Shown: positions 1-64,000 of the stretch, one piece after another
Position numbering within the stretch: the stretch's first letter is position 1
Layout of the letters: every line of letters begins with the position of its first letter
Assembly: GCA_002118135.1 (NCBI GenBank)
Contig: BDIU01000343.1
Location: 90,650-154,649, forward strand
DNA: 64,000 nucleotides
Direction of reading: 5' to 3'
Source: Trebouxia sp. TZW2008
Lineage: Eukaryota > Chlorophyta > Trebouxiophyceae > Trebouxiales > Trebouxiaceae
Made by a program: the position numbers and the translations under genes
Notes under the pieces: model-generated
Told to the model about the DNA's origin: nothing
Seen by the model: only the letters and a program-made list of their open reading frames with translations
Databases searched by the model: none

Positions 1-487
1 AAACTTGTTGGCTGGCCAGAGAATGGAAAACTCTTTCATTGTCTTGCACGACCAGTCGATGCTATCAGGCCACATCCACTAACTTACGTGCCACTCTGTT
101 CCACACAGACTCAGCTTTCATAAAAGCAATGATGCCAGTGTGGCCAAGTCAGAAATGGAACCAAGAGAATGCGTGCCAATCGCAATGGAAAGTACACTGA
201 CCAAGACAGTGGCAATGACACTCACAGCAGCAATAGCAATCAAAAAAGGCTTATGAGCATTAAGCACACGAGATGAGCAATAGTTGGAAAAGCAGGGAAA
301 GCAGCAGTGAAAGAAGCAGTGACAGCAACAGTGATAGCAAACAGTCAAAGCAACAGCAAAAAGAATATGCAGCAGAGCAAGGCATTCTAGAGCTGTGTAT
401 GTACATCATGACAGTGCTTTGATATCTTTGACTGTACTTCCATACAAGCGGTCATATAACGGGTGCCAAGCTTGTTACATACATAAC

Positions 488-612
488 ACATACATATGCA
501 TGCTGATTGGGCTCAAAAGCCTTGCCAGGTACGTGTATCATGCATCTGTCTCTGAGCAACCTAGTCTGTGCACATGCTGAATCACTACATTTGCGCTAAC
601 CAAGAGTTACAC
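488..612. repeat. Dispersed repeat family A, copy 1
   Basis: This stretch resembles 52945-53085 over about 120 bases: both run through a segment with 'aagccttgc.aggtacgtgt', then 'gagcaacctagtctgt', then a short tail ending near 'gagagtcacaa'/'aagagttacacaa'. The second copy sits in an intron of the lipase gene. No coding capacity and no clear terminal inverted repeats are seen, so it is a short non-autonomous interspersed repeat of unknown class. Confidence 0.6.
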
Positions 613-960
613 AAGCTTGTGTTGATGCAAATGCTGCTGCAGGCAGCCAGTCAGTACATCCATGCCTGCGTTCAAGTGGTGACAAGCGCAAAAGCTGTTC
701 ATATCCATGTAATTTCATACAAACGATCATGCAGTGGGTGACAAACATGTTGTGTTGATGCAGAAGCTATTGCAGGCAGCCAATCAGTATATCTGTGCCT
801 ACATTCAAATGGCGATAAGCACAAAAATTGTGCATATCAGTGTCATGCGATGGGTGACAACCTTTTTGTGCTAGTGCAGAAGCTCTTGCAGACAGCCAAT
901 CAGTGCATCTGTGCCTACATTCAAGTGGTGACAAGCACAACTGCCAGCTGCATTCAGGCA
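600..960. repeat. Threefold tandem repeat, about 127 bp unit
   Basis: Three units, starting near 605, 735 and 860, share 'gcaggcagccaatcagtat' followed by a segment like 'gcctacattcaagtggtgac'. In all three the frame reading (K/M)LLQ.A.Q..A..Q is open. This is the same arrangement as the exon echoes of later genes (tandem copies of an exon edge), so it may mark an exon of a gene running off the left edge. No family could be assigned. Confidence 0.6.
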
Positions 961-1985
961 GCTGGAATTCAAATTGGTCTGCCTAGTGAGGTTGGACGAT
1001 TGATCGCATTTTTGCAACAAGTCAGCAGGGCATTTGCTGGACATGGGGCTGTTGAGAAGGGCCGTTCTGCCATACAAGGCAGGGCTTTACTGAAACAATT
1101 CTTGCCTGCTTTTTTGCTGGACATTTGGCAATGCCTGGCACTTAGTGAGGAAAGCAGCTAGCAGATTTTTTTTAAAACCTTTGAAATAGCTGAAAAGCAT
1201 TTTGCTGAAATTGTGACCGTGAGACTTTTGCAGCACTGGTGTATGCGAGTCGACTGACTGAAGCAAAACAATGGCAAATGCGCAACATGAACTACTGTCC
1301 AGCTTGATCACATCACTCAACAGAAAGGGTCTCATCTAGGACCTCCTTTTCAGAAACACCAGCTCAATGCTGTTGATTAACGTGGCTATGACAGGATGCC
1401 ATCACATTGTCATAAGATTCTATGATGTAGCTCACAACGTATAATATTGTCATTGCGTCTGAAACTGCCATGACAGTCGTGATCTAGACCTCGACATTAT
1501 TTCGTGTTAAACAATGGAAAGGAATTTGCTGACAACATCAATTAATTACCATTCAAAGCCATGACATTGTTGAGCGTTGACACGACCTGCTGGATCGTGC
1601 ATCGGCACCATTTGATGAGCCAGCGACAGCGCGTGTACAGTACCGTTGCTTCAGCGACGTCCAAACGCTGCAACACCGGTGTTGTGTGTATGTGGCAGTG
1701 TTACAAAAAGTGTAGATAGATGAGAGAAGATTTTATCCACATGCAGCACTTGCTGTGGCGGAAACCCTACGAGATAATGGCAGCTTTTCTGTTGCGCAGT
1801 GTCCTTGACAATCGCTTCGTGCGGGGCGGCCTTTTGTACGCCCGCCTGACAGAATACTCCGCCGCATTGCGCAGGATTGCCTGCTTGTGCACCCTTGCTT
1901 GTGTGATCGCAACAGCTGTTACTTGGTACAGAATCGGTTGTGGTGACGCTTGCTGGACAGCGTGCTCAGATAGAGCGCTGGCTCG

Positions 1986-2358
1986 ATGCCACTCAACCCT
2001 CAGCCTCTTCTGGACATGGTCAAAGGAATCGCCACTGTAAGTAACATGCAACGCCTCTGTTGCTCTGCTGTGAGTCAATGCCCGACGCATAACGCAGTTT
2101 TGTCTACCAAGGAAGGACGTGGTTGTGTGATTGATCTGTCGTATCGTGCAGTTCGGCGCCGGATACGTTGCCATTGAAACGATCGGAAACTTTTGGCCCC
2201 AGCTGTTTGACGCCAACTGTCGCGTCTGTAAAGGAACTGGATGTATGACATGCCCCACATGTCACGGCACAAAGGAGGTGCGGCGTCGGACACTGACGCC
2301 TGAAGCTATGGAAAAGCTCAAGCTTCCGGGTTTTATGGAACCCCCTGACGCAACGTAG
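1986..2358 (+). CDS. Small DnaJ-type Cys-rich zinc-finger protein (5' end uncertain)
   Basis: Two exons are supported: 1986-2036 and 2152-2358, joined at phase 0 across an intron that starts GTAAGT and ends GTGCAG. The join gives ...MVKGIAT then FGAGYVAIETIGNF. The C-terminal part has CRVCKGTG at 2218-2241 followed by CPTCHGT, i.e. two CxxC pairs resembling half of a DnaJ central zinc-finger domain, as found in small plastid DnaJ-related (BSD2/LQY1-like) proteins. A hydrophobic or amphipathic segment (GAGYVAIETIGNFW) precedes it. The first ATG in this frame is at 1986; a stop lies just upstream at 1971-1973, so any transit peptide must come from an upstream exon, possibly around 1778-1910. 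Role (redox or chaperone activity in an organelle) is inferred from family only. Confidence 0.6.
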
Positions 2359-2815
2359 GTCGCAGTTGCCTCAAACTTGCACACATCAACATCATAGCGC
2401 TATACCACAACTTGCATCACCAAAATGTGATCTGCATAAGTCTGTCAAATTGCAGACATGCACTTGTGGGAGGCCCACTTCATCACCACCTTTCACCTTT
2501 AAATTCGCACGCTGATTGAGCTGCATGGCATTATTGTCATAGCAGGCACTTGCACAAATGTGCAAAGACACACACTTTCACCTGCACATATGTACCTGCA
2601 TATCTGCAAAGCCTTGTTTTCTTAATTTGCCTTCAACTGGGCAGAATGCTCATTGAAGTTTTAGATGCCCAATCCCTGCCCGTCACCAAGCACATGGTGT
2701 CTCCACTGACAATGCATTGTCATGACCGTTAATGACAATGCATTGCAAGCTCTGACATGACGTGGCGTTGCAGGACAGCTGTTGCATGCTGTAGCATTGC
2801 ATGATGTAGCACGCT

Positions 2816-2912
2816 GTGACACGACACGACACGACACGACACGACACGACACGACACGACACGACACGACACGACACGACATGACATGACATGACATGAC
2901 ATGACATGACAC
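2816..2912. repeat. Pentanucleotide microsatellite (CGACA)n then (TGACA)n
   Basis: About thirteen uninterrupted copies of a CGACA unit (2816-2880) pass directly into about six copies of TGACA (2881-2912). A single transition (C to T) separates the two blocks, so one block probably arose by expansion of a mutated unit. The Cys-rich minus-strand frames across it are translations of the repeat and not genes. Confidence 0.95.
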
Positions 2913-3593
2913 TACAGTACAGCAATTCTCATTGTCATTGCATTCCCTTCTCTGTGTTTGGACACAACTGAGTGAATGTGCAGCTGTAAGGTTAGTCGTA
3001 GCAACAGTCGAGTTACTAAACCTTGAACAGTTCAGCTACTTAATGCTGCAATGATGTTCTCATGGCTGTGCTCTCCAACACTGACACCTGCACAACGTGA
3101 GTGCTGAGTTGTTTGTTGGTTTTCTGATTTTCTCGTACCTGAGCTCTTCAACAATCAAAGCTTTGAAGCAAGAATGCTGAGCTGAACTTTGGCGCTCTAC
3201 ATTTGTCACGCCTCGGCTCTTCACATTTTCAACATCTTCAACATTCAAATCTCTGAAGCATGACTGCTGAGCTGGTTGTTGTTGTTCTGATTTGTTGTGG
3301 CTGGGCTGTTCAACTTTCAGACCTTCAAAAGCATTAGTGCTGCAACATGCTGATAATCAGCGCACTGCTAAGCATGAGTAGCTAGCAAATATCAACAAGA
3401 TGCTGCTTAGCCAGAAAGTAATGCAGGTGAGTCTGGCTCTTGTCTGAAGTTTGGAACGACATTGCTTTGTTTGATTTGCAACAGTTGAACATCAGTTGAA
3501 CTGTCTTTGCCGCAATGCTCAAAACAAGCCAGCCTGGCTAGATAAGGTTTAGCCATGCACATTCAGCTCATATGCTGGCAAGTGTAAGTATCG

Positions 3594-3658
3594 TCACCAG
3601 CACCAGCACCAGCACCAGCACCAGCACCAGCACCAGCACCAGCACCAGCACCAGCACC
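3594..3658. repeat. Hexanucleotide microsatellite (CACCAG)n
   Basis: About ten perfect tandem copies of CACCAG, upstream of the acidic-protein gene. A minus-strand frame reading alternating Leu-Val is an artefact of the repeat. Confidence 0.95.
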
Positions 3659-3825
3659 ATTGTTCTGAATACAATCATATCAACATTATCAATGCCATTG
3701 TTGATATCATTGTTATGACCATTATTGTGTGTGAGTGATGATGTGTCTTCACGCACGATGCCAGCGGCCGCACGGCTCAGCAAACGATTAGAGAAGAACT
3801 GGAGCTGTCCGCAATCTATCCCAAG

Positions 3826-4000
3826 TCTGTTTTGGGGCCACAGTTCAAAACACTATGTTTTCTATTGCAGTGCTTATCGTGAAAAATGCGTTGGCTGGCG
3901 CAAATGGGAAAATCATCCCAAGTCGGGTTTGGGAGCCACAGCGGTTCAAACACTGTATTTTCCACTGCAGTGCTGAATGTAAGGAATGCGGTGATTGGTG
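3826..4000 (+). repeat. Two-copy repeat of the acidic exon's acceptor region
   Basis: The segment starting near 3826 ('atcccaagtctgttttgggg') and the one near 3920 ('atcccaagtcgggtttggga') align over about 95 bases through a TTGCAG/CTGCAG acceptor and into the exon (TGCTTATCG / TGCTGAATG). The downstream copy leads into the long acidic exon; the upstream copy is read in a different frame. This fits an upstream echo of that exon. Confidence 0.65.
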
Positions 4001-7000
4001 CGACTGCGATGGCTTCTCGAGTGACAAGGAGACAGATTCTCATGATTCTGAGGATCCGGCTGAGGCTGAGTCTGAGTCTGAGGCTGAGTCTGAGTCTGAG
4101 TGGTCGACAGAGGAATCGGACGCATCAAATGGTTCCGAAACAGACTCGTCCGAACCTGAGACACAAGCCATGGAAGAAAACGTCCAGCAGGCTCTCCTAA
4201 ATAGGTAAGACGCCCTAGTGTTGTCTGCATGTCTGCTTGTATTTGCTGACTGTGCTCTGCTGAGGAGAACGCCATGGAAAACACTGTAAAACAGGCTTTC
4301 ACAAATCAGTAAGACGCTCTAGTGTTGTGTGCACGCCTGCTTGTGTTTGCTGAAATTACTCTGCCAAGGAGAACGCCCTCCGTGAAAACATACAAAAGGC
4401 TGTCACAGAGCAGGAAGACGCTCTAGTGTTCTGCATGTCTGCTTACATTTGCTGGATTTGCTCTGCTGAAGGGAAAGCTGTTGAAAACATACAACAGGCT
4501 CTCACAACCCAGTAAGACACTCTAGTGTTGTCTGCATGTCTGCTTGTGTTCGCTGAGCTTGCTCTCCGTGTCGGCCTTTGACGACGTTGAGAGAGGAACT
4601 GTTATCATACCATCATAACCTTACTTATGTTACACCTGACAACGCAACCAACAGTTACAGTCTGTATTGCACAGTCACCTATGCGTTCCAAACTTTCGAC
4701 AATGTGTTCTTCTTCATCCCTTTCGGCCCCTGCACCATCTTATTTAGCTTGTCTTTTCGCCACGCCATGTGACTGGAGGTTCACACAAGGCACGATACAA
4801 ATACACAATCAATCAATTGATCAATAGAATTTTCAGGTTGGGGTAGGGAGCCAAATTGTGACTCATCACACTTCCTGGCCTGAAAGCTCTGGTCAATGTG
4901 TCTGGCAACCAAAGGCAGCTGATCATAACTTGCCTCAAAACACAGGCAAATATCTTGCTGATGAAAGGCTGACAAAGTATGCTTGGCATGCTAAACAATC
5001 TCCTGCGTTGGCTGAGAGCTAAATTTAATCATGATGATAATAATGACACATTCCAGCACATGTGCTGGGTATGTGTGGCCCAAGTCCTGTCGCCCTGGGC
5101 AGGCTGTTTGTCGGTATAGGCTGAGAGCCAAGGTCTGTTATAGTCACATGCATCAGCTGCTGCTTCCTAGTATTGCTGACTCAGTGATACTAACAATAAC
5201 CTGAGTCAGCATGTATTTAGTCAGACAGCAAATATTGAATGACTCATGCCACTATTTGTACTGCCTCTTTGATGGGTCCCTGTCTTAGGTGCCTGCCTGC
5301 CTGCAAGCCCTGGACTGGGCCTTGGGCAGGCACTGTGCGCTGCACTGAATGCAACTGTGCACGCTTTCTTGAACAAGAGGATAAAAGTTAGTGAACCAAC
5401 TTGGGCAAGTTGGTTGAAAGGCTGTGTTTGTGCAGGCGTATTTGGCAGTGGACTGGGCCACATGCAGGCACAGTGACCTGCCCTGAATGTAACGGAGTTT
5501 GTTTTGAGGAAATGGAGCACGTCAACATAGAAGGGATCTGCAACATTGGCACAGCTATCCCGTGGCACAATCAGGTTTGCTTGAACTGATTGCATCATGA
5601 ACTCCTTTCTCTTCCTCTTCTTCTTCTTCCTGATTTTTCAAAGGAAACAATCATGACTCAGCTAGGTGTCCAAACCCATTCCAACCTTGGATTGCCTGTT
5701 TCTGTCAGCATGACCATGCCTTCCATGCTTTGAGGGAGAGTGTATGACTCAGCTGAGTGCATACACAGCCAGCTTTGCGTACGCCAACTCGCGTCCCTAG
5801 CTTGGATTGGCTGTTTCTGTTGTCATCATAGGCAGCATTGACATATTTTTTGTGAGCATCTGCAATATCAGCACAGCTATCTCGTGGCACAAGCAGATTT
5901 ACTTGTGTCGACTCACATCTCAAGCTTAGATTGCCTGTCTCTGTCATCATCATCAATATCATCATCAGCACTTACATGCTTCCTTGTGAGGATCTGCAGT
6001 ATCAGCACAGCTATTTCGTGGCACAACCAAATTTGCTTGTGCTCACTCACATGTCCAGCTTGGATTGCCTGTCTCTGTCATTATCGTCAACGTCATCATC
6101 AGCGTTACATGCGTTCTTGTGAGGATCTGCGACATGGGCACAGCTCTCCCATGCCACAACCAGATTTGCTTGTGCTCACTCACATGTCGAGCTTCGCACT
6201 GCAGCATCATCTTCTTCTTCTTCTTCTTGTTCCTCTTCTTCGTCCTGTTCATCCTAGGGAAGAGATCATGACTCAGCTAGGTTCCAATGCATATTCCAAC
6301 CTTGGATTGCCCGTTTCTGTCAGCATTACCATCCCTTTCCTGCTGGTGAGGGAGAGTCTATGATTCAACTAGGTCCATACACAACTACGCGCTGCTGTAG
6401 ATAGACGAACACATCGATGCGCGGCGATCTTCAACCATCACATCAACAAGCTTCTTGACCACAGCATGAGGGTTTATGTGTTGCTGTAGATAGTCAAGCA
6501 CATTGATGTGCTGTGAAGGTCAACCATCACATCAACAAGCTTCTTGACGACAGCGTGAGGGTTTGTGTGTTGCTGTAGATAGTCAAGCACATCGATGTGC
6601 TGTGATCGTCAACCATCACATCAACATACTTCTTGATGACAGCGTGAGGGTCTGGGTGCTGCTGCAGATTGACAGGCATGTGGTGGCACAGCAATGTTCA
6701 ACTAACACATCAACAGATTCTTCATCACACCATGAGGGGTTGTGCGTCGCTGCAGATTGACAAGCACATGATTGCACAGCAATGCTCGACCAACACATCA
6801 ACAGATTCTCCATCACAACCTAAGGGGTTGTGTGCTGCTGCAGATTGATAAGCACATTATTGTACAGCAATCTGAACCAAACAATAGTTGTCTCACCACG
6901 GCATGAGTTATGTGCGGCTGCAGATTGCTATATACTTGATTGCACAGAGGAAGCTCCCCAAAGTCAATATGTCTCCGTCCTCCTTGGTTGTTTCTTGCTG

Positions 7001-9450
7001 CAGATCGAGATCTCTTGATTGCACAGCGACTTTTGACCAAAACATCAACGGTTTTGAATTCCCTATGATTGCATGTTGCTGCAAATTGAGAGACGCCTGG
7101 TTGCACAACAATCAACCAACACATCATCAGCATTGTCACTGTAATTTTGATATTTATGTGCTGCAATGGACTGACATGCACGTGATTGCGTAGCAACGCT
7201 CAACTAACATGTCGAGCATTCTCAATCAGTCATGATTGTGTGAGGCTGCAGATTGATAGACACTTGGTTGCTCAGAGGAAGAAACCCCACATGAGAGGTA
7301 TAGACCAGGGAAGAACAGAAGGCGTATACCTGGAGTACAACAGCGACCCTGTCACAGCAGATGACGGTAAGGCCTCATGCGATTGACAACCATCATGATC
7401 ACACTGAACTGAATGTAGAAACATAGTTACAGAATGTGTGAGGCGCAAAGCTGCATGCAAATGATCACACTCATGACCACCTGGCCACCTGGGTACAGTA
7501 GCGACCCTGTCACAGCAGATGAAGGTAAGGCCTCATGCAACTGACAACCATCATGATCACACTGAATTGAATGTAGAAACATAGTTACAGAATGTGTGAG
7601 GCGCAAAGCTGCATGCAAATGATCCTACTCATGATCACCTGGGTACAGTAGCGACCCTGTCACAGCAGATGAAGGTAAGGCCTCATGCAACTGACAACAC
7701 TCATGTGCATGCTGGCTGACATGTACTAGCATGACTACCAGAAGCACAAAAGGGGGATTCTTGGAGTATGACAGCAACCCTGTCACAGCAGATGGAGGTC
7801 AAGCCCACGCAATTGACAACGCTCATGTGCATGCTGGCTGACATGTACTAGCATAACTACCAGAAGCACAATAGGGGTGTGCTTGGAGCACAACAGCAAC
7901 CCTGTTGCAGCAGATGGAGGTCAAGCTCACGCAATTGACAACACTCATGTGCATGCTGGCTGACATGTACTAGCATGACTACCAGAAGCACAAAAAGGGT
8001 GTACTTAGAGTATGAAAGCAAGCCTCTCACAGTAGGTGAAGGTAAGGCTTCATGCAACTGATAGATTCCATGGCCACACTATTGCAAAGGGAACCTTGTC
8101 ATAGCAGATGAAAACCAGGCTTCATGCAACAAGCAACATTGATGGCCATACTGGCTTACATGTACTAGCATAATTATTCAAAGCACAAAAGGGGTTCTTG
8201 GAGCACAGCAGCAACCTGGTCACAGCAGATACAGAAATGGCTTCATGCAATTGACAACACTCATGATCACACTGAACACCTCTTGTCAGTCTGCAAAGGT
8301 AAGTCTATGCAACTAACAACAATCATGATCCTACTGGATTGCATTTCGCTTGTCATTGCATCCACAAAGAGTTCACGCACATATGGAAACCTAGTGTCCT
8401 GGTCCTATGTGTGCATGACTCACCACTGACAGTTTCAGGCTGGTGGTACTGTGTTGCTTGTCATTGTGTTACTAAGCGATTAGTACGTGTCTGGGAAGCC
8501 TTACTGCAACCCTGCAAATTCAGATTGTAGGTTTTGATGCACAGCGTCATGTGAAGCACGCATGGCATGTGTTGGTACTGCACAGACTATTGAGCATACA
8601 ACAAACTGCTTAACACCTTCTTTACCCCCCACTCCACCTCCCAGCTCCTCCCTTTGCATTTTATACGGCAGCCAGATTTTTTGCTTCAGTCTTCTCTCAT
8701 TGGCGTGTAGTGACACAGGCTTGTTCTTCTCTTGTGTAGAAGTCTGTTGCCCTTTCCTGTGCACGCTATCTTCTTTGCAACCACAGAGGATTCTGTATGA
8801 TTTCAAATCCTTGAGGGCTGAAACCAACAGCTGCATTAAAGACAGATGGGTGTGTTTCGTCCCCTTGCAACCGACTGTACTTTGTACATTTGCATTGCTG
8901 GGCATGATTCCTTACGCAGCAGGCTGTGCGACAAACGAAATGACATGTCTGCTTACGATAAAACATCTAGGCCATGTGCATGATCTCTCAAGCCTGTCTT
9001 CAGCGACAAACCCTGCCTCGAAGTTTGTGTTGCATGGTAAAAGTTGGTACTGTAATGCCCGTATCAACGCTTGTACCAAGGGACCATTTTACGCCTGACA
9101 TTCATGTTGCATGGTGATGCCTGGTGACAACTTTTGTCTGCTGACAAATTTTGCCACAGATTTTGTGTTACATGGTGCATCTGGTGACAACCCTTTGTGA
9201 TGCAGTGCTGCCATGGCAAGAATTTGCCAAAAATGAATTTCCTGATGAATTTCCTGATGCAACTGAGGAAGATAGCGAAAATGAACGTCAGTATTACTTC
9301 TCGGATGATTATGAAGATCAGATGACCGACTATATTGAAGGAGGCGTTGTTCAGGAGAACCTGCGGCCTGGACGACACATTGACCCAACTCTTGAATGGG
9401 TGCCACAACGAGGAGACACAAGTGAAGAAGACCTTGACGAATTTTCATGA
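3971..9450 (+). CDS. Uncharacterised acidic protein, four exons (5' end unresolved)
   Basis: Exons 3971-4204, 5436-5574, 7276-7366 and 9206-9450 join with matching phases (2, 0, 1) and good splice sites (GTAAGA, GTTTGC, GTAAGG; acceptors GCAG/TCAG). Together they encode about 236 residues: a Cys cluster (ECKECGDWCDCDG), a low-complexity Glu/Ser tract, a segment with CPECNGVC and EEMEHVNIEG, then RKKPHMRGIDQGR, LEYNSDPVTADD, and an acidic C-terminus (FSDDYEDQMTDYIEGG ... EEDLDEFS). The Cys pairs could bind metal. I do not recognise the family. Introns are unusually long for the exon sizes and are filled with tandem copies of exon edges (see repeat entries). The start codon lies in an unresolved exon near 3740-3850. 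Confidence 0.55.
4165..4525 (+). repeat. Downstream echoes of the acidic exon's 3' end
   Basis: The exon end encoding EENVQQALLNR plus its GTAAGA donor (to 4210) is followed by three decayed copies, near 4272-4320, 4375-4420 and 4478-4522, at a period of about 105 bases. They read ENTVKQAFTNQ, ENIQKAVTEQ and ENIQQALTTQ, and keep the linking intron sequence 'ctagtgttgtctgcatgtct'. The copies have lost the acceptor but keep donor-like ends. Confidence 0.8.
5036..5110. repeat. Short dispersed repeat family B, copy 1
   Basis: A segment with AATAATGACA, CCAGCACATGTGCTGGGTAT, GTGTGGCCCAAGTCCTGT and GGGCAGGCT recurs at 24455-24540 and 50691-50770. The copies share about 80 bases. Two of the three lie in introns. 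No internal open frame; class (SINE or MITE) not determined. Confidence 0.65.
5270..6310 (+). repeat. Echo series around the CPEC exon
   Basis: Upstream, 5282-5350 repeats the exon's 5' portion ('ggactgggcc' ... 'tgcactgaatgcaactgtg'). Downstream, the exon's last 45 bases ('ggatctgcaacattggcaca' and following 'gtggcacaa') recur near 5850, 5985 and 6120 with a period of about 130 bases, together with 'cttggattgcctgtctctgt' from the intron. The intact exon is 5436-5574. Confidence 0.75.
6385..7275 (+). repeat. Tandem array, about 85-100 bp units, before the 7276 exon
   Basis: About nine units share a segment like 'gctgcagattgacaagcaca' followed by 'gcaatgctcaaccaacacat'. The last unit ('ctgcagattgatagacactt' and 'ggttgctcag') supplies the acceptor of exon 7276-7366, so the array is an expansion of the intron's 3' end. 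Unit sequence decays toward both ends. Confidence 0.8.
7480..8300 (+). repeat. Downstream echoes of exon 7276-7366
   Basis: The exon end ('cagcgaccctgtcacagcag' then 'atgacg' plus donor GTAAGG) is followed by at least six copies, near 7497, 7646, 7762, 7882, 8005 and 8215, period 115-150 bases, each still carrying 'ccctgtcacagcagatg' or a close variant and a donor-like GGTAAGG/GGTCAAG. The copies are separated by intron sequence such as 'gctggctgacatgtactagc'. Confidence 0.85.
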
Positions 9451-10562
9451 CCATAATCAAACAGCTAGTATACTGGTATGCTGAGGCAGAAATTTGACCA
9501 GAGCCTTGACACCATGTAGCGTGTGTCATGGCATGCTGAAATGATCAGCAAACACCAGCAGGGTGTTTATGTGGTTTGTGATTGGAAACTAGTAGGGTGT
9601 CTGAGCATCATGAGCTTGCACAGTGGTTGAGTATGCACTATTTGCATGTCAGAACGCGGGAAGCGTTGCTGTATTCCTGCAAAGCTGTCGAGAGTTCTCA
9701 GTATGTGAAGCAACCATCACGCAATCTTCAGCCGCTCAGCAAGACACGAATGAAACAGGAAACTGTTTTTTGCTCTTGCAGTACTACAAGGCTTCCACCT
9801 CTAAGTCAGATTGCAGGCTGCCTCTTTAGACAGAGGCTCCCACTACGACGCCTAACGGCGTAGACTTTTCTTGTTGTTTTCTTCCATCTCAGGATATTGC
9901 ACCTAAGCATTCTGTGTCAAGCCGGATATAGATGAAGTGCTCACTGAGTCAGTCACATCATGATCTCGTTAAGTTGCCCGCTGACAAGTTCGCCTGACAT
10001 GCAAAGCGCTGCACCTGTTGCAGAATAGGTTTAGCAATTGTCTGTCACATGTGGCACTTACATCAGGCTTCTCACGATCGCCGACTGGCAGACTCCAATG
10101 TATTGGCGTCATCAGCAACGGAGACGGTTAGTCCTGCAGTCCTAATCAGATAACAAAGATTCTACCATTGTCTCATCTTGCTGACACTGACACTTTGTTG
10201 CTGCTACTGCTGCCCAGCAAAACTTATAGCGTTAGCTTTTGATTTCTTGACTGCCGTTCAACCAATTTGCAAATTGAGCTGTACTGACAACGAGAAACAT
10301 AACTGGAGTTGTCTCCTCACCAAAAGGCGCTGGAAGCTTTTCAGTTGCATCCCTGATCAAACAGAAGTACTGAATGCCCCAAAGATGCTCTCACTGTCTG
10401 ACAACCACATCCCTTTAATGTTGCAACACATTGGTGCTGCAAAAAGCTACTGCCAGTAATGAACAACGTAGCATGTCTGTAGCTGCGCAAATACAAACTT
10501 CAGCTGTCATGATCCAATCTTAAGCTCAAATGCCATGATTCTCTCAGGCCAAGATTTCAACA
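9451..10562. other. Intergenic stretch, no gene seen
   Basis: Short frames occur on both strands but none shows family similarity or a credible splice structure. This is the 3' flank of the acidic-protein gene (+) and of the chloroplast membrane-protein gene (-), so the two genes converge here. Confidence 0.5.
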
Positions 10563-11414
10563 TCAGACGGTGCCTGTGAGGTACGTCAAGGCCACCAAGA
10601 ATGTGACACCCAATATGATGATCAGGAACCAGTTTTGAGCAAGTGGCTGCAACACAAAGGACCAAAGTTTGAAAGGCTGTCTGTCACAATTGCAGGGATC
10701 AACAATGCATACATGAGTTGTGATGCAGTGATCACATGCAGATACACGAAGGGTCATTGTGACATGAGTCAAAATGCATACAATTTTTTGCTGACAAGCA
10801 CTGACTCGAGTCTGATTGCTGTGACAGGCAGCATGTGCAGAGGCAGTACCTTATTTGGGGCTCCACCAAAGCCAAGATATTCATCCCGAAGCCTCTTTTT
10901 CATCTCCTTTGGCAACAAACACAGCAGACTTGAAGAATTGTCCAGTAAGCAAGAGTGTCACAATGCTGCTATCCAGAATGCGCAAGCTTCTGAGCACAGC
11001 AGATAGCACGAGATGCTGAATGTAATGCTTACTGGAGATACTTCGCCTCTTGGAGTTGGCTGCAAAGCAGACACAGGCAGACTCAGGTCAAGTGCGACCT
11101 TAGTAAAAGCCCATCGGTAGCACAGCTTCAACGATTCCGCATTGCTAACATAGCCACATGCTATGGGACAACGAGCGAAATGCCCGTACCGGCAGCTCAT
11201 CAATGTATGCATTGCCTCCTTTGTTGACGGGTTGCTTGCTGGCTTCCTCTTGCTCCTGAAGCTTTGGGTCCTGTTCAGCACGAACAATCACATATCGTGG
11301 TCTGCGACTAGTGAAAGCGTGGCTTGCTGTGGGTCGGCTGCATGCAGCTTTGTGAGAGTACAAACTCGGCCTTGCTGTGCATGCTGACTTGGTGATGCAA
11401 GAGACGCTGGACAT
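10563..11414 (-). CDS. Small chloroplast-targeted single-span membrane protein
   Basis: Three exons on the minus strand, 11414-11190, 10906-10850 and 10646-10563, join at phase 0 throughout and encode 121 residues. Residues 1-45 look like a chloroplast transit peptide: rich in Ser, Ala, Arg and Thr with almost no acidic residues, ending near RRPRYVIVRAEQ. The mature part is a polar stretch (NKGGNAYIDELP), a basic helix (EMKKRLRDEYLGFGG), then one C-terminal membrane span (NWFLIIILGVTFLVALTYL) ending TGTV. This layout suggests a thylakoid or envelope protein with a stromal N-terminus, of a conserved but unnamed type; a specific role is not claimed. The second acceptor is AAAG rather than CAG. 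It has no exon echoes. It is divergent from the ALKBH6-like gene. Confidence 0.75.
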
Positions 11415-11744
11415 GCTGTCTCAAGAACTGCCAGAAGACGTAAGAAAAAGTCAGCTCAACAAGAGCGAGCGCAGGTCACAGACCGAATATCGATAACCGA
11501 CTGCAGTGGCTTGGGGGATTTGCTTGCTTCGGTATGTGGTTTATGAAGCACTTCAAAAATTGATGTCGTCAAACCTGATTTCGATTACTTTGCTGCTGTG
11601 CAAACTTGTTTCGAGCGTGCGCCATCTGACTGGACGACCTTTGTCTTTTTTTGTGTTGGAAGACTTCTTCTGTCTGTACTCTTTGGGCTTCGGCAATCTC
11701 CTACTGCATTTTGTCGCTGACAGCTTTGACTCCTGGTCATATGC
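11415..11744. promoter_or_regulatory. Divergent intergenic region (shared promoter span)
   Basis: About 330 bases separate the start codons of the chloroplast membrane-protein gene (-) and the ALKBH6-like gene (+), so both promoters must lie here or overlap the first exons. No TATA box or other named element is clear. A short plus-strand frame before 11446 ending in a GTAAGA donor could be a non-coding first exon of the plus gene. Confidence 0.4.
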
Positions 11745-14700
11745 ATGCTTGACTCCATTTCTGATAGTTTAGCTCAATTTCGCCTAGACAGTTGCAGCTC
11801 ACCAGAACTTGAGGGATTGCATTACATACCGGATTATTTAGACACCGCTCAGCAGACGCGCTTATTGAACGACTTGATCAGGTCGAAAAGCAGCTGGACA
11901 CAGGTGTGGTATTTGCATGCAGCTTCCCTATCTGCATCTGCTGCCTGTCTAACACGAGCATCGGCAGCTTTCGGGCAGGAAGCTACAGACCTATGGAGGC
12001 ACTGTGCATGACAAGTGGGGAGGTCTGCTCAAGGCGCCAATGCCAGCTTGGCTTCAGGCACATCTGACCAGAATCGACAGCGCTTTTGCCCTATATCAGG
12101 GGCCAGCAAATCACGTCCTGCTCAATGCGTATCAGCCAGGGCAAGGCATCTTGGTATGAGTGCGCTTGCATGCTTTCTTTCTTCCATGTTTGCAGGGCTA
12201 GCAGCCAGACCATGCATGCATAAGCCTTGCGTCCTGCTGATGACATTGCTTACCCTTGCGCGTATGAACAGCCTCCTCTGGCGTCTTGTATCATTGCAAC
12301 TGCAAAATGCATGCCACAAAATCAAAAGCAGCGTTGCTCATGTCTGCCATCTGTTGCATGCATGCACTTGATGCCTGCAAATCAGATCAGAAAGGAGAAG
12401 AAAAGGAAAGACAACACACGAGCAGAGAACAGAAAGAGAGAGAAAACAAACAAGACAAAACAAACAAAACCAAAATCGGGCTCCTTGTCTTCTTTGTACA
12501 GGCTCACGAGGATGGACCAGTGTATTTCCCAGCTGCTTGCATCCTGAGCCTTGGCAGCACTGCAGTGATGCATTTCAGAAGAAAGATACAGGAGGGCAAG
12601 CTTTCCTGCTCCTGCCCTTTCATGCTTGACAGCCCTTACATACACACAAACGCTGTGCCTGTGCTTTGACACAGACATTATGCCTGCAACTGTGCACTCA
12701 GAAGCCACTGTCCCTTTGACTTGAGACATACATTGTGCCTGCAACTGTGCATTCAGAAAGCCACTATGCCTGTGACTTGACACAGACACCGTGCTTGCCA
12801 CTGTGCCTGTGACTTGAGACAGACACTGTGCCTGCAACTGTGCATTCAGAAAGACATTGTGCCTGTGACCTGAGACAGACATTCTGCCTGCGACTGTGCA
12901 TTCAGAAAGCCACTGTGCCTCTGACTTCAGACAGACATTTTGCCTGCGACTGTGCATTCAGACAGACGCTGTGCCTGTGACTTGACACAGACACTTTGCC
13001 TGCGACTACACACTCAGAAAGACACTGAGCCTCTGACTTGAGACAGACAACTTGTCAGTAACTGTGCATTCAGCCAGACGCTGTGCCTGTGACTTGACAC
13101 AGACACTGTGCCTGCGACTACGCATTCAAAAAGACACTGTGCCTGTGATGCCAGGCAGACCTTGCGCCTGCTGACTTTTGTTTGTGTAGGCCCGCGGTCT
13201 TGCGTTTTCTTGAGCCACAGGACTTGCAGAGCGTGTCAGATGCATCAGCGTCGCTGAGCAATGCGCGATTGCATCAGTACAAGCCACACCTGCACATGTC
13301 GCCTTGATGCTGATGAGTCATAAGACGCCACAACATGAGAATTCTGCTCTTACATCTTAATGAGACAAGCTGGTTCTGCTGGTTGCTGCTCTCTCTGGCT
13401 GCCTCTTTAGGCACAGGCTCCCCATTCTGATGCCTGTTGGCGTACACTTTGTTTTTCTCTTCAAGCAATTGCCTGTTGGCCTGAGCATTGCCTTGCAAGG
13501 TTGACACTGTCTTGCAGCTACTGACTACAGGACTTGCCAGTCATGGTATTTTCTGTGTAAATTAATTAAACTATCAACCCTTGTTGTCTAGAGGAAGCTT
13601 TGAAGTTCCGACACGGCATCAGCATTGATCACTGACAAGCCACTGCATGAGCACAAAGTTGCACAGCTTTTGCACACATTCACTAGGTTGATTGTGTCAA
13701 GCTGTTGCACAAGGCATTTGCTCTTACATCTTCATGACATAGGCAATCGCCTGTAGATTTCAACATCGCCTTGCAATGTCAATGTTGACTTGCGGCCCAT
13801 CCGTTGAGTTCCTGTTGGTACATACCATGACAGCCCTGCATGGTGCATGCCAGCTGGTGGCCAGTCTGCTTGAGTCCAGTCACAGTCCAGAGGATGCCCT
13901 TGAGGCGCATGCATCAAGCGCTTTACAGCAGCAGCAGCAGCAGCAGCATCTATCAACTCAACCGCGGCATTTGCTGTTCAGTAGCATCTTCTTTGATCTG
14001 CCTGTACTCAATGAAACGCTTAATCAAATTAGTGCTGCTGCTGCAGGCGTTGAAAGCAGTCCCTGTGCATCAGTGCTGTTGATGCCTGGCAGTCTCCTGA
14101 TCTTCAATGCTGAAGCCTACACTCAATGCTTGCATCACATTGACTCGGTGAGGCACTCCTCACTACAAAATCCTTTTCCATTGCTCCAGTACATGCCTAG
14201 CTGATGTTTTCAACATGTCTGAGCAAAGCAGTGACTAGAGGAGACAGTTGATTGCCCCATTACACACCTAGCTGGGCCTGCTGAGCCTGTCTAGTACATG
14301 TCCTGAAATGAATGCATGAATGACAACATGATCTTCAATGCAGAAGCCTACACTCAGTGCTTGCATGGCATCAACTTTGTAAGGCATTTGTTATTACCAG
14401 ATGCTTTTTGCTTTCTTTGCTGGGATGTTTTACATGTCTGTGCAAAGAAGTGACTAGAGGAGACAGTTCATTGCTCCAGTGCATACCTAGCTGGACCTGC
14501 TGAGCCTGTCTAGCATGCGTTCTGAATGAGTGAATGAGTGCATGAATGACATCATCTTCAACCCAGAAGCCTATATTCAAGTTGGCTGGTATGGCATCAG
14601 CCCAGTACAGCATGTCTTGACACAAGCTGCTTTCCCCTTCCTTTGCCATGCGCAAGAGATCAAGCTTTGATGTTGCTGAGTACATTTGTTTCAAGCCCAT

Positions 14701-14935
14701 TCTGCTGACTGTAGTGTGTTTCTGCCTTGATTTGACAGCATGGGGAACTTGTGGAAGACAGAAGAGTGACTTTGTCTGACAGGTGTCTGAAGATGTTCTT
14801 GATGACAGCATTATGAACCTACAGAGCTGTGGCAAGCAAGCTGGGGACGTGTTGACCCGGGGCATGCGGTACTCTTTGACAATCAGAAGAGTCCCCAAGG
14901 TCAAGCAGATTTTGAGACTGCCAGGACAGAGATAG
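11745..14935 (+). CDS. ALKBH6: ALKBH6-type 2-oxoglutarate/Fe(II) dioxygenase
   Basis: Exons 11745-11903, 11968-12153, 12502-12595, 14047-14147 and 14783-14935 sum to 693 nt (230 residues), with phases matching at each join. Family landmarks are in order: HYIPDYL, WTQ-LSGRKLQTYGG, PANHVLLNAYQPGQG, the iron-binding HxD in AHEDGPVYFP, LMPGSLLIF, the second histidine in CLHHI, and the 2-oxoglutarate-binding arginines in GMRYSLTIRR. Length is close to human ALKBH6 (238). The family oxidatively demethylates nucleic acids or proteins; the true substrate of ALKBH6 is less settled. Intron 3 appears to use a GC donor (GAGG|GCAAGC) and contains a 55-60 bp minisatellite; intron 4 contains two decayed copies of exon 4. 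Confidence 0.88.
12660..13180 (+). repeat. Minisatellite in ALKBH6 intron 3, about 55-60 bp units
   Basis: Around nine imperfect units carry 'cactgtgcctgtgacttgac', 'acagacactgtgcctgc' and 'actgtgcattcagaaag'. A minus-strand frame of 191 residues (12382-12957) is open only because the unit lacks stops in that frame. The array sits well inside the intron and is not linked to an exon edge. Confidence 0.9.
13928..13952 (+). repeat. Short CAG triplet run
   Basis: About eight CAG/GCA triplets in ALKBH6 intron 3, about 95 bases before exon 4. A long open frame crosses it, but the exon model starts at the later GCTGCTGCAG acceptor. Confidence 0.8.
14260..14600 (+). repeat. Two downstream echoes of ALKBH6 exon 4
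   Basis: The part of exon 4 coding for IFNAEAYTQCLH recurs at about 14330-14385 (IFNAEAYTQCLHGINF, donor GTAAGG) and 14550-14612 (IFNPEAYIQ..., degraded). Both are preceded by an intron segment 'gctgggcctgctgagcctgt' that also occurs at about 26254-26274 in another gene. Neither copy has an acceptor, so neither could replace the real exon. Confidence 0.8.
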
Positions 14936-15450
14936 CCTCCACTACAGCTGTGCCTGTGCCGTCATAGTGCCCAGGTACTTCGACTGGACTTGTGACAATC
15001 ACAGGCTGCAGCAATCTAGATGTATTGCTGTCTGACATGCACATTATTTGGGATGATGCGCTCTCTGCCCTGAATGCCATAAGGCCTTGATCTAAAAACT
15101 TTCAAATCATTTCAAGCAGCTGACAGCAGCTTGGACAAGCATAGTCTTGATGTTTACAGTCAATGCACAGTGTGGACACCCGTGCTACAGCTGTAAAAGT
15201 AGGCATCTCAACAGAATCCTGATGCATCAGCAGCATTCTGCAGGCATGGTGGAGCTTCCTCCTCGCTCTTAGCTGCACGCTAGCGCACGTGCAATGTTAG
15301 TAAGATCGATGAGCACAAGCTCTACCATATCTATCACTGCGGCAACTGCGCAGCGCAGTGTCGACGTGCACTATTGAGCCACTTTTGCGCAGCGTCGTAG
15401 CTCATCATTATCTCTCATCCGCGAGCATTGCATCGTGCGCAACTCGCACT
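14936..15450. other. Intergenic stretch between tandem genes
   Basis: This holds the 3' flank of the ALKBH6-like gene and the promoter of the DUF1254/DUF1214 gene. No coding frame is supported. A TGTAA motif (the usual chlorophyte poly(A) signal) occurs in 'agctgtaaaagtag' near 15190, which is rather far downstream of the stop. Confidence 0.4.
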
Positions 15451-18400
15451 ATGCTGCGCAGCCTGCTGTTGGCCTTGACCGGATTGATCTGTGTTGCACA
15501 GGTCAGCTTTGCAGATGCGCAGGCGACGTCGTCAAACTCGACGACCGCCAGATCTTTGAACGTAACTGGCAGCCTTGGCTATCAATGTTCTAGCGCAGCA
15601 GGCATTCTGAATCTGACCCAGGCCGCAGCAGCCGGGAATCAGTCCAGCCTGAACGTGACAATCCCAGCCAATTTGACCAACGCTGTCGCTGTTCAGGAGA
15701 TTGCACAGGCAAGCCAATTACGGCCATTTGCGATGCAGTCGTGAAGTTCGCAAGCACTTCTGCGCTTGACTGGGGTACTGTGCGCCTGTGTTGCCGACCG
15801 ACTTCTGCTCTTAGCTGGTAAATTCGGCCATCGCTTGAAGCTGTGTTGCATCTGCAGATTGCCTGGGAGTACATTTATTCGTACCCTCTGCCTATATTGG
15901 CCAAAACGCTGGCTGGTGGCAGCGCAAATGGCACTGCAACCAACACCTTCTACTCTTACAGTGGGCATCTGGCAACCTCCAATGATACAGGAGTTGTAGC
16001 TCCTGATCATGACACTCTCTACAGCTCATCGTTCTTGGACCTATCACAGGTGCTCTGACACACACACATGCCCGCTTACCAGTCTTCGGGAATGTTTTGC
16101 GCCAGTTGCAGCCCTGCAAACTTGCTTCTTGATCAACAGATTTTCGCAATGTTACTAAACTAAGGGAGGAGGCCTGCATGCATGTTGCTCAATACAGCAA
16201 GACACGTGTGAATGCAGCATGACATCACATTCTGTTGAATCTACGCCTCTGCAGGGGCCTCACCATATGCATCATGCTGCATACAGCAAACAACTTGTGA
16301 AATAATACCAAGTGCTGTCAAATATATTTGAGTTTCGTCATGTGCATTGTTTCGTCTGACTTTCAACAGCTAGACACCAACTGTCCTTATCCTGATGCTC
16401 AGAACAAGCCAGCCTGGCAAGATTGAATTTGGGCCGCACACACTTTGCACATGAGTTGGAAGCTGTCATGAATTATGTTGTTAACATTATTATTGTTATG
16501 TGCAGGGACCTCATGTCATCACAGTACCAAATTTTGACAGTGGGCGATACTGGATTGTGCCCTTCCTTGATGCATACACCAACTTTTACGCGTCAATTGG
16601 CACTACCAGCAACAGCAGCGCTGGGCAGTACCTTGTAGTGGGACGCGGTATGTGCCGGCTGCATTGTAAAGCAATGCTTGCAGACATTGTTTGGAGTTTT
16701 GTGACTCTGGCGTCAATTGACCAGGATTTGTTAGAGTTTAGCATCAACATTTTTTCAAAAGAGTGTATCTGCATGCGTGTGCATACACATGTATCCACAT
16801 GAGTGCATATGCATGTTCTGGCCGCAGATGACTTCACTGCACTGCTAAGTAGATGCGTGTCTTTGCTCCTTTGCTGTTGCTGCCATGAATGGGTTGCGTA
16901 TGTGTCGTTTTGCTAGCAACCCAAAGAGACTGTCAGTTCACAATCCACAATTTTCACAAGACAGCAACATGATTTCGTCTGCAGGAGCATCAGCAAATGA
17001 GAGCGGCATCAATATGACACCTGTGTGTCTGTTTTGCATGATATTCTTGATTGACATTGTCGCCCCTGTTGTCTTTAAGGTCAATGCACTGTTGAACGAA
17101 CAAGACAATACACTTATCAAATGGATGGTAAATCTTCAAGGAAGGAGCCTCGGCGATTGCCACCTTCCACGCCTTCACACGCACAGTGACCCTTGAACTA
17201 TGACTGCAAGATGACTATGTCTGCAGGAACATCAGCAAACATCACCCATGTGACCACTTTGCGTGACAGTCATGAGTGACCTTGTCCCCCTGATGGGCTA
17301 CAGGACAAGACAGTCCACTCATTGAATCGTGATGAATCTTGCTGTATAATAATGCGACGCTGTCTGCAGGCGCATTAGCAAACGCCACCTAGCGCAACTT
17401 CACCAGCGACTATGTAATCTCCCGCTGTCTCCATTGAGAGTTTCAGGACATCAGGCCATCAGTGCTTCTTCAGATACATGGCCGTAGCACTCCAACGCAT
17501 CTGCAGAATGCTGCTGATGCATCAAGGTTCTGTTCAAGATGCCTGGTTTTAGAGCTGTAGCACAGGTGTTTGCACTGTGCACTGACCCAAACGGGGCATA
17601 CGCTTGTGCAAGCTGCTGCCAGCTGCTTTGACTGTCATGGGAAATTTCAAATGGTCTGCAGGTGCATCAGCAAACGCCACCTACCGTAACTTCACCAGTG
17701 ACCGCATTATCCATGCCCCAACAGACATCAGCTGGGTCATTGCTCGGGTTCTGGTCTTCAATGACAGCGACACGGCAGCAGCTAACAGGCTGCTGGGCAA
17801 TATCACCATTAGCTCCTACAATGTGACAGGTATTGTGACCACAATGTGCCTTGATGGTGAAAGTCTGAGGCAGCAATATTTGCATTGACACAAACAGTCA
17901 GAGACAGCAGACTTTAAATTTGCATCGATGCTGACGTGTTGAGGCAGCAGCGCTGAGCATGATGAGTTGTGCAGCAACTGCAGCACCAAAGGCTTGAGCA
18001 ATTCCTCCAGCTATCTAACGCTCAGACACTGAGCTCAGCTGCAAAGCATGCGCACACTGGCACATTGCCACTTGTGGCTTGGTTCTGCAGGCAATGCATC
18101 AACTGCAGCACCAAAGGTCAGAGCCATTCCCAAGCTGTCAACGGTTCAGGCTTTGGTGCAGCTGCAACACAACTTGTATACCTGTATTAAGATCCTATTG
18201 TTCATGCCAAATGAGCTACCTGAAAACTGAGGGCATCATGTGTCTTGGTTCTGCAGGCAATGCATCAACTGCAGCACCAAAGGCGAGAGCTATTTCTCAA
18301 GCTGTCAACGGTTCCGGCTTTGGTGCAGCTGCCACACAAGTTGGCTATTTGACAAGCCTTAGCCAGAGTCCTGCCAACTGGTTCAATGCCTCAACGCTGT

Positions 18401-21400
18401 ATGTCAATATTGACCCTCCAGGTGCCTCCAATACTTCTGCTTCATCAAATTGCTGCCATTGTGATCCCTGTGCAAGCTTGAGACTCTCAAAATTTCCTGT
18501 TTATACATAGATAGGCCATGCAGAGGATAGTTTGTGCATGCGCCGTGCCAACGAATGCCACCTGTCTCAATGTGTGAGCTCTATGTGTAAACACTGACCC
18601 TTCAGGTGCCTCCACACTTCTGCTTCATTGCATTTCCACATTGTAACCCTTGTGCATGCTTTCACCTCTCAGCGCTTATCGTCAATAAATTGTCAAGCCA
18701 TGCAGAGGTGTGTTTGTACATGTGTATACATGTAACCTGTTGATAAATGCAAACTAGTTCAATTCATCAGATCTGTACGTCGACACTGACCTTTCAGGTG
18801 TGTTTCAAGCTACAGCTCATCACAGCTTTTTTGCCGTGACGTTTGTGCAGGATTCCTGTTGTCAACTTTTGAAGTATGAGCCCGGTTTGCCTCCAACACC
18901 CTTAACCTCTACTGCTGGACATACATCCAGGCTGCCTTTGGCTGCCTTCCTTTCTGAAATCAACCGGCAACATCTTGCAATTTACTCACAATTTGCATGA
19001 CTGCTGATGTTGACGACTGCTTGTGTCTGCTGGTAGAGATTGCTTATGCTGAGTGCTGTAGGCGGAGGATTCACACCTGAAGACACCAACCTGACAGCCT
19101 TGAGTTCAATCACCAGAAACGCATCTGATCTGGCTCTGACTGCCTTTGTCTTTAAAGCTGACAAGCAACAATCTGTAATCTCTTCCAACTTGCACATAAC
19201 GTACCTGACTGTGGGTTTTGACTGCTGCAGGTGGGGGATTTACACTTGAGAACACTATGCTTACAGCCTTGAGTTCAACTGCCAGTCATGAAATGGCTTT
19301 GACCGCCTTGCTTTTGACAACTCAGACGCATTTTTCTAGGACTTCACACCTTCCATGACTGCTCTAGGTGGAGGATTTACACCTGAAGACACAACCCTGA
19401 CAGCCTTGAGTTCAACTGCCAGGAATGCATCTGACCTGGCTTTGACTGCCTTCCAGCTGGCAGACCAGATCGCCACACGTTGCATCACAAATGGTTCCAT
19501 TGGGCTGACAACTCCCAGTGGATGGACCTTTAGCAATAACAGCGGCTCTTATGGCACTGACTACCTGCAAAGAGCCCGTAAGTATCTTGTGCTCTTGTTC
19601 ATGAACAAGCAAGAGTTTCTTTTGCTCTCCCCTTTAACCCCTTCTTGAATGGGTCACCAAAAGTGGGGTTGGGACTTTTGGCTGGACCACTCCCAGTGGA
19701 TGGATCTTCATGCGGGAACAGCAGGTTCAGTAACACAGTTCATTTGCAAAGAGCATGTGAGTCACCAAGCCCTCCTCAAAAGTGGTGATGGTACCTTATT
19801 GCCTTTCTTTGAACCCCCAAGTGGTTGTTAAGACAGGATCCTATGACACTGGCTACCTGCAAGGAGCCCATGAGTAGAGTTTGCGCTGTTGTTTGCTGTT
19901 TGTTCCCAGAAACTGACGGCTGCTGGAGTTGACATTGGGTTGTGATTGCTTACCTCATGTCATTATGCAGTGGATTGCTTTAGACAATTGGCAATTGGAC
20001 TGTTGGCAGTTGGACCTGTTATGCACTGTGTCTGTTGGTTTTGGATGTCGTCACTTATGCCCATGACTCATTGCACAGTCAAAAGTGGACAGAGCAGATC
20101 TTGCTCATCACTACAACACAGGCGTCTTGTGCAAGCATGATATCGCTGTGATGTGAGTTGATAACGCAGACATGCAGGCTTTCCTGTCAACATCAGTGTT
20201 TTGCTTGGTATCAATGGTATCAATTGTGTCATGATCATGACTGTCAACATGTAGAGACTGCCAGGAGTGGTCTCAGAGCTCTCCCCAAGTGAAGCTATCT
20301 ATTACATTGCCATGAACATTCCCAGAATTGCTCAAAACTTTGTGATCTCTGTGACTGGTGATGTGTGTGTTGTTGTTGGTGTCGTCATGGTCATGTTGGT
20401 GGACATGCAGGAACTGCCAGGAGTGGTCTCGGAGCTCTGAAGCTATCTACTTCACAGCTACCCAAGATTCCCAGAACCGGACTTTAGATGCTTCCATTGG
20501 CAACAGCTACACCAACAACTTCACGCTGCCTGTTCCCGACAGTGCCTTCTGCTTGCTACTGATTTTGTCATATTTGTGACTGTGACTTTGCAGAAACTGC
20601 CAGAAGTGGTCTTGGAGCTCTTCCGCCAACTGAAGCCATCTACTTCACAGCTACCCAGGATTCCCAGAACCGGACTTTAGATGCTTCCACTGGCAACAGC
20701 TATACCATCAACTTCACGCTGCCGATTCCGGCCAATGCTTTCTGGTCCTTGACTCTGTACAACGCAAGCAGCTTTCTGCTGGTGTCAAATTCAATCGACA
20801 GATACAGCATTGGCGGCCTGGTAAGCATTTTCTTGCAGCTGGCATGCTGAAGAAGGATGCATTTGCAAGTAAAGAGCCCCTTGTGTTGTCAGGGGAAGCC
20901 TTACTAATTGCATCACAGGCATACAGCATTCGCATGATTGCCAGCTTATTATGCTTTTTGGCAAGCATCCTGCCATGCTTTGATGTTCGACCTTGCTGAG
21001 CTTTGGCTGTGTGAAACAACAAAGCAACCCACTGTGTGAAACAACACAGCTTTGTTCTTTGCAACGCATGCTGCAGCGGCATTGCAGTTTGTTTGTGCAG
21101 ACATGTCTGGGAACCTGCAGAGTCAATGGTGAGTAATGCAAGAGGCGCTCCTTGTATGCAAACTCAGACTGCATTCTTTGAAGCATACCCCATTCAGGCT
21201 CTGTGCGTGCGTACGAGTTGGTGTTGACTGAGGCACAAGGCCCAAGAGGTGTCCGATTTGACCCTGGAAATGCAGCCCCAGCGCAAATTCTCAATTTGGC
21301 TTTGCACATGCCTGCAAAATGATATTGACCAACGCAAAAGGCCCTCAAGGTACCGAAATGGAGTCTGAGAATGCATTTCAAGAGCTATCCACCAATTCAG

Positions 21401-21788
21401 CTCTGAGCATGCCTCCAACATGATATACACCAGGGCGAAGGCCCACAGCATATCACACTTGACCCGTGCAAACATGATAATCTTGGCAATATCACTGACT
21501 ATGCACAGTATCTCATGACTGTGACCCATACACCATCTCTCAACTTGGCTCTGTGCATGCTTGCAGACATCAGGGCTATCCTACAGTGGTGCCAACAACA
21601 GTCAGCTGTCTGTCTTCATTGCAGCACAGCCGCCAGCATCAGGCTCAGCACAGCGTGCAAATTGGCTACCAGCCCCAAGTAACAGTCCTTTTGAACTGAT
21701 TCTGAGGCTGTATGAGCCCCAAAGTCAAGTTGTGGCGGGACGCTTTGCGCCTCCTCCTATCACACGAAATGCTGCTGCAGCTTCGTGA
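15451..21788 (+). CDS. Secreted DUF1254/DUF1214 domain protein
   Basis: Eight exons, 15451-15708, 15858-16049, 16506-16647, 17662-17829, 18257-18421, 19368-19577, 20594-20820 and 21567-21788, sum to 1584 nt (527 residues) with every phase matched. The N-terminus is a signal peptide (MLRSLLLALTGLICVAQVSF, cleavage near ADAQA), followed by a Ser/Thr/Asn-rich stretch with many N-glycosylation sequons. DUF1254 landmarks: AWEYIYSYPLP, DHDTLYSSSFLDLS, RYWIVPFLDAYTNFYASIG. DUF1214 landmarks: NAFWSLTLYN, NSIDRYSIGGL, RANWLPAPS and the LRLYEP motif near the C-terminus. The family is mostly bacterial and fungal; its biochemical function is unknown. The first intron uses a GC donor (CACAG|GCAAGC). Exons 4 to 7 all have echoes in the flanking introns. 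Confidence 0.88.
16980..17440 (+). repeat. Three upstream echoes of DUF1254-gene exon 4
   Basis: Copies at about 16984, 17226 and 17370 each keep CTGCAGG followed by a variant of 'gcatcagcaaacgccaccta'. The true exon starts at 17662 with the same sequence (ASANATYRNFTSDRI). The third copy contains an in-frame stop (CCACCTAG) and the first ends at a GTGTGT donor-like site. All begin with an acceptor; none extends to the true exon's donor. Confidence 0.88.
17955..18256 (+). repeat. Upstream echoes of DUF1254-gene exon 5
   Basis: The exon's 5' portion ('gcatcaactgcagcaccaaa') occurs at about 17970 (degraded), at 18093-18180 (nearly intact for about 80 bases, including TTGGTTCTGCAG) and then in the real exon at 18257. 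Only the last copy continues to the end of the coding exon. Confidence 0.88.
18575..18810 (+). repeat. Downstream echoes of DUF1254-gene exon 5
   Basis: The exon's 3' end and donor ('ctgtatgtcaatattgaccc' then TCCAG|GTGCC) recur near 18578-18625 and 18768-18800 as 'tgtaaacactgacccttcag' and 'cgacactgacctttcag'. With the two upstream echoes this exon is flanked by copies on both sides. Confidence 0.8.
19040..19366 (+). repeat. Two upstream echoes of DUF1254-gene exon 6
   Basis: Copies at about 19062-19150 and 19232-19325 keep a TAG/CAG acceptor and the sequence encoding GGGFTPEDT.LTALSS. The intact exon starts at 19368. The three copies are about 150 bases apart and share the last 15-20 intron bases as well as the first 90 exon bases. 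Confidence 0.9.
19670..19885 (+). repeat. Downstream echoes of DUF1254-gene exon 6
   Basis: Segments at 19678-19762 ('ctcccagtggatgga', 'tttgcaaagagc') and 19815-19878 ('cactggctacctgcaa' then 'ggagccc') repeat the last 60-90 bases of exon 6 with decayed donors. They lack the exon's 5' half. Confidence 0.8.
20245..20580 (+). repeat. Two upstream echoes of DUF1254-gene exon 7
   Basis: Copies at about 20255-20310 and 20408-20560 repeat 'ctgccaggagtggtctc' and the segment encoding EAIYFTATQDSQNRTLDAS. The second copy has a deletion that shifts its frame (GAGCTCTGAAGC), marking it as non-functional. The intact exon begins at 20594. Confidence 0.88.
21190..21560 (+). repeat. Tandem repeats in the last DUF1254-gene intron
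   Basis: About four imperfect units of 105-120 bases carry a 'caatttggctttgcacatgc' / 'caattcagctctgagcatgc' core. The last unit leads into the acceptor of exon 8 ('caacttggctctgtgcatgc' then TTGCAG), so this too is an expansion of the intron's 3' end. Confidence 0.75.
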
Positions 21789-22948
21789 CAGAGGAGAAAA
21801 GGGTACACAGGCTACGTCTTAGGCATGACCACAGAAGCTCCTACAAGCAAGAGCGGATTCACATATCATAATATACATTTAGTGTCGTGGGAGAACAGCA
21901 GGGTGTCATACAGCACTGTCAAAGTAGACTAATATTTGTTCATTGCATATAGCTTACGCTGATATCATTATATACTGTGACCCCACATGCTGTGATGCAT
22001 TGAAGGCCTGTTGCCTATGACTCATAGCCTACAAGGAGCAGCAGGCAGGAAAGCGACTCAGCGTGCATGCTGAGTCGCATGATATGGCTGCTAGAAGTGT
22101 CTGATGCAGTCCTGTAGCATTGCTGTGACCAAGCAATGTCCGCTCTTCACAGATCTAGCTAGGCATGACATGCTTAGCAAGCACATGTGAGTCTGTGCTG
22201 CTGTTATCCACAATCACCTTCTTGTTTGGGACTGCTGCGTGAGATGTTGACGCTTTTATCACTCTGTGTAATGCTGTAATAAGTATTGTACTGTCATGAT
22301 GATTTTAGCTTGACGTACACAAGCCAAGCTGCCGTTGGCCGGCTTGCGATGCTGCAAGTGATGTTTTGCGTATAGGTCTGATGCCAGCCCATGTGAAGCT
22401 CGGCACTTATTGATGTTGTGGTGAAGACTTAGTGAGACTATGCTATCAATGTACAACATGCATGTGCATGTCTACACCACGCGGTCAAATGCCTTGTGTT
22501 CAGGCAGTGCACATATGAAAGTGCGCCCATGGAGCACTGCAGCAAATTACAACTCTCGCACGCTTTGGTTGGGCTCAGCCTGGATGTGGCACTTTTCTGA
22601 CAAGGAAGTGCCTGTAGCCTACCTGTACAGAGGTGCAAGCTGTAACGCATGCGCAGTAGATGCATCAGCTTAGCTGTGAGCTGGGTGATAGGTGCTGTCA
22701 CGTAGAATGATCGCCGAGTCTTGAAGATGCACCGCAGCTGCATGCCTTTAGTTGATTGCCTTTGAACGCAACAAGCAAGAAGGGCCGAGACCCTGCAAGG
22801 GCAGGCGACTCTGCCAATCGCCCCATCAGGTGCCATGTCAGGTGCCAGTGCTTAAGCTGCAAGACACACTTCACACACCGTTCAGTACGAGGCGTTGCAT
22901 AGTTGCACCACACCAGCGTATTGTTTAGCGGATAGGCTCGTCGCCATC
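21789..22948. other. Intergenic stretch, no gene seen
   Basis: About 1.16 kb between tandem plus-strand genes. TGTAA occurs in 'gtgtaatgctgtaataag' near 22265, a candidate poly(A) signal for the upstream gene. Short open frames of 60-130 codons on both strands lack family similarity and consistent splice structure. The promoter of the zinc-knuckle gene must lie near 22700-22948. Confidence 0.4.
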
Positions 22949-24913
22949 ATGTCGATGACTGGCAAGTTGAAAGCCAGCACAAATCGCGTAAGGACAAGGT
23001 GGGCAACAGATCTACAAGTGTTTGCCGCAACAGGGGTTCGTGCCTGCGGCATCGTTCTTGCGTCTGCGGCCTGAACGTACTAAGGCTTTTGATTTTTGGT
23101 ATCAAGCGCTGACCGAGTTGCTTTTGCAGTGTAGCACACAACACTCACAGCATCTGGACCAACGCCGTGGGGCTAGAGAAGGAGGGTGGAAACAACGCTG
23201 TTGTTGAGAACAGCCTCAATGCTCCGCAGCTTGGAGGAGGCAGAGCATCACGGCGTGCAGCAGCCGCAGAGGTGGTGGAAAAGACAGGTAAGGCTTGGTT
23301 GGTTTCAGCTTGCATGTCTTTGCTTTGCGTCTGCAGAACATGAGGCGCAAGGAGAACAGCAGCTGAGCCTCAGGAAGCTTGCAGCTTCGTCATCCATAGG
23401 GGCGCACCAGGCAATTACTGGCATGTTGTGCAGTTGCTGGTAGCTTTGTCAGAGGTTGTCTCGCAGTGATGAAGAGCTGCACTGTTGCGTTTATTGCGCT
23501 TGACAAGCACTGTGTTTCTGCGTCGTCAGCAACTGCACAGAGACATCTGCGTCAGCCATTGTGCCTGCGTCACGCTTCAGCAAAGTCATTCCTCGATCTG
23601 CAGGCGGTTTCAACACATCTGTTGAAGACTATCAGGCACTGCTGTCTCTGGCGCGCTCTCAAGGAGCTGTAAGCGGCCAAAACAGGGGAGCCTGTAAGAT
23701 CTGTGGTCAACTGGGGCACCTCACAAAGCAGTGTAGGAACCATTTGTCAGCGCATTTTCAACTACCAGGCTCAACAGAAGGAGCAGCAGCAGCAGCAAGC
23801 GGAAAGCCGTTGATGCCTACCTTGCCTGTTTTGGGCGGCAATGATGCAGATGATATGTCGTCTGATCTGAGTGACCTGGACAGCAGCAGCTCAGACTCTG
23901 AGAGCAGCTCTGAGTCAGAAGAGGAACGGCGGAGACGCAAGGTGAGCACTTTCTTTGGGTTACACATTACTTGCATAGCAGGGCAGATCAGACATGTGCT
24001 AAGGTGTATGATGCACCTAAGGTTTTTCCCAGCACTATGTTGCCTGTCTTGTGATTGGGAGCTTTGCAGTGTTGGCAACACTTCACATTGCTGAATGTAC
24101 GATGCATGGTATCAACAGTCCCAGGAAGAATCTGCCTAAGACTTGCATAGTGCCTGCTTCATTCCCTGTTATGTCATACGCTGTTGCACACAAGACTTGA
24201 GGAATCATGTGGTTGTAAGTCTTCAGAGAGACGCAGTAGAGGCTGCATTCAAATGCTTGATTGCATCAGCCAAGTTCTATGCACAGCAGCCATGACTTTG
24301 TTTTGCGATGTAGGCAAAGGAGAGGAAAAGGAAGCGCAAAGAAGCCTCGAAAAGCAAAAGCAAGAAGCACAAACACAAGAAGGTCAGCTTTGCATGTCTA
24401 CAGAGCTGTGCACAACATGTGTCAGCAAAGCACAGGCTGATGCTGTCAGCATTGAATAATAATAACCATTACATGTTCCAACATATACTGCTAGGTATGT
24501 GTGGCACAAGCCCTATCTCGCCAGGCAGGCTTGTCTTGAGCGTCGCGATATGGACGCTTGATGTTCAACTGTTGAGAGTCAGACAAAACAATGCCAGCAT
24601 TGCATGCAACAAGTGCTGCAGGATGTGACCTGCATTCCGTCAGAGGATTGGTGCATGTGTGTTAGAAAACAGCACGTAAACGGTTGATGCCATTAGGCTA
24701 GATCCGCTAGCTTATGTGCTAACCTGTTACAATTTGCATGCGTTTGAACTCTCATGTTTCGTGTGTCTGCATCCATGCACACTGCCATCAAACTTGGTCC
24801 AGAGTGTACAAGCATCCTGAGATGATTTGCGTGTTATGCAGGACAAGAAGAGCAAGCACAAAAAGCATAGCAGCAAAAAGCGAAGGAGGGACAGCAGCTC
24901 TGACTCTGGTTGA
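22949..24913 (+). CDS. CCHC zinc-knuckle protein (SREK1IP1/CXIP4-like)
   Basis: Exons 22949-22998, 23130-23287, 23604-23941, 24314-24382 and 24842-24913 sum to 687 nt (228 residues) with phases matched. The N-terminal NRVRT ... IWTNAVG aligns by length with the plant CXIP4 pattern NRVHSS ... GIWQSAIG. A single CCHC zinc knuckle (GACKICGQLGHLTKQCRN) is followed by a Ser/Asp/Glu-rich tract and a long Lys/Arg/Ser C-terminus (AKERKRKRKEASKSKSKKHK; DKKSKHKKHSSKKRRR) that should act as nuclear localisation and RNA- or SR-protein-binding tail. Members interact with splicing factors (SREK1) or the CAX1 antiporter in plants; a nuclear RNA-related role is the likelier reading. No exon echoes are seen. 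Confidence 0.85.
24455..24540. repeat. Short dispersed repeat family B, copy 2
   Basis: The segment 'aataataaccattacatgtt' through 'gccaggcaggcttgtcttga' matches 5036-5110 and 50691-50770. It lies inside the fourth intron of the zinc-knuckle gene. Confidence 0.65.
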
Positions 24914-25440
24914 CAAGGCTAGTTGCAAAGTGTATGAATTGTTCTGGTGTTTACTGATAGTAGTGTTGCGCAATTCATCCATTCATGATCAATGCGTGCT
25001 AGGCAGGCTTTGAATTTCTGCTGGAGGCTGCTGACCGTTGCGACTGTAGAACTAGGCATGTACAGGCCCTTGCAGCTGCTTCCTGTGTTGCGCAGTTGGT
25101 TCAATAGTTGCGATTTTCCTCATGAGGACATGTTGTGTTGCTATCTACGCTGATTACGCTGCACTTGCACAGACTCAAGATGTCAACCTATGGTATGCTA
25201 ACAATGCAAACAAGGACACACAAGCTGTTGTAGGCTATGCCTACATTCAGCAAGTCCCTTCATCTGCGCAACCATATACTGCCACAAGATGCCTTCTCTG
25301 GCAATACAAGTGCCATCTCTCACACTTTTGAGCCTGGCACCAATGTCACAAGCAAAAAAACTCCGATAACTGAAGCCACTATGCCATGTGGCAACCAAGT
25401 CTGCCAAAATCTGAAGCTGCAACTGGACAGCTTCCAGATC
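24914..25440. other. Convergent intergenic stretch
   Basis: About 530 bases between two converging genes. A plus-strand frame at 25237-25452 has some protein-like composition but overlaps the last exon of the minus-strand epimerase and has no recognisable motif; it is treated as a shadow. Confidence 0.4.
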
Positions 25441-28400
25441 TCAGAGCTTTGAGTGTGTCAACACTTGAGTTCCAACCCAACTTGCACCCGGTCCAATCTC
25501 TACAGGGCCAGATTTTGCTACCGCAGCCTCCACACAAATCATCTCCTGCAAAAATGGTGCACTATGATGCAGTCAGCTGTGAGATTGACGATTCCTGTGA
25601 CGTGTCTTGTGGAGCGTAAATGGGAAAGCCACAAACCCATGGCTCAGCTTAGGTGTGAGTGATGTTGCAGATACTCTCATGAGCAAGTGACCTTTAAGTC
25701 TAAAACCCATGGCTATCAAACGCAGATGTGGCAGCAAAATCAAGACCTCAAATGCAATGCAGCAGAACAGTGTTGACACAGCAGAAAGCTGGATGTTCAG
25801 CCATGCAGACAATTTGTGTTAGAACTCTGAATCTCTGGTCTCAGCAACACGAGAAAGCACTGTACCTTGTATTCATCATCGCCAAAATCTGCCATGCCTT
25901 TGGCCTTGTCAGTCCATGGATTCCAAACCACAGCATCTGGGAAATTGGTCTTGCGTAAGGAAATGACTTTGCTACCTGCTTTGTCCACAATCTGCAATAC
26001 ACATATCAAGAAATGATTGAAAAGTTCCAAAATGGATTAGCCAATTGAACCTGACATGTGACTGCAGGAGTGACTGAGCAAAGTGAGAGTTGGTTTCAGC
26101 AGGCAGGCAACAATGTAAATGCATATTTAAAGGCAAAGATGTGGCAGGCACAGATGTGTTTACCAGGCATAGATGTGTTTGCAGCCTTAAGTGGACAGCA
26201 GCACAAGCGCTGTTTGCTGCGGAGACAGTTGGTTGCTGCACTGTGTACCTTGCTGGGCCTGCTGAGCCTGTCTAGCGCACGTTGTGAACGATAGAATGCA
26301 TGGAATGCTGTTTGCAAGAAGACTAACAAGTAGCAGGCGACCAGCACTTTGAATAGGCTACATGAGCAAGGTATTTCACAATGACTTGTCTTGACTCTTT
26401 TTTTGCAGGTTGACCATCATGGCCTGCAGCTGACTCATCCATTTGGCAGTGACTGATGGTCTTTAAGGACTGACCTTCACATTGTCCGGAGCCTTCAGGT
26501 ATATCTTGTCAAATTCGCCGCTGATAGAGATGACTTGCTGCTCATCTGTGCCTTCCTGCCTGTTTTTTGCGTTGTCCAAGAATTGCAACCCAGACAAGCC
26601 CTCCACATGAGTTTGGCTGATGTCTGAAATCCTGAAGTATGTGTGCAGTGCTGTGGTGAACTTGAAGGGTCCGCTCTTGCCATTGACGACTCGCAGCTCT
26701 TGAGTCAATGAGTCTTTGCCTACTGTGACCTGCATTCCCAAGAGTGCCTTTTTGCATACCTAATGATTTCTGGATCAAGCACAACTTCGCATATGTTTGG
26801 CTGATGTCTGAGATACTGAAGTATGTGTGCAGTGCTGTGGTGAACTTCAAGGATTCACTCTTGCCGTTGACGACTCGTAGCTCTTGAGTTAATGTGTCTT
26901 TGCTTACTGTGACCTGCATTGCCAAGAGTGTGTGTTTGCATGCCTATCAATTCTGGATCATGCACAGACCTAGCTATTCAACAGCAAAGTATCATTCAGC
27001 AAAAGGCAGCAGATTCTGTCCGAAGTCAGGTGCTCAGAGCCAACCCGACATGTGTTTGGTGGATGTTTGGAGTTCTGAAGTGTGTCTATAATGTACTTGT
27101 GAACTTCAAAGATTCATTCTTGCCATTGACTATTCGCAGCTCTTGAGTCAACGAGTCTTTGCCTACTGTGACCTGCGTTGGCAGACGGGCACGTATACAT
27201 ACACACCTGCAGAAACTGTCTGCCTCAAGCATAAATGATGCCTTCTGATGCCCCTGCATAAACATTCTTGCAGCAAGATGAGCTACGCACACTTCCATGA
27301 GATTATGGATACGCATTGGCTCCTGCACTTTTCACGACAAGCTTCAACCAGGAAGCCCGCATAATGAAAGCTTAAAAAGCAGAAAGCAAAGAAGGCATGG
27401 TAACGCAAAGCACAGCACAGCACAGCAGCCGGCAGGCCAGGTGCAGGAGCGGGGGCAGGAGCTTGTGCGACTTTCAGAAGTCAACATCACACAACCTTTC
27501 GTGACGCTATGGAAACGTTGGCCTGGCAAGACAAGACTTGCGCCACACACATCAAGCATACGTGCTGGAAAGTGTACAATGGCTGTCATCCTGGTGAAAG
27601 TATAAGTTGACATAGAGGGTGTGTTCTGTCAAGTCCCCGTGTCTCTGCTCTTCACTGTGACTGAAGGAGAATATCGCACTGTCTGCAGTGCTTGTTCCCG
27701 CACCAAGCATATGTGCTAGAATGTGTGGATGTAGTTGTTATAGTTATGAAGGTATACCTTGACGTATAGGTGTTCAGGGAAGTCTCCTTGTCCCTGTTCC
27801 TCAGTGGGGCTAAGAGACAGTGTTGTACTGTCTGTAATGTGGCATCACACCGAGTATATGTGCTAGAAACTGTAAAAGTAGTTGTTATTGTTGTGAAGGT
27901 ATACCTTGACATAGAGGGTGTGTTCAGGGAAGGCGCCCTGCCTCTGTTCCTCAGTGGGGCTAAGGGACAATGTTGCACTGTCAGCACTGACTGTCTCCAC
28001 ATCAAACTCAGTGTTGCGGGCAAAGCCATGCTGTGCTTTGACAGGGCCCAAATCACCGAACTGAGGAAAGCAAACTGGGATGCCGCCTCTGCATGTAGTA
28101 CATATATGATAAGGGATAGTTGTGTGCAGTTGCTGATTGCACAGTGAAGTCAGTGTTGCAGTCAAAGCCAGGCTGTGCTGTGACTTGGGCCACTTCACCA
28201 ACTTGAGGAAAGTAAACTGAGACGATGTAACACATGTATAACGTGTGACGCTGAGCATTTAAGGCATTGTTGGGAAATTTGTTTGACTTGATGCGATGCG
28301 CCACAACTTGATGCAATGTGGCACATCTAAACGTGATGTGGCAGCATATGATAAGATGTGATGTCATGTCATCTGGCAACGCGAGATGTGATGTCATGCA

Positions 28401-28981
28401 GGGTTTGTCAATGCAGAATTTGCTGCCAGGCAATGCATGCAGTATAAAGACATCGACTTAAAGTATCAGCAATACAGATCAAGTATCTTCTGCTTCGTCG
28501 TGCTTGCAGGTGCATATGGATGCCACTATTTGATGCAGCAAAGCAAGGTCATGCATGTATACCAAATGCTGACTACATCAGTTGGCACTGAAAGACAGTA
28601 AAAGCACTGCCATAAACCCGCTTATTGCACAACATCACCTGATAGCCTTTGGTGGCTTGAAAACGGCTTGTTTGCTCACAAAGATTTGCTCCTACAGCCA
28701 AAATAAGCAAGATCAACGATGGTACCGATAGTGTCTAGGCGCATTTCGCCATTTGACATACCTGTCCATCGACCTTCCAAGATGTGACGTGAGCACCGTG
28801 CAAGTAAACCTCGGCTGTTGAGCCCTGCAGCAACTTCGTGTTTGTGGTATGGTATTCATGCAGGCATGCAAGGTCTGCATGGAGCAAAGGTCACCGTCGA
28901 ACTTTTCAGCTGAACTTTCTTCAAGCCTGTAATCTCGTCTGTGACCACTTGAGAAGTGGCCCCGGACGGCGCCTTCGCCAT
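25441..28981 (-). CDS. Glucose-6-phosphate 1-epimerase-like (aldose-1-epimerase family)
   Basis: Seven minus-strand exons, 28981-28895, 28824-28762, 28691-28639, 28088-27905, 26729-26475, 25991-25866 and 25545-25441, sum to 873 nt (290 residues), all phases matched. Landmarks of the D-hexose-6-phosphate mutarotase (apospory-associated protein C) family are in order: AEVYLHGAHVTSWK, FKPPKAIRGGIPVCFPQFG, AQHGFARN (active-site His), FTTALHTYFRISDIS (second His), LQFLDNAKNRQ, DAVVWNPWTDKAKGMADFGD and EMICVEAA (catalytic Glu). It interconverts the alpha and beta anomers of hexose 6-phosphates. No targeting peptide is evident, so probably cytosolic. Exons 4 and 5 have echoes in neighbouring introns. 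Divergent from the DUF89 gene. Confidence 0.9.
26780..27185 (-). repeat. Two upstream echoes of epimerase exon 5
   Basis: On the minus strand, copies at 27175-27085 and 26911-26790 precede the real exon (26729). Each starts with the acceptor ...CAG and encodes V.V.KD.LTQELR(V/I)VNGK. The 26911 copy continues through FTTALHTYFSISDISQTYA before diverging. The real exon is the last copy in transcription order. Confidence 0.9.
27600..27840 (-). repeat. Downstream echoes of epimerase exon 4
   Basis: The 3' end of exon 4 (ATLSLSPTEEQRQGAFPEHTLYVK plus donor GTATACC, written here only as landmarks 'cccactgaggaacag' and 'gtcaaggtatacc') recurs at about 27835-27755 and, more degraded, 27680-27605. 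These follow the intact exon in transcription order and lack its 5' half. Confidence 0.85.
28130..28230 (-). repeat. Upstream echo of epimerase exon 4
   Basis: At about 28225-28135 on the minus strand the sequence reads V.FPQVGEV.QVTAQPGFDCNTDF, a decayed version of VCFPQFGDLGPVKAQHGFARNTEF in the real exon. The active-site His of the real exon (AQHGF) is replaced by Pro (AQPGF) in the copy, so the copy could not supply an active product. Confidence 0.85.
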
Positions 28982-29362
28982 GATGGCGGGCACGATATCA
29001 AATCGAAGATCAGCTGGGCAAGATGTGGAGTTTCAGATCAGCTAATCAACTGTACTGTCGGCCCCTGATGTTGTCGCAAACCTAGCCGAGTAAATCCAGT
29101 CTCAAGCTGTTTTGGCGCTCAACGAGAGGTCGATGCAACGTCCACGGAGGAGAAATGCGGACATAAGCAAGTTGCTTATGCACTTTTCGCTCAAGCTTGG
29201 TGCGGGCTCCGAGACCATGCGCATTCTGATGCGCATTCAGGCAAACAAGCGCCCGGTAGGCATTCCAAGTCTGCCTACATGATCAGGTTAACATCAACAC
29301 TTGCAGCAATACCAGATGTAGCGGCAGTGTTAAAAGCCTAGTCAAGATCGTAAGCCAGTACG
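28982..29362. promoter_or_regulatory. Divergent intergenic region (shared promoter span)
   Basis: About 380 bases separate the start codons of the epimerase (-) and DUF89 (+) genes. No TATA box or named element is clear; the stretch is somewhat GC-richer than nearby introns. Confidence 0.4.
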
Positions 29363-32300
29363 ATGCCCACCAAACTCAAAAATCTGTACCCAGGCAAACT
29401 GCCCTTGCCCCAACTCGATGTTGGCACGTACGACCCGCAGACCATACATTACCACAACATACAGGATAACAAGTCAGTTTATGTCGCGTTCGACGCCCAA
29501 GACGGCTTCAATGCCTTGATCAATAAATTCACACGCCACCACGTGTTGATGACTTTGCAGAGACCTCCCCAACCTAGATGACTGGGTGGAACTGTTTAGA
29601 AAAAGCATTCCAACCTACAAGAAGCTTGCTGCAAAGGATCCCTCAGCAAAAGACAGACAAGCTGCAGAGGTGATCTTTGTGGTTGTTTCTGCGTAAAAAC
29701 TGTTCTCTGCTTGCAGCATTCAGCAAGTTCCTCATGTCATGATCAGCAATACCAAGGACGCTGACAAGCCTGATATTGTTATGGCTGTTTTCACATCATT
29801 CTCAAAAGATGTCATGCATGTAACAGTGCATCCTCATGCTGTGTCTACATGCAGCAAGCAGCAGAGCGGTTTGCCAAGCACTATGATGACCTCATGTGCC
29901 AATTAGCCAAAGACCCTCTGGCAAATTTGCCAGGGTTTGGGTCTGAGCCTCTGTCAATCTTCCGCATAGTCGCACTCAGGTAATACCAGTAACAAGCTGC
30001 TTACGCAATTGCATGTGCATCTAATGCAGTTCCAATGCATATCTTGACATTGTAAGCTGAGCATGGCCTATGATGCTAACTCGTCAAAACATGGTCATCT
30101 TCAACCATGAAATCTGGTTTGATATTTTGTGACCTCCAAAAGTTGGAAATCTCACCTACTGGGAACAATCCCTGTAATGCCTCACTGTGACATTGATAGT
30201 AGTCATAGACAGTCTCTGATGACTCATTGAATGACTCATGCTCCAGGGAGGCGTGTCTAAAGGGGGAGGGGTTTTGGGACCCCTTCAAGCCCGTCAAAGA
30301 TGAAGAGAACAAGAAGGCCTTGAAGCTGCTGCCAGGCATTTTGAAGTAGGTGATCAGCAATCCTGCTCCTAATTTTCACATTCTGATATCTTGTCTTCGG
30401 TTTTGTCACAATACAAGTCAACAGCGATTCACCTCTCACCGCATTGCTACATCATCAGCATTCTGATGCACCAATGAAGATACAAAGCATCACTGTGGCA
30501 AATGGACTCACCACGGTATATTTTGAATTGTGATCACGGTAGTTTGCCATTGATTCCTTGCTGATTGAGGAGGCTCCCTGACATGCGCCACTAATGCCAA
30601 TCATTTTTGCGACGACTTAGATCCTTTGCTCTTGTTAGTCTGCTGTCTGCTGTAGCATGTGCACTTACTACAGCATGCACACGGAGATACGCACACTTGC
30701 TGCAATGTGGTGTGGTGTCACTAAATTGCTAGCTATTTGAGCCTTTGCAGCTGCTATGCTAGCTGTGCTCAATGACTGTCAAATGGCTTGCATCCATGCA
30801 CCCCTTTGTAATTCCACAAAGATCACACAGATTGACTTAGCTTTGAGTCATTGGTGCAGGGACCTGGATGCCATACAAGACAGCAGTGAAAGGCTGGAGC
30901 TGGCTTTGAGGGGCGTCTTTGCTGGAAATATATTTGATTTGGGCGCACAAGGCACTGCTGACATGTTTGAGAGCGGAGAGGTACATATGCTGATCTACAT
31001 TCAGCAGCAGCGCTCAAAATGTGCTAGTGCTCGCGCAATTTCCGAAACAGTGCTGTCAAGATGCAAGTGCGCACATGATACCTGCTGATCACAATCCAGA
31101 TCTGAGCACTGCTAATGTGCTAATGTGAAATGGGTGCTCAGGGCACTGCTGACATGTTTCAAAGCAGAGAGCTACAATGCAACTGTAAAATCAGCCAGCA
31201 CATTGTCAAAATGCAGACACGCCCATGGTGGCAAAGACTCTGATGTGAGTACTGCTGGCATGCTTCAGTAATTTGGGCGCTCTGGGCAGTTCTGACATGT
31301 TTGAGAGCAACGAGGTTTGATGCAAATGTAACTTGTACCATTGATGCTGCCACCATGTCAATTTGCACAAGCTTGTTATTGGCAGAATTTACAGTCTGAG
31401 CAATGCTATCATGGTTGCGTGATCTGGGCGCTCAGAGCACTGCTGACATATCTGAGAGCAGAGAGGTACACATGCAGTCTCTAACTCAGTAGAAATGCTG
31501 TCAAGATGCAAGTGTGCAAACGGTACTTGCTAGGATCACCTTTGATATGAGCACTGCAAACGCGCTGCATACAAATTTGCACAGAGTCGACAAAGCTTGG
31601 TCACAGGACTAAACTGCTACAGGGTGGGTTTGAGGAGACGAGGGTGAAAATTGTTGAGCGTCCTTGGGCATTTGATGACCTTGACGCAGTCCTGCAGCGC
31701 TGGAAGGAAAAGCCACATCATAAGGCCATGCTGTTTGTAGACAACGCTGGCACAGACGTAGTCCTTGGTGAGTAGACAGTGAACTGTCCATGAACTTCTT
31801 GTGCCTTACTTGCATTCATGATGTGCAATACGGCCATGCTGTTTGTCAAAGATGCTGGTGTTACTGAAGTCCTTGGTGAATAGATAGCCAAATGCCTTTT
31901 TCGTTGCTGTATCTATCATCAACTTTGGTATAACCATCCTTAGATCATACTAGACCATAGGGTTTAGGCCTAAACCCTACATAGACCATACTATGATGGT
32001 TGTGAAGCGCCAGAAGGAGAGACTGCACCACAGTTACATGCTGTTTGTAGACAATGCTGGCACAGACGTAGTCCATGGTGAGTAGACGATCAACTTTTCT
32101 GTGAGTTCCCTGTGCCTTACTTGTGTTTCTGCTGTACAATGAGGCCATGCTGTTTGCGGACAACGCTGGCATTGATGAAGCTCATGGTGGGCTTCCTAGG
32201 CTCTGCGCTAAAGCTGACGTTCATCAGAGCAGGGAGTCAGTCTCCTGCTTGTCTTGTTACTGCGCTGAGATTTTTGTTGAAGCACACTGTGCCTGTTTGA

Positions 32301-34208
32301 TGGCAATGCTGCAATCAGAAGCACTGTGTTTGCTACGCTTACTGCCTTGTCCAAAGCAGGTCACTACTGCAGGCATGATCCCTCTAGCAAGGGAGCTCAT
32401 CAAGAAAGGCACCTTTGTGGTGCTGGCTGCAAATGAGACCCCAGCTCTGAATGACATCACAGCAAAAGAGCTGCAAGTGCTGCTGAAGGACTGTGCTCAA
32501 TCAGACAAGCTGCTGGGGCGAGCTGTTCAAGAAGAAGTCATCAGTGTGGTGTCATCTGGCAGTTCCCTGCCTATCATTGACCTCACCAAGGTATCTTTTG
32601 TTGAACACCGCAAAGTATATTTGGTTCTTCTTGAGGCATTGCTTAATCTATTGATCACTTGATTAGACAAGCTGCTGAGGCGAGCTGTACAAGAGCAGGT
32701 CATCAGTGTGGTGTCGTCTGGCAGTTCCCTGCCCATCATTGACCTCACCAAGGTAGTGATTGATATGATGCAACAGGACAAAAGGAACGCACTTGCTGAT
32801 CAGGACTGCAGTGCGTCTGTCCACGCTCAACCCATGAGATGAGCGTCGCAGAAAGCAGATGATATCTGGCAGTTCCCTGCCCACCATTGACCTCACAAAG
32901 GTACACAGCTCACGTCTGCTGCTTGTGAGCACTGCTGAGATGCTGCTGATCATGGAGCCCACAAAGATACAAAGCTGGGGTTTGTCTCTGTTGTTGAGAT
33001 TTGAATTCACAGACAACATGATAGGGCAGGCCACGCAAGGCAGGATACCAATGTTGTGCCGTCCAGCAGTTTCTTGCCCATGGAAGATCTCACAATGTAT
33101 GTAGCAGCAGCCAAGGGTTTGATGTGGTGGTGGTGGTGGTGATGGTATTGGTGGTGTTGGTACGAGGAAAGGGGCGTGCCATGCAAATCAGTCTGTCTGC
33201 TTTTCTTGACTATGACTTGACAGGTCAACAAGCTATGTACAAATGCAGTTCTTGCCAGATTGTGTAGCGTCAGCGGACGGTGACCACTTGGTTGGAAGGG
33301 ATGAGGCGCGTGGTATAGAGACCGACTGAATGCCATGTTCAGCTTTGACTTCACATTTTTGACCTGTATGTGGCCTGTGTATTGCTGAAGTGACTTACAG
33401 CAGCCAAGAGTGTTGCTTTACTGGCTTCACAAGTTTCTCACGCTATGTGTGACTGCAGCTGTCACCAGAGTGTGTAGCAGCAGCGGAGGGTGTTGATTTG
33501 GTGGTGCTGGAGGGAATGGGGCGTGCTATAGAGACCAACCTGTATGCCACTTTCAGCTGTGACTCGCTCAAGCTTGCAATGGTCAAGCATCCTGAGGTGG
33601 GCTGTCTTTGCTTGGTCTCCATACCTTATGCTGTGTGATAGCTGTGTCACAGCTTTTTATGACGCTCCCTCAACTCAAAATTCAAAAAGCAGTCGTTCAC
33701 GTAAGACTGAAATAATTGGCAGCCTGTTTGGCGCAAGAGCAGTTGACGAGGTCTTTATAGCAATGTCTCAGTCACGAGGCTTTGTGTTACTGCGTTGAAA
33801 TCAGAGTCTCCTGCTTGCTTTGATCTCGCTGGCCAGTTGTTGAAGCGTTTTGTAGCTACACGTGCAATGCTGACAGATGAGACCAGAGGTGAGCATGAAT
33901 TGCACCACAACAATCAGCTCAATGGCAGCTGCTATTGATCATCGCAACAGGACTGTGCTGTGTTGCAGGTAGCGCAAGTCTTCAAATGCAGGATGTATGA
34001 CTGCGTGTGTAAATTTGACAGAGGCAAAGGGCAGCAACACGTTCCTTGGAGTGACATCTCTGGAGACGCTGACTGGATCAACAGAGCTTCACAGCAAAAG
34101 CAGCGCTTGTTCAAGGGCAAACCATCACCGTGGACACAGGTCGCTGGCAGAGCAATTTGGATACCTGGCAATGATGGCATCAATTTTTGTGTTGGAGATG
34201 ACGATTAG
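29363..34208 (+). CDS. DUF89 / ARMT1-like damage-control metal-dependent phosphatase
   Basis: Nine exons, 29363-29472, 29561-29669, 29855-29979, 30247-30345, 30860-30980, 31623-31767, 32373-32590, 33459-33596 and 33969-34208, sum to 1305 nt (434 residues) with all phases matched. The order of landmarks follows plant subfamily II DUF89 proteins: [14 protein letters not shown] start, [91 protein letters not shown] (ends ETPALNDI), [39 protein letters not shown]. Conserved D/N residues in FVDNAG, the LAANE segment and EGMGR match the metal and phosphate site. DUF89 enzymes dephosphorylate damaged sugar or cofactor phosphates (e.g. oxidised 4'-phosphopantetheine). The last 60 residues exceed the usual length and may include an unspliced 3' stretch. 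Exons 5 to 8 have echoes. Confidence 0.88.
31130..31475 (+). repeat. Three downstream echoes of DUF89 exon 5
   Basis: The exon end ('gggcgcacaaggcactgctg', 'acatgtttgagagcggagag') is repeated near 31138-31175, 31268-31316 and 31423-31470, period about 130-150 bases. The last copy still has GAGAG|GTACACATG, almost identical to the real donor GAGAG|GTACATATG. All lack the exon's 5' portion. Confidence 0.9.
31820..32195 (+). repeat. Three downstream echoes of DUF89 exon 6
   Basis: The exon end coding for [14 protein letters not shown] plus donor GGTGAGTAG recurs near 31826-31878, 32036-32084 and 32146-32192. The second copy is nearly identical ('ctgtttgtagacaatgctgg'); the third reads [13 protein letters not shown]. 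The true exon (to 31767) is the first of the series. Confidence 0.9.
32665..32905 (+). repeat. Two downstream echoes of DUF89 exon 7
   Basis: The 3' part of exon 7 (from [19 protein letters not shown] to IIDLTK) is repeated at 32667-32752 with donor GTAGTG, and its last 40 bases again at 32862-32900 with donor GTACAC. The first copy is about 93% identical by eye and keeps an open frame for 28 codons. Confidence 0.92.
33120..33350 (+). repeat. Upstream echo of DUF89 exon 8 and a GGT run
   Basis: A (GGT)n-type run lies at 33127-33165. From about 33225 the sequence repeats the 3' end of the intron and the first 110 bases of exon 8: 'ccagattgtgtagcgtcagc' and 'gtggtatagagaccgactga' against 'ccagagtgtgtagcagcagc' and 'gtgctatagagaccaacctg' in the real exon (33459). 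An in-frame stop (GACTGA) disables the copy. Confidence 0.88.
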
Positions 34209-34945
34209 CTGACCGTTCTTGTTGGCTGGGCATTTTGCGAACAGAGTTGGATGGGTACAACACTGTGTTGAAAGTAGGAATTAGTTTGTATACATGTCAT
34301 GATGTGCCATATCAACGCTCATGGTCTGCTTTAGCGTCGTTGCAGCAGATCATGTTGGATCGTGTAGACTGATCAAGCCTGAAAGCTGGTCAGTCAGTAG
34401 AATATCACATGATTTGAGAGGGCCACGGCTTGTAGAATGCTACATAGCTGTGACTGAACAAGCTGCAGCGTTCTCTGTGCATCAGAGATGTCGACATCAA
34501 GTAAATAAGGTTATCGACCTTGAGGTCAACTGTCAGTTTAAAGTTTGCTGCCTAGGTTGCAATGTCGAATGAAATCTGAGGCACATCTGACAATGTGCCT
34601 GACCCTTGACAAATTTTGGACGTAGTCAGTGACTACTAGTCACAAAAGTGGCCATGAAACAAGCTGTCAAAACCGTTGGTTCAGAGTTTGAGGTCATGCT
34701 GATGACAAGCCGCTTGAGCTTCTCTGTCTAAACATTCTATTCTAGTCTAGCACAACTCTGCGTTTAGGTCAACCAGATGTTTGGCTACAGCCGGTCAAAG
34801 ACAAAGGGCTGGACCCTGATTGGTCAACCTTCTGCTGAAGCTCAATGTTGTATTGACAGCAGCAATCCTGGGCTGGCAATATGGACAAAGGCTCCCTTAT
34901 GACGTTTGTCAGAGTAGTTTTCCTCTGTTTTCTTGTATTCTTCAG
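34209..34945. other. Convergent intergenic stretch
   Basis: About 740 bases between the 3' ends of the DUF89 (+) and MAG2-like (-) genes. No family similarity was found in the short open frames (e.g. 34321-34572). Confidence 0.45.
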
Positions 34946-37900
34946 CTACAGCCGCTGATCCATGATACCTGTTGCTTCTTCAGATGTCAGCTTGAAGACT
35001 CCATGCTGTTTCAACCTCTGCTTGCCTTCAGCCGCTGACATGCCATGCAAATCCGCTTTCAGTTGTTGCAATGCTTCAGGCGCCAAAGACAGCAGCTGTG
35101 ATGCGTCTCGCAGCTCCTTGAAATGCGCTGAAGCTTTGTATGTGTAGGGCTGAAACACTGAGAATAGAGTTCGAGCATCACAAGCCAGCTGCCTCCCTCC
35201 CTGCACCACGAGAAAGCGTCCAAACAGGTTTTCACACAGAAGTCAAGTCAGCAACGGTCAAGGCAGCTTAAGTCAGATAGCAAAACTGCAATGCCTCTGC
35301 CCTTCCTGGCTTACTGAACAAACCAATCACCTAGCATGCAATACAGCACAGCAACAGAGGCAGACAGTGCACTCACTCATGCTCTACTCAAGGCAGAACA
35401 TGTGATTCAGAGGCTGGGATTGGCCTGTGCAGAAGTCCACGCAGCTTCAAGATTTTACAATGCCATCACGTCAGCAGTAGTGCAACTGGATAATGCATTA
35501 GACAGTGCAATGCATGAGCCAGTTGTCACAGCATTTACATGTGACTCACCTGGTGTGAGAACCTAGTGTCAGAGACAACGCCATTGAACATACGCAGGTG
35601 TATGGCGAAGGCAACAGCTGTCCAGGTCTTGCGAAAGACCACTGCGTCCATGCTGTTAGCAAGCAGGCCAATGGTGTCGTCAAGGCCCACCAAAGCACGC
35701 TGCAGCTGAGGCGCCACTGTCTCCTCCCTGCCCATAGCCAACAGCAAATTAAATGCAGGGGCTTCCAGCTTGAAACCCGTTCAGAGCCAGTAAGCTCCAA
35801 TGCAGGCAATATTACACCAATGTAATGCAGTGACAAGTTTGCTTTTGAGTACAGCAACAAGATGCCGTCCAAATCAGACTAGACTGCAAGCTGGGCAGTA
35901 TGGTGAGGATTGTCACAGACATCATCATTTCCAGGCGAAAGTGCAGGCAGTGTTGGCAGACAAGCTAGCTTACCCTTCTTGTTGGCTATAAGACGTGTTG
36001 GAGAACTCAGCCAAGTGGCTTCTATATCTGTAGCTGCGGGTGTCCAGGTCAAACTGCTGCGCCACTGCCTTAGCCAGTTTCAGGGCCCACTTTTCCCAGA
36101 ACGACTCGAGAGCGACCGCTTCTGACTCGTAGGCGCCGAGCAGCCCAGTGGCGGACGGCTTCGTCGCTTCTGCCGTCAACAGGCTGTCAGCGGGGCTGGC
36201 ATATGCGTTGACGTCCGATGAGCCAGGAGTCAGAAGGCGATGGCTATTCGGCATCATGGCGGGAGTGGCGGGTCCAGAAGAAGGTGGGGCGGGAGTTGAC
36301 GCTCGTGTCGTTTGCGGGCTGGGCGCGGGAGTGGACGAGTCGTACAGCAGAAGGACAGCAAGATGCGACTGCCGCACATGATACGCAAGGTAGTGGCACG
36401 CATTGGCGTAGGTTGAGATCTTGGGTACCCAGTCTGGAGAGGCCAGGTTGTGTAGGTCTTCTGCTGTCTTGGCCAATCTGCCTAGCCTTGTCCTGAAGGC
36501 TCTGAGCATACTCTGCAGGCGACAAAAGCGTCATGCAGACAAACTTGACAGGACATTGACTGCACTGAAATGCTGGGTGGCGTCTCGCAACGCAAGCCAA
36601 TGGTGCTTGGTATCAATGCAAGCAGATGACATCAGGAACTGGTAATTACAAAGTCAATGCCTGCAAACATATGCCTGCGTCAATCACTGAACATGCAGGA
36701 CATGACGTTGCAATGACGCACGGCTTGCACCAATATGTCTGTGCTTCCAACTTCCTGCTGGCCCAAAGCCAGTAGCCCAAAAGACAATCATGACAGGCAC
36801 TACAATGTATGTCATCCAAGCGAGATACCCTTGAAATCCAGACATGCTGTGAGTGTACCTTTGGCACAGCCACAACATATGACTGCCGCAGCTCAGGGTC
36901 AGACAACCACAGCGCTCTTTTTGACAACGTCCATAGTAGGTTCAGAACATACTCTGCGGCTGTGGGCGGCCAGAACTCCTCTGTCCAGGCTGCTTTGCCT
37001 CTGCAGGACAGCCTCATGCTCAAGAACAGGTACACAGCATTCTTTGTGTCGATGGTGCTTTGCATGCTGTGTAAGGCAAGTAGCAGTCAATTGCTGATAA
37101 GACAATTTGCTGCTTCGCTTCTTGCAGCCATGTAACAAACGCTGTGCCACGATGTCAAGTTGCCAGGTGCAGATGTATGGAAAGTACAAAGCAGATGTAG
37201 CAGGTCAGTGCTGGCCCAATTCAAAGCCCGGCTTGTTGTGATCATGCCCTTGTTGGCTGCAATGCCATTGGGACAATCTCAGTCAATAAAGTCAGCTAGT
37301 TGTGACAGTATGCCTCTGTGCGCTTGCAACAATGGTCCTAACCAAGTCAAGTCGATGCCTTGTGAGACAATTGTGCAGGTGCAGACTAAGAGTGAACCTG
37401 CTTGGTACCATGTACGCTTGTGCAGGTACAGACCAAGGGTGAACCTGCTTGGTGCCATGTACACTTGTGGGCACAAGTCAGCATAAGCACAACATACTTA
37501 GTTGTGCCATTTTGGGGCAAGTGGCCAAAGGCAGCAGCATGTTGCACAGAGGGGGATGCATCCCAGGCGTTCAGCCGGTCCAAGATATCCTGCAGCTGCT
37601 CCTGAGCATCTTCTGACTCTGCCTTCAGCCAGGCGTCTCGCCAAGCATCTCTGGCAAAGATTAGCTCCAAACAACTGCCCCTGCCCCATGCAAATGGCCC
37701 TGTACAGAGAACAGTTCCAGTTAAGAGAGCTGTACCGAAGCTATGGCAAAGCTAAAGTAAGCAGCTGGCTTTCTTTTGGCAAGGCGTCCTGCCAAGCATC
37801 TCTGGCAGAGATTAGCTACAGGCAACTGCCCCTGCCCCATGTGAATAGACCCCTACAGATCAAGGACACAGAACACTGAAAGCTATAACAATGCTATGGA

Positions 37901-40900
37901 TAATGCTATAATAAACAGTTTATTGTGCTTTAGGCAGGCGTCTTGCCCAGCATCACTGTTTCAAAAAAGTCCTAGCTTCGGACAACTGCCCCTGCCTCAC
38001 AAAACTGGTCTTGCATAGAAGACAGTTACAGTGGACAGGAGAGCTGTACCAAAGCTATGATAAAGCTATAGTAAGCAGCTTGCTGTCCTTTGACAGGGTG
38101 TTGGAAGATGCAGCTCTGGTTCCAACTGCCTCTGCTCTGCGCATATTGCACTGCACAGAGTGTTATTACCGTAGGTTTCAAGGAATGCATCAAAGCAATT
38201 AGAAAGGGTATGTAGACAGCTTGCTGTCCTTCAGCCAGGCCACTTGCAGGTAGATGCCCCTGCCCAATGCAAGTCATGCATTCATGATGATGATGATTGA
38301 CTACAATGCCCAGCTTTGGCACATTCGAGCCACAGGTAGATACCCTTACCATCTGAAGCTCGTGCATCTGTAATGAGCACTGACTGCAATGATCAGCTTT
38401 GACACACACGAGCTGGTTATTGCAGGTAGATGCCAGTATTCATTGCAGGTCATGCATATGTGGCGATTGGCTGCAAAGACCATGTCTGACACACACAAGC
38501 TACAGATACAGCCTTTGCCCTCTGCAGGTTCTGAAGAGGGGAAGGGCAGTTACCTATAGCTTATCTGTATCTCTGCAAGACTCTGTTCTGTCAAGGGCAT
38601 GACACTGCATTGCTAACAGCGTTGATCATTGCTCAGGATGTGGCTAGTGATATTTTGAAGTGCAAGACTCAAGGCTGTGAGTGTCTTGGGGATGTCACAA
38701 CAATTCAACAAAGATGGGTATCAACCAGCTTCCCTTGCTTTGCATGTGATACTGAAAGTCTTCATCTTTGAAGGGAAAAATGTGTTGTTGGTATGCATAT
38801 GCGACTGTAAGCCACTATCTATGAAAGATCAAGTAACTTGGCAGGCTGGTTTTCTCTTCTGCTGCATGTCTCCACACGCTTGGACTACACACAAATGTTG
38901 CAATAGTAGCAACATCTATGCCATCAGCATCCAAGAGGCACCTTGCTCGGATAGGGTACAAACATTGATGCCATTGCTGTATCATAACTGTGTCAGGTAC
39001 AGCAGACATCTCTATAAACTAACATGCAAGATTGGTTACAAGCAAGACTTACCGTCGTTGTCCATCTGAGTGTCATCTATGTAGATCCCTTGCAGGATGG
39101 ACATCTTCTGCTCAAAGTGCACAACTGAGTCCGCATAGAAGGTCCACAAGTCTTGTGTGCCCTGCGTACAAATATCAGCAGCATAAGAAGCAGGATCATT
39201 CTCTGCAATCATGTATGATTTTCTCAACAGCATGGCGATGAGCTGTGCTGGCAGATAGGGCAGCAGCACGTACTGCAACCTTGCCTGCCTCCACAAAAGC
39301 AGGGCAGCGAGCTGTGTTAGCAGCAAACAAACAGCGTCACACATTGCAACGTTGCGTGCTCTCACTAAAGCAGAGCACTGTGCTGCGGTAGCAGCAGAAG
39401 CAGCATCAAGCATCGCAATCATGTCTGTTGTCTCATGAGCAGAACAGTGTTCTGCATCAGCAGCAAAGGAAGCAGCATAGTGCAATGCAATCATGTCTTA
39501 TCTCTACAAAGCACCGCAGTGTGCTGCATTAGCAGCAGAAGCAGCATCATGCACTGCAATCGTGTGTGAATTCACAAAAGCCTGGCAGTGTACTGTATCA
39601 GCAGCAGAAGGAACGGCAGGATGCAATACAACCATGCCTGTTGCCTCAACAGCAGGGCACTGTGCTGCATCAGTAGCAAACAAAGCAGCATCATGCACTG
39701 CGATCATATGTGATTACTGGCAAGCAGGACAGTGAGCTGCATTAGCAGCAAACAAAGCAGCAACACGCATTGCAAGCATGCGTGATTTCTCATAAGCAGG
39801 GCGTTGCGCTGCATCAGAAGCAGACCAAGCAGCAGCATTAATGGCAATCAAAACCTGCTTCCGCAAAAGCAGGACAGTTTACTGTATCAGCAGCAAAAGC
39901 AACAGCATCATTCACACTAACCATGCCTGCTCTGCACATGAGGAAGCATGAACGCAGCAAATGTTTCCTCCGCTGCAGATACAACAAATACCCCCGATCA
40001 AATGCTCAGCCTGAATGTGATCAAGGAGCCTTGATGTGCCACTCTCTATCTCAAGACAGAAAGCTGGAGGCCACTGGCAATAACCTGAAACCAGAGTTGG
40101 CAGTTTCAGCAAGTATGCATGACGCATCATTTGTCTGCTCTGATCGTGAGTCAGATGCATGAAAGACTATGTGTCTGCTCTGTGTCTCATAGACGCATAC
40201 AGATCGCATATCTGCTCTGTATGTCTCGCAACGGGCACACACATGACTGGCACAGCTGACACAGCTCACTGGCCTTTTGAGGCTGCTTGCATTACCTGCT
40301 GAGTCAGTCTCGGCAATACATGCTCCCGCAGCACGGTTTGAACTGCAGCATGCATAGCACGCGCAAATTCAAACGGCATGTAGAAGACACTCTCAAGTGA
40401 GTGTCGCTGTATTGCTGGCTGGAGGGCTTTGAAGCTCTCCAGAAGCTGCTGTGTTGCCTCAACAGCTGTCTTGAACAGCCAATCTGGTTGATCAATTCTG
40501 TCTGTGGGACGCCCAGAGGCAAAATGGAACCGCAGCTTTGTCAAAATTGGCTCTACAATGGTTTGGACCACTTCAAGCATTGGCAGCATGTCTAAGGGGA
40601 AGCTTGCTGCTGAAGACACACCCTGCATTCAGTGCACAGACATCAATTCTACATGCTGCAGCGCTCTATGTGAAGACTCAGGACCCTTGACAGTCAAATA
40701 TCACAAGCAAGTCTCGCAATTCAGCTGATGCAAGTGAACTGTCGTTGCCAGGCGTTAGCATCGTATGCGCATACTTCAGCGCATATCTCACGATGCTGTG
40801 AGATCTGAGATAGGCGTATGCAGAGCCCACACTCATCTTTCAAGGCGTCCATGCAGCTTTGAGCGTGACCAAGGTGTTAGCAAGCTGTTGAGCCGCAATA

Positions 40901-42914
40901 TATGGTCAATGCAAGGGTGCTGACTCTGAAGCATATGATGAATATATTGAAGGAGGTGTGAATTACCTGTTGACACGCCAGGAGGGCATAAACAGTGTCT
41001 TGTAGCTGCTGCAGCACCTGCACAGCAGCAAATCAGTCTGTTGCAGCATACAACATGTAATGCACACAAGTGTGACATGCAACAACAAGCGTGACAACAT
41101 GCAAAGTGCACTTACAACACATACAAGACCTGCACAGAATAGGCAAGCACCCACAAGCAAGGTTAAACGTTGTTTGTTGGATGTCACGCCATGAGGTATT
41201 GCTAAGTGACGTTGACAGGTGCAACCATAAGTGGCATCAGCAAGAGTACAAGGCTGGATGCAGGTACCATATGCTGCGCAATCAAAGGCGCTGATGAAGG
41301 GCATGCAGAAGGGATTGTCACAGTGTCTCACAAAGACTCTTTGGGCGAAGCATGACGTGTGAGCTGATGCCAGGCTGGAACTCAGGCAACGTCCAACATG
41401 GCAAGCCTGACTTGAAGGTGTGACACGAAACCAAATGTATCCACATTCTTTATAGGACTTGTCAGACTTGCAGGGTATGCTTTTCACAAGAGGCAGACAT
41501 TTGTGACGTTACGCATTTTGGTAACTTCTTTGAATAGTGCTTGTGGTGTCTGGTTTTCACTGTCAATGCACACCTCACCACTGGACCTGCACCATCAAAT
41601 CCTGCCCAGCTGCTGTGTCCACTATTTTGGTGGTCATTCTGGCTACTCTCCAAGGGCTCTTGCAAAGGCCCTTGTGGGTGTACTAATCCTTCCTGGGGCT
41701 CTTCTAACTGTCCCTCGGGGCCCTCTGAGCCTGAGCGGAGTCTCTTGTGGGGGTTGGGAGAAGCCTGGGGGTCTGATGCCAAAGGAGGCGGCCAGGCACA
41801 CTTCTTCAGCAAGGCTTGAAGGCAGCTATTCAAGCCATGAAGCAGCTGATCCTGCATTGAGTCTTAACAGATTCTGACATTACCTTAATTGCTGTATGCC
41901 GCTGAGGATGCAACATTTGCTGAAGACTAGAATCATAAAGAAAATGCCGTTAGACATGTTTCAGAAATTACGTACAGAATGCAGGATGCCTCTGCTTTCC
42001 AGGCAAGAGCAGTCCAGAGTGAACAATGTTCCCAACAGTTGACAACTGACAGCATGGCTCTTTGCATGTGAGTGGACAGAGCTTCTCACGCAAGACAGGA
42101 ACTGACATCACTAATGCCAGCTGAACTTTGGAGGATATTTTGGTTCCACTCTCATCCCCACTCTCATTCTTCATTGCAGGTACGTTTCCATTTGCGCTCA
42201 TATGCAACTGCAGTCCACCAACCTGTGCTTGTCTGCCCCTAGATAGTGACTTCCCTCCCTCCCGCACAAGTCTGTCTGGCAGTCCTGTCATTGGTACTTC
42301 AGCAAAGGCGTCTGAGGCCGCCTGAACCTGACCATACTTCTTCAGGGGGCCTTGCAGAACAGCGCTGATGTACTCATGCCAGTCGTCCTTGTCAAGCGCC
42401 CCTTGAACCTGGGCTAAGCCCTGTCTAAGATCAGCCACTGACTGCTGTAACTCCTGCAAAAGTCAATAACAATTGCGAAACACGCAGTGTACTCAGTTGC
42501 ATGACTACTTTGTCCAGCTCATACTGTTGAAGCTGCATTGCAAGCATAGAATCAACCCTGGACAACAAATCTTTACAGGATTCAAACACACCAGGCAGTG
42601 CTGCACAGGAGAAGCAAACTTGCGAGGAGATGGAAGATACACTTGGAACTTGCCTGGAGCCTTCCGACGTACTGCGAGCCAGATTCAAGCACCAAAGCCT
42701 CTCTAGTCAAGATATGAAGGGGTTGGCGTGCGCTGCTTTGCTGTAATTGTGCACCATCAGACGGGTTGATCTCGACCGCTGCGCGTGAAGTGGCGCTGCT
42801 GAGCTGGCTTCTGATTGCTTGTTCCTTCTTTTGCAGTTCTGTGAGTTGCAACTGAACCCGACGAAGCTGGTCTGCGGCGTGTGTGTTCGTTGTGTGATGC
42901 ATGCTTTCGGGCAT
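34946..42914 (-). CDS. MAG2/RINT1/TIP20 family ER-Golgi tethering subunit
   Basis: Minus-strand exons, in order: 42914-about 42673, 42600-42509, 42453-about 42298, 41851-41579, 41017-40967, 40622-40296, 39161-39053, an unresolved small exon, 37674-37498, 37000-36859, 36512-35974, 35727-35550 and 35200-34946. Most junctions are phase-consistent; the join of exon 1 to 2 and the piece between 39053 and 37674 are not settled. The order of motifs follows plant MAG2 and animal RINT1: N-terminal coiled coil (LRRVQLQLTELQKKEQAIRS), KKCAWPPPL (the 'LRWPP' motif), LTKLRFHFASGR with DRIDQPDWLF, FARDAWRDAWLKA, AAEYVLNLLWTLSKRA, FWEKWALKLAKAVAQQF, TWTAVAFAIHLRMF and a C-terminal KQHGVFKLTSEEA. The protein is a subunit of the Dsl1/NRZ complex that tethers Golgi-derived vesicles to the ER. 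Confidence 0.82.
37375..37495. repeat. Short tandem repeat, about 54 bp, in MAG2 intron
   Basis: Two to three units share 'gtgaacctgcttggtaccat' with 'gtacgcttgtgcagg'. On the minus strand this lies just 3' of exon 37674-37498, starting close to the donor, so it expands the intron's 5' end. Confidence 0.75.
37740..38260 (-). repeat. Upstream echoes of MAG2 exon 37674-37498
   Basis: Read on the minus strand, four copies near 38250-38215, 38130-38080, 37995-37930 and 37845-37755 repeat 'ggggcaggggcag' (the acceptor), a variant of 'gctaatctctgccagagatg' and 'gcaagacgcc', at a period of about 115-120 bases. The real exon, encoding LIFARDAWRDAWLKA, is the last in transcription order. The most distant copies keep mainly the acceptor. 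Confidence 0.82.
39240..39935. repeat. Minisatellite in MAG2 intron, about 68-70 bp unit, about ten copies
   Basis: Units such as 'gcagtgtgctgcattagcag', 'cagaagcagcatcatgcact' and 'gcaatc' repeat from about 39290 to 39930. Ala-rich open frames on both strands come from the unit length and composition. It is inside the intron between exons 40622-40296 and 39161-39053. Confidence 0.9.
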
Positions 42915-43492
42915 GCGCTTCAAAATAGCTTCACCTCATGAAGAGAACAGGGAAGTCCTTGCCGACAGGTGAAAGTCACACGAACGCCACAATGGCTTTA
43001 CAACGTCATAGCAAGCTGCTTATGCGCAAAAACTCCGCAGGACACCCGTTTGCACATCAAGACAGACAGACATGTCTTAGTCTGTAACAAAATGCGCTTG
43101 ATGGTCATCTGGGCATCAGAGCACCTGCGACAAAGCATAAGTGAGAGAATTTACTTGCAACATGCATGCAAACGTTGCGGCGCTAGTAATGCATGAGTCA
43201 ATGTCTTGCAAGTTTCCATTGCAAACACACATTCTTGTCAACAATAAGTCTAACGGTAACAACATTAGCGAAATGGCAGGTAACTCCTTGGGTAGTCAAA
43301 ACATACTATGCTTTGCAGTCACCAGACCCTGTCACGCTAGCAACACAAGTCAACGGTGCAAATGCAACGAAGCTGCCTGTAACAGGGCACACCTATCAAC
43401 AACACAAAACTTTTGTTTTTGTACAAAGGTCATCTCAACTTTAATAGAACTATGATACTGGTATATGATACAGATTACTGCATTCATTGGGG
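42915..43492. other. Intergenic stretch with a possible short plus-strand exon
   Basis: About 580 bases between the start of the MAG2-like gene and the end of the BTB-like gene, both on the minus strand. A plus-strand frame preceded by CTTTGCAG (43311-43318) and ending at 43444 reads SPDPVTLATQVNGANATKLP, which has protein-like composition, but no partner exon or family was found, so no gene is called. Confidence 0.35.
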
Positions 43493-45639
43493 CTAAAACT
43501 TGGGGCTAATCCATTTGACACCCAAAGTATAGGGCCCTTGATGCCACTCATTCTTACTTCCCTTGATTGACTGCGAAAGCTGATTCAAGAAAGTCATCGA
43601 ACCAATGATTCCTCGACAAAGCTGCGCATCAAATCGTCTGTATCTAATTCGAACATAAGGCCTCCTGCTGTGCAATGCAAACATTTCAACTTCATTTGCA
43701 ATAATGCTCAGAGTGGGCTGATCAGAGCTCAGACTTAGGCTGAAAAGTTCATCATCTGCAAAATCCACACAGAACACTCAGCAACAGCATGCGTTAGATC
43801 ATTTACAGTAACTTCCCTTTGTGAGGACACTCATTGTAGTCACGTTTTTGATGTAAGGACAATGCAATCAGCAATCAATCGCTGCATTCTGGCTGTAGTG
43901 GCACCTCAGATCTGAGTAAACACCATTTCATATAAGGACAATTTTCTCACCAAAGCAGTTGTTGTAGAGACAAGACTCTGTAGCACTGACACATGCACGC
44001 TGCAAATCATGGATGTTTGATCAGTCATCTCAAATTGATACAATGCATTGAGGAGGACAAGGCATTGCACAACGCAGCAAAAAAGTTATAAAAGGCAACA
44101 TGTGACTCTGATCGCATACCTGCTTGCATGAGGACCTGTACACAGAACTGCAGCTGGCATTTGGGCAGGTCAATAACTGAGAAATGGGGTTCAAGATCCG
44201 GATCTGGAACCATGACATTGCTCACAAAGCGCCTATTGTCTGTGAACACCTCTTCGTGCTGGGTCTGTCGGCATTTCACTTGCCGCTGCACCGCTCTACG
44301 CAACAGGTCATGATGACCCATGTGACTGCTGTTCACAAGTATGGCAAGCAGAACGTCGACCTCTACAGCTTGCATGACCTCCAAATCTATCAGTGCTGCA
44401 ATGGCGTCCTCTGAAAGCTTTGCATGCTCTGCTAACCCAAGCACTTCAAGTTCAGACACAGCGCCCCTGTCAGAATGGTGCAACAACTTTTTGAGCTGAG
44501 GCAAATCTGTACAATGTAAGTCTTTGATCAAGGCAATCAGTGCTTTGTGGTTGTCATGCCAACGTCTCTTGATCAGTGTCTCAGCAGCATGCTCCACAAG
44601 TTTTGGGTTGCCGATATGATCACCGAGCTTCATGAGTTTAGCATGCTTAGCTTTGCATGCAGATATGCCAGACACGTTTCTTCCAAGGCCTCAAACTGCA
44701 GCAAAGCACAAAGCAGGACATTGTTGTCATCATCACTGACATGCAGTGTAACACCAAGCATGATTGACAACACGCTATATGTCATACAAAATACTTGGTA
44801 CAGCATAAGTCACTAGCAGTTTACGCCACAGGACACAAACAAGCAGCAGAGCAACAACTTACCCCAACAGCATTTGCAAGGACCAGCACTTGCTCAAAAT
44901 TTGTCTCTGATAGCTTGATCTGACCCGCAAGCATGCCAGCTATAGACTCTTGCACAATGTTGGGGGTTGTAAGAACTGGCAAAACTGCTGGCAGCGCCTG
45001 GTTTTTATCGCTGTGATCCTCTACTAATTTCCGCCCCCAATTGCTGCAGCATCGATTACAAATATGTTGTGATGTTGACCCTAAAGTGCCAAGTATAACC
45101 AATGATTAAGCTGCACAAAAATAGGGACAGCTGTCCTAAAATGCACAGCTTTGTCAAGCAACATACCTGCAAAACGCAAGGTCCCCAAGGGACATGGGAG
45201 TGTATAGGTGTGGTGTACTTGCATCTCCAATGAGCTGAGCAGGAAACAAGGTGTGCTTGCTGTTTTGAGGGGCTTGCTTGTGCCACCAGCTGCAGTAATG
45301 TGTTGTCCAGCCACTGGCCACAGAGCACATTTCCTCTGGCAAAGCTGACACTACTTCAGGCTGAACAAGCTCGTGGTAATTGTAATAGTCCTCCTCGTCA
45401 GACGTTGAGGCAGATATGACTACCTCCTCGTCAGACGTTTCGGCAGGTATGACTATCGGGAACGCACTGCAGTCTGTCAAGAGTGGCGTATGTATGATCT
45501 GCCATACAACGTCGGCAGCCGCTTCTGGAGACAAGGAAGAAAGGCTTTCGGACTCGGCGGGTACGATTTGCATTGCATCAGCAGACGCTGCGCGTCCTGC
45601 TGCAACTTCGTCGTCGGACAGCTTTTGACGCTTCGACAT
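43493..45639 (-). CDS. BTB/BACK-like protein, apparent frameshift in exon 3
   Basis: Minus-strand exons 45639-45167, 45043-44863, 44695-44120 and 43755-43493. Phases match between exons 1-2 (2), 2-3 (0) and 3-4 (1). Exon 1 starts MSKRQKLSDDEVAAGRAAS and is Glu/Ser/Asp-rich. Exon 2 (ESIAGMLAGQIKLSE, FEQVLVLANAVG) looks like the end of a BTB domain; exon 3 (FEALEETCLAYLHAKL ... LGDHIGNPKLVEHAAETLIK, DLPQLKKLLHHSD) looks like a BACK domain; exon 4 ends VKWISPKF. BTB-BACK proteins are usually Cullin-3 substrate adaptors. Within exon 3 the reading frame changes between CLAYLHAKL and LMKLGDHIG (around 44,640-44,660): a one-base loss, a sequencing error or a decaying gene. The core of the BTB fold is not well represented. 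No exon echoes are seen. Confidence 0.6.
43804..43984. mobile_element. Pogo/Tc1-like MITE, about 180 bp, in BTB intron
   Basis: Starts TACAGTAACTTCCC, contains 'gatgtaaggacaatgcaatc' and 'tataaggacaa', and ends ...GACTCTGTAGC, giving short imperfect terminal inverted repeats beginning TACAG. The internal 'gtaaggacaa' pattern matches the larger element at 49866-50497. It lacks coding capacity. Confidence 0.6.
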
Positions 45640-46681
45640 AGACGGACTGCTTCGTGATACGCAACTAGAGTTCGTGTCACTATCTGCGCCAAGGAATGGC
45701 CGTCACGAACAGTGCAGTAGTGTTTGGTGCCAGTCTCACTGCAGCCGCGACACCAAAGTCTAGCGGAATCGGTCCAGAAAGGGATTCTACAGCCCTGATA
45801 GTAACATCTGCTTGCGGAAGAAGCATTCGATGTTGCACACAATGTAGTTGTTGTTTTATCGCAGATGTGCAGTGCACCTTCAACACAAATGTGTTTAGAG
45901 CTGAAGCTGACGGTCCAGCTAACTGCTTTCGCTCAAGCTACAGACCAGACTCGAAGTGCGAGACATGACTCATTTTAGATAATGTGACATGCTTTTGCCC
46001 CTTTCCTGACTCTGATCATCTTCTTCTTGTTATATCCCCAGTGGAAATACCCAGAGTCAGTTCAGCACATCAAGATTTGTTCACAAGCACAAAACGTGCT
46101 GTTGAGCAAGCGGTGGTTTAAATCAATGTTGGAGTGTTCTGGTTCATGCTGACGACAGTGTGCATGTTCCTGTTGAATGTCCGGTAATGAACGTTGCAAG
46201 CTTGCGCTCATCTTGTTCGCCATTCTGTGTCCAGAGTTTCTGCAGACCTCTTCAGTAACTTTCAGATGCCTCTCCTGTGAGCCGAGGTGTCTTCCTCAGC
46301 AAACAGCTGAGTCCAGCTACTGATTTTTGCAGTCGACTTAACAGTGACGATCAGTATTAGCTGTAATCAATCAAACAATCATAATTGTTGCAGGATCATG
46401 TCATCGAGCTCATGTTTCAGCTGACAATACTGAATTATCAGACACGACAGGCAGGCAACACGGATTGTAAAGAGCATGGCGGCCATGAGTGACTTGCTGA
46501 AATAACAGGCGCAAAGCAAGCAGATGCGCTTTTGGGAAGAGCCTTTGGTGTTGAACTTTGTTGACAGAAACACAAAGCAAGCTGATGTTTGCTTCCCGTC
46601 GTGTTCATCTTGAAACTAGCTATTCTGAATAAGAGTGACAGAGCCTTTGGGCTTGCAAGCCTGTACAACGCGTCAATTGTG
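45640..46681. other. Intergenic stretch
   Basis: About 1.0 kb upstream of the BTB-like gene and downstream of the dehydrogenase gene. A plus-strand frame, 45696-45968 (90 codons, starts MAVTNSAVVFGASLTA), is the longest candidate. It lies just upstream of the BTB start codon on the other strand, has no known motif, and is not called as a gene. Confidence 0.4.
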
Positions 46682-49600
46682 TTAAGCAATGCCAAATGCC
46701 CATGAAAATGGTATGCGAGCTTGCGCACACATCCTGGGTTGCTTTGCCACCTTTGCCGACCTTGCAACAGAGCGCATGTGAGAGGCCCCACGCGGCGCAG
46801 GCCGCTGCGTCAGCTTACTAATGGACTGTCTGAAAGCTACTGCAGAAGTGGCTGTTGCTGATACCGCGCGGCTGCCAGAGTCTACGGCAGGGTAGTCTTT
46901 TTTTGCACTGCCATTCTGCTTTGCAGACCCCATTCTTGATGTGTCGTCTGGGCCAAACACTACGTCTTCACCGTTTTCGGCTATCCTGGGCTGCAGATCC
47001 AGATTGAACCAGCTTGTCAACAAACCACCGCCATCCACAGGTATTGATACACCTGCACATGGCATGTACAGTAACTTGACTGCAGTGATGTTGCTGGGTA
47101 AGGACAGTTCAATACAAAGCAAAGCAGTCATGATCAAGAGAAGGTGCTGTAACAGTTTGCCGCATTAACTGATCAATGCTGCAGCGTATTATTCAGGATG
47201 AGGCATGCTGCAAAGAGGAGTGCTAGTGCTGGCTGTTGTGCTTTTCTCTCAAAACAGCACTGAAACTGTGTAAAGCTGCAAGATTTTACTACTGACTTCA
47301 TTTACTCATCATCATCATCACTATTGCATCTGTTGCAAATCATTTCACATGCATCATCATGCATTACTCGTGTTTAGCTGGCGGCACCTCGCAGGCTATC
47401 AAACTGTTCCTACCGACTGACTGTGTTATCTCAACATAACTATCAAAGGAACAGTGCTCTCAACTGCATTCGCTATAAACAGTGAGATCTACACGCTACC
47501 TTCCTGGGAGACAAACTAGTCCACTACATTACAGCTTTGAGACCTGTTGCCAAGTTGCTGAACGTGTGCAAGATCTTCAAGCAAGGCAGCACAGCACAGC
47601 ACAGCACAGCACAGCGCAGCACAGCACAGCACAGCGCAGCACAGCACAGCACAGCGCAGCACAGCACAGCACAGCAGACATCCTAACATTCACCACCACA
47701 GACATGATCACAGCCATAGACAAAGTCAGGCAATCACAATCACAGGGACAGACACAAGCAGGCAACCCTGAACACAGGCATTTGTATAAGCGGGCTGGCA
47801 GGCAGGCAGGCAGGCAGGTCCTACGTGTGATGAAAGATGCAGCTTGGGATGCCAGGAACAATACAACTTTGGCAAGATAGCACTGGCAGAGGCAAGCAAA
47901 ATTTACCTTTGCTGAAACATGCGGCTTGAGACGCCGGAAAAAAAACAATTGATGCCAATTCCTTCACACATTTACACTGGTTTGGCACAACACAGCACAG
48001 AAACAGGCCTGAAGGGCCTACCTGTGATGAAAGATGCAGCTTGGGACGCCAGGAACAACACAATCGATACTACTCCATTCACACCACACCACATGACATG
48101 ATGCAGCAGCAGAAACAGACTAGCAGGATTTACCTGTGATGAAAGATGCAGCTTGAGGCGCCAGGAACAGTACAACTGAGGCCCCCTCTCTCACTCAACA
48201 CGGCACAGGCACAGGCACAGACACAGGCCCAGCATATAGAAGCAGGCAAGCAGGCAGGCAGGCATGGTTCACCTGTGATGAAAGATGCAGCTTGGGACGC
48301 CAGGAACAACACAATTGATACTACTCCTTTCACACGACACCACACGACATGATGCAGCAGCAGAAACAGACTGGCAGGATTTACCTGTGATGAAAGATGC
48401 AGCTTGGGATCGCCAGTAACAACACAACCGAGGGCCCCTGTCTCACTCAACACAACACGACTTGATGCAGTACAGAAATAGACCGGCAGGATTCACCTGT
48501 GATGAAAGATGCAGCTTGGGACGCCAGGAACAACACGACTGAGGCAACTTCCTCCACTCGGCAGTTGCGCCCCAGTGGATGCTGCACAGCTGTCATGGCT
48601 TCCATTGCTGCCCTTGACTTGCCCTCATCCCTTGCTAGCCTGTCTGCAGACAAGGACAAAACCCAATGAAACATCACATTCTTTGATATTTACATGTCAA
48701 AAGACACAAAAAGAAAAGAAGAGAAAACATTGACTTGTGTAAACCTGGCGCCAGTGCTGTGTTGCAGACATGGAAGTGTTCTTGAGTCTTTGAGTCAAGT
48801 CCCTTGCAAAATTATCTGCAAAGCAGTTGCACCACACTTGTGCGCTGCTGCCTGACGTCATGAATATGACCATGACCATGATAATGATGAAATTGACGAC
48901 AACAACAATAATGCTAGCAATATTAATGGTCACATTTTCCGGCAAGAGTGCTAAGTGGCCTGACATACATATGCTGTGGTCTTGCAGTTTGATGTGAGAA
49001 GTGGCACCGCAAGGCGCTGGACGTTATTGTCCGAGGATGATGTATGTGATGTAAAGCGAGATGCAGCATGACTGCAAGTTATGAAACAGTACTCAACCAT
49101 ACATGCAGAATCATGTTCAAGGAGAGAGAGCTTGCTGATGTCAATAAGCAAGACAAACAGGCCCAGCCGCTATGCAAGCGCATACGCAAATGCACACTGC
49201 TTCATGACAACAGGCAACTGGTCAAGCGTATCAGCAGCAGCAAAACTCAGATTGAGAGCTCACCATATACATCAGTTAGGACATATCCTGGGTTGACAGA
49301 ATTGATCCTGACTCCACTCTTGGCATGCAATGCCGCAAAGTTTCTGGTGACCTGCAGAAGGCATCTTTTATCTCTTTTGCCGTTGTACAGGTGATTGACA
49401 CCTGCTGAAGCACGCAATATGGTGACGTATGAATAGCAATGCTCTGATGACCCAAAGAAAGCATCTTTGTCTCTTTTGCCATTGTGCTATGCATACAGAT
49501 GATTGACCCCTACTGAAGCATGCAAAACGGTAATGTATGAAAAGCAATGCCCTACAACAGTTGATTGGTTCATGGTCACTCAGTTTCATGTTGCGGAGAT

Positions 49601-51528
49601 AATGACATTCAGATTAACGGCATGCTACAGTTTGAATCAGAACAGTTGCAACAGTAGGGTGCATCACGTACCGCATCTTCCATGGCCTTTGATGTGTTGT
49701 ACGCCATCTGTATGGTCTTGTTGGTCTGACTCATCATGGAACTCATGTTCACAATGGTACCTCTGCTTTTGATCAGAAACGGCAGCGCCGCCTGCAATCC
49801 ATACATTGGTTTTGAACCAGCGTGGTCAAGACTTTACTGCATCCAGGCAGTCAAGCCATTCATAGTACAGTGAACTCTCTCTGTAAGAGATGTAAGGACA
49901 ATCTCGATGTAAGGATAACGCCATTGGGAACCACTCACTGCATTCTGACTGCAATGGTTCCTCTGACTAACAACAATTCGTTGTAAGGACAAACTTCTTG
50001 GTAGCCAAAGCAGTTCTGACAAAAAGAGTTTCTTGCAGGAGACACACTTCTAGCAATACTGCAACATTATCTTTAAGCCGTTGAAACTTTGGCTGCGTGC
50101 TGTGAGCAGCATGTCTTGGCATTGCTGCATGACAAGGCAGCACTTGCACCTGCATCCTTTGAAGCATTTTTGTAAGCCTCTTGTCAATGTTGGGCCACCT
50201 CCTTGGACAGAGGCTCCTGCTATGACGCCTCATGGCATAGACTTTTCTTGTCTTTTCTAGGCTTGTTGTAGACCTGAGCAGTCTTGTAGAGAGGAATGTC
50301 GGTGCATGCACACAGCTTGCACTCGTTTCTCTGTATAAAGACATTCTTGACGCAAGGGCAGTGGGAGTGGGGATGAGTCTCTGCACGCTGACTGTACTGG
50401 TACCATTGAGCAAGGACCCTTCATCACAAGGACAACGATCCTGATGACTAGGAGCAGCCAAGCAATATAGACGGACCACTAATGAGAGATTACTGTACCT
50501 GCATCATGATGACTGCAGAGGCAACATGGGTTTTGTAGTTTTCTAGGAACTCTATTTCATCTGCCATGCCGTAGTGCTCTACACCCAAATCACTGCAACA
50601 AGATCCTGCAAGCAGGTCGCGATCTTAAACATGCATTGCTTCAGAATTTCAACAAAGGTCTGGTTGCTTTTGCAGTGCTTGATAGTGTATAATGATAATG
50701 ACAATTTATACACACTCCAGCACATGTGCTGATTGTATGTGGCCCAAGTCCTGTCTCGCCAGGCAGGCTTGTTTAGTTTGTTGATGGTGAAGGTGTGCAG
50801 CATTTGAAGGATATGGGGCTTTGTACAACTCGTTTGACACAGCAACATGCAGACTTTGTTGGATGCTAAAGGTTTATGTCTGCATAAACATGGCACCTAC
50901 CATTGTTGACTAAAACGTCCAAGCCACCCATCAATTGTGCCTGCGACAGTGTGCAGTGGTCAAACTTGGATCTCAGAGCCGTGGTTGACAGCCCACTCAC
51001 ACTATAGCATTTGAGCCAAAGGGCTGGGTCTAGACTTTGAGCCAACAGGTCAAGCTTGAGAGAAGCTGTTGAAACAGTCTGCAGATGCTGAGTTTGGACT
51101 TACTGCTTCTCGAACAGCCACTTGGCAGTCCTCTGCTTTGGTCAAATCGCCAGCAACTGCGAAGCCCTTGCCCCCTAGGTGCTCAATTTCGTCTACGACC
51201 TTCTGCAGTCTGGACTTGGATCTCGACATGACGCAAATCTTGGTTGGCTCGCTGCTGCTGTCTTTGCTTTGGGTGGCAAACGCGAGAGCGACTGCTTTCC
51301 CTATGCCGGATGAGCTACCTGCACGATTGATTGCGTCAAGATAGTGACAAGCGCAGCCGCTGCATGCTGCCAGATCGTTGGCAGCAGATTTCGCTATGAC
51401 AGCTTTGCACGGCGTCTTCCTGATGTGATAGCGTCAGGATGCATTGTACAAGCCTAAGCGTCACCTGTAACAAGTATCTTCCTGCCGACCAGGTCCGGGT
51501 GCCGCGCATAATCCGAAGATTGTGCCAT
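46682..51528 (-). CDS. Classical short-chain dehydrogenase/reductase
   Basis: Eight minus-strand exons, 51528-51465, 51318-51104, 50940-50901, 50578-50499, 49791-49672, 49351-49264, 48643-48497 and 47052-46682, sum to 1125 nt (374 residues), phases matched. Rossmann motif TGSSSGIG follows GRKILV; DVLVNN marks the structural Asn motif; the active site has Ser in NMSSMMS and YNTSK (Tyr-x-x-x-Lys). Then FAALHAKSGVRINSVNPGYV, HPLGRNCRVEEVASVVLFLA, SFITGVSIPVDGGG: a typical SDR end, close to bacterial and plant 3-oxoacyl-ACP reductase-like members. After it come about 100 extra residues (Ser/Ala/Arg-rich) that the family lacks. With the chosen acceptor the NNAG motif reads NNEH, which is unusual. 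Substrate unknown. The gene's introns carry donor echoes, two dispersed repeats and a MITE. Confidence 0.87.
47585..47685. repeat. Pentanucleotide microsatellite (CAGCA)n
   Basis: About 19 units of CAGCA/CAGCG, in the long last intron of the dehydrogenase gene; the interrupting CAGCG units are evenly spaced, suggesting a higher-order expansion of about 25 bases. Confidence 0.95.
47820..48425 (-). repeat. Downstream echoes of SDR exon 7 (six or more copies)
   Basis: Read on the minus strand, the end of exon 7 (VVLFLASQAASFITG plus donor GTGAAT; landmark 'cccaagctgcatctttcatc') is followed by copies near 48420-48378, 48310-48270, 48172-48130, 48060-48018, 47955-47925 (degraded) and 47870-47820. 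Several keep an identical 40-base core and a functional-looking ACAG|GTRAA donor. The copies show LFLASQAASFITG in an open frame. The period is about 110-140 bases. Confidence 0.93.
49866..50497. mobile_element. Pogo/Tc1-like MITE, about 630 bp, forming a 5' splice site
   Basis: Left end TACAGTGAACTCTCTCTG; right end, on the other strand, TACAGTAATCTCTCATTA: imperfect terminal inverted repeats with a TA at each outer edge, as for Tc1/mariner/pogo insertions. Inside are 'gatgtaaggacaa', 'tcgatgtaaggataacg' and 'cgttgtaaggacaa', reminiscent of the 'CTCGATATAACGA' ends of pogo-type elements. No transposase frame. It fills most of SDR intron 4. The intron donor reads G|GTACAG, where TA is the target duplication and CAG the start of the inverted repeat. 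Confidence 0.72.
50691..50770. repeat. Short dispersed repeat family B, copy 3
   Basis: The segment 'aatgataatgacaatttata' through 'cgccaggcaggcttgtttag' matches 5036-5110 and 24455-24540. It lies in SDR intron 3. Confidence 0.65.
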
Positions 51529-51954
51529 GACTGGTCCGATGATGTGACGAGCTGCTGCTCCTAGATGACCACGGTAGCTTGATTTTGCTGACGAGCAATG
51601 TCTCAGCAGCTTGTGCCCTCACGCGGGTCGACGACGCTAGCTCTGTGCAGCGAGAGTGAATCACGTAGATGTGACTTATGCCTGACTAAGCAGCAGTAAT
51701 ATCTGACACATCATATCCATGGAAACTTTTGCAAATTTTCAACGTTGTGGGATTGCGCTTTTATTTTATTTTGCGACGGCGTTGTCCCGTATTGGTGCAG
51801 GGATGAATTTTGACAAATACCTTGCCCAGCTTTCCGGAACCACAGGACGCTGTTAACATCGCATGGTTTCTTGTCCAAATGTCGGAACAATACTCAGCGC
51901 GGGTCAGATATTCCAATCTGTGGTCGCGCTGACAAATTTGGCCGTCGGCGTGAC
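51529..51954. promoter_or_regulatory. Divergent intergenic region (shared promoter span)
   Basis: About 425 bases between the dehydrogenase (-) and lipase (+) start codons. An AT-rich block ('gcttttattttattttgcga', near 51755) is the only TATA-like candidate. No other element is clear. Confidence 0.4.
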
Positions 51955-54900
51955 ATGACGATCCTCGAGCACAATGACTACACGCAAGCAGTTGGTACAG
52001 CTGCAGCGCATAACGTCACAGAACCGTGGAGGGTAGCAGCCGCAGTTGCAACTGATGCTGCAAGGTCTGCTTCTAGCAGCATTCAGCCGGAGTCGTGACC
52101 CGAAAGATCAACTCTCAGCACCGGGCACTCGAGCTCACGTCGTGACCGCGACGCACTGCTCGCAGGCAAATTGGCAAGCGAGTTCGAGACCACGGCGAAA
52201 GGAATGACGGCAATGAGACAGACGCACACAGGCTTGACAATCTGGCCTCAGCGGCCGACAAAGTTGAGCACCGTATCGACATTCAAGAGCAGGAGGGAGC
52301 TAAAAGCGGACGGACCGCGTTACAGCCTGACGATGATGCAGAACCGCAAGTCGAAGCTTCTGCAGCCTCTGCAGCCAAATCTGGTGAGCCAAACAACCCT
52401 TGCCTGAGCTTCAGTGCTCAAATTGCAAGGCAGAGATTGATAACAAAAAGCTGGCAACTGCTCAGGCTCAGGCAAAGAATTTGAGTTTGAGGGTTTGGCC
52501 TTGCCGTGTCATGGCATGCAGTACTGACAAAGCCGCCTGCATGCATCACAATGCAGTGTAGACATGCAACATGTGAACTCCCCAGACGTTTGCTGTCATT
52601 GTGCAAACTGACGTTGAATCATATCAACAATTTTGGGACATGTGCCAGGTGATAATGGATCAGCAGATGAGCATGAGCACTGTGTGACTTTGCGTGCCAC
52701 AATGTGAGGTCTTTTGTGATTGGAAGTTTGTTGCCTTAACAGCTTCACTGAATGGCACAGGTGACATTGGATCAGCAGATGAGGGAGAGCACTGTGAGTT
52801 TACACAAGATGTCATTCTCAGACTGGAGACCCTGACTGTGCGGGAAACCAAGGTCAGTCCAGCAACTTCTCTGCAACCATATGGCATGCTGTGCTGGTTT
52901 ACAGCTCCTTGTCTTTACGGTGTGCATTGCAACATGAGCGTACATATATACATCGACACATGCTAATTAGCCTCAGAAGCCTTGCTAGGTATGTGTAGTC
53001 ACCAAGCAGCTGTCTTTGAGCAACCTAGTCTGTACACATGCTTAACCACCGTAAATGCGCTGATCAGAGAGTCACAACCAAGAGTGTCAGCTGATGGGCA
53101 CTTGATTGTGACTTGCAGTATGCTATGGGCGTGGTGTGGGCAGCAACCCTAATAGCCTATGCAGCCCTATTTGCCGAGTTTGGTGTCAAGCTGCAATGGG
53201 TAAGCTGTCCAGCAGATTTGCTGCTCATGCACACAGCCAAAAGATAAAACAAAGTGCTCTGCCCGAGCGCCTTTGCATGAAAGGTCATCTGCTCCTTGGG
53301 GCAAAGTTCAAGAGCCTCGGTCAGCTGCAATATTGGAACAGATGCTGATATCAATGTATGGATGCTTTACATGTGAGTGCATGGAGATGAGGAGCGGATC
53401 ATGAGAGGCTTCCTGACAACAAGGAATTCAATGCGACACTAGCGTTGGCTGCTTCAGGGTCTGTTGCTGATTTTTGATGTGAATAATGAACGTAGTATTC
53501 AGCCTTGTTCAGCACAAGTTGATCATAGACTAGCTGGCCGTCATGTTTTATTACTGGCCCTTTTAGACAAACTTCAAAATGGCATTAATAATAGCAGCAC
53601 AGCCTTCTGTGCATCAGGAGGTCTAGGTTGTGCTCTTCTGCTTGCACACAGGGTTCAACCAGCCAGAATCTGCACACTGCCACTATTCCCATCCTCAACG
53701 TTGTTGTTGGGTGCTTTTCACCATGCTCATGCGTTTGCATACAGGACCCAACAAGCCGGATCCTGCACACTGACACTGTTTCCATGTTTAATACTGTGTT
53801 TGTGGGCTTTTCACCATGCTTGTGCTCTTGCACACAGGACTCAACAAGCCGGATTCTGCACACTGACACCATTTCCATCCTCAACATTGTGGTTGGGTGC
53901 TTTCTGGCATGCCAGCTTCTGAGGAGCTTCATCTGGCTGTCTTTTGTGGTGATCCGAACTTGGCAGCTCAAGCGAGTCTGGAGGAGGCGGCGAGCGCGTA
54001 ATGTGGCCCTCTTCTTTGTTGAGCTCATCACACAAATGGTAAGATTGCAGACAGTTGAATCATGGCTTACTACAGTATTTCTTGCTATTATGATACCTTG
54101 ATCACCAAAAAAAGGTCCTTACAACTTGTCCTTACTCAGAGGTACCAATGCAGTCAGAATACTGTTCCTGATTGCCTTGTCCTTTCATTGGAAATGCCCT
54201 TATAGCAAGTCTTCTTATACAGAGCTGTTACTGTGATTGGATCATGGCTTGGTTCTGTCATTCAAATTGTTCCCAAACAATAGTGTTCAACTCAAGAGTC
54301 AACTTAGAGTCAGTGTGCATGTTGCTCAGCAGCTCAGCAGCTCTCATCGCTCATCTGCCTTGATGCAGCTCTGCGCCGCTTCAGAATGTATGACAGATCT
54401 GTTTTTAATGCAGCTTCGGACGGCGCAAGAAATTGCTGTTTTCGCGAGCATCTGACTTGCTGAGAAGCTATCAGTGACAGTCTCTGCCTATGCGTGCTGT
54501 GCGCTGAAAACATTCTACGTTCTGTTTCCCATGTTGGTGAATGTCTTCACATTAACAGCCTGTGATCTGTGGGCTCTGGTGAACAAGAGGCCTACATGCT
54601 GCTGACTCATGTTAATTTTTGCAGGTGAATCTGTACACATGTACAGCCTGCAACGTATGGGCTCTAGTCAATACGAGGCCTAAACATTTCTGACTCATGC
54701 TTACTTTGCAGGTAAATCTGTTCACATTCATAGCCTGCAATGTATGGGCTCTAGTCAATAAGAGGCCTGACCATTTCTGACCCATATCCATTTTGCAGGT
54801 GAATGCGTTCCAACCATAGCCGGCAAGGCTGAGGGTTTCCAAATTATGCTGGCCATGCAGGTCATTGTGTTGGCTTTCACACACTGTAGTGTGTGGGGCC

Positions 54901-57900
54901 AAAGTCTTCTGACTTGTGTCTCCTGTGCAGGTGAATGAGATCACGTTCACCGCCTACGATTTGTGAGCTGTCCTGACTTGTGATTGCCACATAGTTGAGT
55001 GTGTTCAGAGTCACTGTTTGCTGTGTGTCAGAAAGTTGTTTGAAGTTTGCTGTCTTGTGATGCAGGTGAATGTGTTCACATTCATAGCCTGCAATATGTG
55101 GGCTCTGGTTGACAAGAGGTCTGAACATGTCTGAGTCAGGTCTATCTTGCAGGTGAATGTGCTCACCTTCATAGCGTGCAATGTGTGGGCGCTGATCGAC
55201 AAGTGCAGCTGGCTGGGCAACGCCACACCCTGGCTGGGCTGGGTCACATGGTCCTGCTGGAATACGGTAATTATCACTGCTACTTGCCACAATTACCTGT
55301 CTTCTCCTGCTTATACCTATCAGAATCAGCATAGCAGTAACAGCTGCAATGTGTGGTGCTGATTGACACATGCAGCTGGCTGGCTAATGCCACACCTTGG
55401 CTGGGCTGGGTCACATGGTCCAGCTGGAACAACGTAAGCACCACAGTTGTGCTCATCTGTCATACTCTGTGTTTGGAATGATCCCTTGGGCTCACACATG
55501 TCATATATCAAAGCAAGCACACATATACGGCCAGATGAGTCATATGGTCCAACTGGGCAACAGTAAGAACCACTGGTACCTGTCCTGTCCATGCGTCACA
55601 AATATGTTTCATAAATGTCACATGGTCCTGCTGGGATACGTTTATTACCTGCCGTATGTCCTAGATCTACCTACCATTCTTACCACAGCTGCCTGCCGTA
55701 CCCATGTTTCACTGTTCTGTTTGACGTTTGTCACGAGTCAGCAGACAAGTATCTTGGCTGGACTGGGTCACATTGTCCTGGTGGAACACAGTGATAATCA
55801 TAGCTTCTTGTTTGTTTCAGATGTTGTTCCTTGTTGGTGCTGCCTGTTGTCCAGATGCATGCATCCAGCTTGTCAAGGGTCAGCAGGAGAAGCAACACCT
55901 TTGCAATGTGTCATGATGTTAGTGTTGCCATGTGCATGCCATGTATGCAAGCGGCAGCTGCCTGTAGTCAAGCACCGAATGTGCCGCACATGTTTCTGGC
56001 ATTTCTGCATAAAAGTCAATCCCCATGCCACAGTTGCTCACCTGGCGCCTGCTCTTCTTTTCCTACAAGCTGCACCTTTCAGCAATCACCATATTGAAAC
56101 TGCCTTGAGTCAATCACCGTGTTGCCCGCCTACCTTTACTCAACCGCTGAATGCGCTGCAGATCTTCTGGACGTTTTGGATCCAAGTGTTGAACTCCATG
56201 CCTCAGCCGCTTGCCTGGCACCCGGCTTCCTTGGAGGCTTGCGTATGATCTCTTCTCATTTAAATGTCGTTGTTGCTGCAGATCTTCTTGACATTTCTGA
56301 TTCAAGTGTCCAATTCCATGCCCCAGTCGCTCAACTGGCACCCACTTTCCTTCATGAACAAGCTCCATCTTCCTTCATTCACCAAGCTTGAGCATTTCAA
56401 GCCCATTTCACAGCGCCTGAAAGGCTATGCTCAGACCAGTGAAACGCTGATAGTGGTTGATGGGTCCATGTGGCAGCATCTGCCCAAGTTTGTGCTTTGG
56501 GCTTGCTTGGAGGTCACTCAGACGGCGCTGGCCTGCTACCAATACTACCATGGTAAGCGCCACTCTTGTGTGCTGTACTGCTATCAATACTGCTATGGTC
56601 ATGCATGATCTGTCAAAGGTGTTGCATTCCATCGTGTGGCGTGCTTGGAGTTTACCCAGACGGCACTGGCCTGCTACCATGGTAAGACCCTCCTCCCCCC
56701 CCCCGCCCCGACCCCCAACAACCGCCTCTGCCATGAAGCATCGCTAGCAAACTGTTTTGTGATGTGGAAGCAGCTGCGCAGATTCTGCTGCAAACTTGCC
56801 TGGAATGTACTGCAGCAGCGCTGGCATGCTACAATACTATCATGATTAGCCGCCCCCCCCCCCAATCCTAACCTCCCGCCCCCTCCCCGTCCCCTCCAAC
56901 ACTCCTTCCGCCACAATGCGTCAATAGCGCTTTGTTTGATCACCTGGCAGCATCTGCCCAGGTCCGTGCTGTGGGCATGCTTGCAGTTTACTCAAACTAC
57001 ACTGGTCTGCTACCAAAATCACCATGGTCAGCCTTAGTCATGGTATGCATGATCTGCCCACAGCCTTTTGTTCAGCTGCATGCTCTGTGCATATTCAGCG
57101 CAACTGAGCCCTCAGCAACATTGCTCCTGTTGGATTTGCAATCAAGACAAAGCATTGCACATCAACAGCAATCCAGTTGTCTGTGCGCCTGAAAGACTGT
57201 CAATTGTTGTTTGTAGTGATACCAGAGAGCAGGAGACAAGTGGGCACAGACTGCCACGCTGCAACATTTGTGTGCAAGCAGGACAGCACCAAAATGGTCC
57301 TCACAGCACTCTTCTTGATGTCTCAAACAATGTCAAAGTCACAAAATCATACTTTGTGTCTGCAGTGATCCCAGAGAGCAGGAGGCAAGTGGGCACAGAC
57401 TGCCACACTGCAATATTTGTGTGCAAGCAGGACAACACTGAGATGGTCCTCACAGCCCTGGGTGCCTTCTGGATTCTGGTCTACATTGTCTGGTTCCATG
57501 TCTACCTGTTACAAGAGTTCCGGTTTCTAAAAAGGTCAGGGCACTTTCGCAAGCGTTGGAATGGATGCACTTTTCCTTCAAACAAGCATTGCTGCAGTAG
57601 AAGCAGCATCAGTAAGTAGTGTTATGAGCTTAAATCAATCATGTTGGCTGGATGCTCAAACAGTTGTGGCCGTCCTTCAGCATTGCATTTGCTTTTTGCA
57701 GGGTGCCATACACGCCGCATTGCATCAGCAACATCATTGTGCACACCAGATGCAGCCCAGCTGACCACAAGCTGGTGATTTCCACCGACAGTGGTGTCTG
57801 CTTGTAGGATGCCTTACACTGCACGTTGCATCAGCAACATAATAACGCTGATCAACATGCCAATCAGAAACAGTACAGTCCAAGACAGAGTGGCAAATCC

Positions 57901-60900
57901 TAGACATCGTGACATTTGCTTGTAGGGTGCCATACACGCCACACCGCATCAGCAACATCATTGTGCGAATCAACACACGCATGCGGCTGCCATTTGTGGC
58001 GTCTTTCCTGCTGTGTCTCATCTTGTGGTGGGGCGTCAAGATCCGCAGCTGCTTCAGCTTTGTATTGGCTTGGCAAGGCTTGCTTCCTATGCAGGTTTGC
58101 AATTTGAACATGCTGTGCATGCTGTGCAGCAGGAATGCTTTGTCACTTTTCTGCTGTGCCTCACTTTGTTCTGGGGCGTCAAGATTTGCAGCTGCTTCAG
58201 CTTTGTGTTGGCCTGGCAAGGCTGGCTTCCTATGCAGGTATTTTGACTGATTGTAACAATTTTTGCCTACACAGAGTTTGAGCGGCGCATGCTGCGCACT
58301 GAAGTGGCCAGCATCGTTTGCTTTGCCGTGGCGTTTGCATCAATTGTTGCAAGAACTGCGTTGTGCCTACATGTCAATGCGTCAAATCATAGGTATAATA
58401 GCACGGTATGCAAAGTGCTCAAACACCAGTCTTGGTGGCGTCAAAAGCATGCCCTGACTTGATTTTCCTGCTTGATTGTGGCACACGCACTGTGAGATTG
58501 TATGTGTGTTGTGCAGATCACAGAGACATCAGTGTTGGTGGCGTGAAAGTTGTTAGGCATGCTCTCAGTCTATACACCTGATTGACTGGGCCAAAATCAT
58601 GCCTCACACATGGAGAGGGTGCATATATGTTGCGAACATCATGCCCTCAGTCCACTCACCGGCTTGACTGTGTCATAATCATGCTTGACATATGATGAGG
58701 GTGCGTATGTTTTGCGTAGATCATAGAGACATCAGTGTTGGTGGCATGGAGCTTCATAGCAATGCCAAAAGATCCAAAGGGCAAACCACCGCTCATGCAG
58801 GTACGAAAAAGCTCCTGTTTCAAAATTTTGCATCTTCAAGAGTCTAGGCTTGAGTAATTTGCATATGCTCATTCACACGCCGTTCAGCACGAATATCACT
58901 TACCACTTTTGCATGAGATGCTCAGAAATTATGGTACAAGCATGTCTTTGCTTTACATCGCTCAAGGCATCAGGCTTTCAGGCTATCAAGTGTATGCTGC
59001 AAGTTTTGTGTGCAGTCTGCCGACGCTGTTTTTCTGAGCTCAGCGGTGTCATTCTACACTGCCAAAAAAATGTTTTGTTCAATTCTGTCTGCTGACGCTG
59101 CCTTTGTTAACTCAGCGCTGTTGTTCCACACTGCCAAAATGAGTTTTGTTACATTCTGCCTGCTGATGCTGCTTTCCTCAGCTCAGAGGTGTTGCCTTAC
59201 ACTGCCAACATGAGTTTTGTTCCATTCTGTCTGCTAAAGCTGTGTGTCTTAGCTCAGCGCTGTTGTTCTGCACTGCCAAAATGAGTCTTGTTCCAGCGTC
59301 ACAGACGTTGTGCTTGCTTGGCAGGTATGGCTTCAGGAGTTCTGCTGGAACTATAAATCCAAGGAAGCCAAACTGCAGCTGCGCAACCAGTCAGCGCCTG
59401 AGAACAGAGACCTCGCTGCTGCGCCCATGTTCTGTTTTGAGGTGAGCGTGTGTGGCATGTCACAACATCACAGCATTCTGTGTTTCCTGACCCAGCATGA
59501 TATCAACACTGATGCATCCTGCCTTGTTCTGCCGCTGCAGTACATGCTAAGGTCAGCTCACTACCAGGTTGCCGATTCAAAAGTGCTGCGTGCAAGTCTG
59601 CAGCAGCAAAACAGCTTGATGCGGGCATAATCCTGCCTGTTGTGACTGGAAAGTGTGTTGAGACTGAAGTTTGATCTGGCAGCATTACAGCATGATCTGG
59701 CCATAATCCTGCTTGTTTTGACTGGAAAGTGTGTTGAGGCTCAAGATTTGTTGTGGCTGCAGGATGCAATGAAGCTGTTGTACTGGAGTGTGCTCATCTA
59801 TGATTACAAAGAGGTGAGTGTCTGCCAATGCATGTGAAGAAATGCCGTTCTGCATAGCACACGCAAGACGTGTCTTGTGTGCACACACCCATTGGAGAGC
59901 ATGCTACATCTTTCTGCTCCAGATTCTGCCTCTTGCATTGTGTGTAGATCTCATTTGCGACCAATGCACAAAAGCTCGTTCGCAAAATGGGGACCATGTT
60001 GCAGCTAGAGCTTGTTGAGCCCTCAACCCATGCAAAATCTTCAGTAAATTAGTTTCAACCATGTCTGTGCTGTCTAAACGGCTGCTGTTCAGCATTTGCA
60101 ATTATGGTGATGTCATGCAAAGTGCACAGCACACTAGCTTTCAGATGCTTTGGGGCTTTTGTATGCCAAGTTTGCCTGATATATTTAGTCTTTGTCGTTG
60201 TACTACAGGCGGAGCGCACAAGTTTGACCTTGGACGAAGGCAAAGACTTGTATGGCTTAGAAAAGCATGAACTGCTATGGGAGCCTAAGCATGACACCAA
60301 GTGCTTGCTGTCGTTTGGTGCAGATGCAATTGTGGTAGCTTTCAGGGGCACTGCATCCCTCAAGAATGCCTCCGCCGACATTCAGGTGACCTTTAGCGCT
60401 GACCAAAACTCCATGGCGTTTCAGTCGCACAGATGTGACTAGGCATTAGGTGCTGAATTATTGGCATGTTCAGCAGTCATCAAAGCTACTGCATGCCCAG
60501 GGCTTGTGTCTTCTGACATTCAGATGAGAATCCAGCACAGAAATCCAACCCATGATATATATCTCACTTGCTCATTTATGTTTTGGAGAAGCATGAGCTG
60601 CTATGGGAGCCTAAGCATGACCCCAAGTGTCTGCTAGCCTTCGGCCTAGATGCAATTGTGGTGGCTTTCAGGGGCACTGCATCCCTCAAGAATGCTTCCG
60701 CTGACATTCAGGTTAACTTCAGCACATGAATTGAACAGCTGACCTCATTCAGCCACACACTTAGCACAACAGCAGGTGCTGGTCAAGTTGCTGGCTGTCG
60801 TCACTCAAGTGGTCTTCAAGTAGCGCTGCATCAGCAACACTGCATACAAGTGGGAGCTCACTTGTTTCCCCTGCCCTTCTTCTTCATGCGTGGCAGGCAG

Positions 60901-63522
60901 GGCACCCCCTGTAGGGGGCGGGGTTGGTTGGGGCGCCATCCCAGGGTGCATGCTGGCTCCTGTTTTTCTTCCTCCTTAGTGAAAGGTCTTCTGTCTTCTT
61001 CTTCAGGCATGGCAAGCATTGCACCCCCGCTCCAGAGGGCTTGGGTGGTTGGGGCGTCGCCCCTTCAGGCAACTTGTCCTTCTTCTTCTCTTCTGCTCTG
61101 ACCTGACTCCTGTCTTCTTCTTCTTCAGGCATGGCAGGCAGTGCACCCGCCTTCCAGAGGGCGGGGCTGGCTGGGGCGCCGCCCCAAGGTTCATGCTGGC
61201 TTCCTCAAGAGCTGGCTAGCAGGTAATCTGAAGGACAAGGTGGTGACCAGCGTCCTGAAAGCCCTGCAGGATCACAAGGGGATCAGCCCAATCAACAGGA
61301 TCATGATCACAGGTAAGCCTTTCTGTGACTGCAATCTGTTGCTGGGACTGTGAGTGTTGCTATGACCTGTTGTTGATGACCCATCACTACGGCCTGTAAC
61401 GGTGGGTATGAGTGTGATCAGCGAAACCCTTGCAAGTCACAGCCTACCAGAGCCGCTCTCGCCCGCCTCTGACATTTCGGCTGCAGTGAAGGAGGCGGGG
61501 ATCATTGCTGTAACTGATGCTGTCGCTATCACTGCTACTGCTACTGTCAGTACTGCTATTGCTACTGTCAGTACTGCTACTGCTTCTGCTACCAGTACTG
61601 CCGTTGCTACTATCACTACTACCAGTCTCGGCATGACTGTGATCATGCTGGTCACTTTGACTGTGACTATGACTGCTGATGCTGCTGCAGGTCACAGCCT
61701 TGGGGAGCCTCAGCTACACTGTGCGCCTTTGACATTGCAGCTGCTGTGAAGGAGGCAAAGACTGTCACTGTCACTGTCACTGTTACCATTGCCATGACCC
61801 ATTTCCATTGCTGCTACTGCCATTACAGGTCGCAGCTTAGGCGGAACGCTAGCCACCCTGTGTGCGTTTGACATCATACCTATTGCGAAGCAGGCAGGTA
61901 CTGTTGCAGGGGGGGGGTGAGGGCAGTTCACCTTGTCCATGTGGCATGGCCATGGTTTTGATCTTGCTTTGTTACACTGACTGCAACTGTAGGATTGTCT
62001 GAAGCCATTGCTGGCAACAATCCAGATTGCATCTTCATGGCACTGCAGGTCACAGTTTAGGCGGAGCCTTGGCCACTCTGTGTGCCTTTGACATTGCAGC
62101 AGCCGTGAAAGAGGCTGGGGCTGTTGCAGAGGGGGGCAGGGCCATTGATGTGTGCTGTTACACTTTTGGAGCCCCTAGGACCGGCAACAGGGCTTTCAGG
62201 AATGAGTTCAACGAGCTGGTGCCCAACTGCTGGGGCATCATCAATGACCAGGTATGGGACCATTCAAGGCTCAAACTTCAGGGTCAAGCTTGAGACGAGA
62301 GCTTACTAGTTTCAACAATCTAGGACTGGCAACAGGGCTTTTAGAAAGGAGGTCAATGAGCTTGTCCCCCAACTGCTGGGGCATCATCAATAACCAGGTA
62401 TGGGCATACCTAGGGTTTGGGATGTAGGGTTGGGTTTGAGATCGGTTCAATGATCTGGTGTCCAACTGCTGGCGCATCATCGTGACTAGGTTACCATCTC
62501 TGGACAAGCTTTCAAACAACATGGTACAGTACAGCAAAGTGCAGCGCAGTGCAGCACAGCACAGCACAGTACAGTACTTAGGAGCTCCCAGGACTGCAAA
62601 CAGAAGTTGTAGGCACGTGGCGACACAAGGGGGGCAAGATGATGTGATTGTACAGCTGGCCAAGGTAGCCGTGTCTGTAATGTGCATGAATGTTTGTCTT
62701 CTGCAGCATGTGGTGACAGGGGTTGGCAAGCTGCTGTGGCTGTACAGCCGTCCAGGCAGCCTTGATAGATGTCGTGTGACCTTTCTGCAGCATCCAGACC
62801 TTCCTGGAATTGACTGTTGTTGTGGTTGGTGTAGGATGTGGTGACAAGGGGTGGTAAGATGGTATGGCTGTACAGCCGGCCAGGGCAGCGTGTGCTGGTC
62901 AACAGCAGAGGCGACATGATTGTGCGGCCCTCTTGGGTGGAAGCTTCCCTACAGAGACTTCCAGGAGGTCAGCTTGTTGCTGTCTTGTTGCACTTGCTTA
63001 TGCTTTGGTGTGCTTTGCACCAACATGCTTGTCAGCATGAGAGCTCACAGCCATTTTGCACAGGCTTTGACAAATTCAGTCTTTTGCTGCGTTCGTGCAA
63101 CAACACCTTCTGCCATGACGCCACATACTCATTGCGCACATCATGACTCAGTCTGCAACAGTGTGAGTGTGTGCATAGGTAGCGTCAATCATCACCTGCT
63201 GGCGCAGTACTACAACTCCATGTGTGCAATCATCCTCCAGCAGTTTGATAACAAGATCATTCATGGGGGCATGGAGGGCATAGTGGAGATGGCCTTAGAA
63301 ACGCCCCAGCTAGCAGCCCTTTTGGAGGAGCACATGGGGCTGCCATTGCATCAAATGCAGCAAGCAGTACAATCGCATCAAAATGGCAACTACACCCGGA
63401 TTGCAACTGCCAAGCAGCCAAAGTTGTCGTTTTACACGAGGGATAGTGGATCTACACCAAAGCGCCGTGTTGAAGACGGTCAGACAAGGGGTGCTGGTTT
63501 TGGTTGCTGTGGCGGGAGATGA
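51955..63522 (+). CDS. Multi-span membrane class-3 lipase (17 exons)
   Basis: Exons: 51955-52064, 52166-52383, 52761-52852, 53119-53199, 53838-54038, 55153-55266, 56282-56552, 57366-57534, 57926-58094, 58720-58800, 59325-59441, 59763-59813, 60209-60385, 61129-61312, 62049-62251, 62835-62967, 63179-63522; 2715 nt, 904 residues, phases matched throughout. The first 140 residues are soluble and polar. Residues about 140-500 hold around seven to nine hydrophobic spans (e.g. WAATLIAYAALFAEF, LGAFWILVYIVWFHVYLL, LPFVASFLLCLILWW). The C-terminal half is a fungal-lipase-type (class 3) domain: IVVAFRGTASLKNASADIQ (oxyanion region), VHAGFLKSW, the nucleophile elbow GHSLGG, CYTFGAPRTGNRAF, NDQDVVTRGG, and HHLLAQYY as the catalytic His candidate. 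It probably hydrolyses acylglycerols or galactolipids at a membrane. The start codon was chosen as the first ATG in frame. Nearly every intron carries exon echoes. Confidence 0.85.
52636..52705 (+). repeat. Upstream echo of lipase exon 3
   Basis: 'gtgccaggtgataatggatc' and 'agcagatgagcatgagcact' repeat the acceptor and first 45 bases of exon 3 ('gcacaggtgacattggatca' and 'gcagatgagggagagcactg', 52754 onward). The copy is followed by TGTGACTTTGCG, lacking the rest of the exon. Confidence 0.8.
52945..53085. repeat. Dispersed repeat family A, copy 2
   Basis: Matches 488-612 ('gcctcagaagccttgctagg', 'gagcaacctagtctgtacac'). It lies in lipase intron 3. Confidence 0.6.
53640..53837 (+). repeat. 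Two upstream echoes of lipase exon 5
   Basis: Copies beginning at 53652 and 53744, and the real exon at 53838, are spaced 92 and 94 bases. Each has the acceptor 'ttgca(c/t)acag', then ACAAGCCGGAT-like sequence coding S.ILHT.T.S, then VVGCF/VGF. In the copies the sequence returns to intron ('caccatgct') where the real exon continues into LACQLLRSFIW. Confidence 0.92.
54069..54235. mobile_element. Pogo/Tc1-like MITE, about 165 bp, in lipase intron 5
   Basis: Left end TACAGTATTTCTTGC; right end ...GAGCTGTTACTGTGA. Internal 'aggtccttacaacttgtcct' is the reverse complement of the 'gtaaggacaa' pattern seen in the other two elements, so it is in the opposite orientation. No coding capacity. Confidence 0.6.
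54610..55152 (+). repeat. Five upstream echoes of lipase exon 6
   Basis: Copies start at about 54626, 54713, 54800, 54932 and 55067, each with TTTGCAG/CTGTGCAG/GATGCAG then GTGAATnTGTTCAC and most of 'catagcctgcaatgtatggg' followed by 'ctctagtcaataagaggcct'. The real exon (55153, VNVLTFIACNVWALID) is sixth. Periods are 87, 87, about 130, 135 and 86 bases. Confidence 0.93.
55355..55800 (+). repeat. Four downstream echoes of lipase exon 6
   Basis: The exon's 3' half ('cacaccctggctgggctggg', 'tcacatggtcctgctggaat') recurs at 55362-55433 (long, with donor ACG|TAAGC-like), 55535-55566, 55618-55642 and 55755-55792 ('ggactgggtcacattgtcct'). With the five upstream copies, this 114-base exon has nine echoes. 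Confidence 0.92.
56150..56265 (+). repeat. Upstream echo of lipase exon 7
   Basis: 'gctgcagatcttctggacgt' through 'gcctggcacccggcttcctt' repeats the acceptor and the first 75 bases of exon 7 (56282). Weaker traces of the same unit occur near 55985-56060. Confidence 0.85.
56610..57040 (+). repeat. Three downstream echoes of lipase exon 7, with C-runs
   Basis: Segments near 56635-56685 (ACLEFTQTALACYHG plus GGTAAGAC), 56765-56845 and 56945-57035 ('ggcagcatctgcccaggtcc', 'tttactcaaactacactggt') repeat the end of exon 7 (WQHLPKFVLWACLEVTQTAL). Long C-rich runs (56696-56712, 56853-56905) separate them. Confidence 0.88.
57205..57330 (+). repeat. Upstream echo of lipase exon 8
   Basis: From 57217 the sequence repeats acceptor TAG and 'tgataccagagagcaggaga' through 'caaaatggtcctcacagca', i.e. 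the first 105 bases of exon 8 (57366), then diverges into intron (CTCTTCTTGATG). Confidence 0.92.
57690..57870 (+). repeat. Two upstream echoes of lipase exon 9
   Basis: 'ttttgcagggtgccatacac' with 'gccgcattgcatcagcaaca' (57697-57750) and 'gcttgtaggatgccttacac' with 'ttgcatcagcaacataataa' (57801-57855) repeat the acceptor and first 50 bases of exon 9, which starts at 57926. Confidence 0.9.
58120..58245 (+). repeat. Downstream echo of lipase exon 9
   Basis: 58138-58240 repeats the last 105 bases of exon 9 including 'ttctggggcgtcaagatttg' and 'ggcttcctatgcag' plus donor GTATTT. The frame remains open (FLLCLTLFWGVKICSCFSFV). Confidence 0.92.
58380..58560 (+). repeat. Upstream echoes of lipase exon 10
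   Basis: 'gtgcagatcacagagacatc' then 'agtgttggtggcgtgaaagt' (58513-58552) repeats the acceptor and first 38 bases of exon 10 (58720, 'atcatagagacatcagtgtt'). A weaker copy lies near 58385-58445. Confidence 0.82.
59015..59305 (+). repeat. Minisatellite in lipase intron 10, about 68 bp, about four to five copies
   Basis: Units carry 'ctcagcgctgttgttccaca' and 'ctgccaaaatgagttttgtt' followed by 'ctgtctgctga'. They are not copies of either flanking exon. Confidence 0.88.
60570..60720 (+). repeat. Downstream echo of lipase exon 13
   Basis: 60586-60712 repeats the last 126 bases of exon 13, with about 16 differences by eye, ending CATTCAG|GTTAAC against the real CATTCAG|GTGACC. The copy stays open (KHELLWEPKHDPKCLLAFG, VVAFRGTASLKNASADIQ) and retains the oxyanion-region motif but has no acceptor. 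Confidence 0.93.
60885..61085 (+). repeat. Two upstream echoes of lipase exon 14
   Basis: 'cgtggcaggcagggcacccc' (60889) and 'ttcaggcatggcaagcattg' (61002) with 'ggttggttggggcg' / 'ggtggttggggcg' precede the real exon (61129, 'gcatggcaggcagtgcaccc'). The spacings are about 118 and 122 bases. Confidence 0.9.
61425..61905 (+). repeat. Three upstream echoes of the lipase catalytic exon (15)
   Basis: Copies near 61435, 61689 and 61829 begin with CAAGTCACAG, CAGGTCACAGC and CAGGTCGCAGC and encode degraded GHSLGG-FDIAAAVKEAG: the first lacks the motif, the second reads GHSLGEPQLH (frame lost), the third GRSLGGTLATLCAFDI. Only the last copy (62049) is intact GHSLGG. Between the first two is a 61500-61650 run of 'actgctactgtcagtactgc'-type repeats; a G-run lies near 61911. 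Confidence 0.92.
62315..62500 (+). repeat. Two downstream echoes of lipase exon 15
   Basis: 62322-62400 repeats 'aggactggcaacagggcttt' through 'ggggcatcatcaat' plus CCAG|GTATGGG; 62440-62492 repeats a shorter part ('gtgtccaactgctggcgcat'). With the three upstream copies this exon has five echoes. Confidence 0.9.
62600..62790 (+). repeat. Upstream echoes of lipase exon 16
   Basis: 'gcagcatgtggtgacagggg' with 'gctgtggctgtacagccgtc' (62703-62755), and an older copy at 62603-62675, repeat the start of exon 16 (62835, 'gatgtggtgacaaggggtgg' with 'ggtatggctgtacagccggc'). Confidence 0.88.
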
Positions 63523-64000
63523 GTAGATGTTACAAGCGTCTAAATTTCTGTATCATCATGCTGGCTGATTGAGTCAAGCTTTGAAGTTCTGAGTACTTTG
63601 TATCGTATACACTGACTGCACTTCCCTGCAAAGATAATCCTACACAAGCATTGGCTGCACTTGGTGGGGAGAGGGGGGGGGGAAGGGGGTTGCTTTAGGG
63701 GCAATGCAGCAACCGTCTTGATGTCTAGCATCAATGCTGGCACCACTTTGTTGTTGAACTGCAGATCTCAAAGCTTGCAAGCCAATATTCGTGTTATGTT
63801 TGTGCTGGCATGTTGCCAATCACTTGAATGAATACTTGCTGCTCTTGACACTTGCACTTGCATGGTACATTATATTGATATTTGTCTGAAGAGTTTTGGG
63901 TGCTTCAACATGTGTCAGCCTCTATCAACAATAATAGACCAACTGTGTTCTCCCCTAATGGAGAGAGGCGTTCAAATTTTTACAACAAGACAACTGGGTG
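63523..64000. other. 3' flank of the lipase gene, no gene seen
   Basis: Includes a G-run near 63665-63690. No coding frame with support. Confidence 0.5.

Follow-up and report, generated by a model that had tools for sequence, protein, structure and literature searches.

Series of exon-edge copies in the introns of a Trebouxia-like lichen alga

Genes and exon-edge copies in the window

We analyzed a window of 64,000 nucleotides, positions 90650–154649 of contig C321, from an assembly of 527 contigs that together hold 68,541,624 bases; the accessible text of two genome papers gives Trebouxia assemblies as 63–74 Mb (PMC11523091, PMC12712428). The best named relatives of the epimerase and phosphatase proteins of the window were those of Trebouxia sp. 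C0009 (72%) and C0010 (86%), respectively, and the lipase had relatives in Trebouxia C0005 (70%), C0010 (63%), and C0004 (63%). Judged by these proteins, the genome is that of a Trebouxia-like lichen alga that is distinct from all four strains.

Three genes were modelled by spliced alignment of independent homologous proteins. Other exons were taken from an HMM gene finder trained on Pfam-matched coding stretches, and these model exons are independent of the original prediction. Of 72 Pfam seeds, 53 lay at least 90% within its exons, and it learned a donor near AG/GTRAG (the slash marks the junction). The acceptor consensus of the HMM introns of the genome was very strong, T(0.87)G(0.84)C(0.91)AG/G(0.69), i.e. 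TGCAG/G. No gene was called before about 14.8 kb of the window, and the copy tests cover the remainder. The finder itself called some copies exons (e.g. 32699–32752 and 32859–32900); because of these miscalls and the 53 of 72 seeds, counts beyond the three protein-supported genes are approximate.

The epimerase gene was aligned with P0001 (99% identical), which derives from a 1320-nt contig and falls into six exon blocks across 3.4 kb, so that it is presumably a spliced product. P0001 contains none of the intronic copies of this gene. It starts, at 28825–28894, within the first intron called by the HMM finder, and the transcript behind it may retain that intron. In regards to the lipase gene, P0241 and P0242 yield the same exons between 53119 and 62251, apart from 56282–56552, which is split in the P0242 alignment. 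The first exons are based on P0241 and the HMM finder; for the last two, P0242 was used with the HMM finder, the P0241 alignment being fragmented beyond 62251. The three genes and their copies are as follows.

25441–28887, minus strand: glucose-6-phosphate 1-epimerase gene (P0001 spliced alignment, 99%; stop-codon end from the HMM finder)
28762–28887, 28639–28691, 27905–28088, 26475–26729, 25866–25991, 25441–25545, minus strand: epimerase exon blocks (P0001)
26795–26966, minus strand: acceptor-edge copy of exon 26475–26729 (119 nt exon part, 88%); TGCAG retained, homology extending into the intron flank
27048–27179, minus strand: second, more distant acceptor-edge copy of exon 26475–26729 (80%)
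27548–27832, minus strand: two donor-edge copies of exon 27905–28088
28147–28222, minus strand: upstream copy of the 5′ part of exon 27905–28088 (80%), junction not crossed
29363–34208, plus strand: ARMT1-like phosphatase gene, 9 exons (P0121 spliced alignment, 88%; Pfam PF01937)
29363–29472, 29561–29669, 29855–29979, 30247–30345, 30860–30980, plus strand: phosphatase exons 1–5
31623–31767, 32373–32590, 33459–33596, 33969–34208, plus strand: phosphatase exons 6–9
31123–31475, plus strand: three donor-edge copies of exon 30860–30980 (offsets 191, 334, 485)
31828–32189, plus strand: donor-edge copies of exon 31623–31767 (offsets 108, 310, 419)
32662–32903, plus strand: two donor-edge copies of exon 32373–32590 (91.5%, 92.5%); GT retained, intron-side match 3 nt only
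33097–33350, plus strand: two upstream copies of exon 33459–33596, one acceptor-crossing
51973–63496, plus strand: class 3 lipase gene, 17 exons placed, 51973–52064 to 63179–63496 (P0241, 70%; P0242, 63%; Pfam PF01764)
52646–52684, plus strand: acceptor-edge copy of exon 52761–52852
53631–53810, plus strand: acceptor-edge copies of exon 53838–54038 (offsets 93, 186)
54536–55116, plus strand: array of acceptor-edge copies of exon 55153–55266; spacing in several a multiple of about 88 nt, TGCAG intact in several
55345–55810, plus strand: donor-edge copies of exon 55153–55266 (offsets 168, 374, 524)
55982–56232, plus strand: acceptor-edge copies of exon 56282–56552
56638–57032, plus strand: downstream copies of exon 56282–56552 (offsets 138, 294, 474), the first without junction crossing
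57208–57310, plus strand: acceptor-edge copy of exon 57366–57534 (94 nt exon part, 89%; intron side 9 nt)
57686–57857, plus strand: two acceptor-edge copies of exon 57926–58094
58146–58239, plus strand: donor-edge copy of exon 57926–58094 (92 nt exon part, 88%)
58505–58545, plus strand: acceptor-edge copy of exon 58720–58800
60577–60723, plus strand: donor-edge copy of exon 60209–60385 (135 nt exon part)
60876–61063, plus strand: acceptor-edge copies of exon 61129–61312
61685–61916, plus strand: acceptor-edge copies of exon 62049–62251
62320–62491, plus strand: donor-edge copies of exon 62049–62251
62608–62760, plus strand: acceptor-edge copies of exon 62835–62967

HMM exons with copies were also found in three further genes of the window (DUF1254/1214, RINT1-like, and short-chain dehydrogenase). 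Tandem Repeats Finder gave regular head-to-tail spacing at 54536–54804 and 53640–53903, and in others the units are separated by sequence with no detectable homology; the smallest offset per array was 72–445 nt.

Self-comparison of the window gave 158 direct pairs, of which 126 had an offset below 500 nt, and 9 inverted pairs. The three genes contained 69 local direct pairs; one copy was exonic in 45, neither was in 24, and both were in none. The 45 one-exonic pairs comprised 23 that crossed an acceptor with the copy upstream, 19 that crossed a donor with the copy downstream, and 3 that crossed no junction. No pair crossed a junction on the wrong side: the 42 of 45 pairs that span a junction, which are boundary-crossing direct duplicates within the same gene, all lay on the expected side (42/42). 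This one-sidedness is not a separate finding, because it follows from geometry once the duplication breakpoint falls inside an exon. Only one copy is then continuous with the rest of the exon, so that the intact exon closes an acceptor series and opens a donor series.

The copies sit inside a single intron between two exons that the homologous proteins join. A copy was present in 15 of the 29 introns, including all 13 introns of at least 550 nt, and the longest copy-free intron was no longer than 524 nt. The median lengths were 642 nt for introns with a copy (n = 15) and 293.5 nt for those without (n = 14). This is an association, and longer introns also give more room for copies. Detectable local repeats made up 31–38% of the intron bases in the three genes.

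Occurrence in the wider gene set

The copy tests were extended to 76 merged loci outside the window, obtained from the best 8 of 134 Pkinase, the best 30 of 125 Mito_carr, and the best 30 of 98 Helicase_C matches and from all 24 Proteasome matches. The first three families are represented by their best-scoring matches and are therefore a biased sample, whereas the proteasome set holds every match. HMM exons of at least 40 nt (shorter ones were left out) were compared with the adjoining introns, and a score of at least 36 was taken as positive. In the window and the 76 loci, the adjoining intron matched the exon in 57 of 411 upstream and 29 of 401 downstream comparisons. The corresponding values were 0/411 and 2/401 with introns of other genes and 0/411 and 1/401 with reversed introns. 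Outside the window, 60 exon sides were positive (41 upstream and 19 downstream), and the exons supported by Pfam seeds gave 8/64 upstream and 4/56 downstream. These controls, which stay near zero, together with the 45 copies in the three genes, show that the copies of exon edges with splice sites, as originally predicted, are real; they also speak against chance as their source.

The expected exon edge was reached within 8 nt in 41 of the 57 upstream cases (5′ edge) and 21 of the 29 downstream cases (3′ edge), together 62 of 86. Only the opposite edge was reached in 2 of 86 (the HMM exon 19062–19147 of the window and one exon in locus L087), and the whole exon was spanned in 9 of the 86 rows of this model-based set. 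The original prediction held that the copies are always one-sided. This holds strictly in the three protein-supported genes; in the model-based set it is a strong but not an absolute rule. Acceptor-side copies were about twice as frequent as donor-side copies in the HMM set (57/411 vs 29/401), the numbers of pairs in the three genes being 23 and 19.

Local pairs within 1500 nt in the window and the 76 loci were direct in 373 cases and inverted in 11; pairs were kept at an offset of 25–1500 nt, a length of at least 25 nt, and at least 32 bits. When short-period repeats were masked, 357 direct pairs remained, which argues against low complexity as their cause. The same sets bear on mobile elements or introners, an explanation that fits the occurrence of repeats in the introns of many genes. 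However, the listed arrays match their own exon, direct pairs far outnumber inverted ones, and no dispersed family appeared among the best candidates of genome searches with three arrays, which returned the own locus and two short matches (119 nt, 72%; 74 nt, 88%). We regard this explanation as extremely improbable.

The copies are unevenly distributed. Local repeats covered 25% of the window, 20% of the 30 Helicase_C loci, 7% of the Mito_carr and Pkinase loci, and 1.3% of the 14 proteasome loci, and they made up 14% of the intron bases in the loci other than the three genes. The 76 introns of the 14 proteasome loci yielded one upstream and one downstream case. The introns of these loci (L009–L032) are short, with a mean of 199 nt. 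Copies may be purged from highly expressed genes. Intron growth is usually put down to mobile elements. The proposal that boundary duplications have been a main source of it fits the three genes, in which long introns consist to a large share of recognizable pieces of the gene itself, but does not extend to the proteasome genes, which are almost without copies.

The same anatomy was found in Pfam tables without any gene model, as the front of a profile repeated upstream, or its rear repeated downstream, of a fuller match. Five partial duplicates chosen by eye among Pkinase and Helicase_C matches all fit it (C73:132270, C130:70887, C352:40532, C100:437455, and C44:78555); at least two ambiguous overlaps (C273:616613 and C57:38842) were left out of this count. 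None of 245 proteins examined for internal repeats, as a sign of copies in other species, contained any.

Decay of the copies and extent of the homology

The identity between copy and exon, counted in columns inside protein-supported exons only, was 0.866, 0.887, and 0.741 at codon positions 1, 2, and 3, respectively. An exon and two of its copies were compared in 30 non-independent copy pairs, each of which shared at least 20 exon columns and lay at least 40 nt apart. Both copies agreed against the exon at 16/473, 6/477, and 49/469 sites of positions 1, 2, and 3, which we read as probable changes of the exon itself. One copy alone differed at 95/473, 81/477, and 138/469 sites, and all three sequences differed at 9, 0, and 15 sites. 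The change per copy at positions 1 and 2 is about 9%, close to the exon's own third-position change of about 10%. On these few arrays, the copies are thus shown to decay at about the synonymous rate with no coding constraint. Codon changes in the copies were nonsynonymous in 235 and synonymous in 172 cases, 10 of the 45 copies were net frame-shifted, and 5 stops occurred in 939 codons. The identity between copies was 0.780, 0.830, and 0.674 at positions 1, 2, and 3. The excess at position 3 (138/469) agrees with copies having been taken at various times while the exon changed; in the copy–copy comparison it would also follow from past coding constraint.

In the 128 one-exonic pairs, transitions amounted to 9.5–12.2% and transversions to 3.0–4.3% per base, with no strand-specific or one-sided mutation excess in the copies. 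This ordinary transition-biased spectrum speaks against RIP-like or A-directed mutation. The offsets of the one-exonic pairs, taken modulo 3 (50/47/33), show no multiple-of-three bias, which argues against reading-frame filtering of the copies. An assembly or read-error artefact might be suspected in a genome of 527 contigs. However, errors would not be expected to vary with codon position or to favor transitions, so the objection was not borne out, and we take artefact or chance to be practically negligible as an explanation.

The median pair identity was about 80%. Sorted by their best pair, none of 130 arrays reached 98%, 1 lay at 96–98%, 3 at 94–96%, and 7 at 92–94%, and the process is therefore not visibly ongoing in the stretches seen. 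Short-period repeats of 96–100% identity do exist in the window (3595–3659 and 2818–2916). If the process were steady and neutral, young pairs should be the most numerous. It has therefore either stopped or slowed, or near-identical copies were collapsed in the assembly. Collapse of this kind is likely only above about 97% identity.

The homology is concentrated in the exon part. In the three genes, the match per copy had a median length of 74 nt on the exon side and 9 nt on the intron side. When the real site was compared with the copies, the exon side scored in 45/45 and the intron side in 9/45; between copies, the values were 28/33 and 3/33. The intron side of the homology was 0–13 nt, i.e. 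the span of the splice signal, in 34 of 45 copies, at acceptors and donors alike. The distribution was bimodal, with matches of at least 54 nt in 8 of 45. The asymmetry was weaker in the model-based loci (intron-side median 17.5 nt; below 20 nt in 32/56; at most 13 nt in 26/56).

These data bear first on plain duplication, in which a head-to-tail copy arises across the junction and then undergoes neutral decay only. Such duplication fits the direction, the sidedness, and the neutrality of the copies, as well as the full-unit homology in arrays such as 54536–55116 (period near 88) and 26795–26966, and a flank was detectable in 18 of 45 copies, although some of the windows tested may hold other copies. 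It predicts, however, flanks as old as the exon parts, in conflict with the scores of the two sides, and among the nearest copies, 20 should contain 40 nt or more of intron, but 15 of these matched less than 20 nt of it. When the plain tandem model was simulated at the age that fits the identity, both sides scored 0.95–1.00 (lower indel ratio) or 0.80–0.97 (higher indel ratio). The contrast between real site and copy was approached only at 0.25–0.3 substitution per site, where the pair identity was 72–75% and the copy–copy exon signal faded: at 0.25 and the higher indel ratio, the simulation gave this contrast taken by itself (0.92 for the exon and 0.16 for the intron), but 0/6 copy–copy exon sides scored at about 75% identity, against the observed 28/33 at about 80%. 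The simulations likewise did not bear out slower exon divergence as the sole reason for the exon-biased homology and the enrichment of exon edges. Unless introns evolve about 3 times faster than synonymous sites, these results speak against plain duplication for most copies, and we judge it improbable as the whole explanation. Two large arrays in stretches of the window with no predicted gene (6391–8344 and 12637–13176) are still alignable across whole units, with pairs of 68–89%, and generally fast noncoding evolution is therefore unlikely. The prediction that boundary duplications are tolerated by splicing is compatible with the direct, local copies and with the spliced-looking P0001 free of them; in the form of plain duplication, it is not supported by the flanks of most copies.

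Residual similarity was found in the flanks of the acceptor copies. In 18 flank-poor acceptor copies, the intron similarity was about 0.49 at −6 to −12 (baseline near 0.29) and 0.40 at −13 to −24 (baseline near 0.26), which suggests that these flanks were once homologous. In 9 flank-poor donor copies, it was 0.48 against a baseline of 0.26 to about +11, and 0.27 against 0.25 beyond.

We consider it about an even chance that the copies are old local tandem arrays, the exon parts of which were later re-copied from the living exon in a gene-conversion-like manner; the codon pattern, which argues against constraint, and the improbability of fast noncoding evolution favor this explanation. Short local stretches would have been duplicated in direct orientation, often across an exon–intron junction. 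The spliceosome would have stayed with the site that gives the shortest exon, so that the extra piece remained intronic and did little harm. The extra pieces would then have decayed at about the synonymous rate, free of coding constraint, while the old arrays were re-copied over the part that was still exon-like, the re-copying probably halting near the junction. Their exon-derived parts would have been copied from the living exon at different times, around 0.1 substitution per site ago. On the 30 non-independent copy pairs on which the ages rest, the exon parts would coalesce about 0.1 substitution per site ago and the flanks about 0.3 or more ago, or never.

Against re-copying, ongoing conversion should leave nearly identical copies, and 0 of 111 one-exonic pairs of at least 50 nt reach 95%. 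We know of no efficient conversion between stretches of 30–135 nt that are 75–85% alike. The re-copying explanation also leaves an excess of edge-type arrays unaccounted for: in the three genes, 21 of 25 arrays included an exon edge and 4 were intron-only, and the 83 arrays in the loci comprised 56 one-exonic, 19 both-exonic, and 8 intron-only. Random placement gave an edge-type share of 56–72% with copy-free intron lengths (P 0.003–0.13), 41% with the present intron lengths, and 49–50% in a fuller simulation. This is a hint, not a proof, that duplication prefers exon edges.

The main rival to the re-copied arrays is copying that from the start took in only exon ends and a few nucleotides of the splice site, through template switching or an RNA-linked mechanism beginning or ending at splice junctions, which we hold to be unlikely. 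The short intron homology of most copies in the three genes and of nearly half of those in the loci (26/56) agrees with it, as does the scarcity of intron-only arrays. The donor flanks at baseline beyond +11 would fit such copying better than re-copying. On the other hand, the acceptor copies retain similarity past 13 nt, and the 8 copies that match at least 54 nt of intron are not expected from it. To our knowledge, no mechanism for copying confined to exon ends has been described. We regard as doubtful the broader proposal of a copying process directed at exon ends and separate from plain tandem duplication, by which living edges with their splice signal are repeatedly placed on the removable side, in the adjoining intron. 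Many genes of one algal lineage would have gained longer introns in this way, and the process would apparently have slowed or stopped within the last 0.05–0.1 substitution per site. If the exon-limited homology holds, it would imply that recombination, or copying of some kind, respects splice junctions. The exon-edge copies point to an uncommon way in which introns may lengthen.

Splice sites in the copies and relation to known systems

By alignment in the three genes, AG was kept in 20 of 25 acceptor copies and GT in 15 of 20 donor copies (35/45). Ungapped projection in the three genes and the loci gave 35/49 and 17/33, respectively, which weakens an apparent conservation of AG well above expectation that had rested on alignment ends. 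Most copies keep AG or GT, so their splice motifs have not been selectively destroyed. The matrix score was at least that of the real site in 14/49 acceptor and 7/33 donor copies of the three genes and the loci, and in 9/25 acceptor copies of the three genes. Decay of the motif alone therefore cannot explain why the copies are rejected. No opposite splice site was found near the copies beyond background (9/25 and 4/20, vs 43% and 24% of windows), consistent with the expectation that acceptor copies lack a donor and donor copies an acceptor. In this respect the copies are unlike cassette exons, and together with the 10 frame-shifted copies this result argues against cassette, tandemly duplicated, or mutually exclusive exons.

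Functional copies, kept by selection as decoy or alternative splice sites, would agree with AG/GT retention slightly above the expectation from exon identity alone, with the high-scoring acceptor copies, and with exon parts more conserved than flanks. The copy-specific change at positions 1 and 2 is nevertheless close to the synonymous change of the exon, and no partner site rises above background; we consider such a function very unlikely.

Rejection of the copy sites would be explained by exon definition. The choice of the site that gives the shortest exon is not automatic from geometry: intron definition would favor nearer sites across the intron, and the copies would enter the mRNA. Each array is thus a natural experiment in splice-site choice, in which copies, some of them as strong, adjoin the real site. 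The shortest-exon site is the one backed by the homologous proteins, as exon definition predicts, in a single-celled alga.

Gao and Lynch (2009) reportedly treated duplications within genes, some with intron parts, as common; their focus was on new introns and cryptic sites, and duplications inside genes are what their cases share with Trebouxia. Hellsten (2011) is said to have reported intron creation of the tandem-duplication type. In the accessible text of a review (PMC3443670) and of a paper on Drosophila cases (PMC2891723), introns are gained by local tandem duplication rescued by splicing. Such an intron is built from exon sequence, whereas the Trebouxia copies lie inside an intron between protein-joined exons. 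The closest known case that we have seen is the potato RNA-dependent RNA polymerase gene, with a tandem duplication across an intron–exon boundary, in the accessible part of Ma, Lan and Niu (2016, PMC4974935). As in Trebouxia, the duplicated segment there joins the 3′ end of an intron to the 5′ part of the next exon, and the acceptor is inherited. The potato case is a single event that made a new intron via a cryptic donor, whereas many Trebouxia genes carry copies in series, at acceptors as well as at donors, without a new exon. An intron flank duplicated with the exon part, as in potato, is clear in a minority of the Trebouxia copies and absent or lost in most. In the literature searched, in which subscription papers are thinly covered, introns lengthened by series of exon-edge copies were not found, in agreement with the claim that the pattern had no earlier description. 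Of two Trebouxia genome papers, the words "tandem repeat" and "introns" do not occur in PMC11523091, nor does "tandem" in PMC12712428. As far as these sources show, a single boundary-crossing duplication is known, and what is new here is the series of copies at both edges in many genes.

Several arrays resemble minisatellites in their regular periods (e.g. 71–184 nt). They are unlike minisatellites in that 21 of 25 include an exon edge and in that the homology is mostly limited to the exon. The window also contains large tandem arrays at 6391–8344, 12637–13176, 39173–39933, and 47807–48563, with units of 56–178 nt and about 68–90% identity; a genome-wide search with array 6391–8344 returned only its own locus among the best candidates. 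In addition, two arrays of pentanucleotides, (GACAC)n at 2818–2916 and (CAGCA)n at 47587–47676, are about 90–100 nt long.
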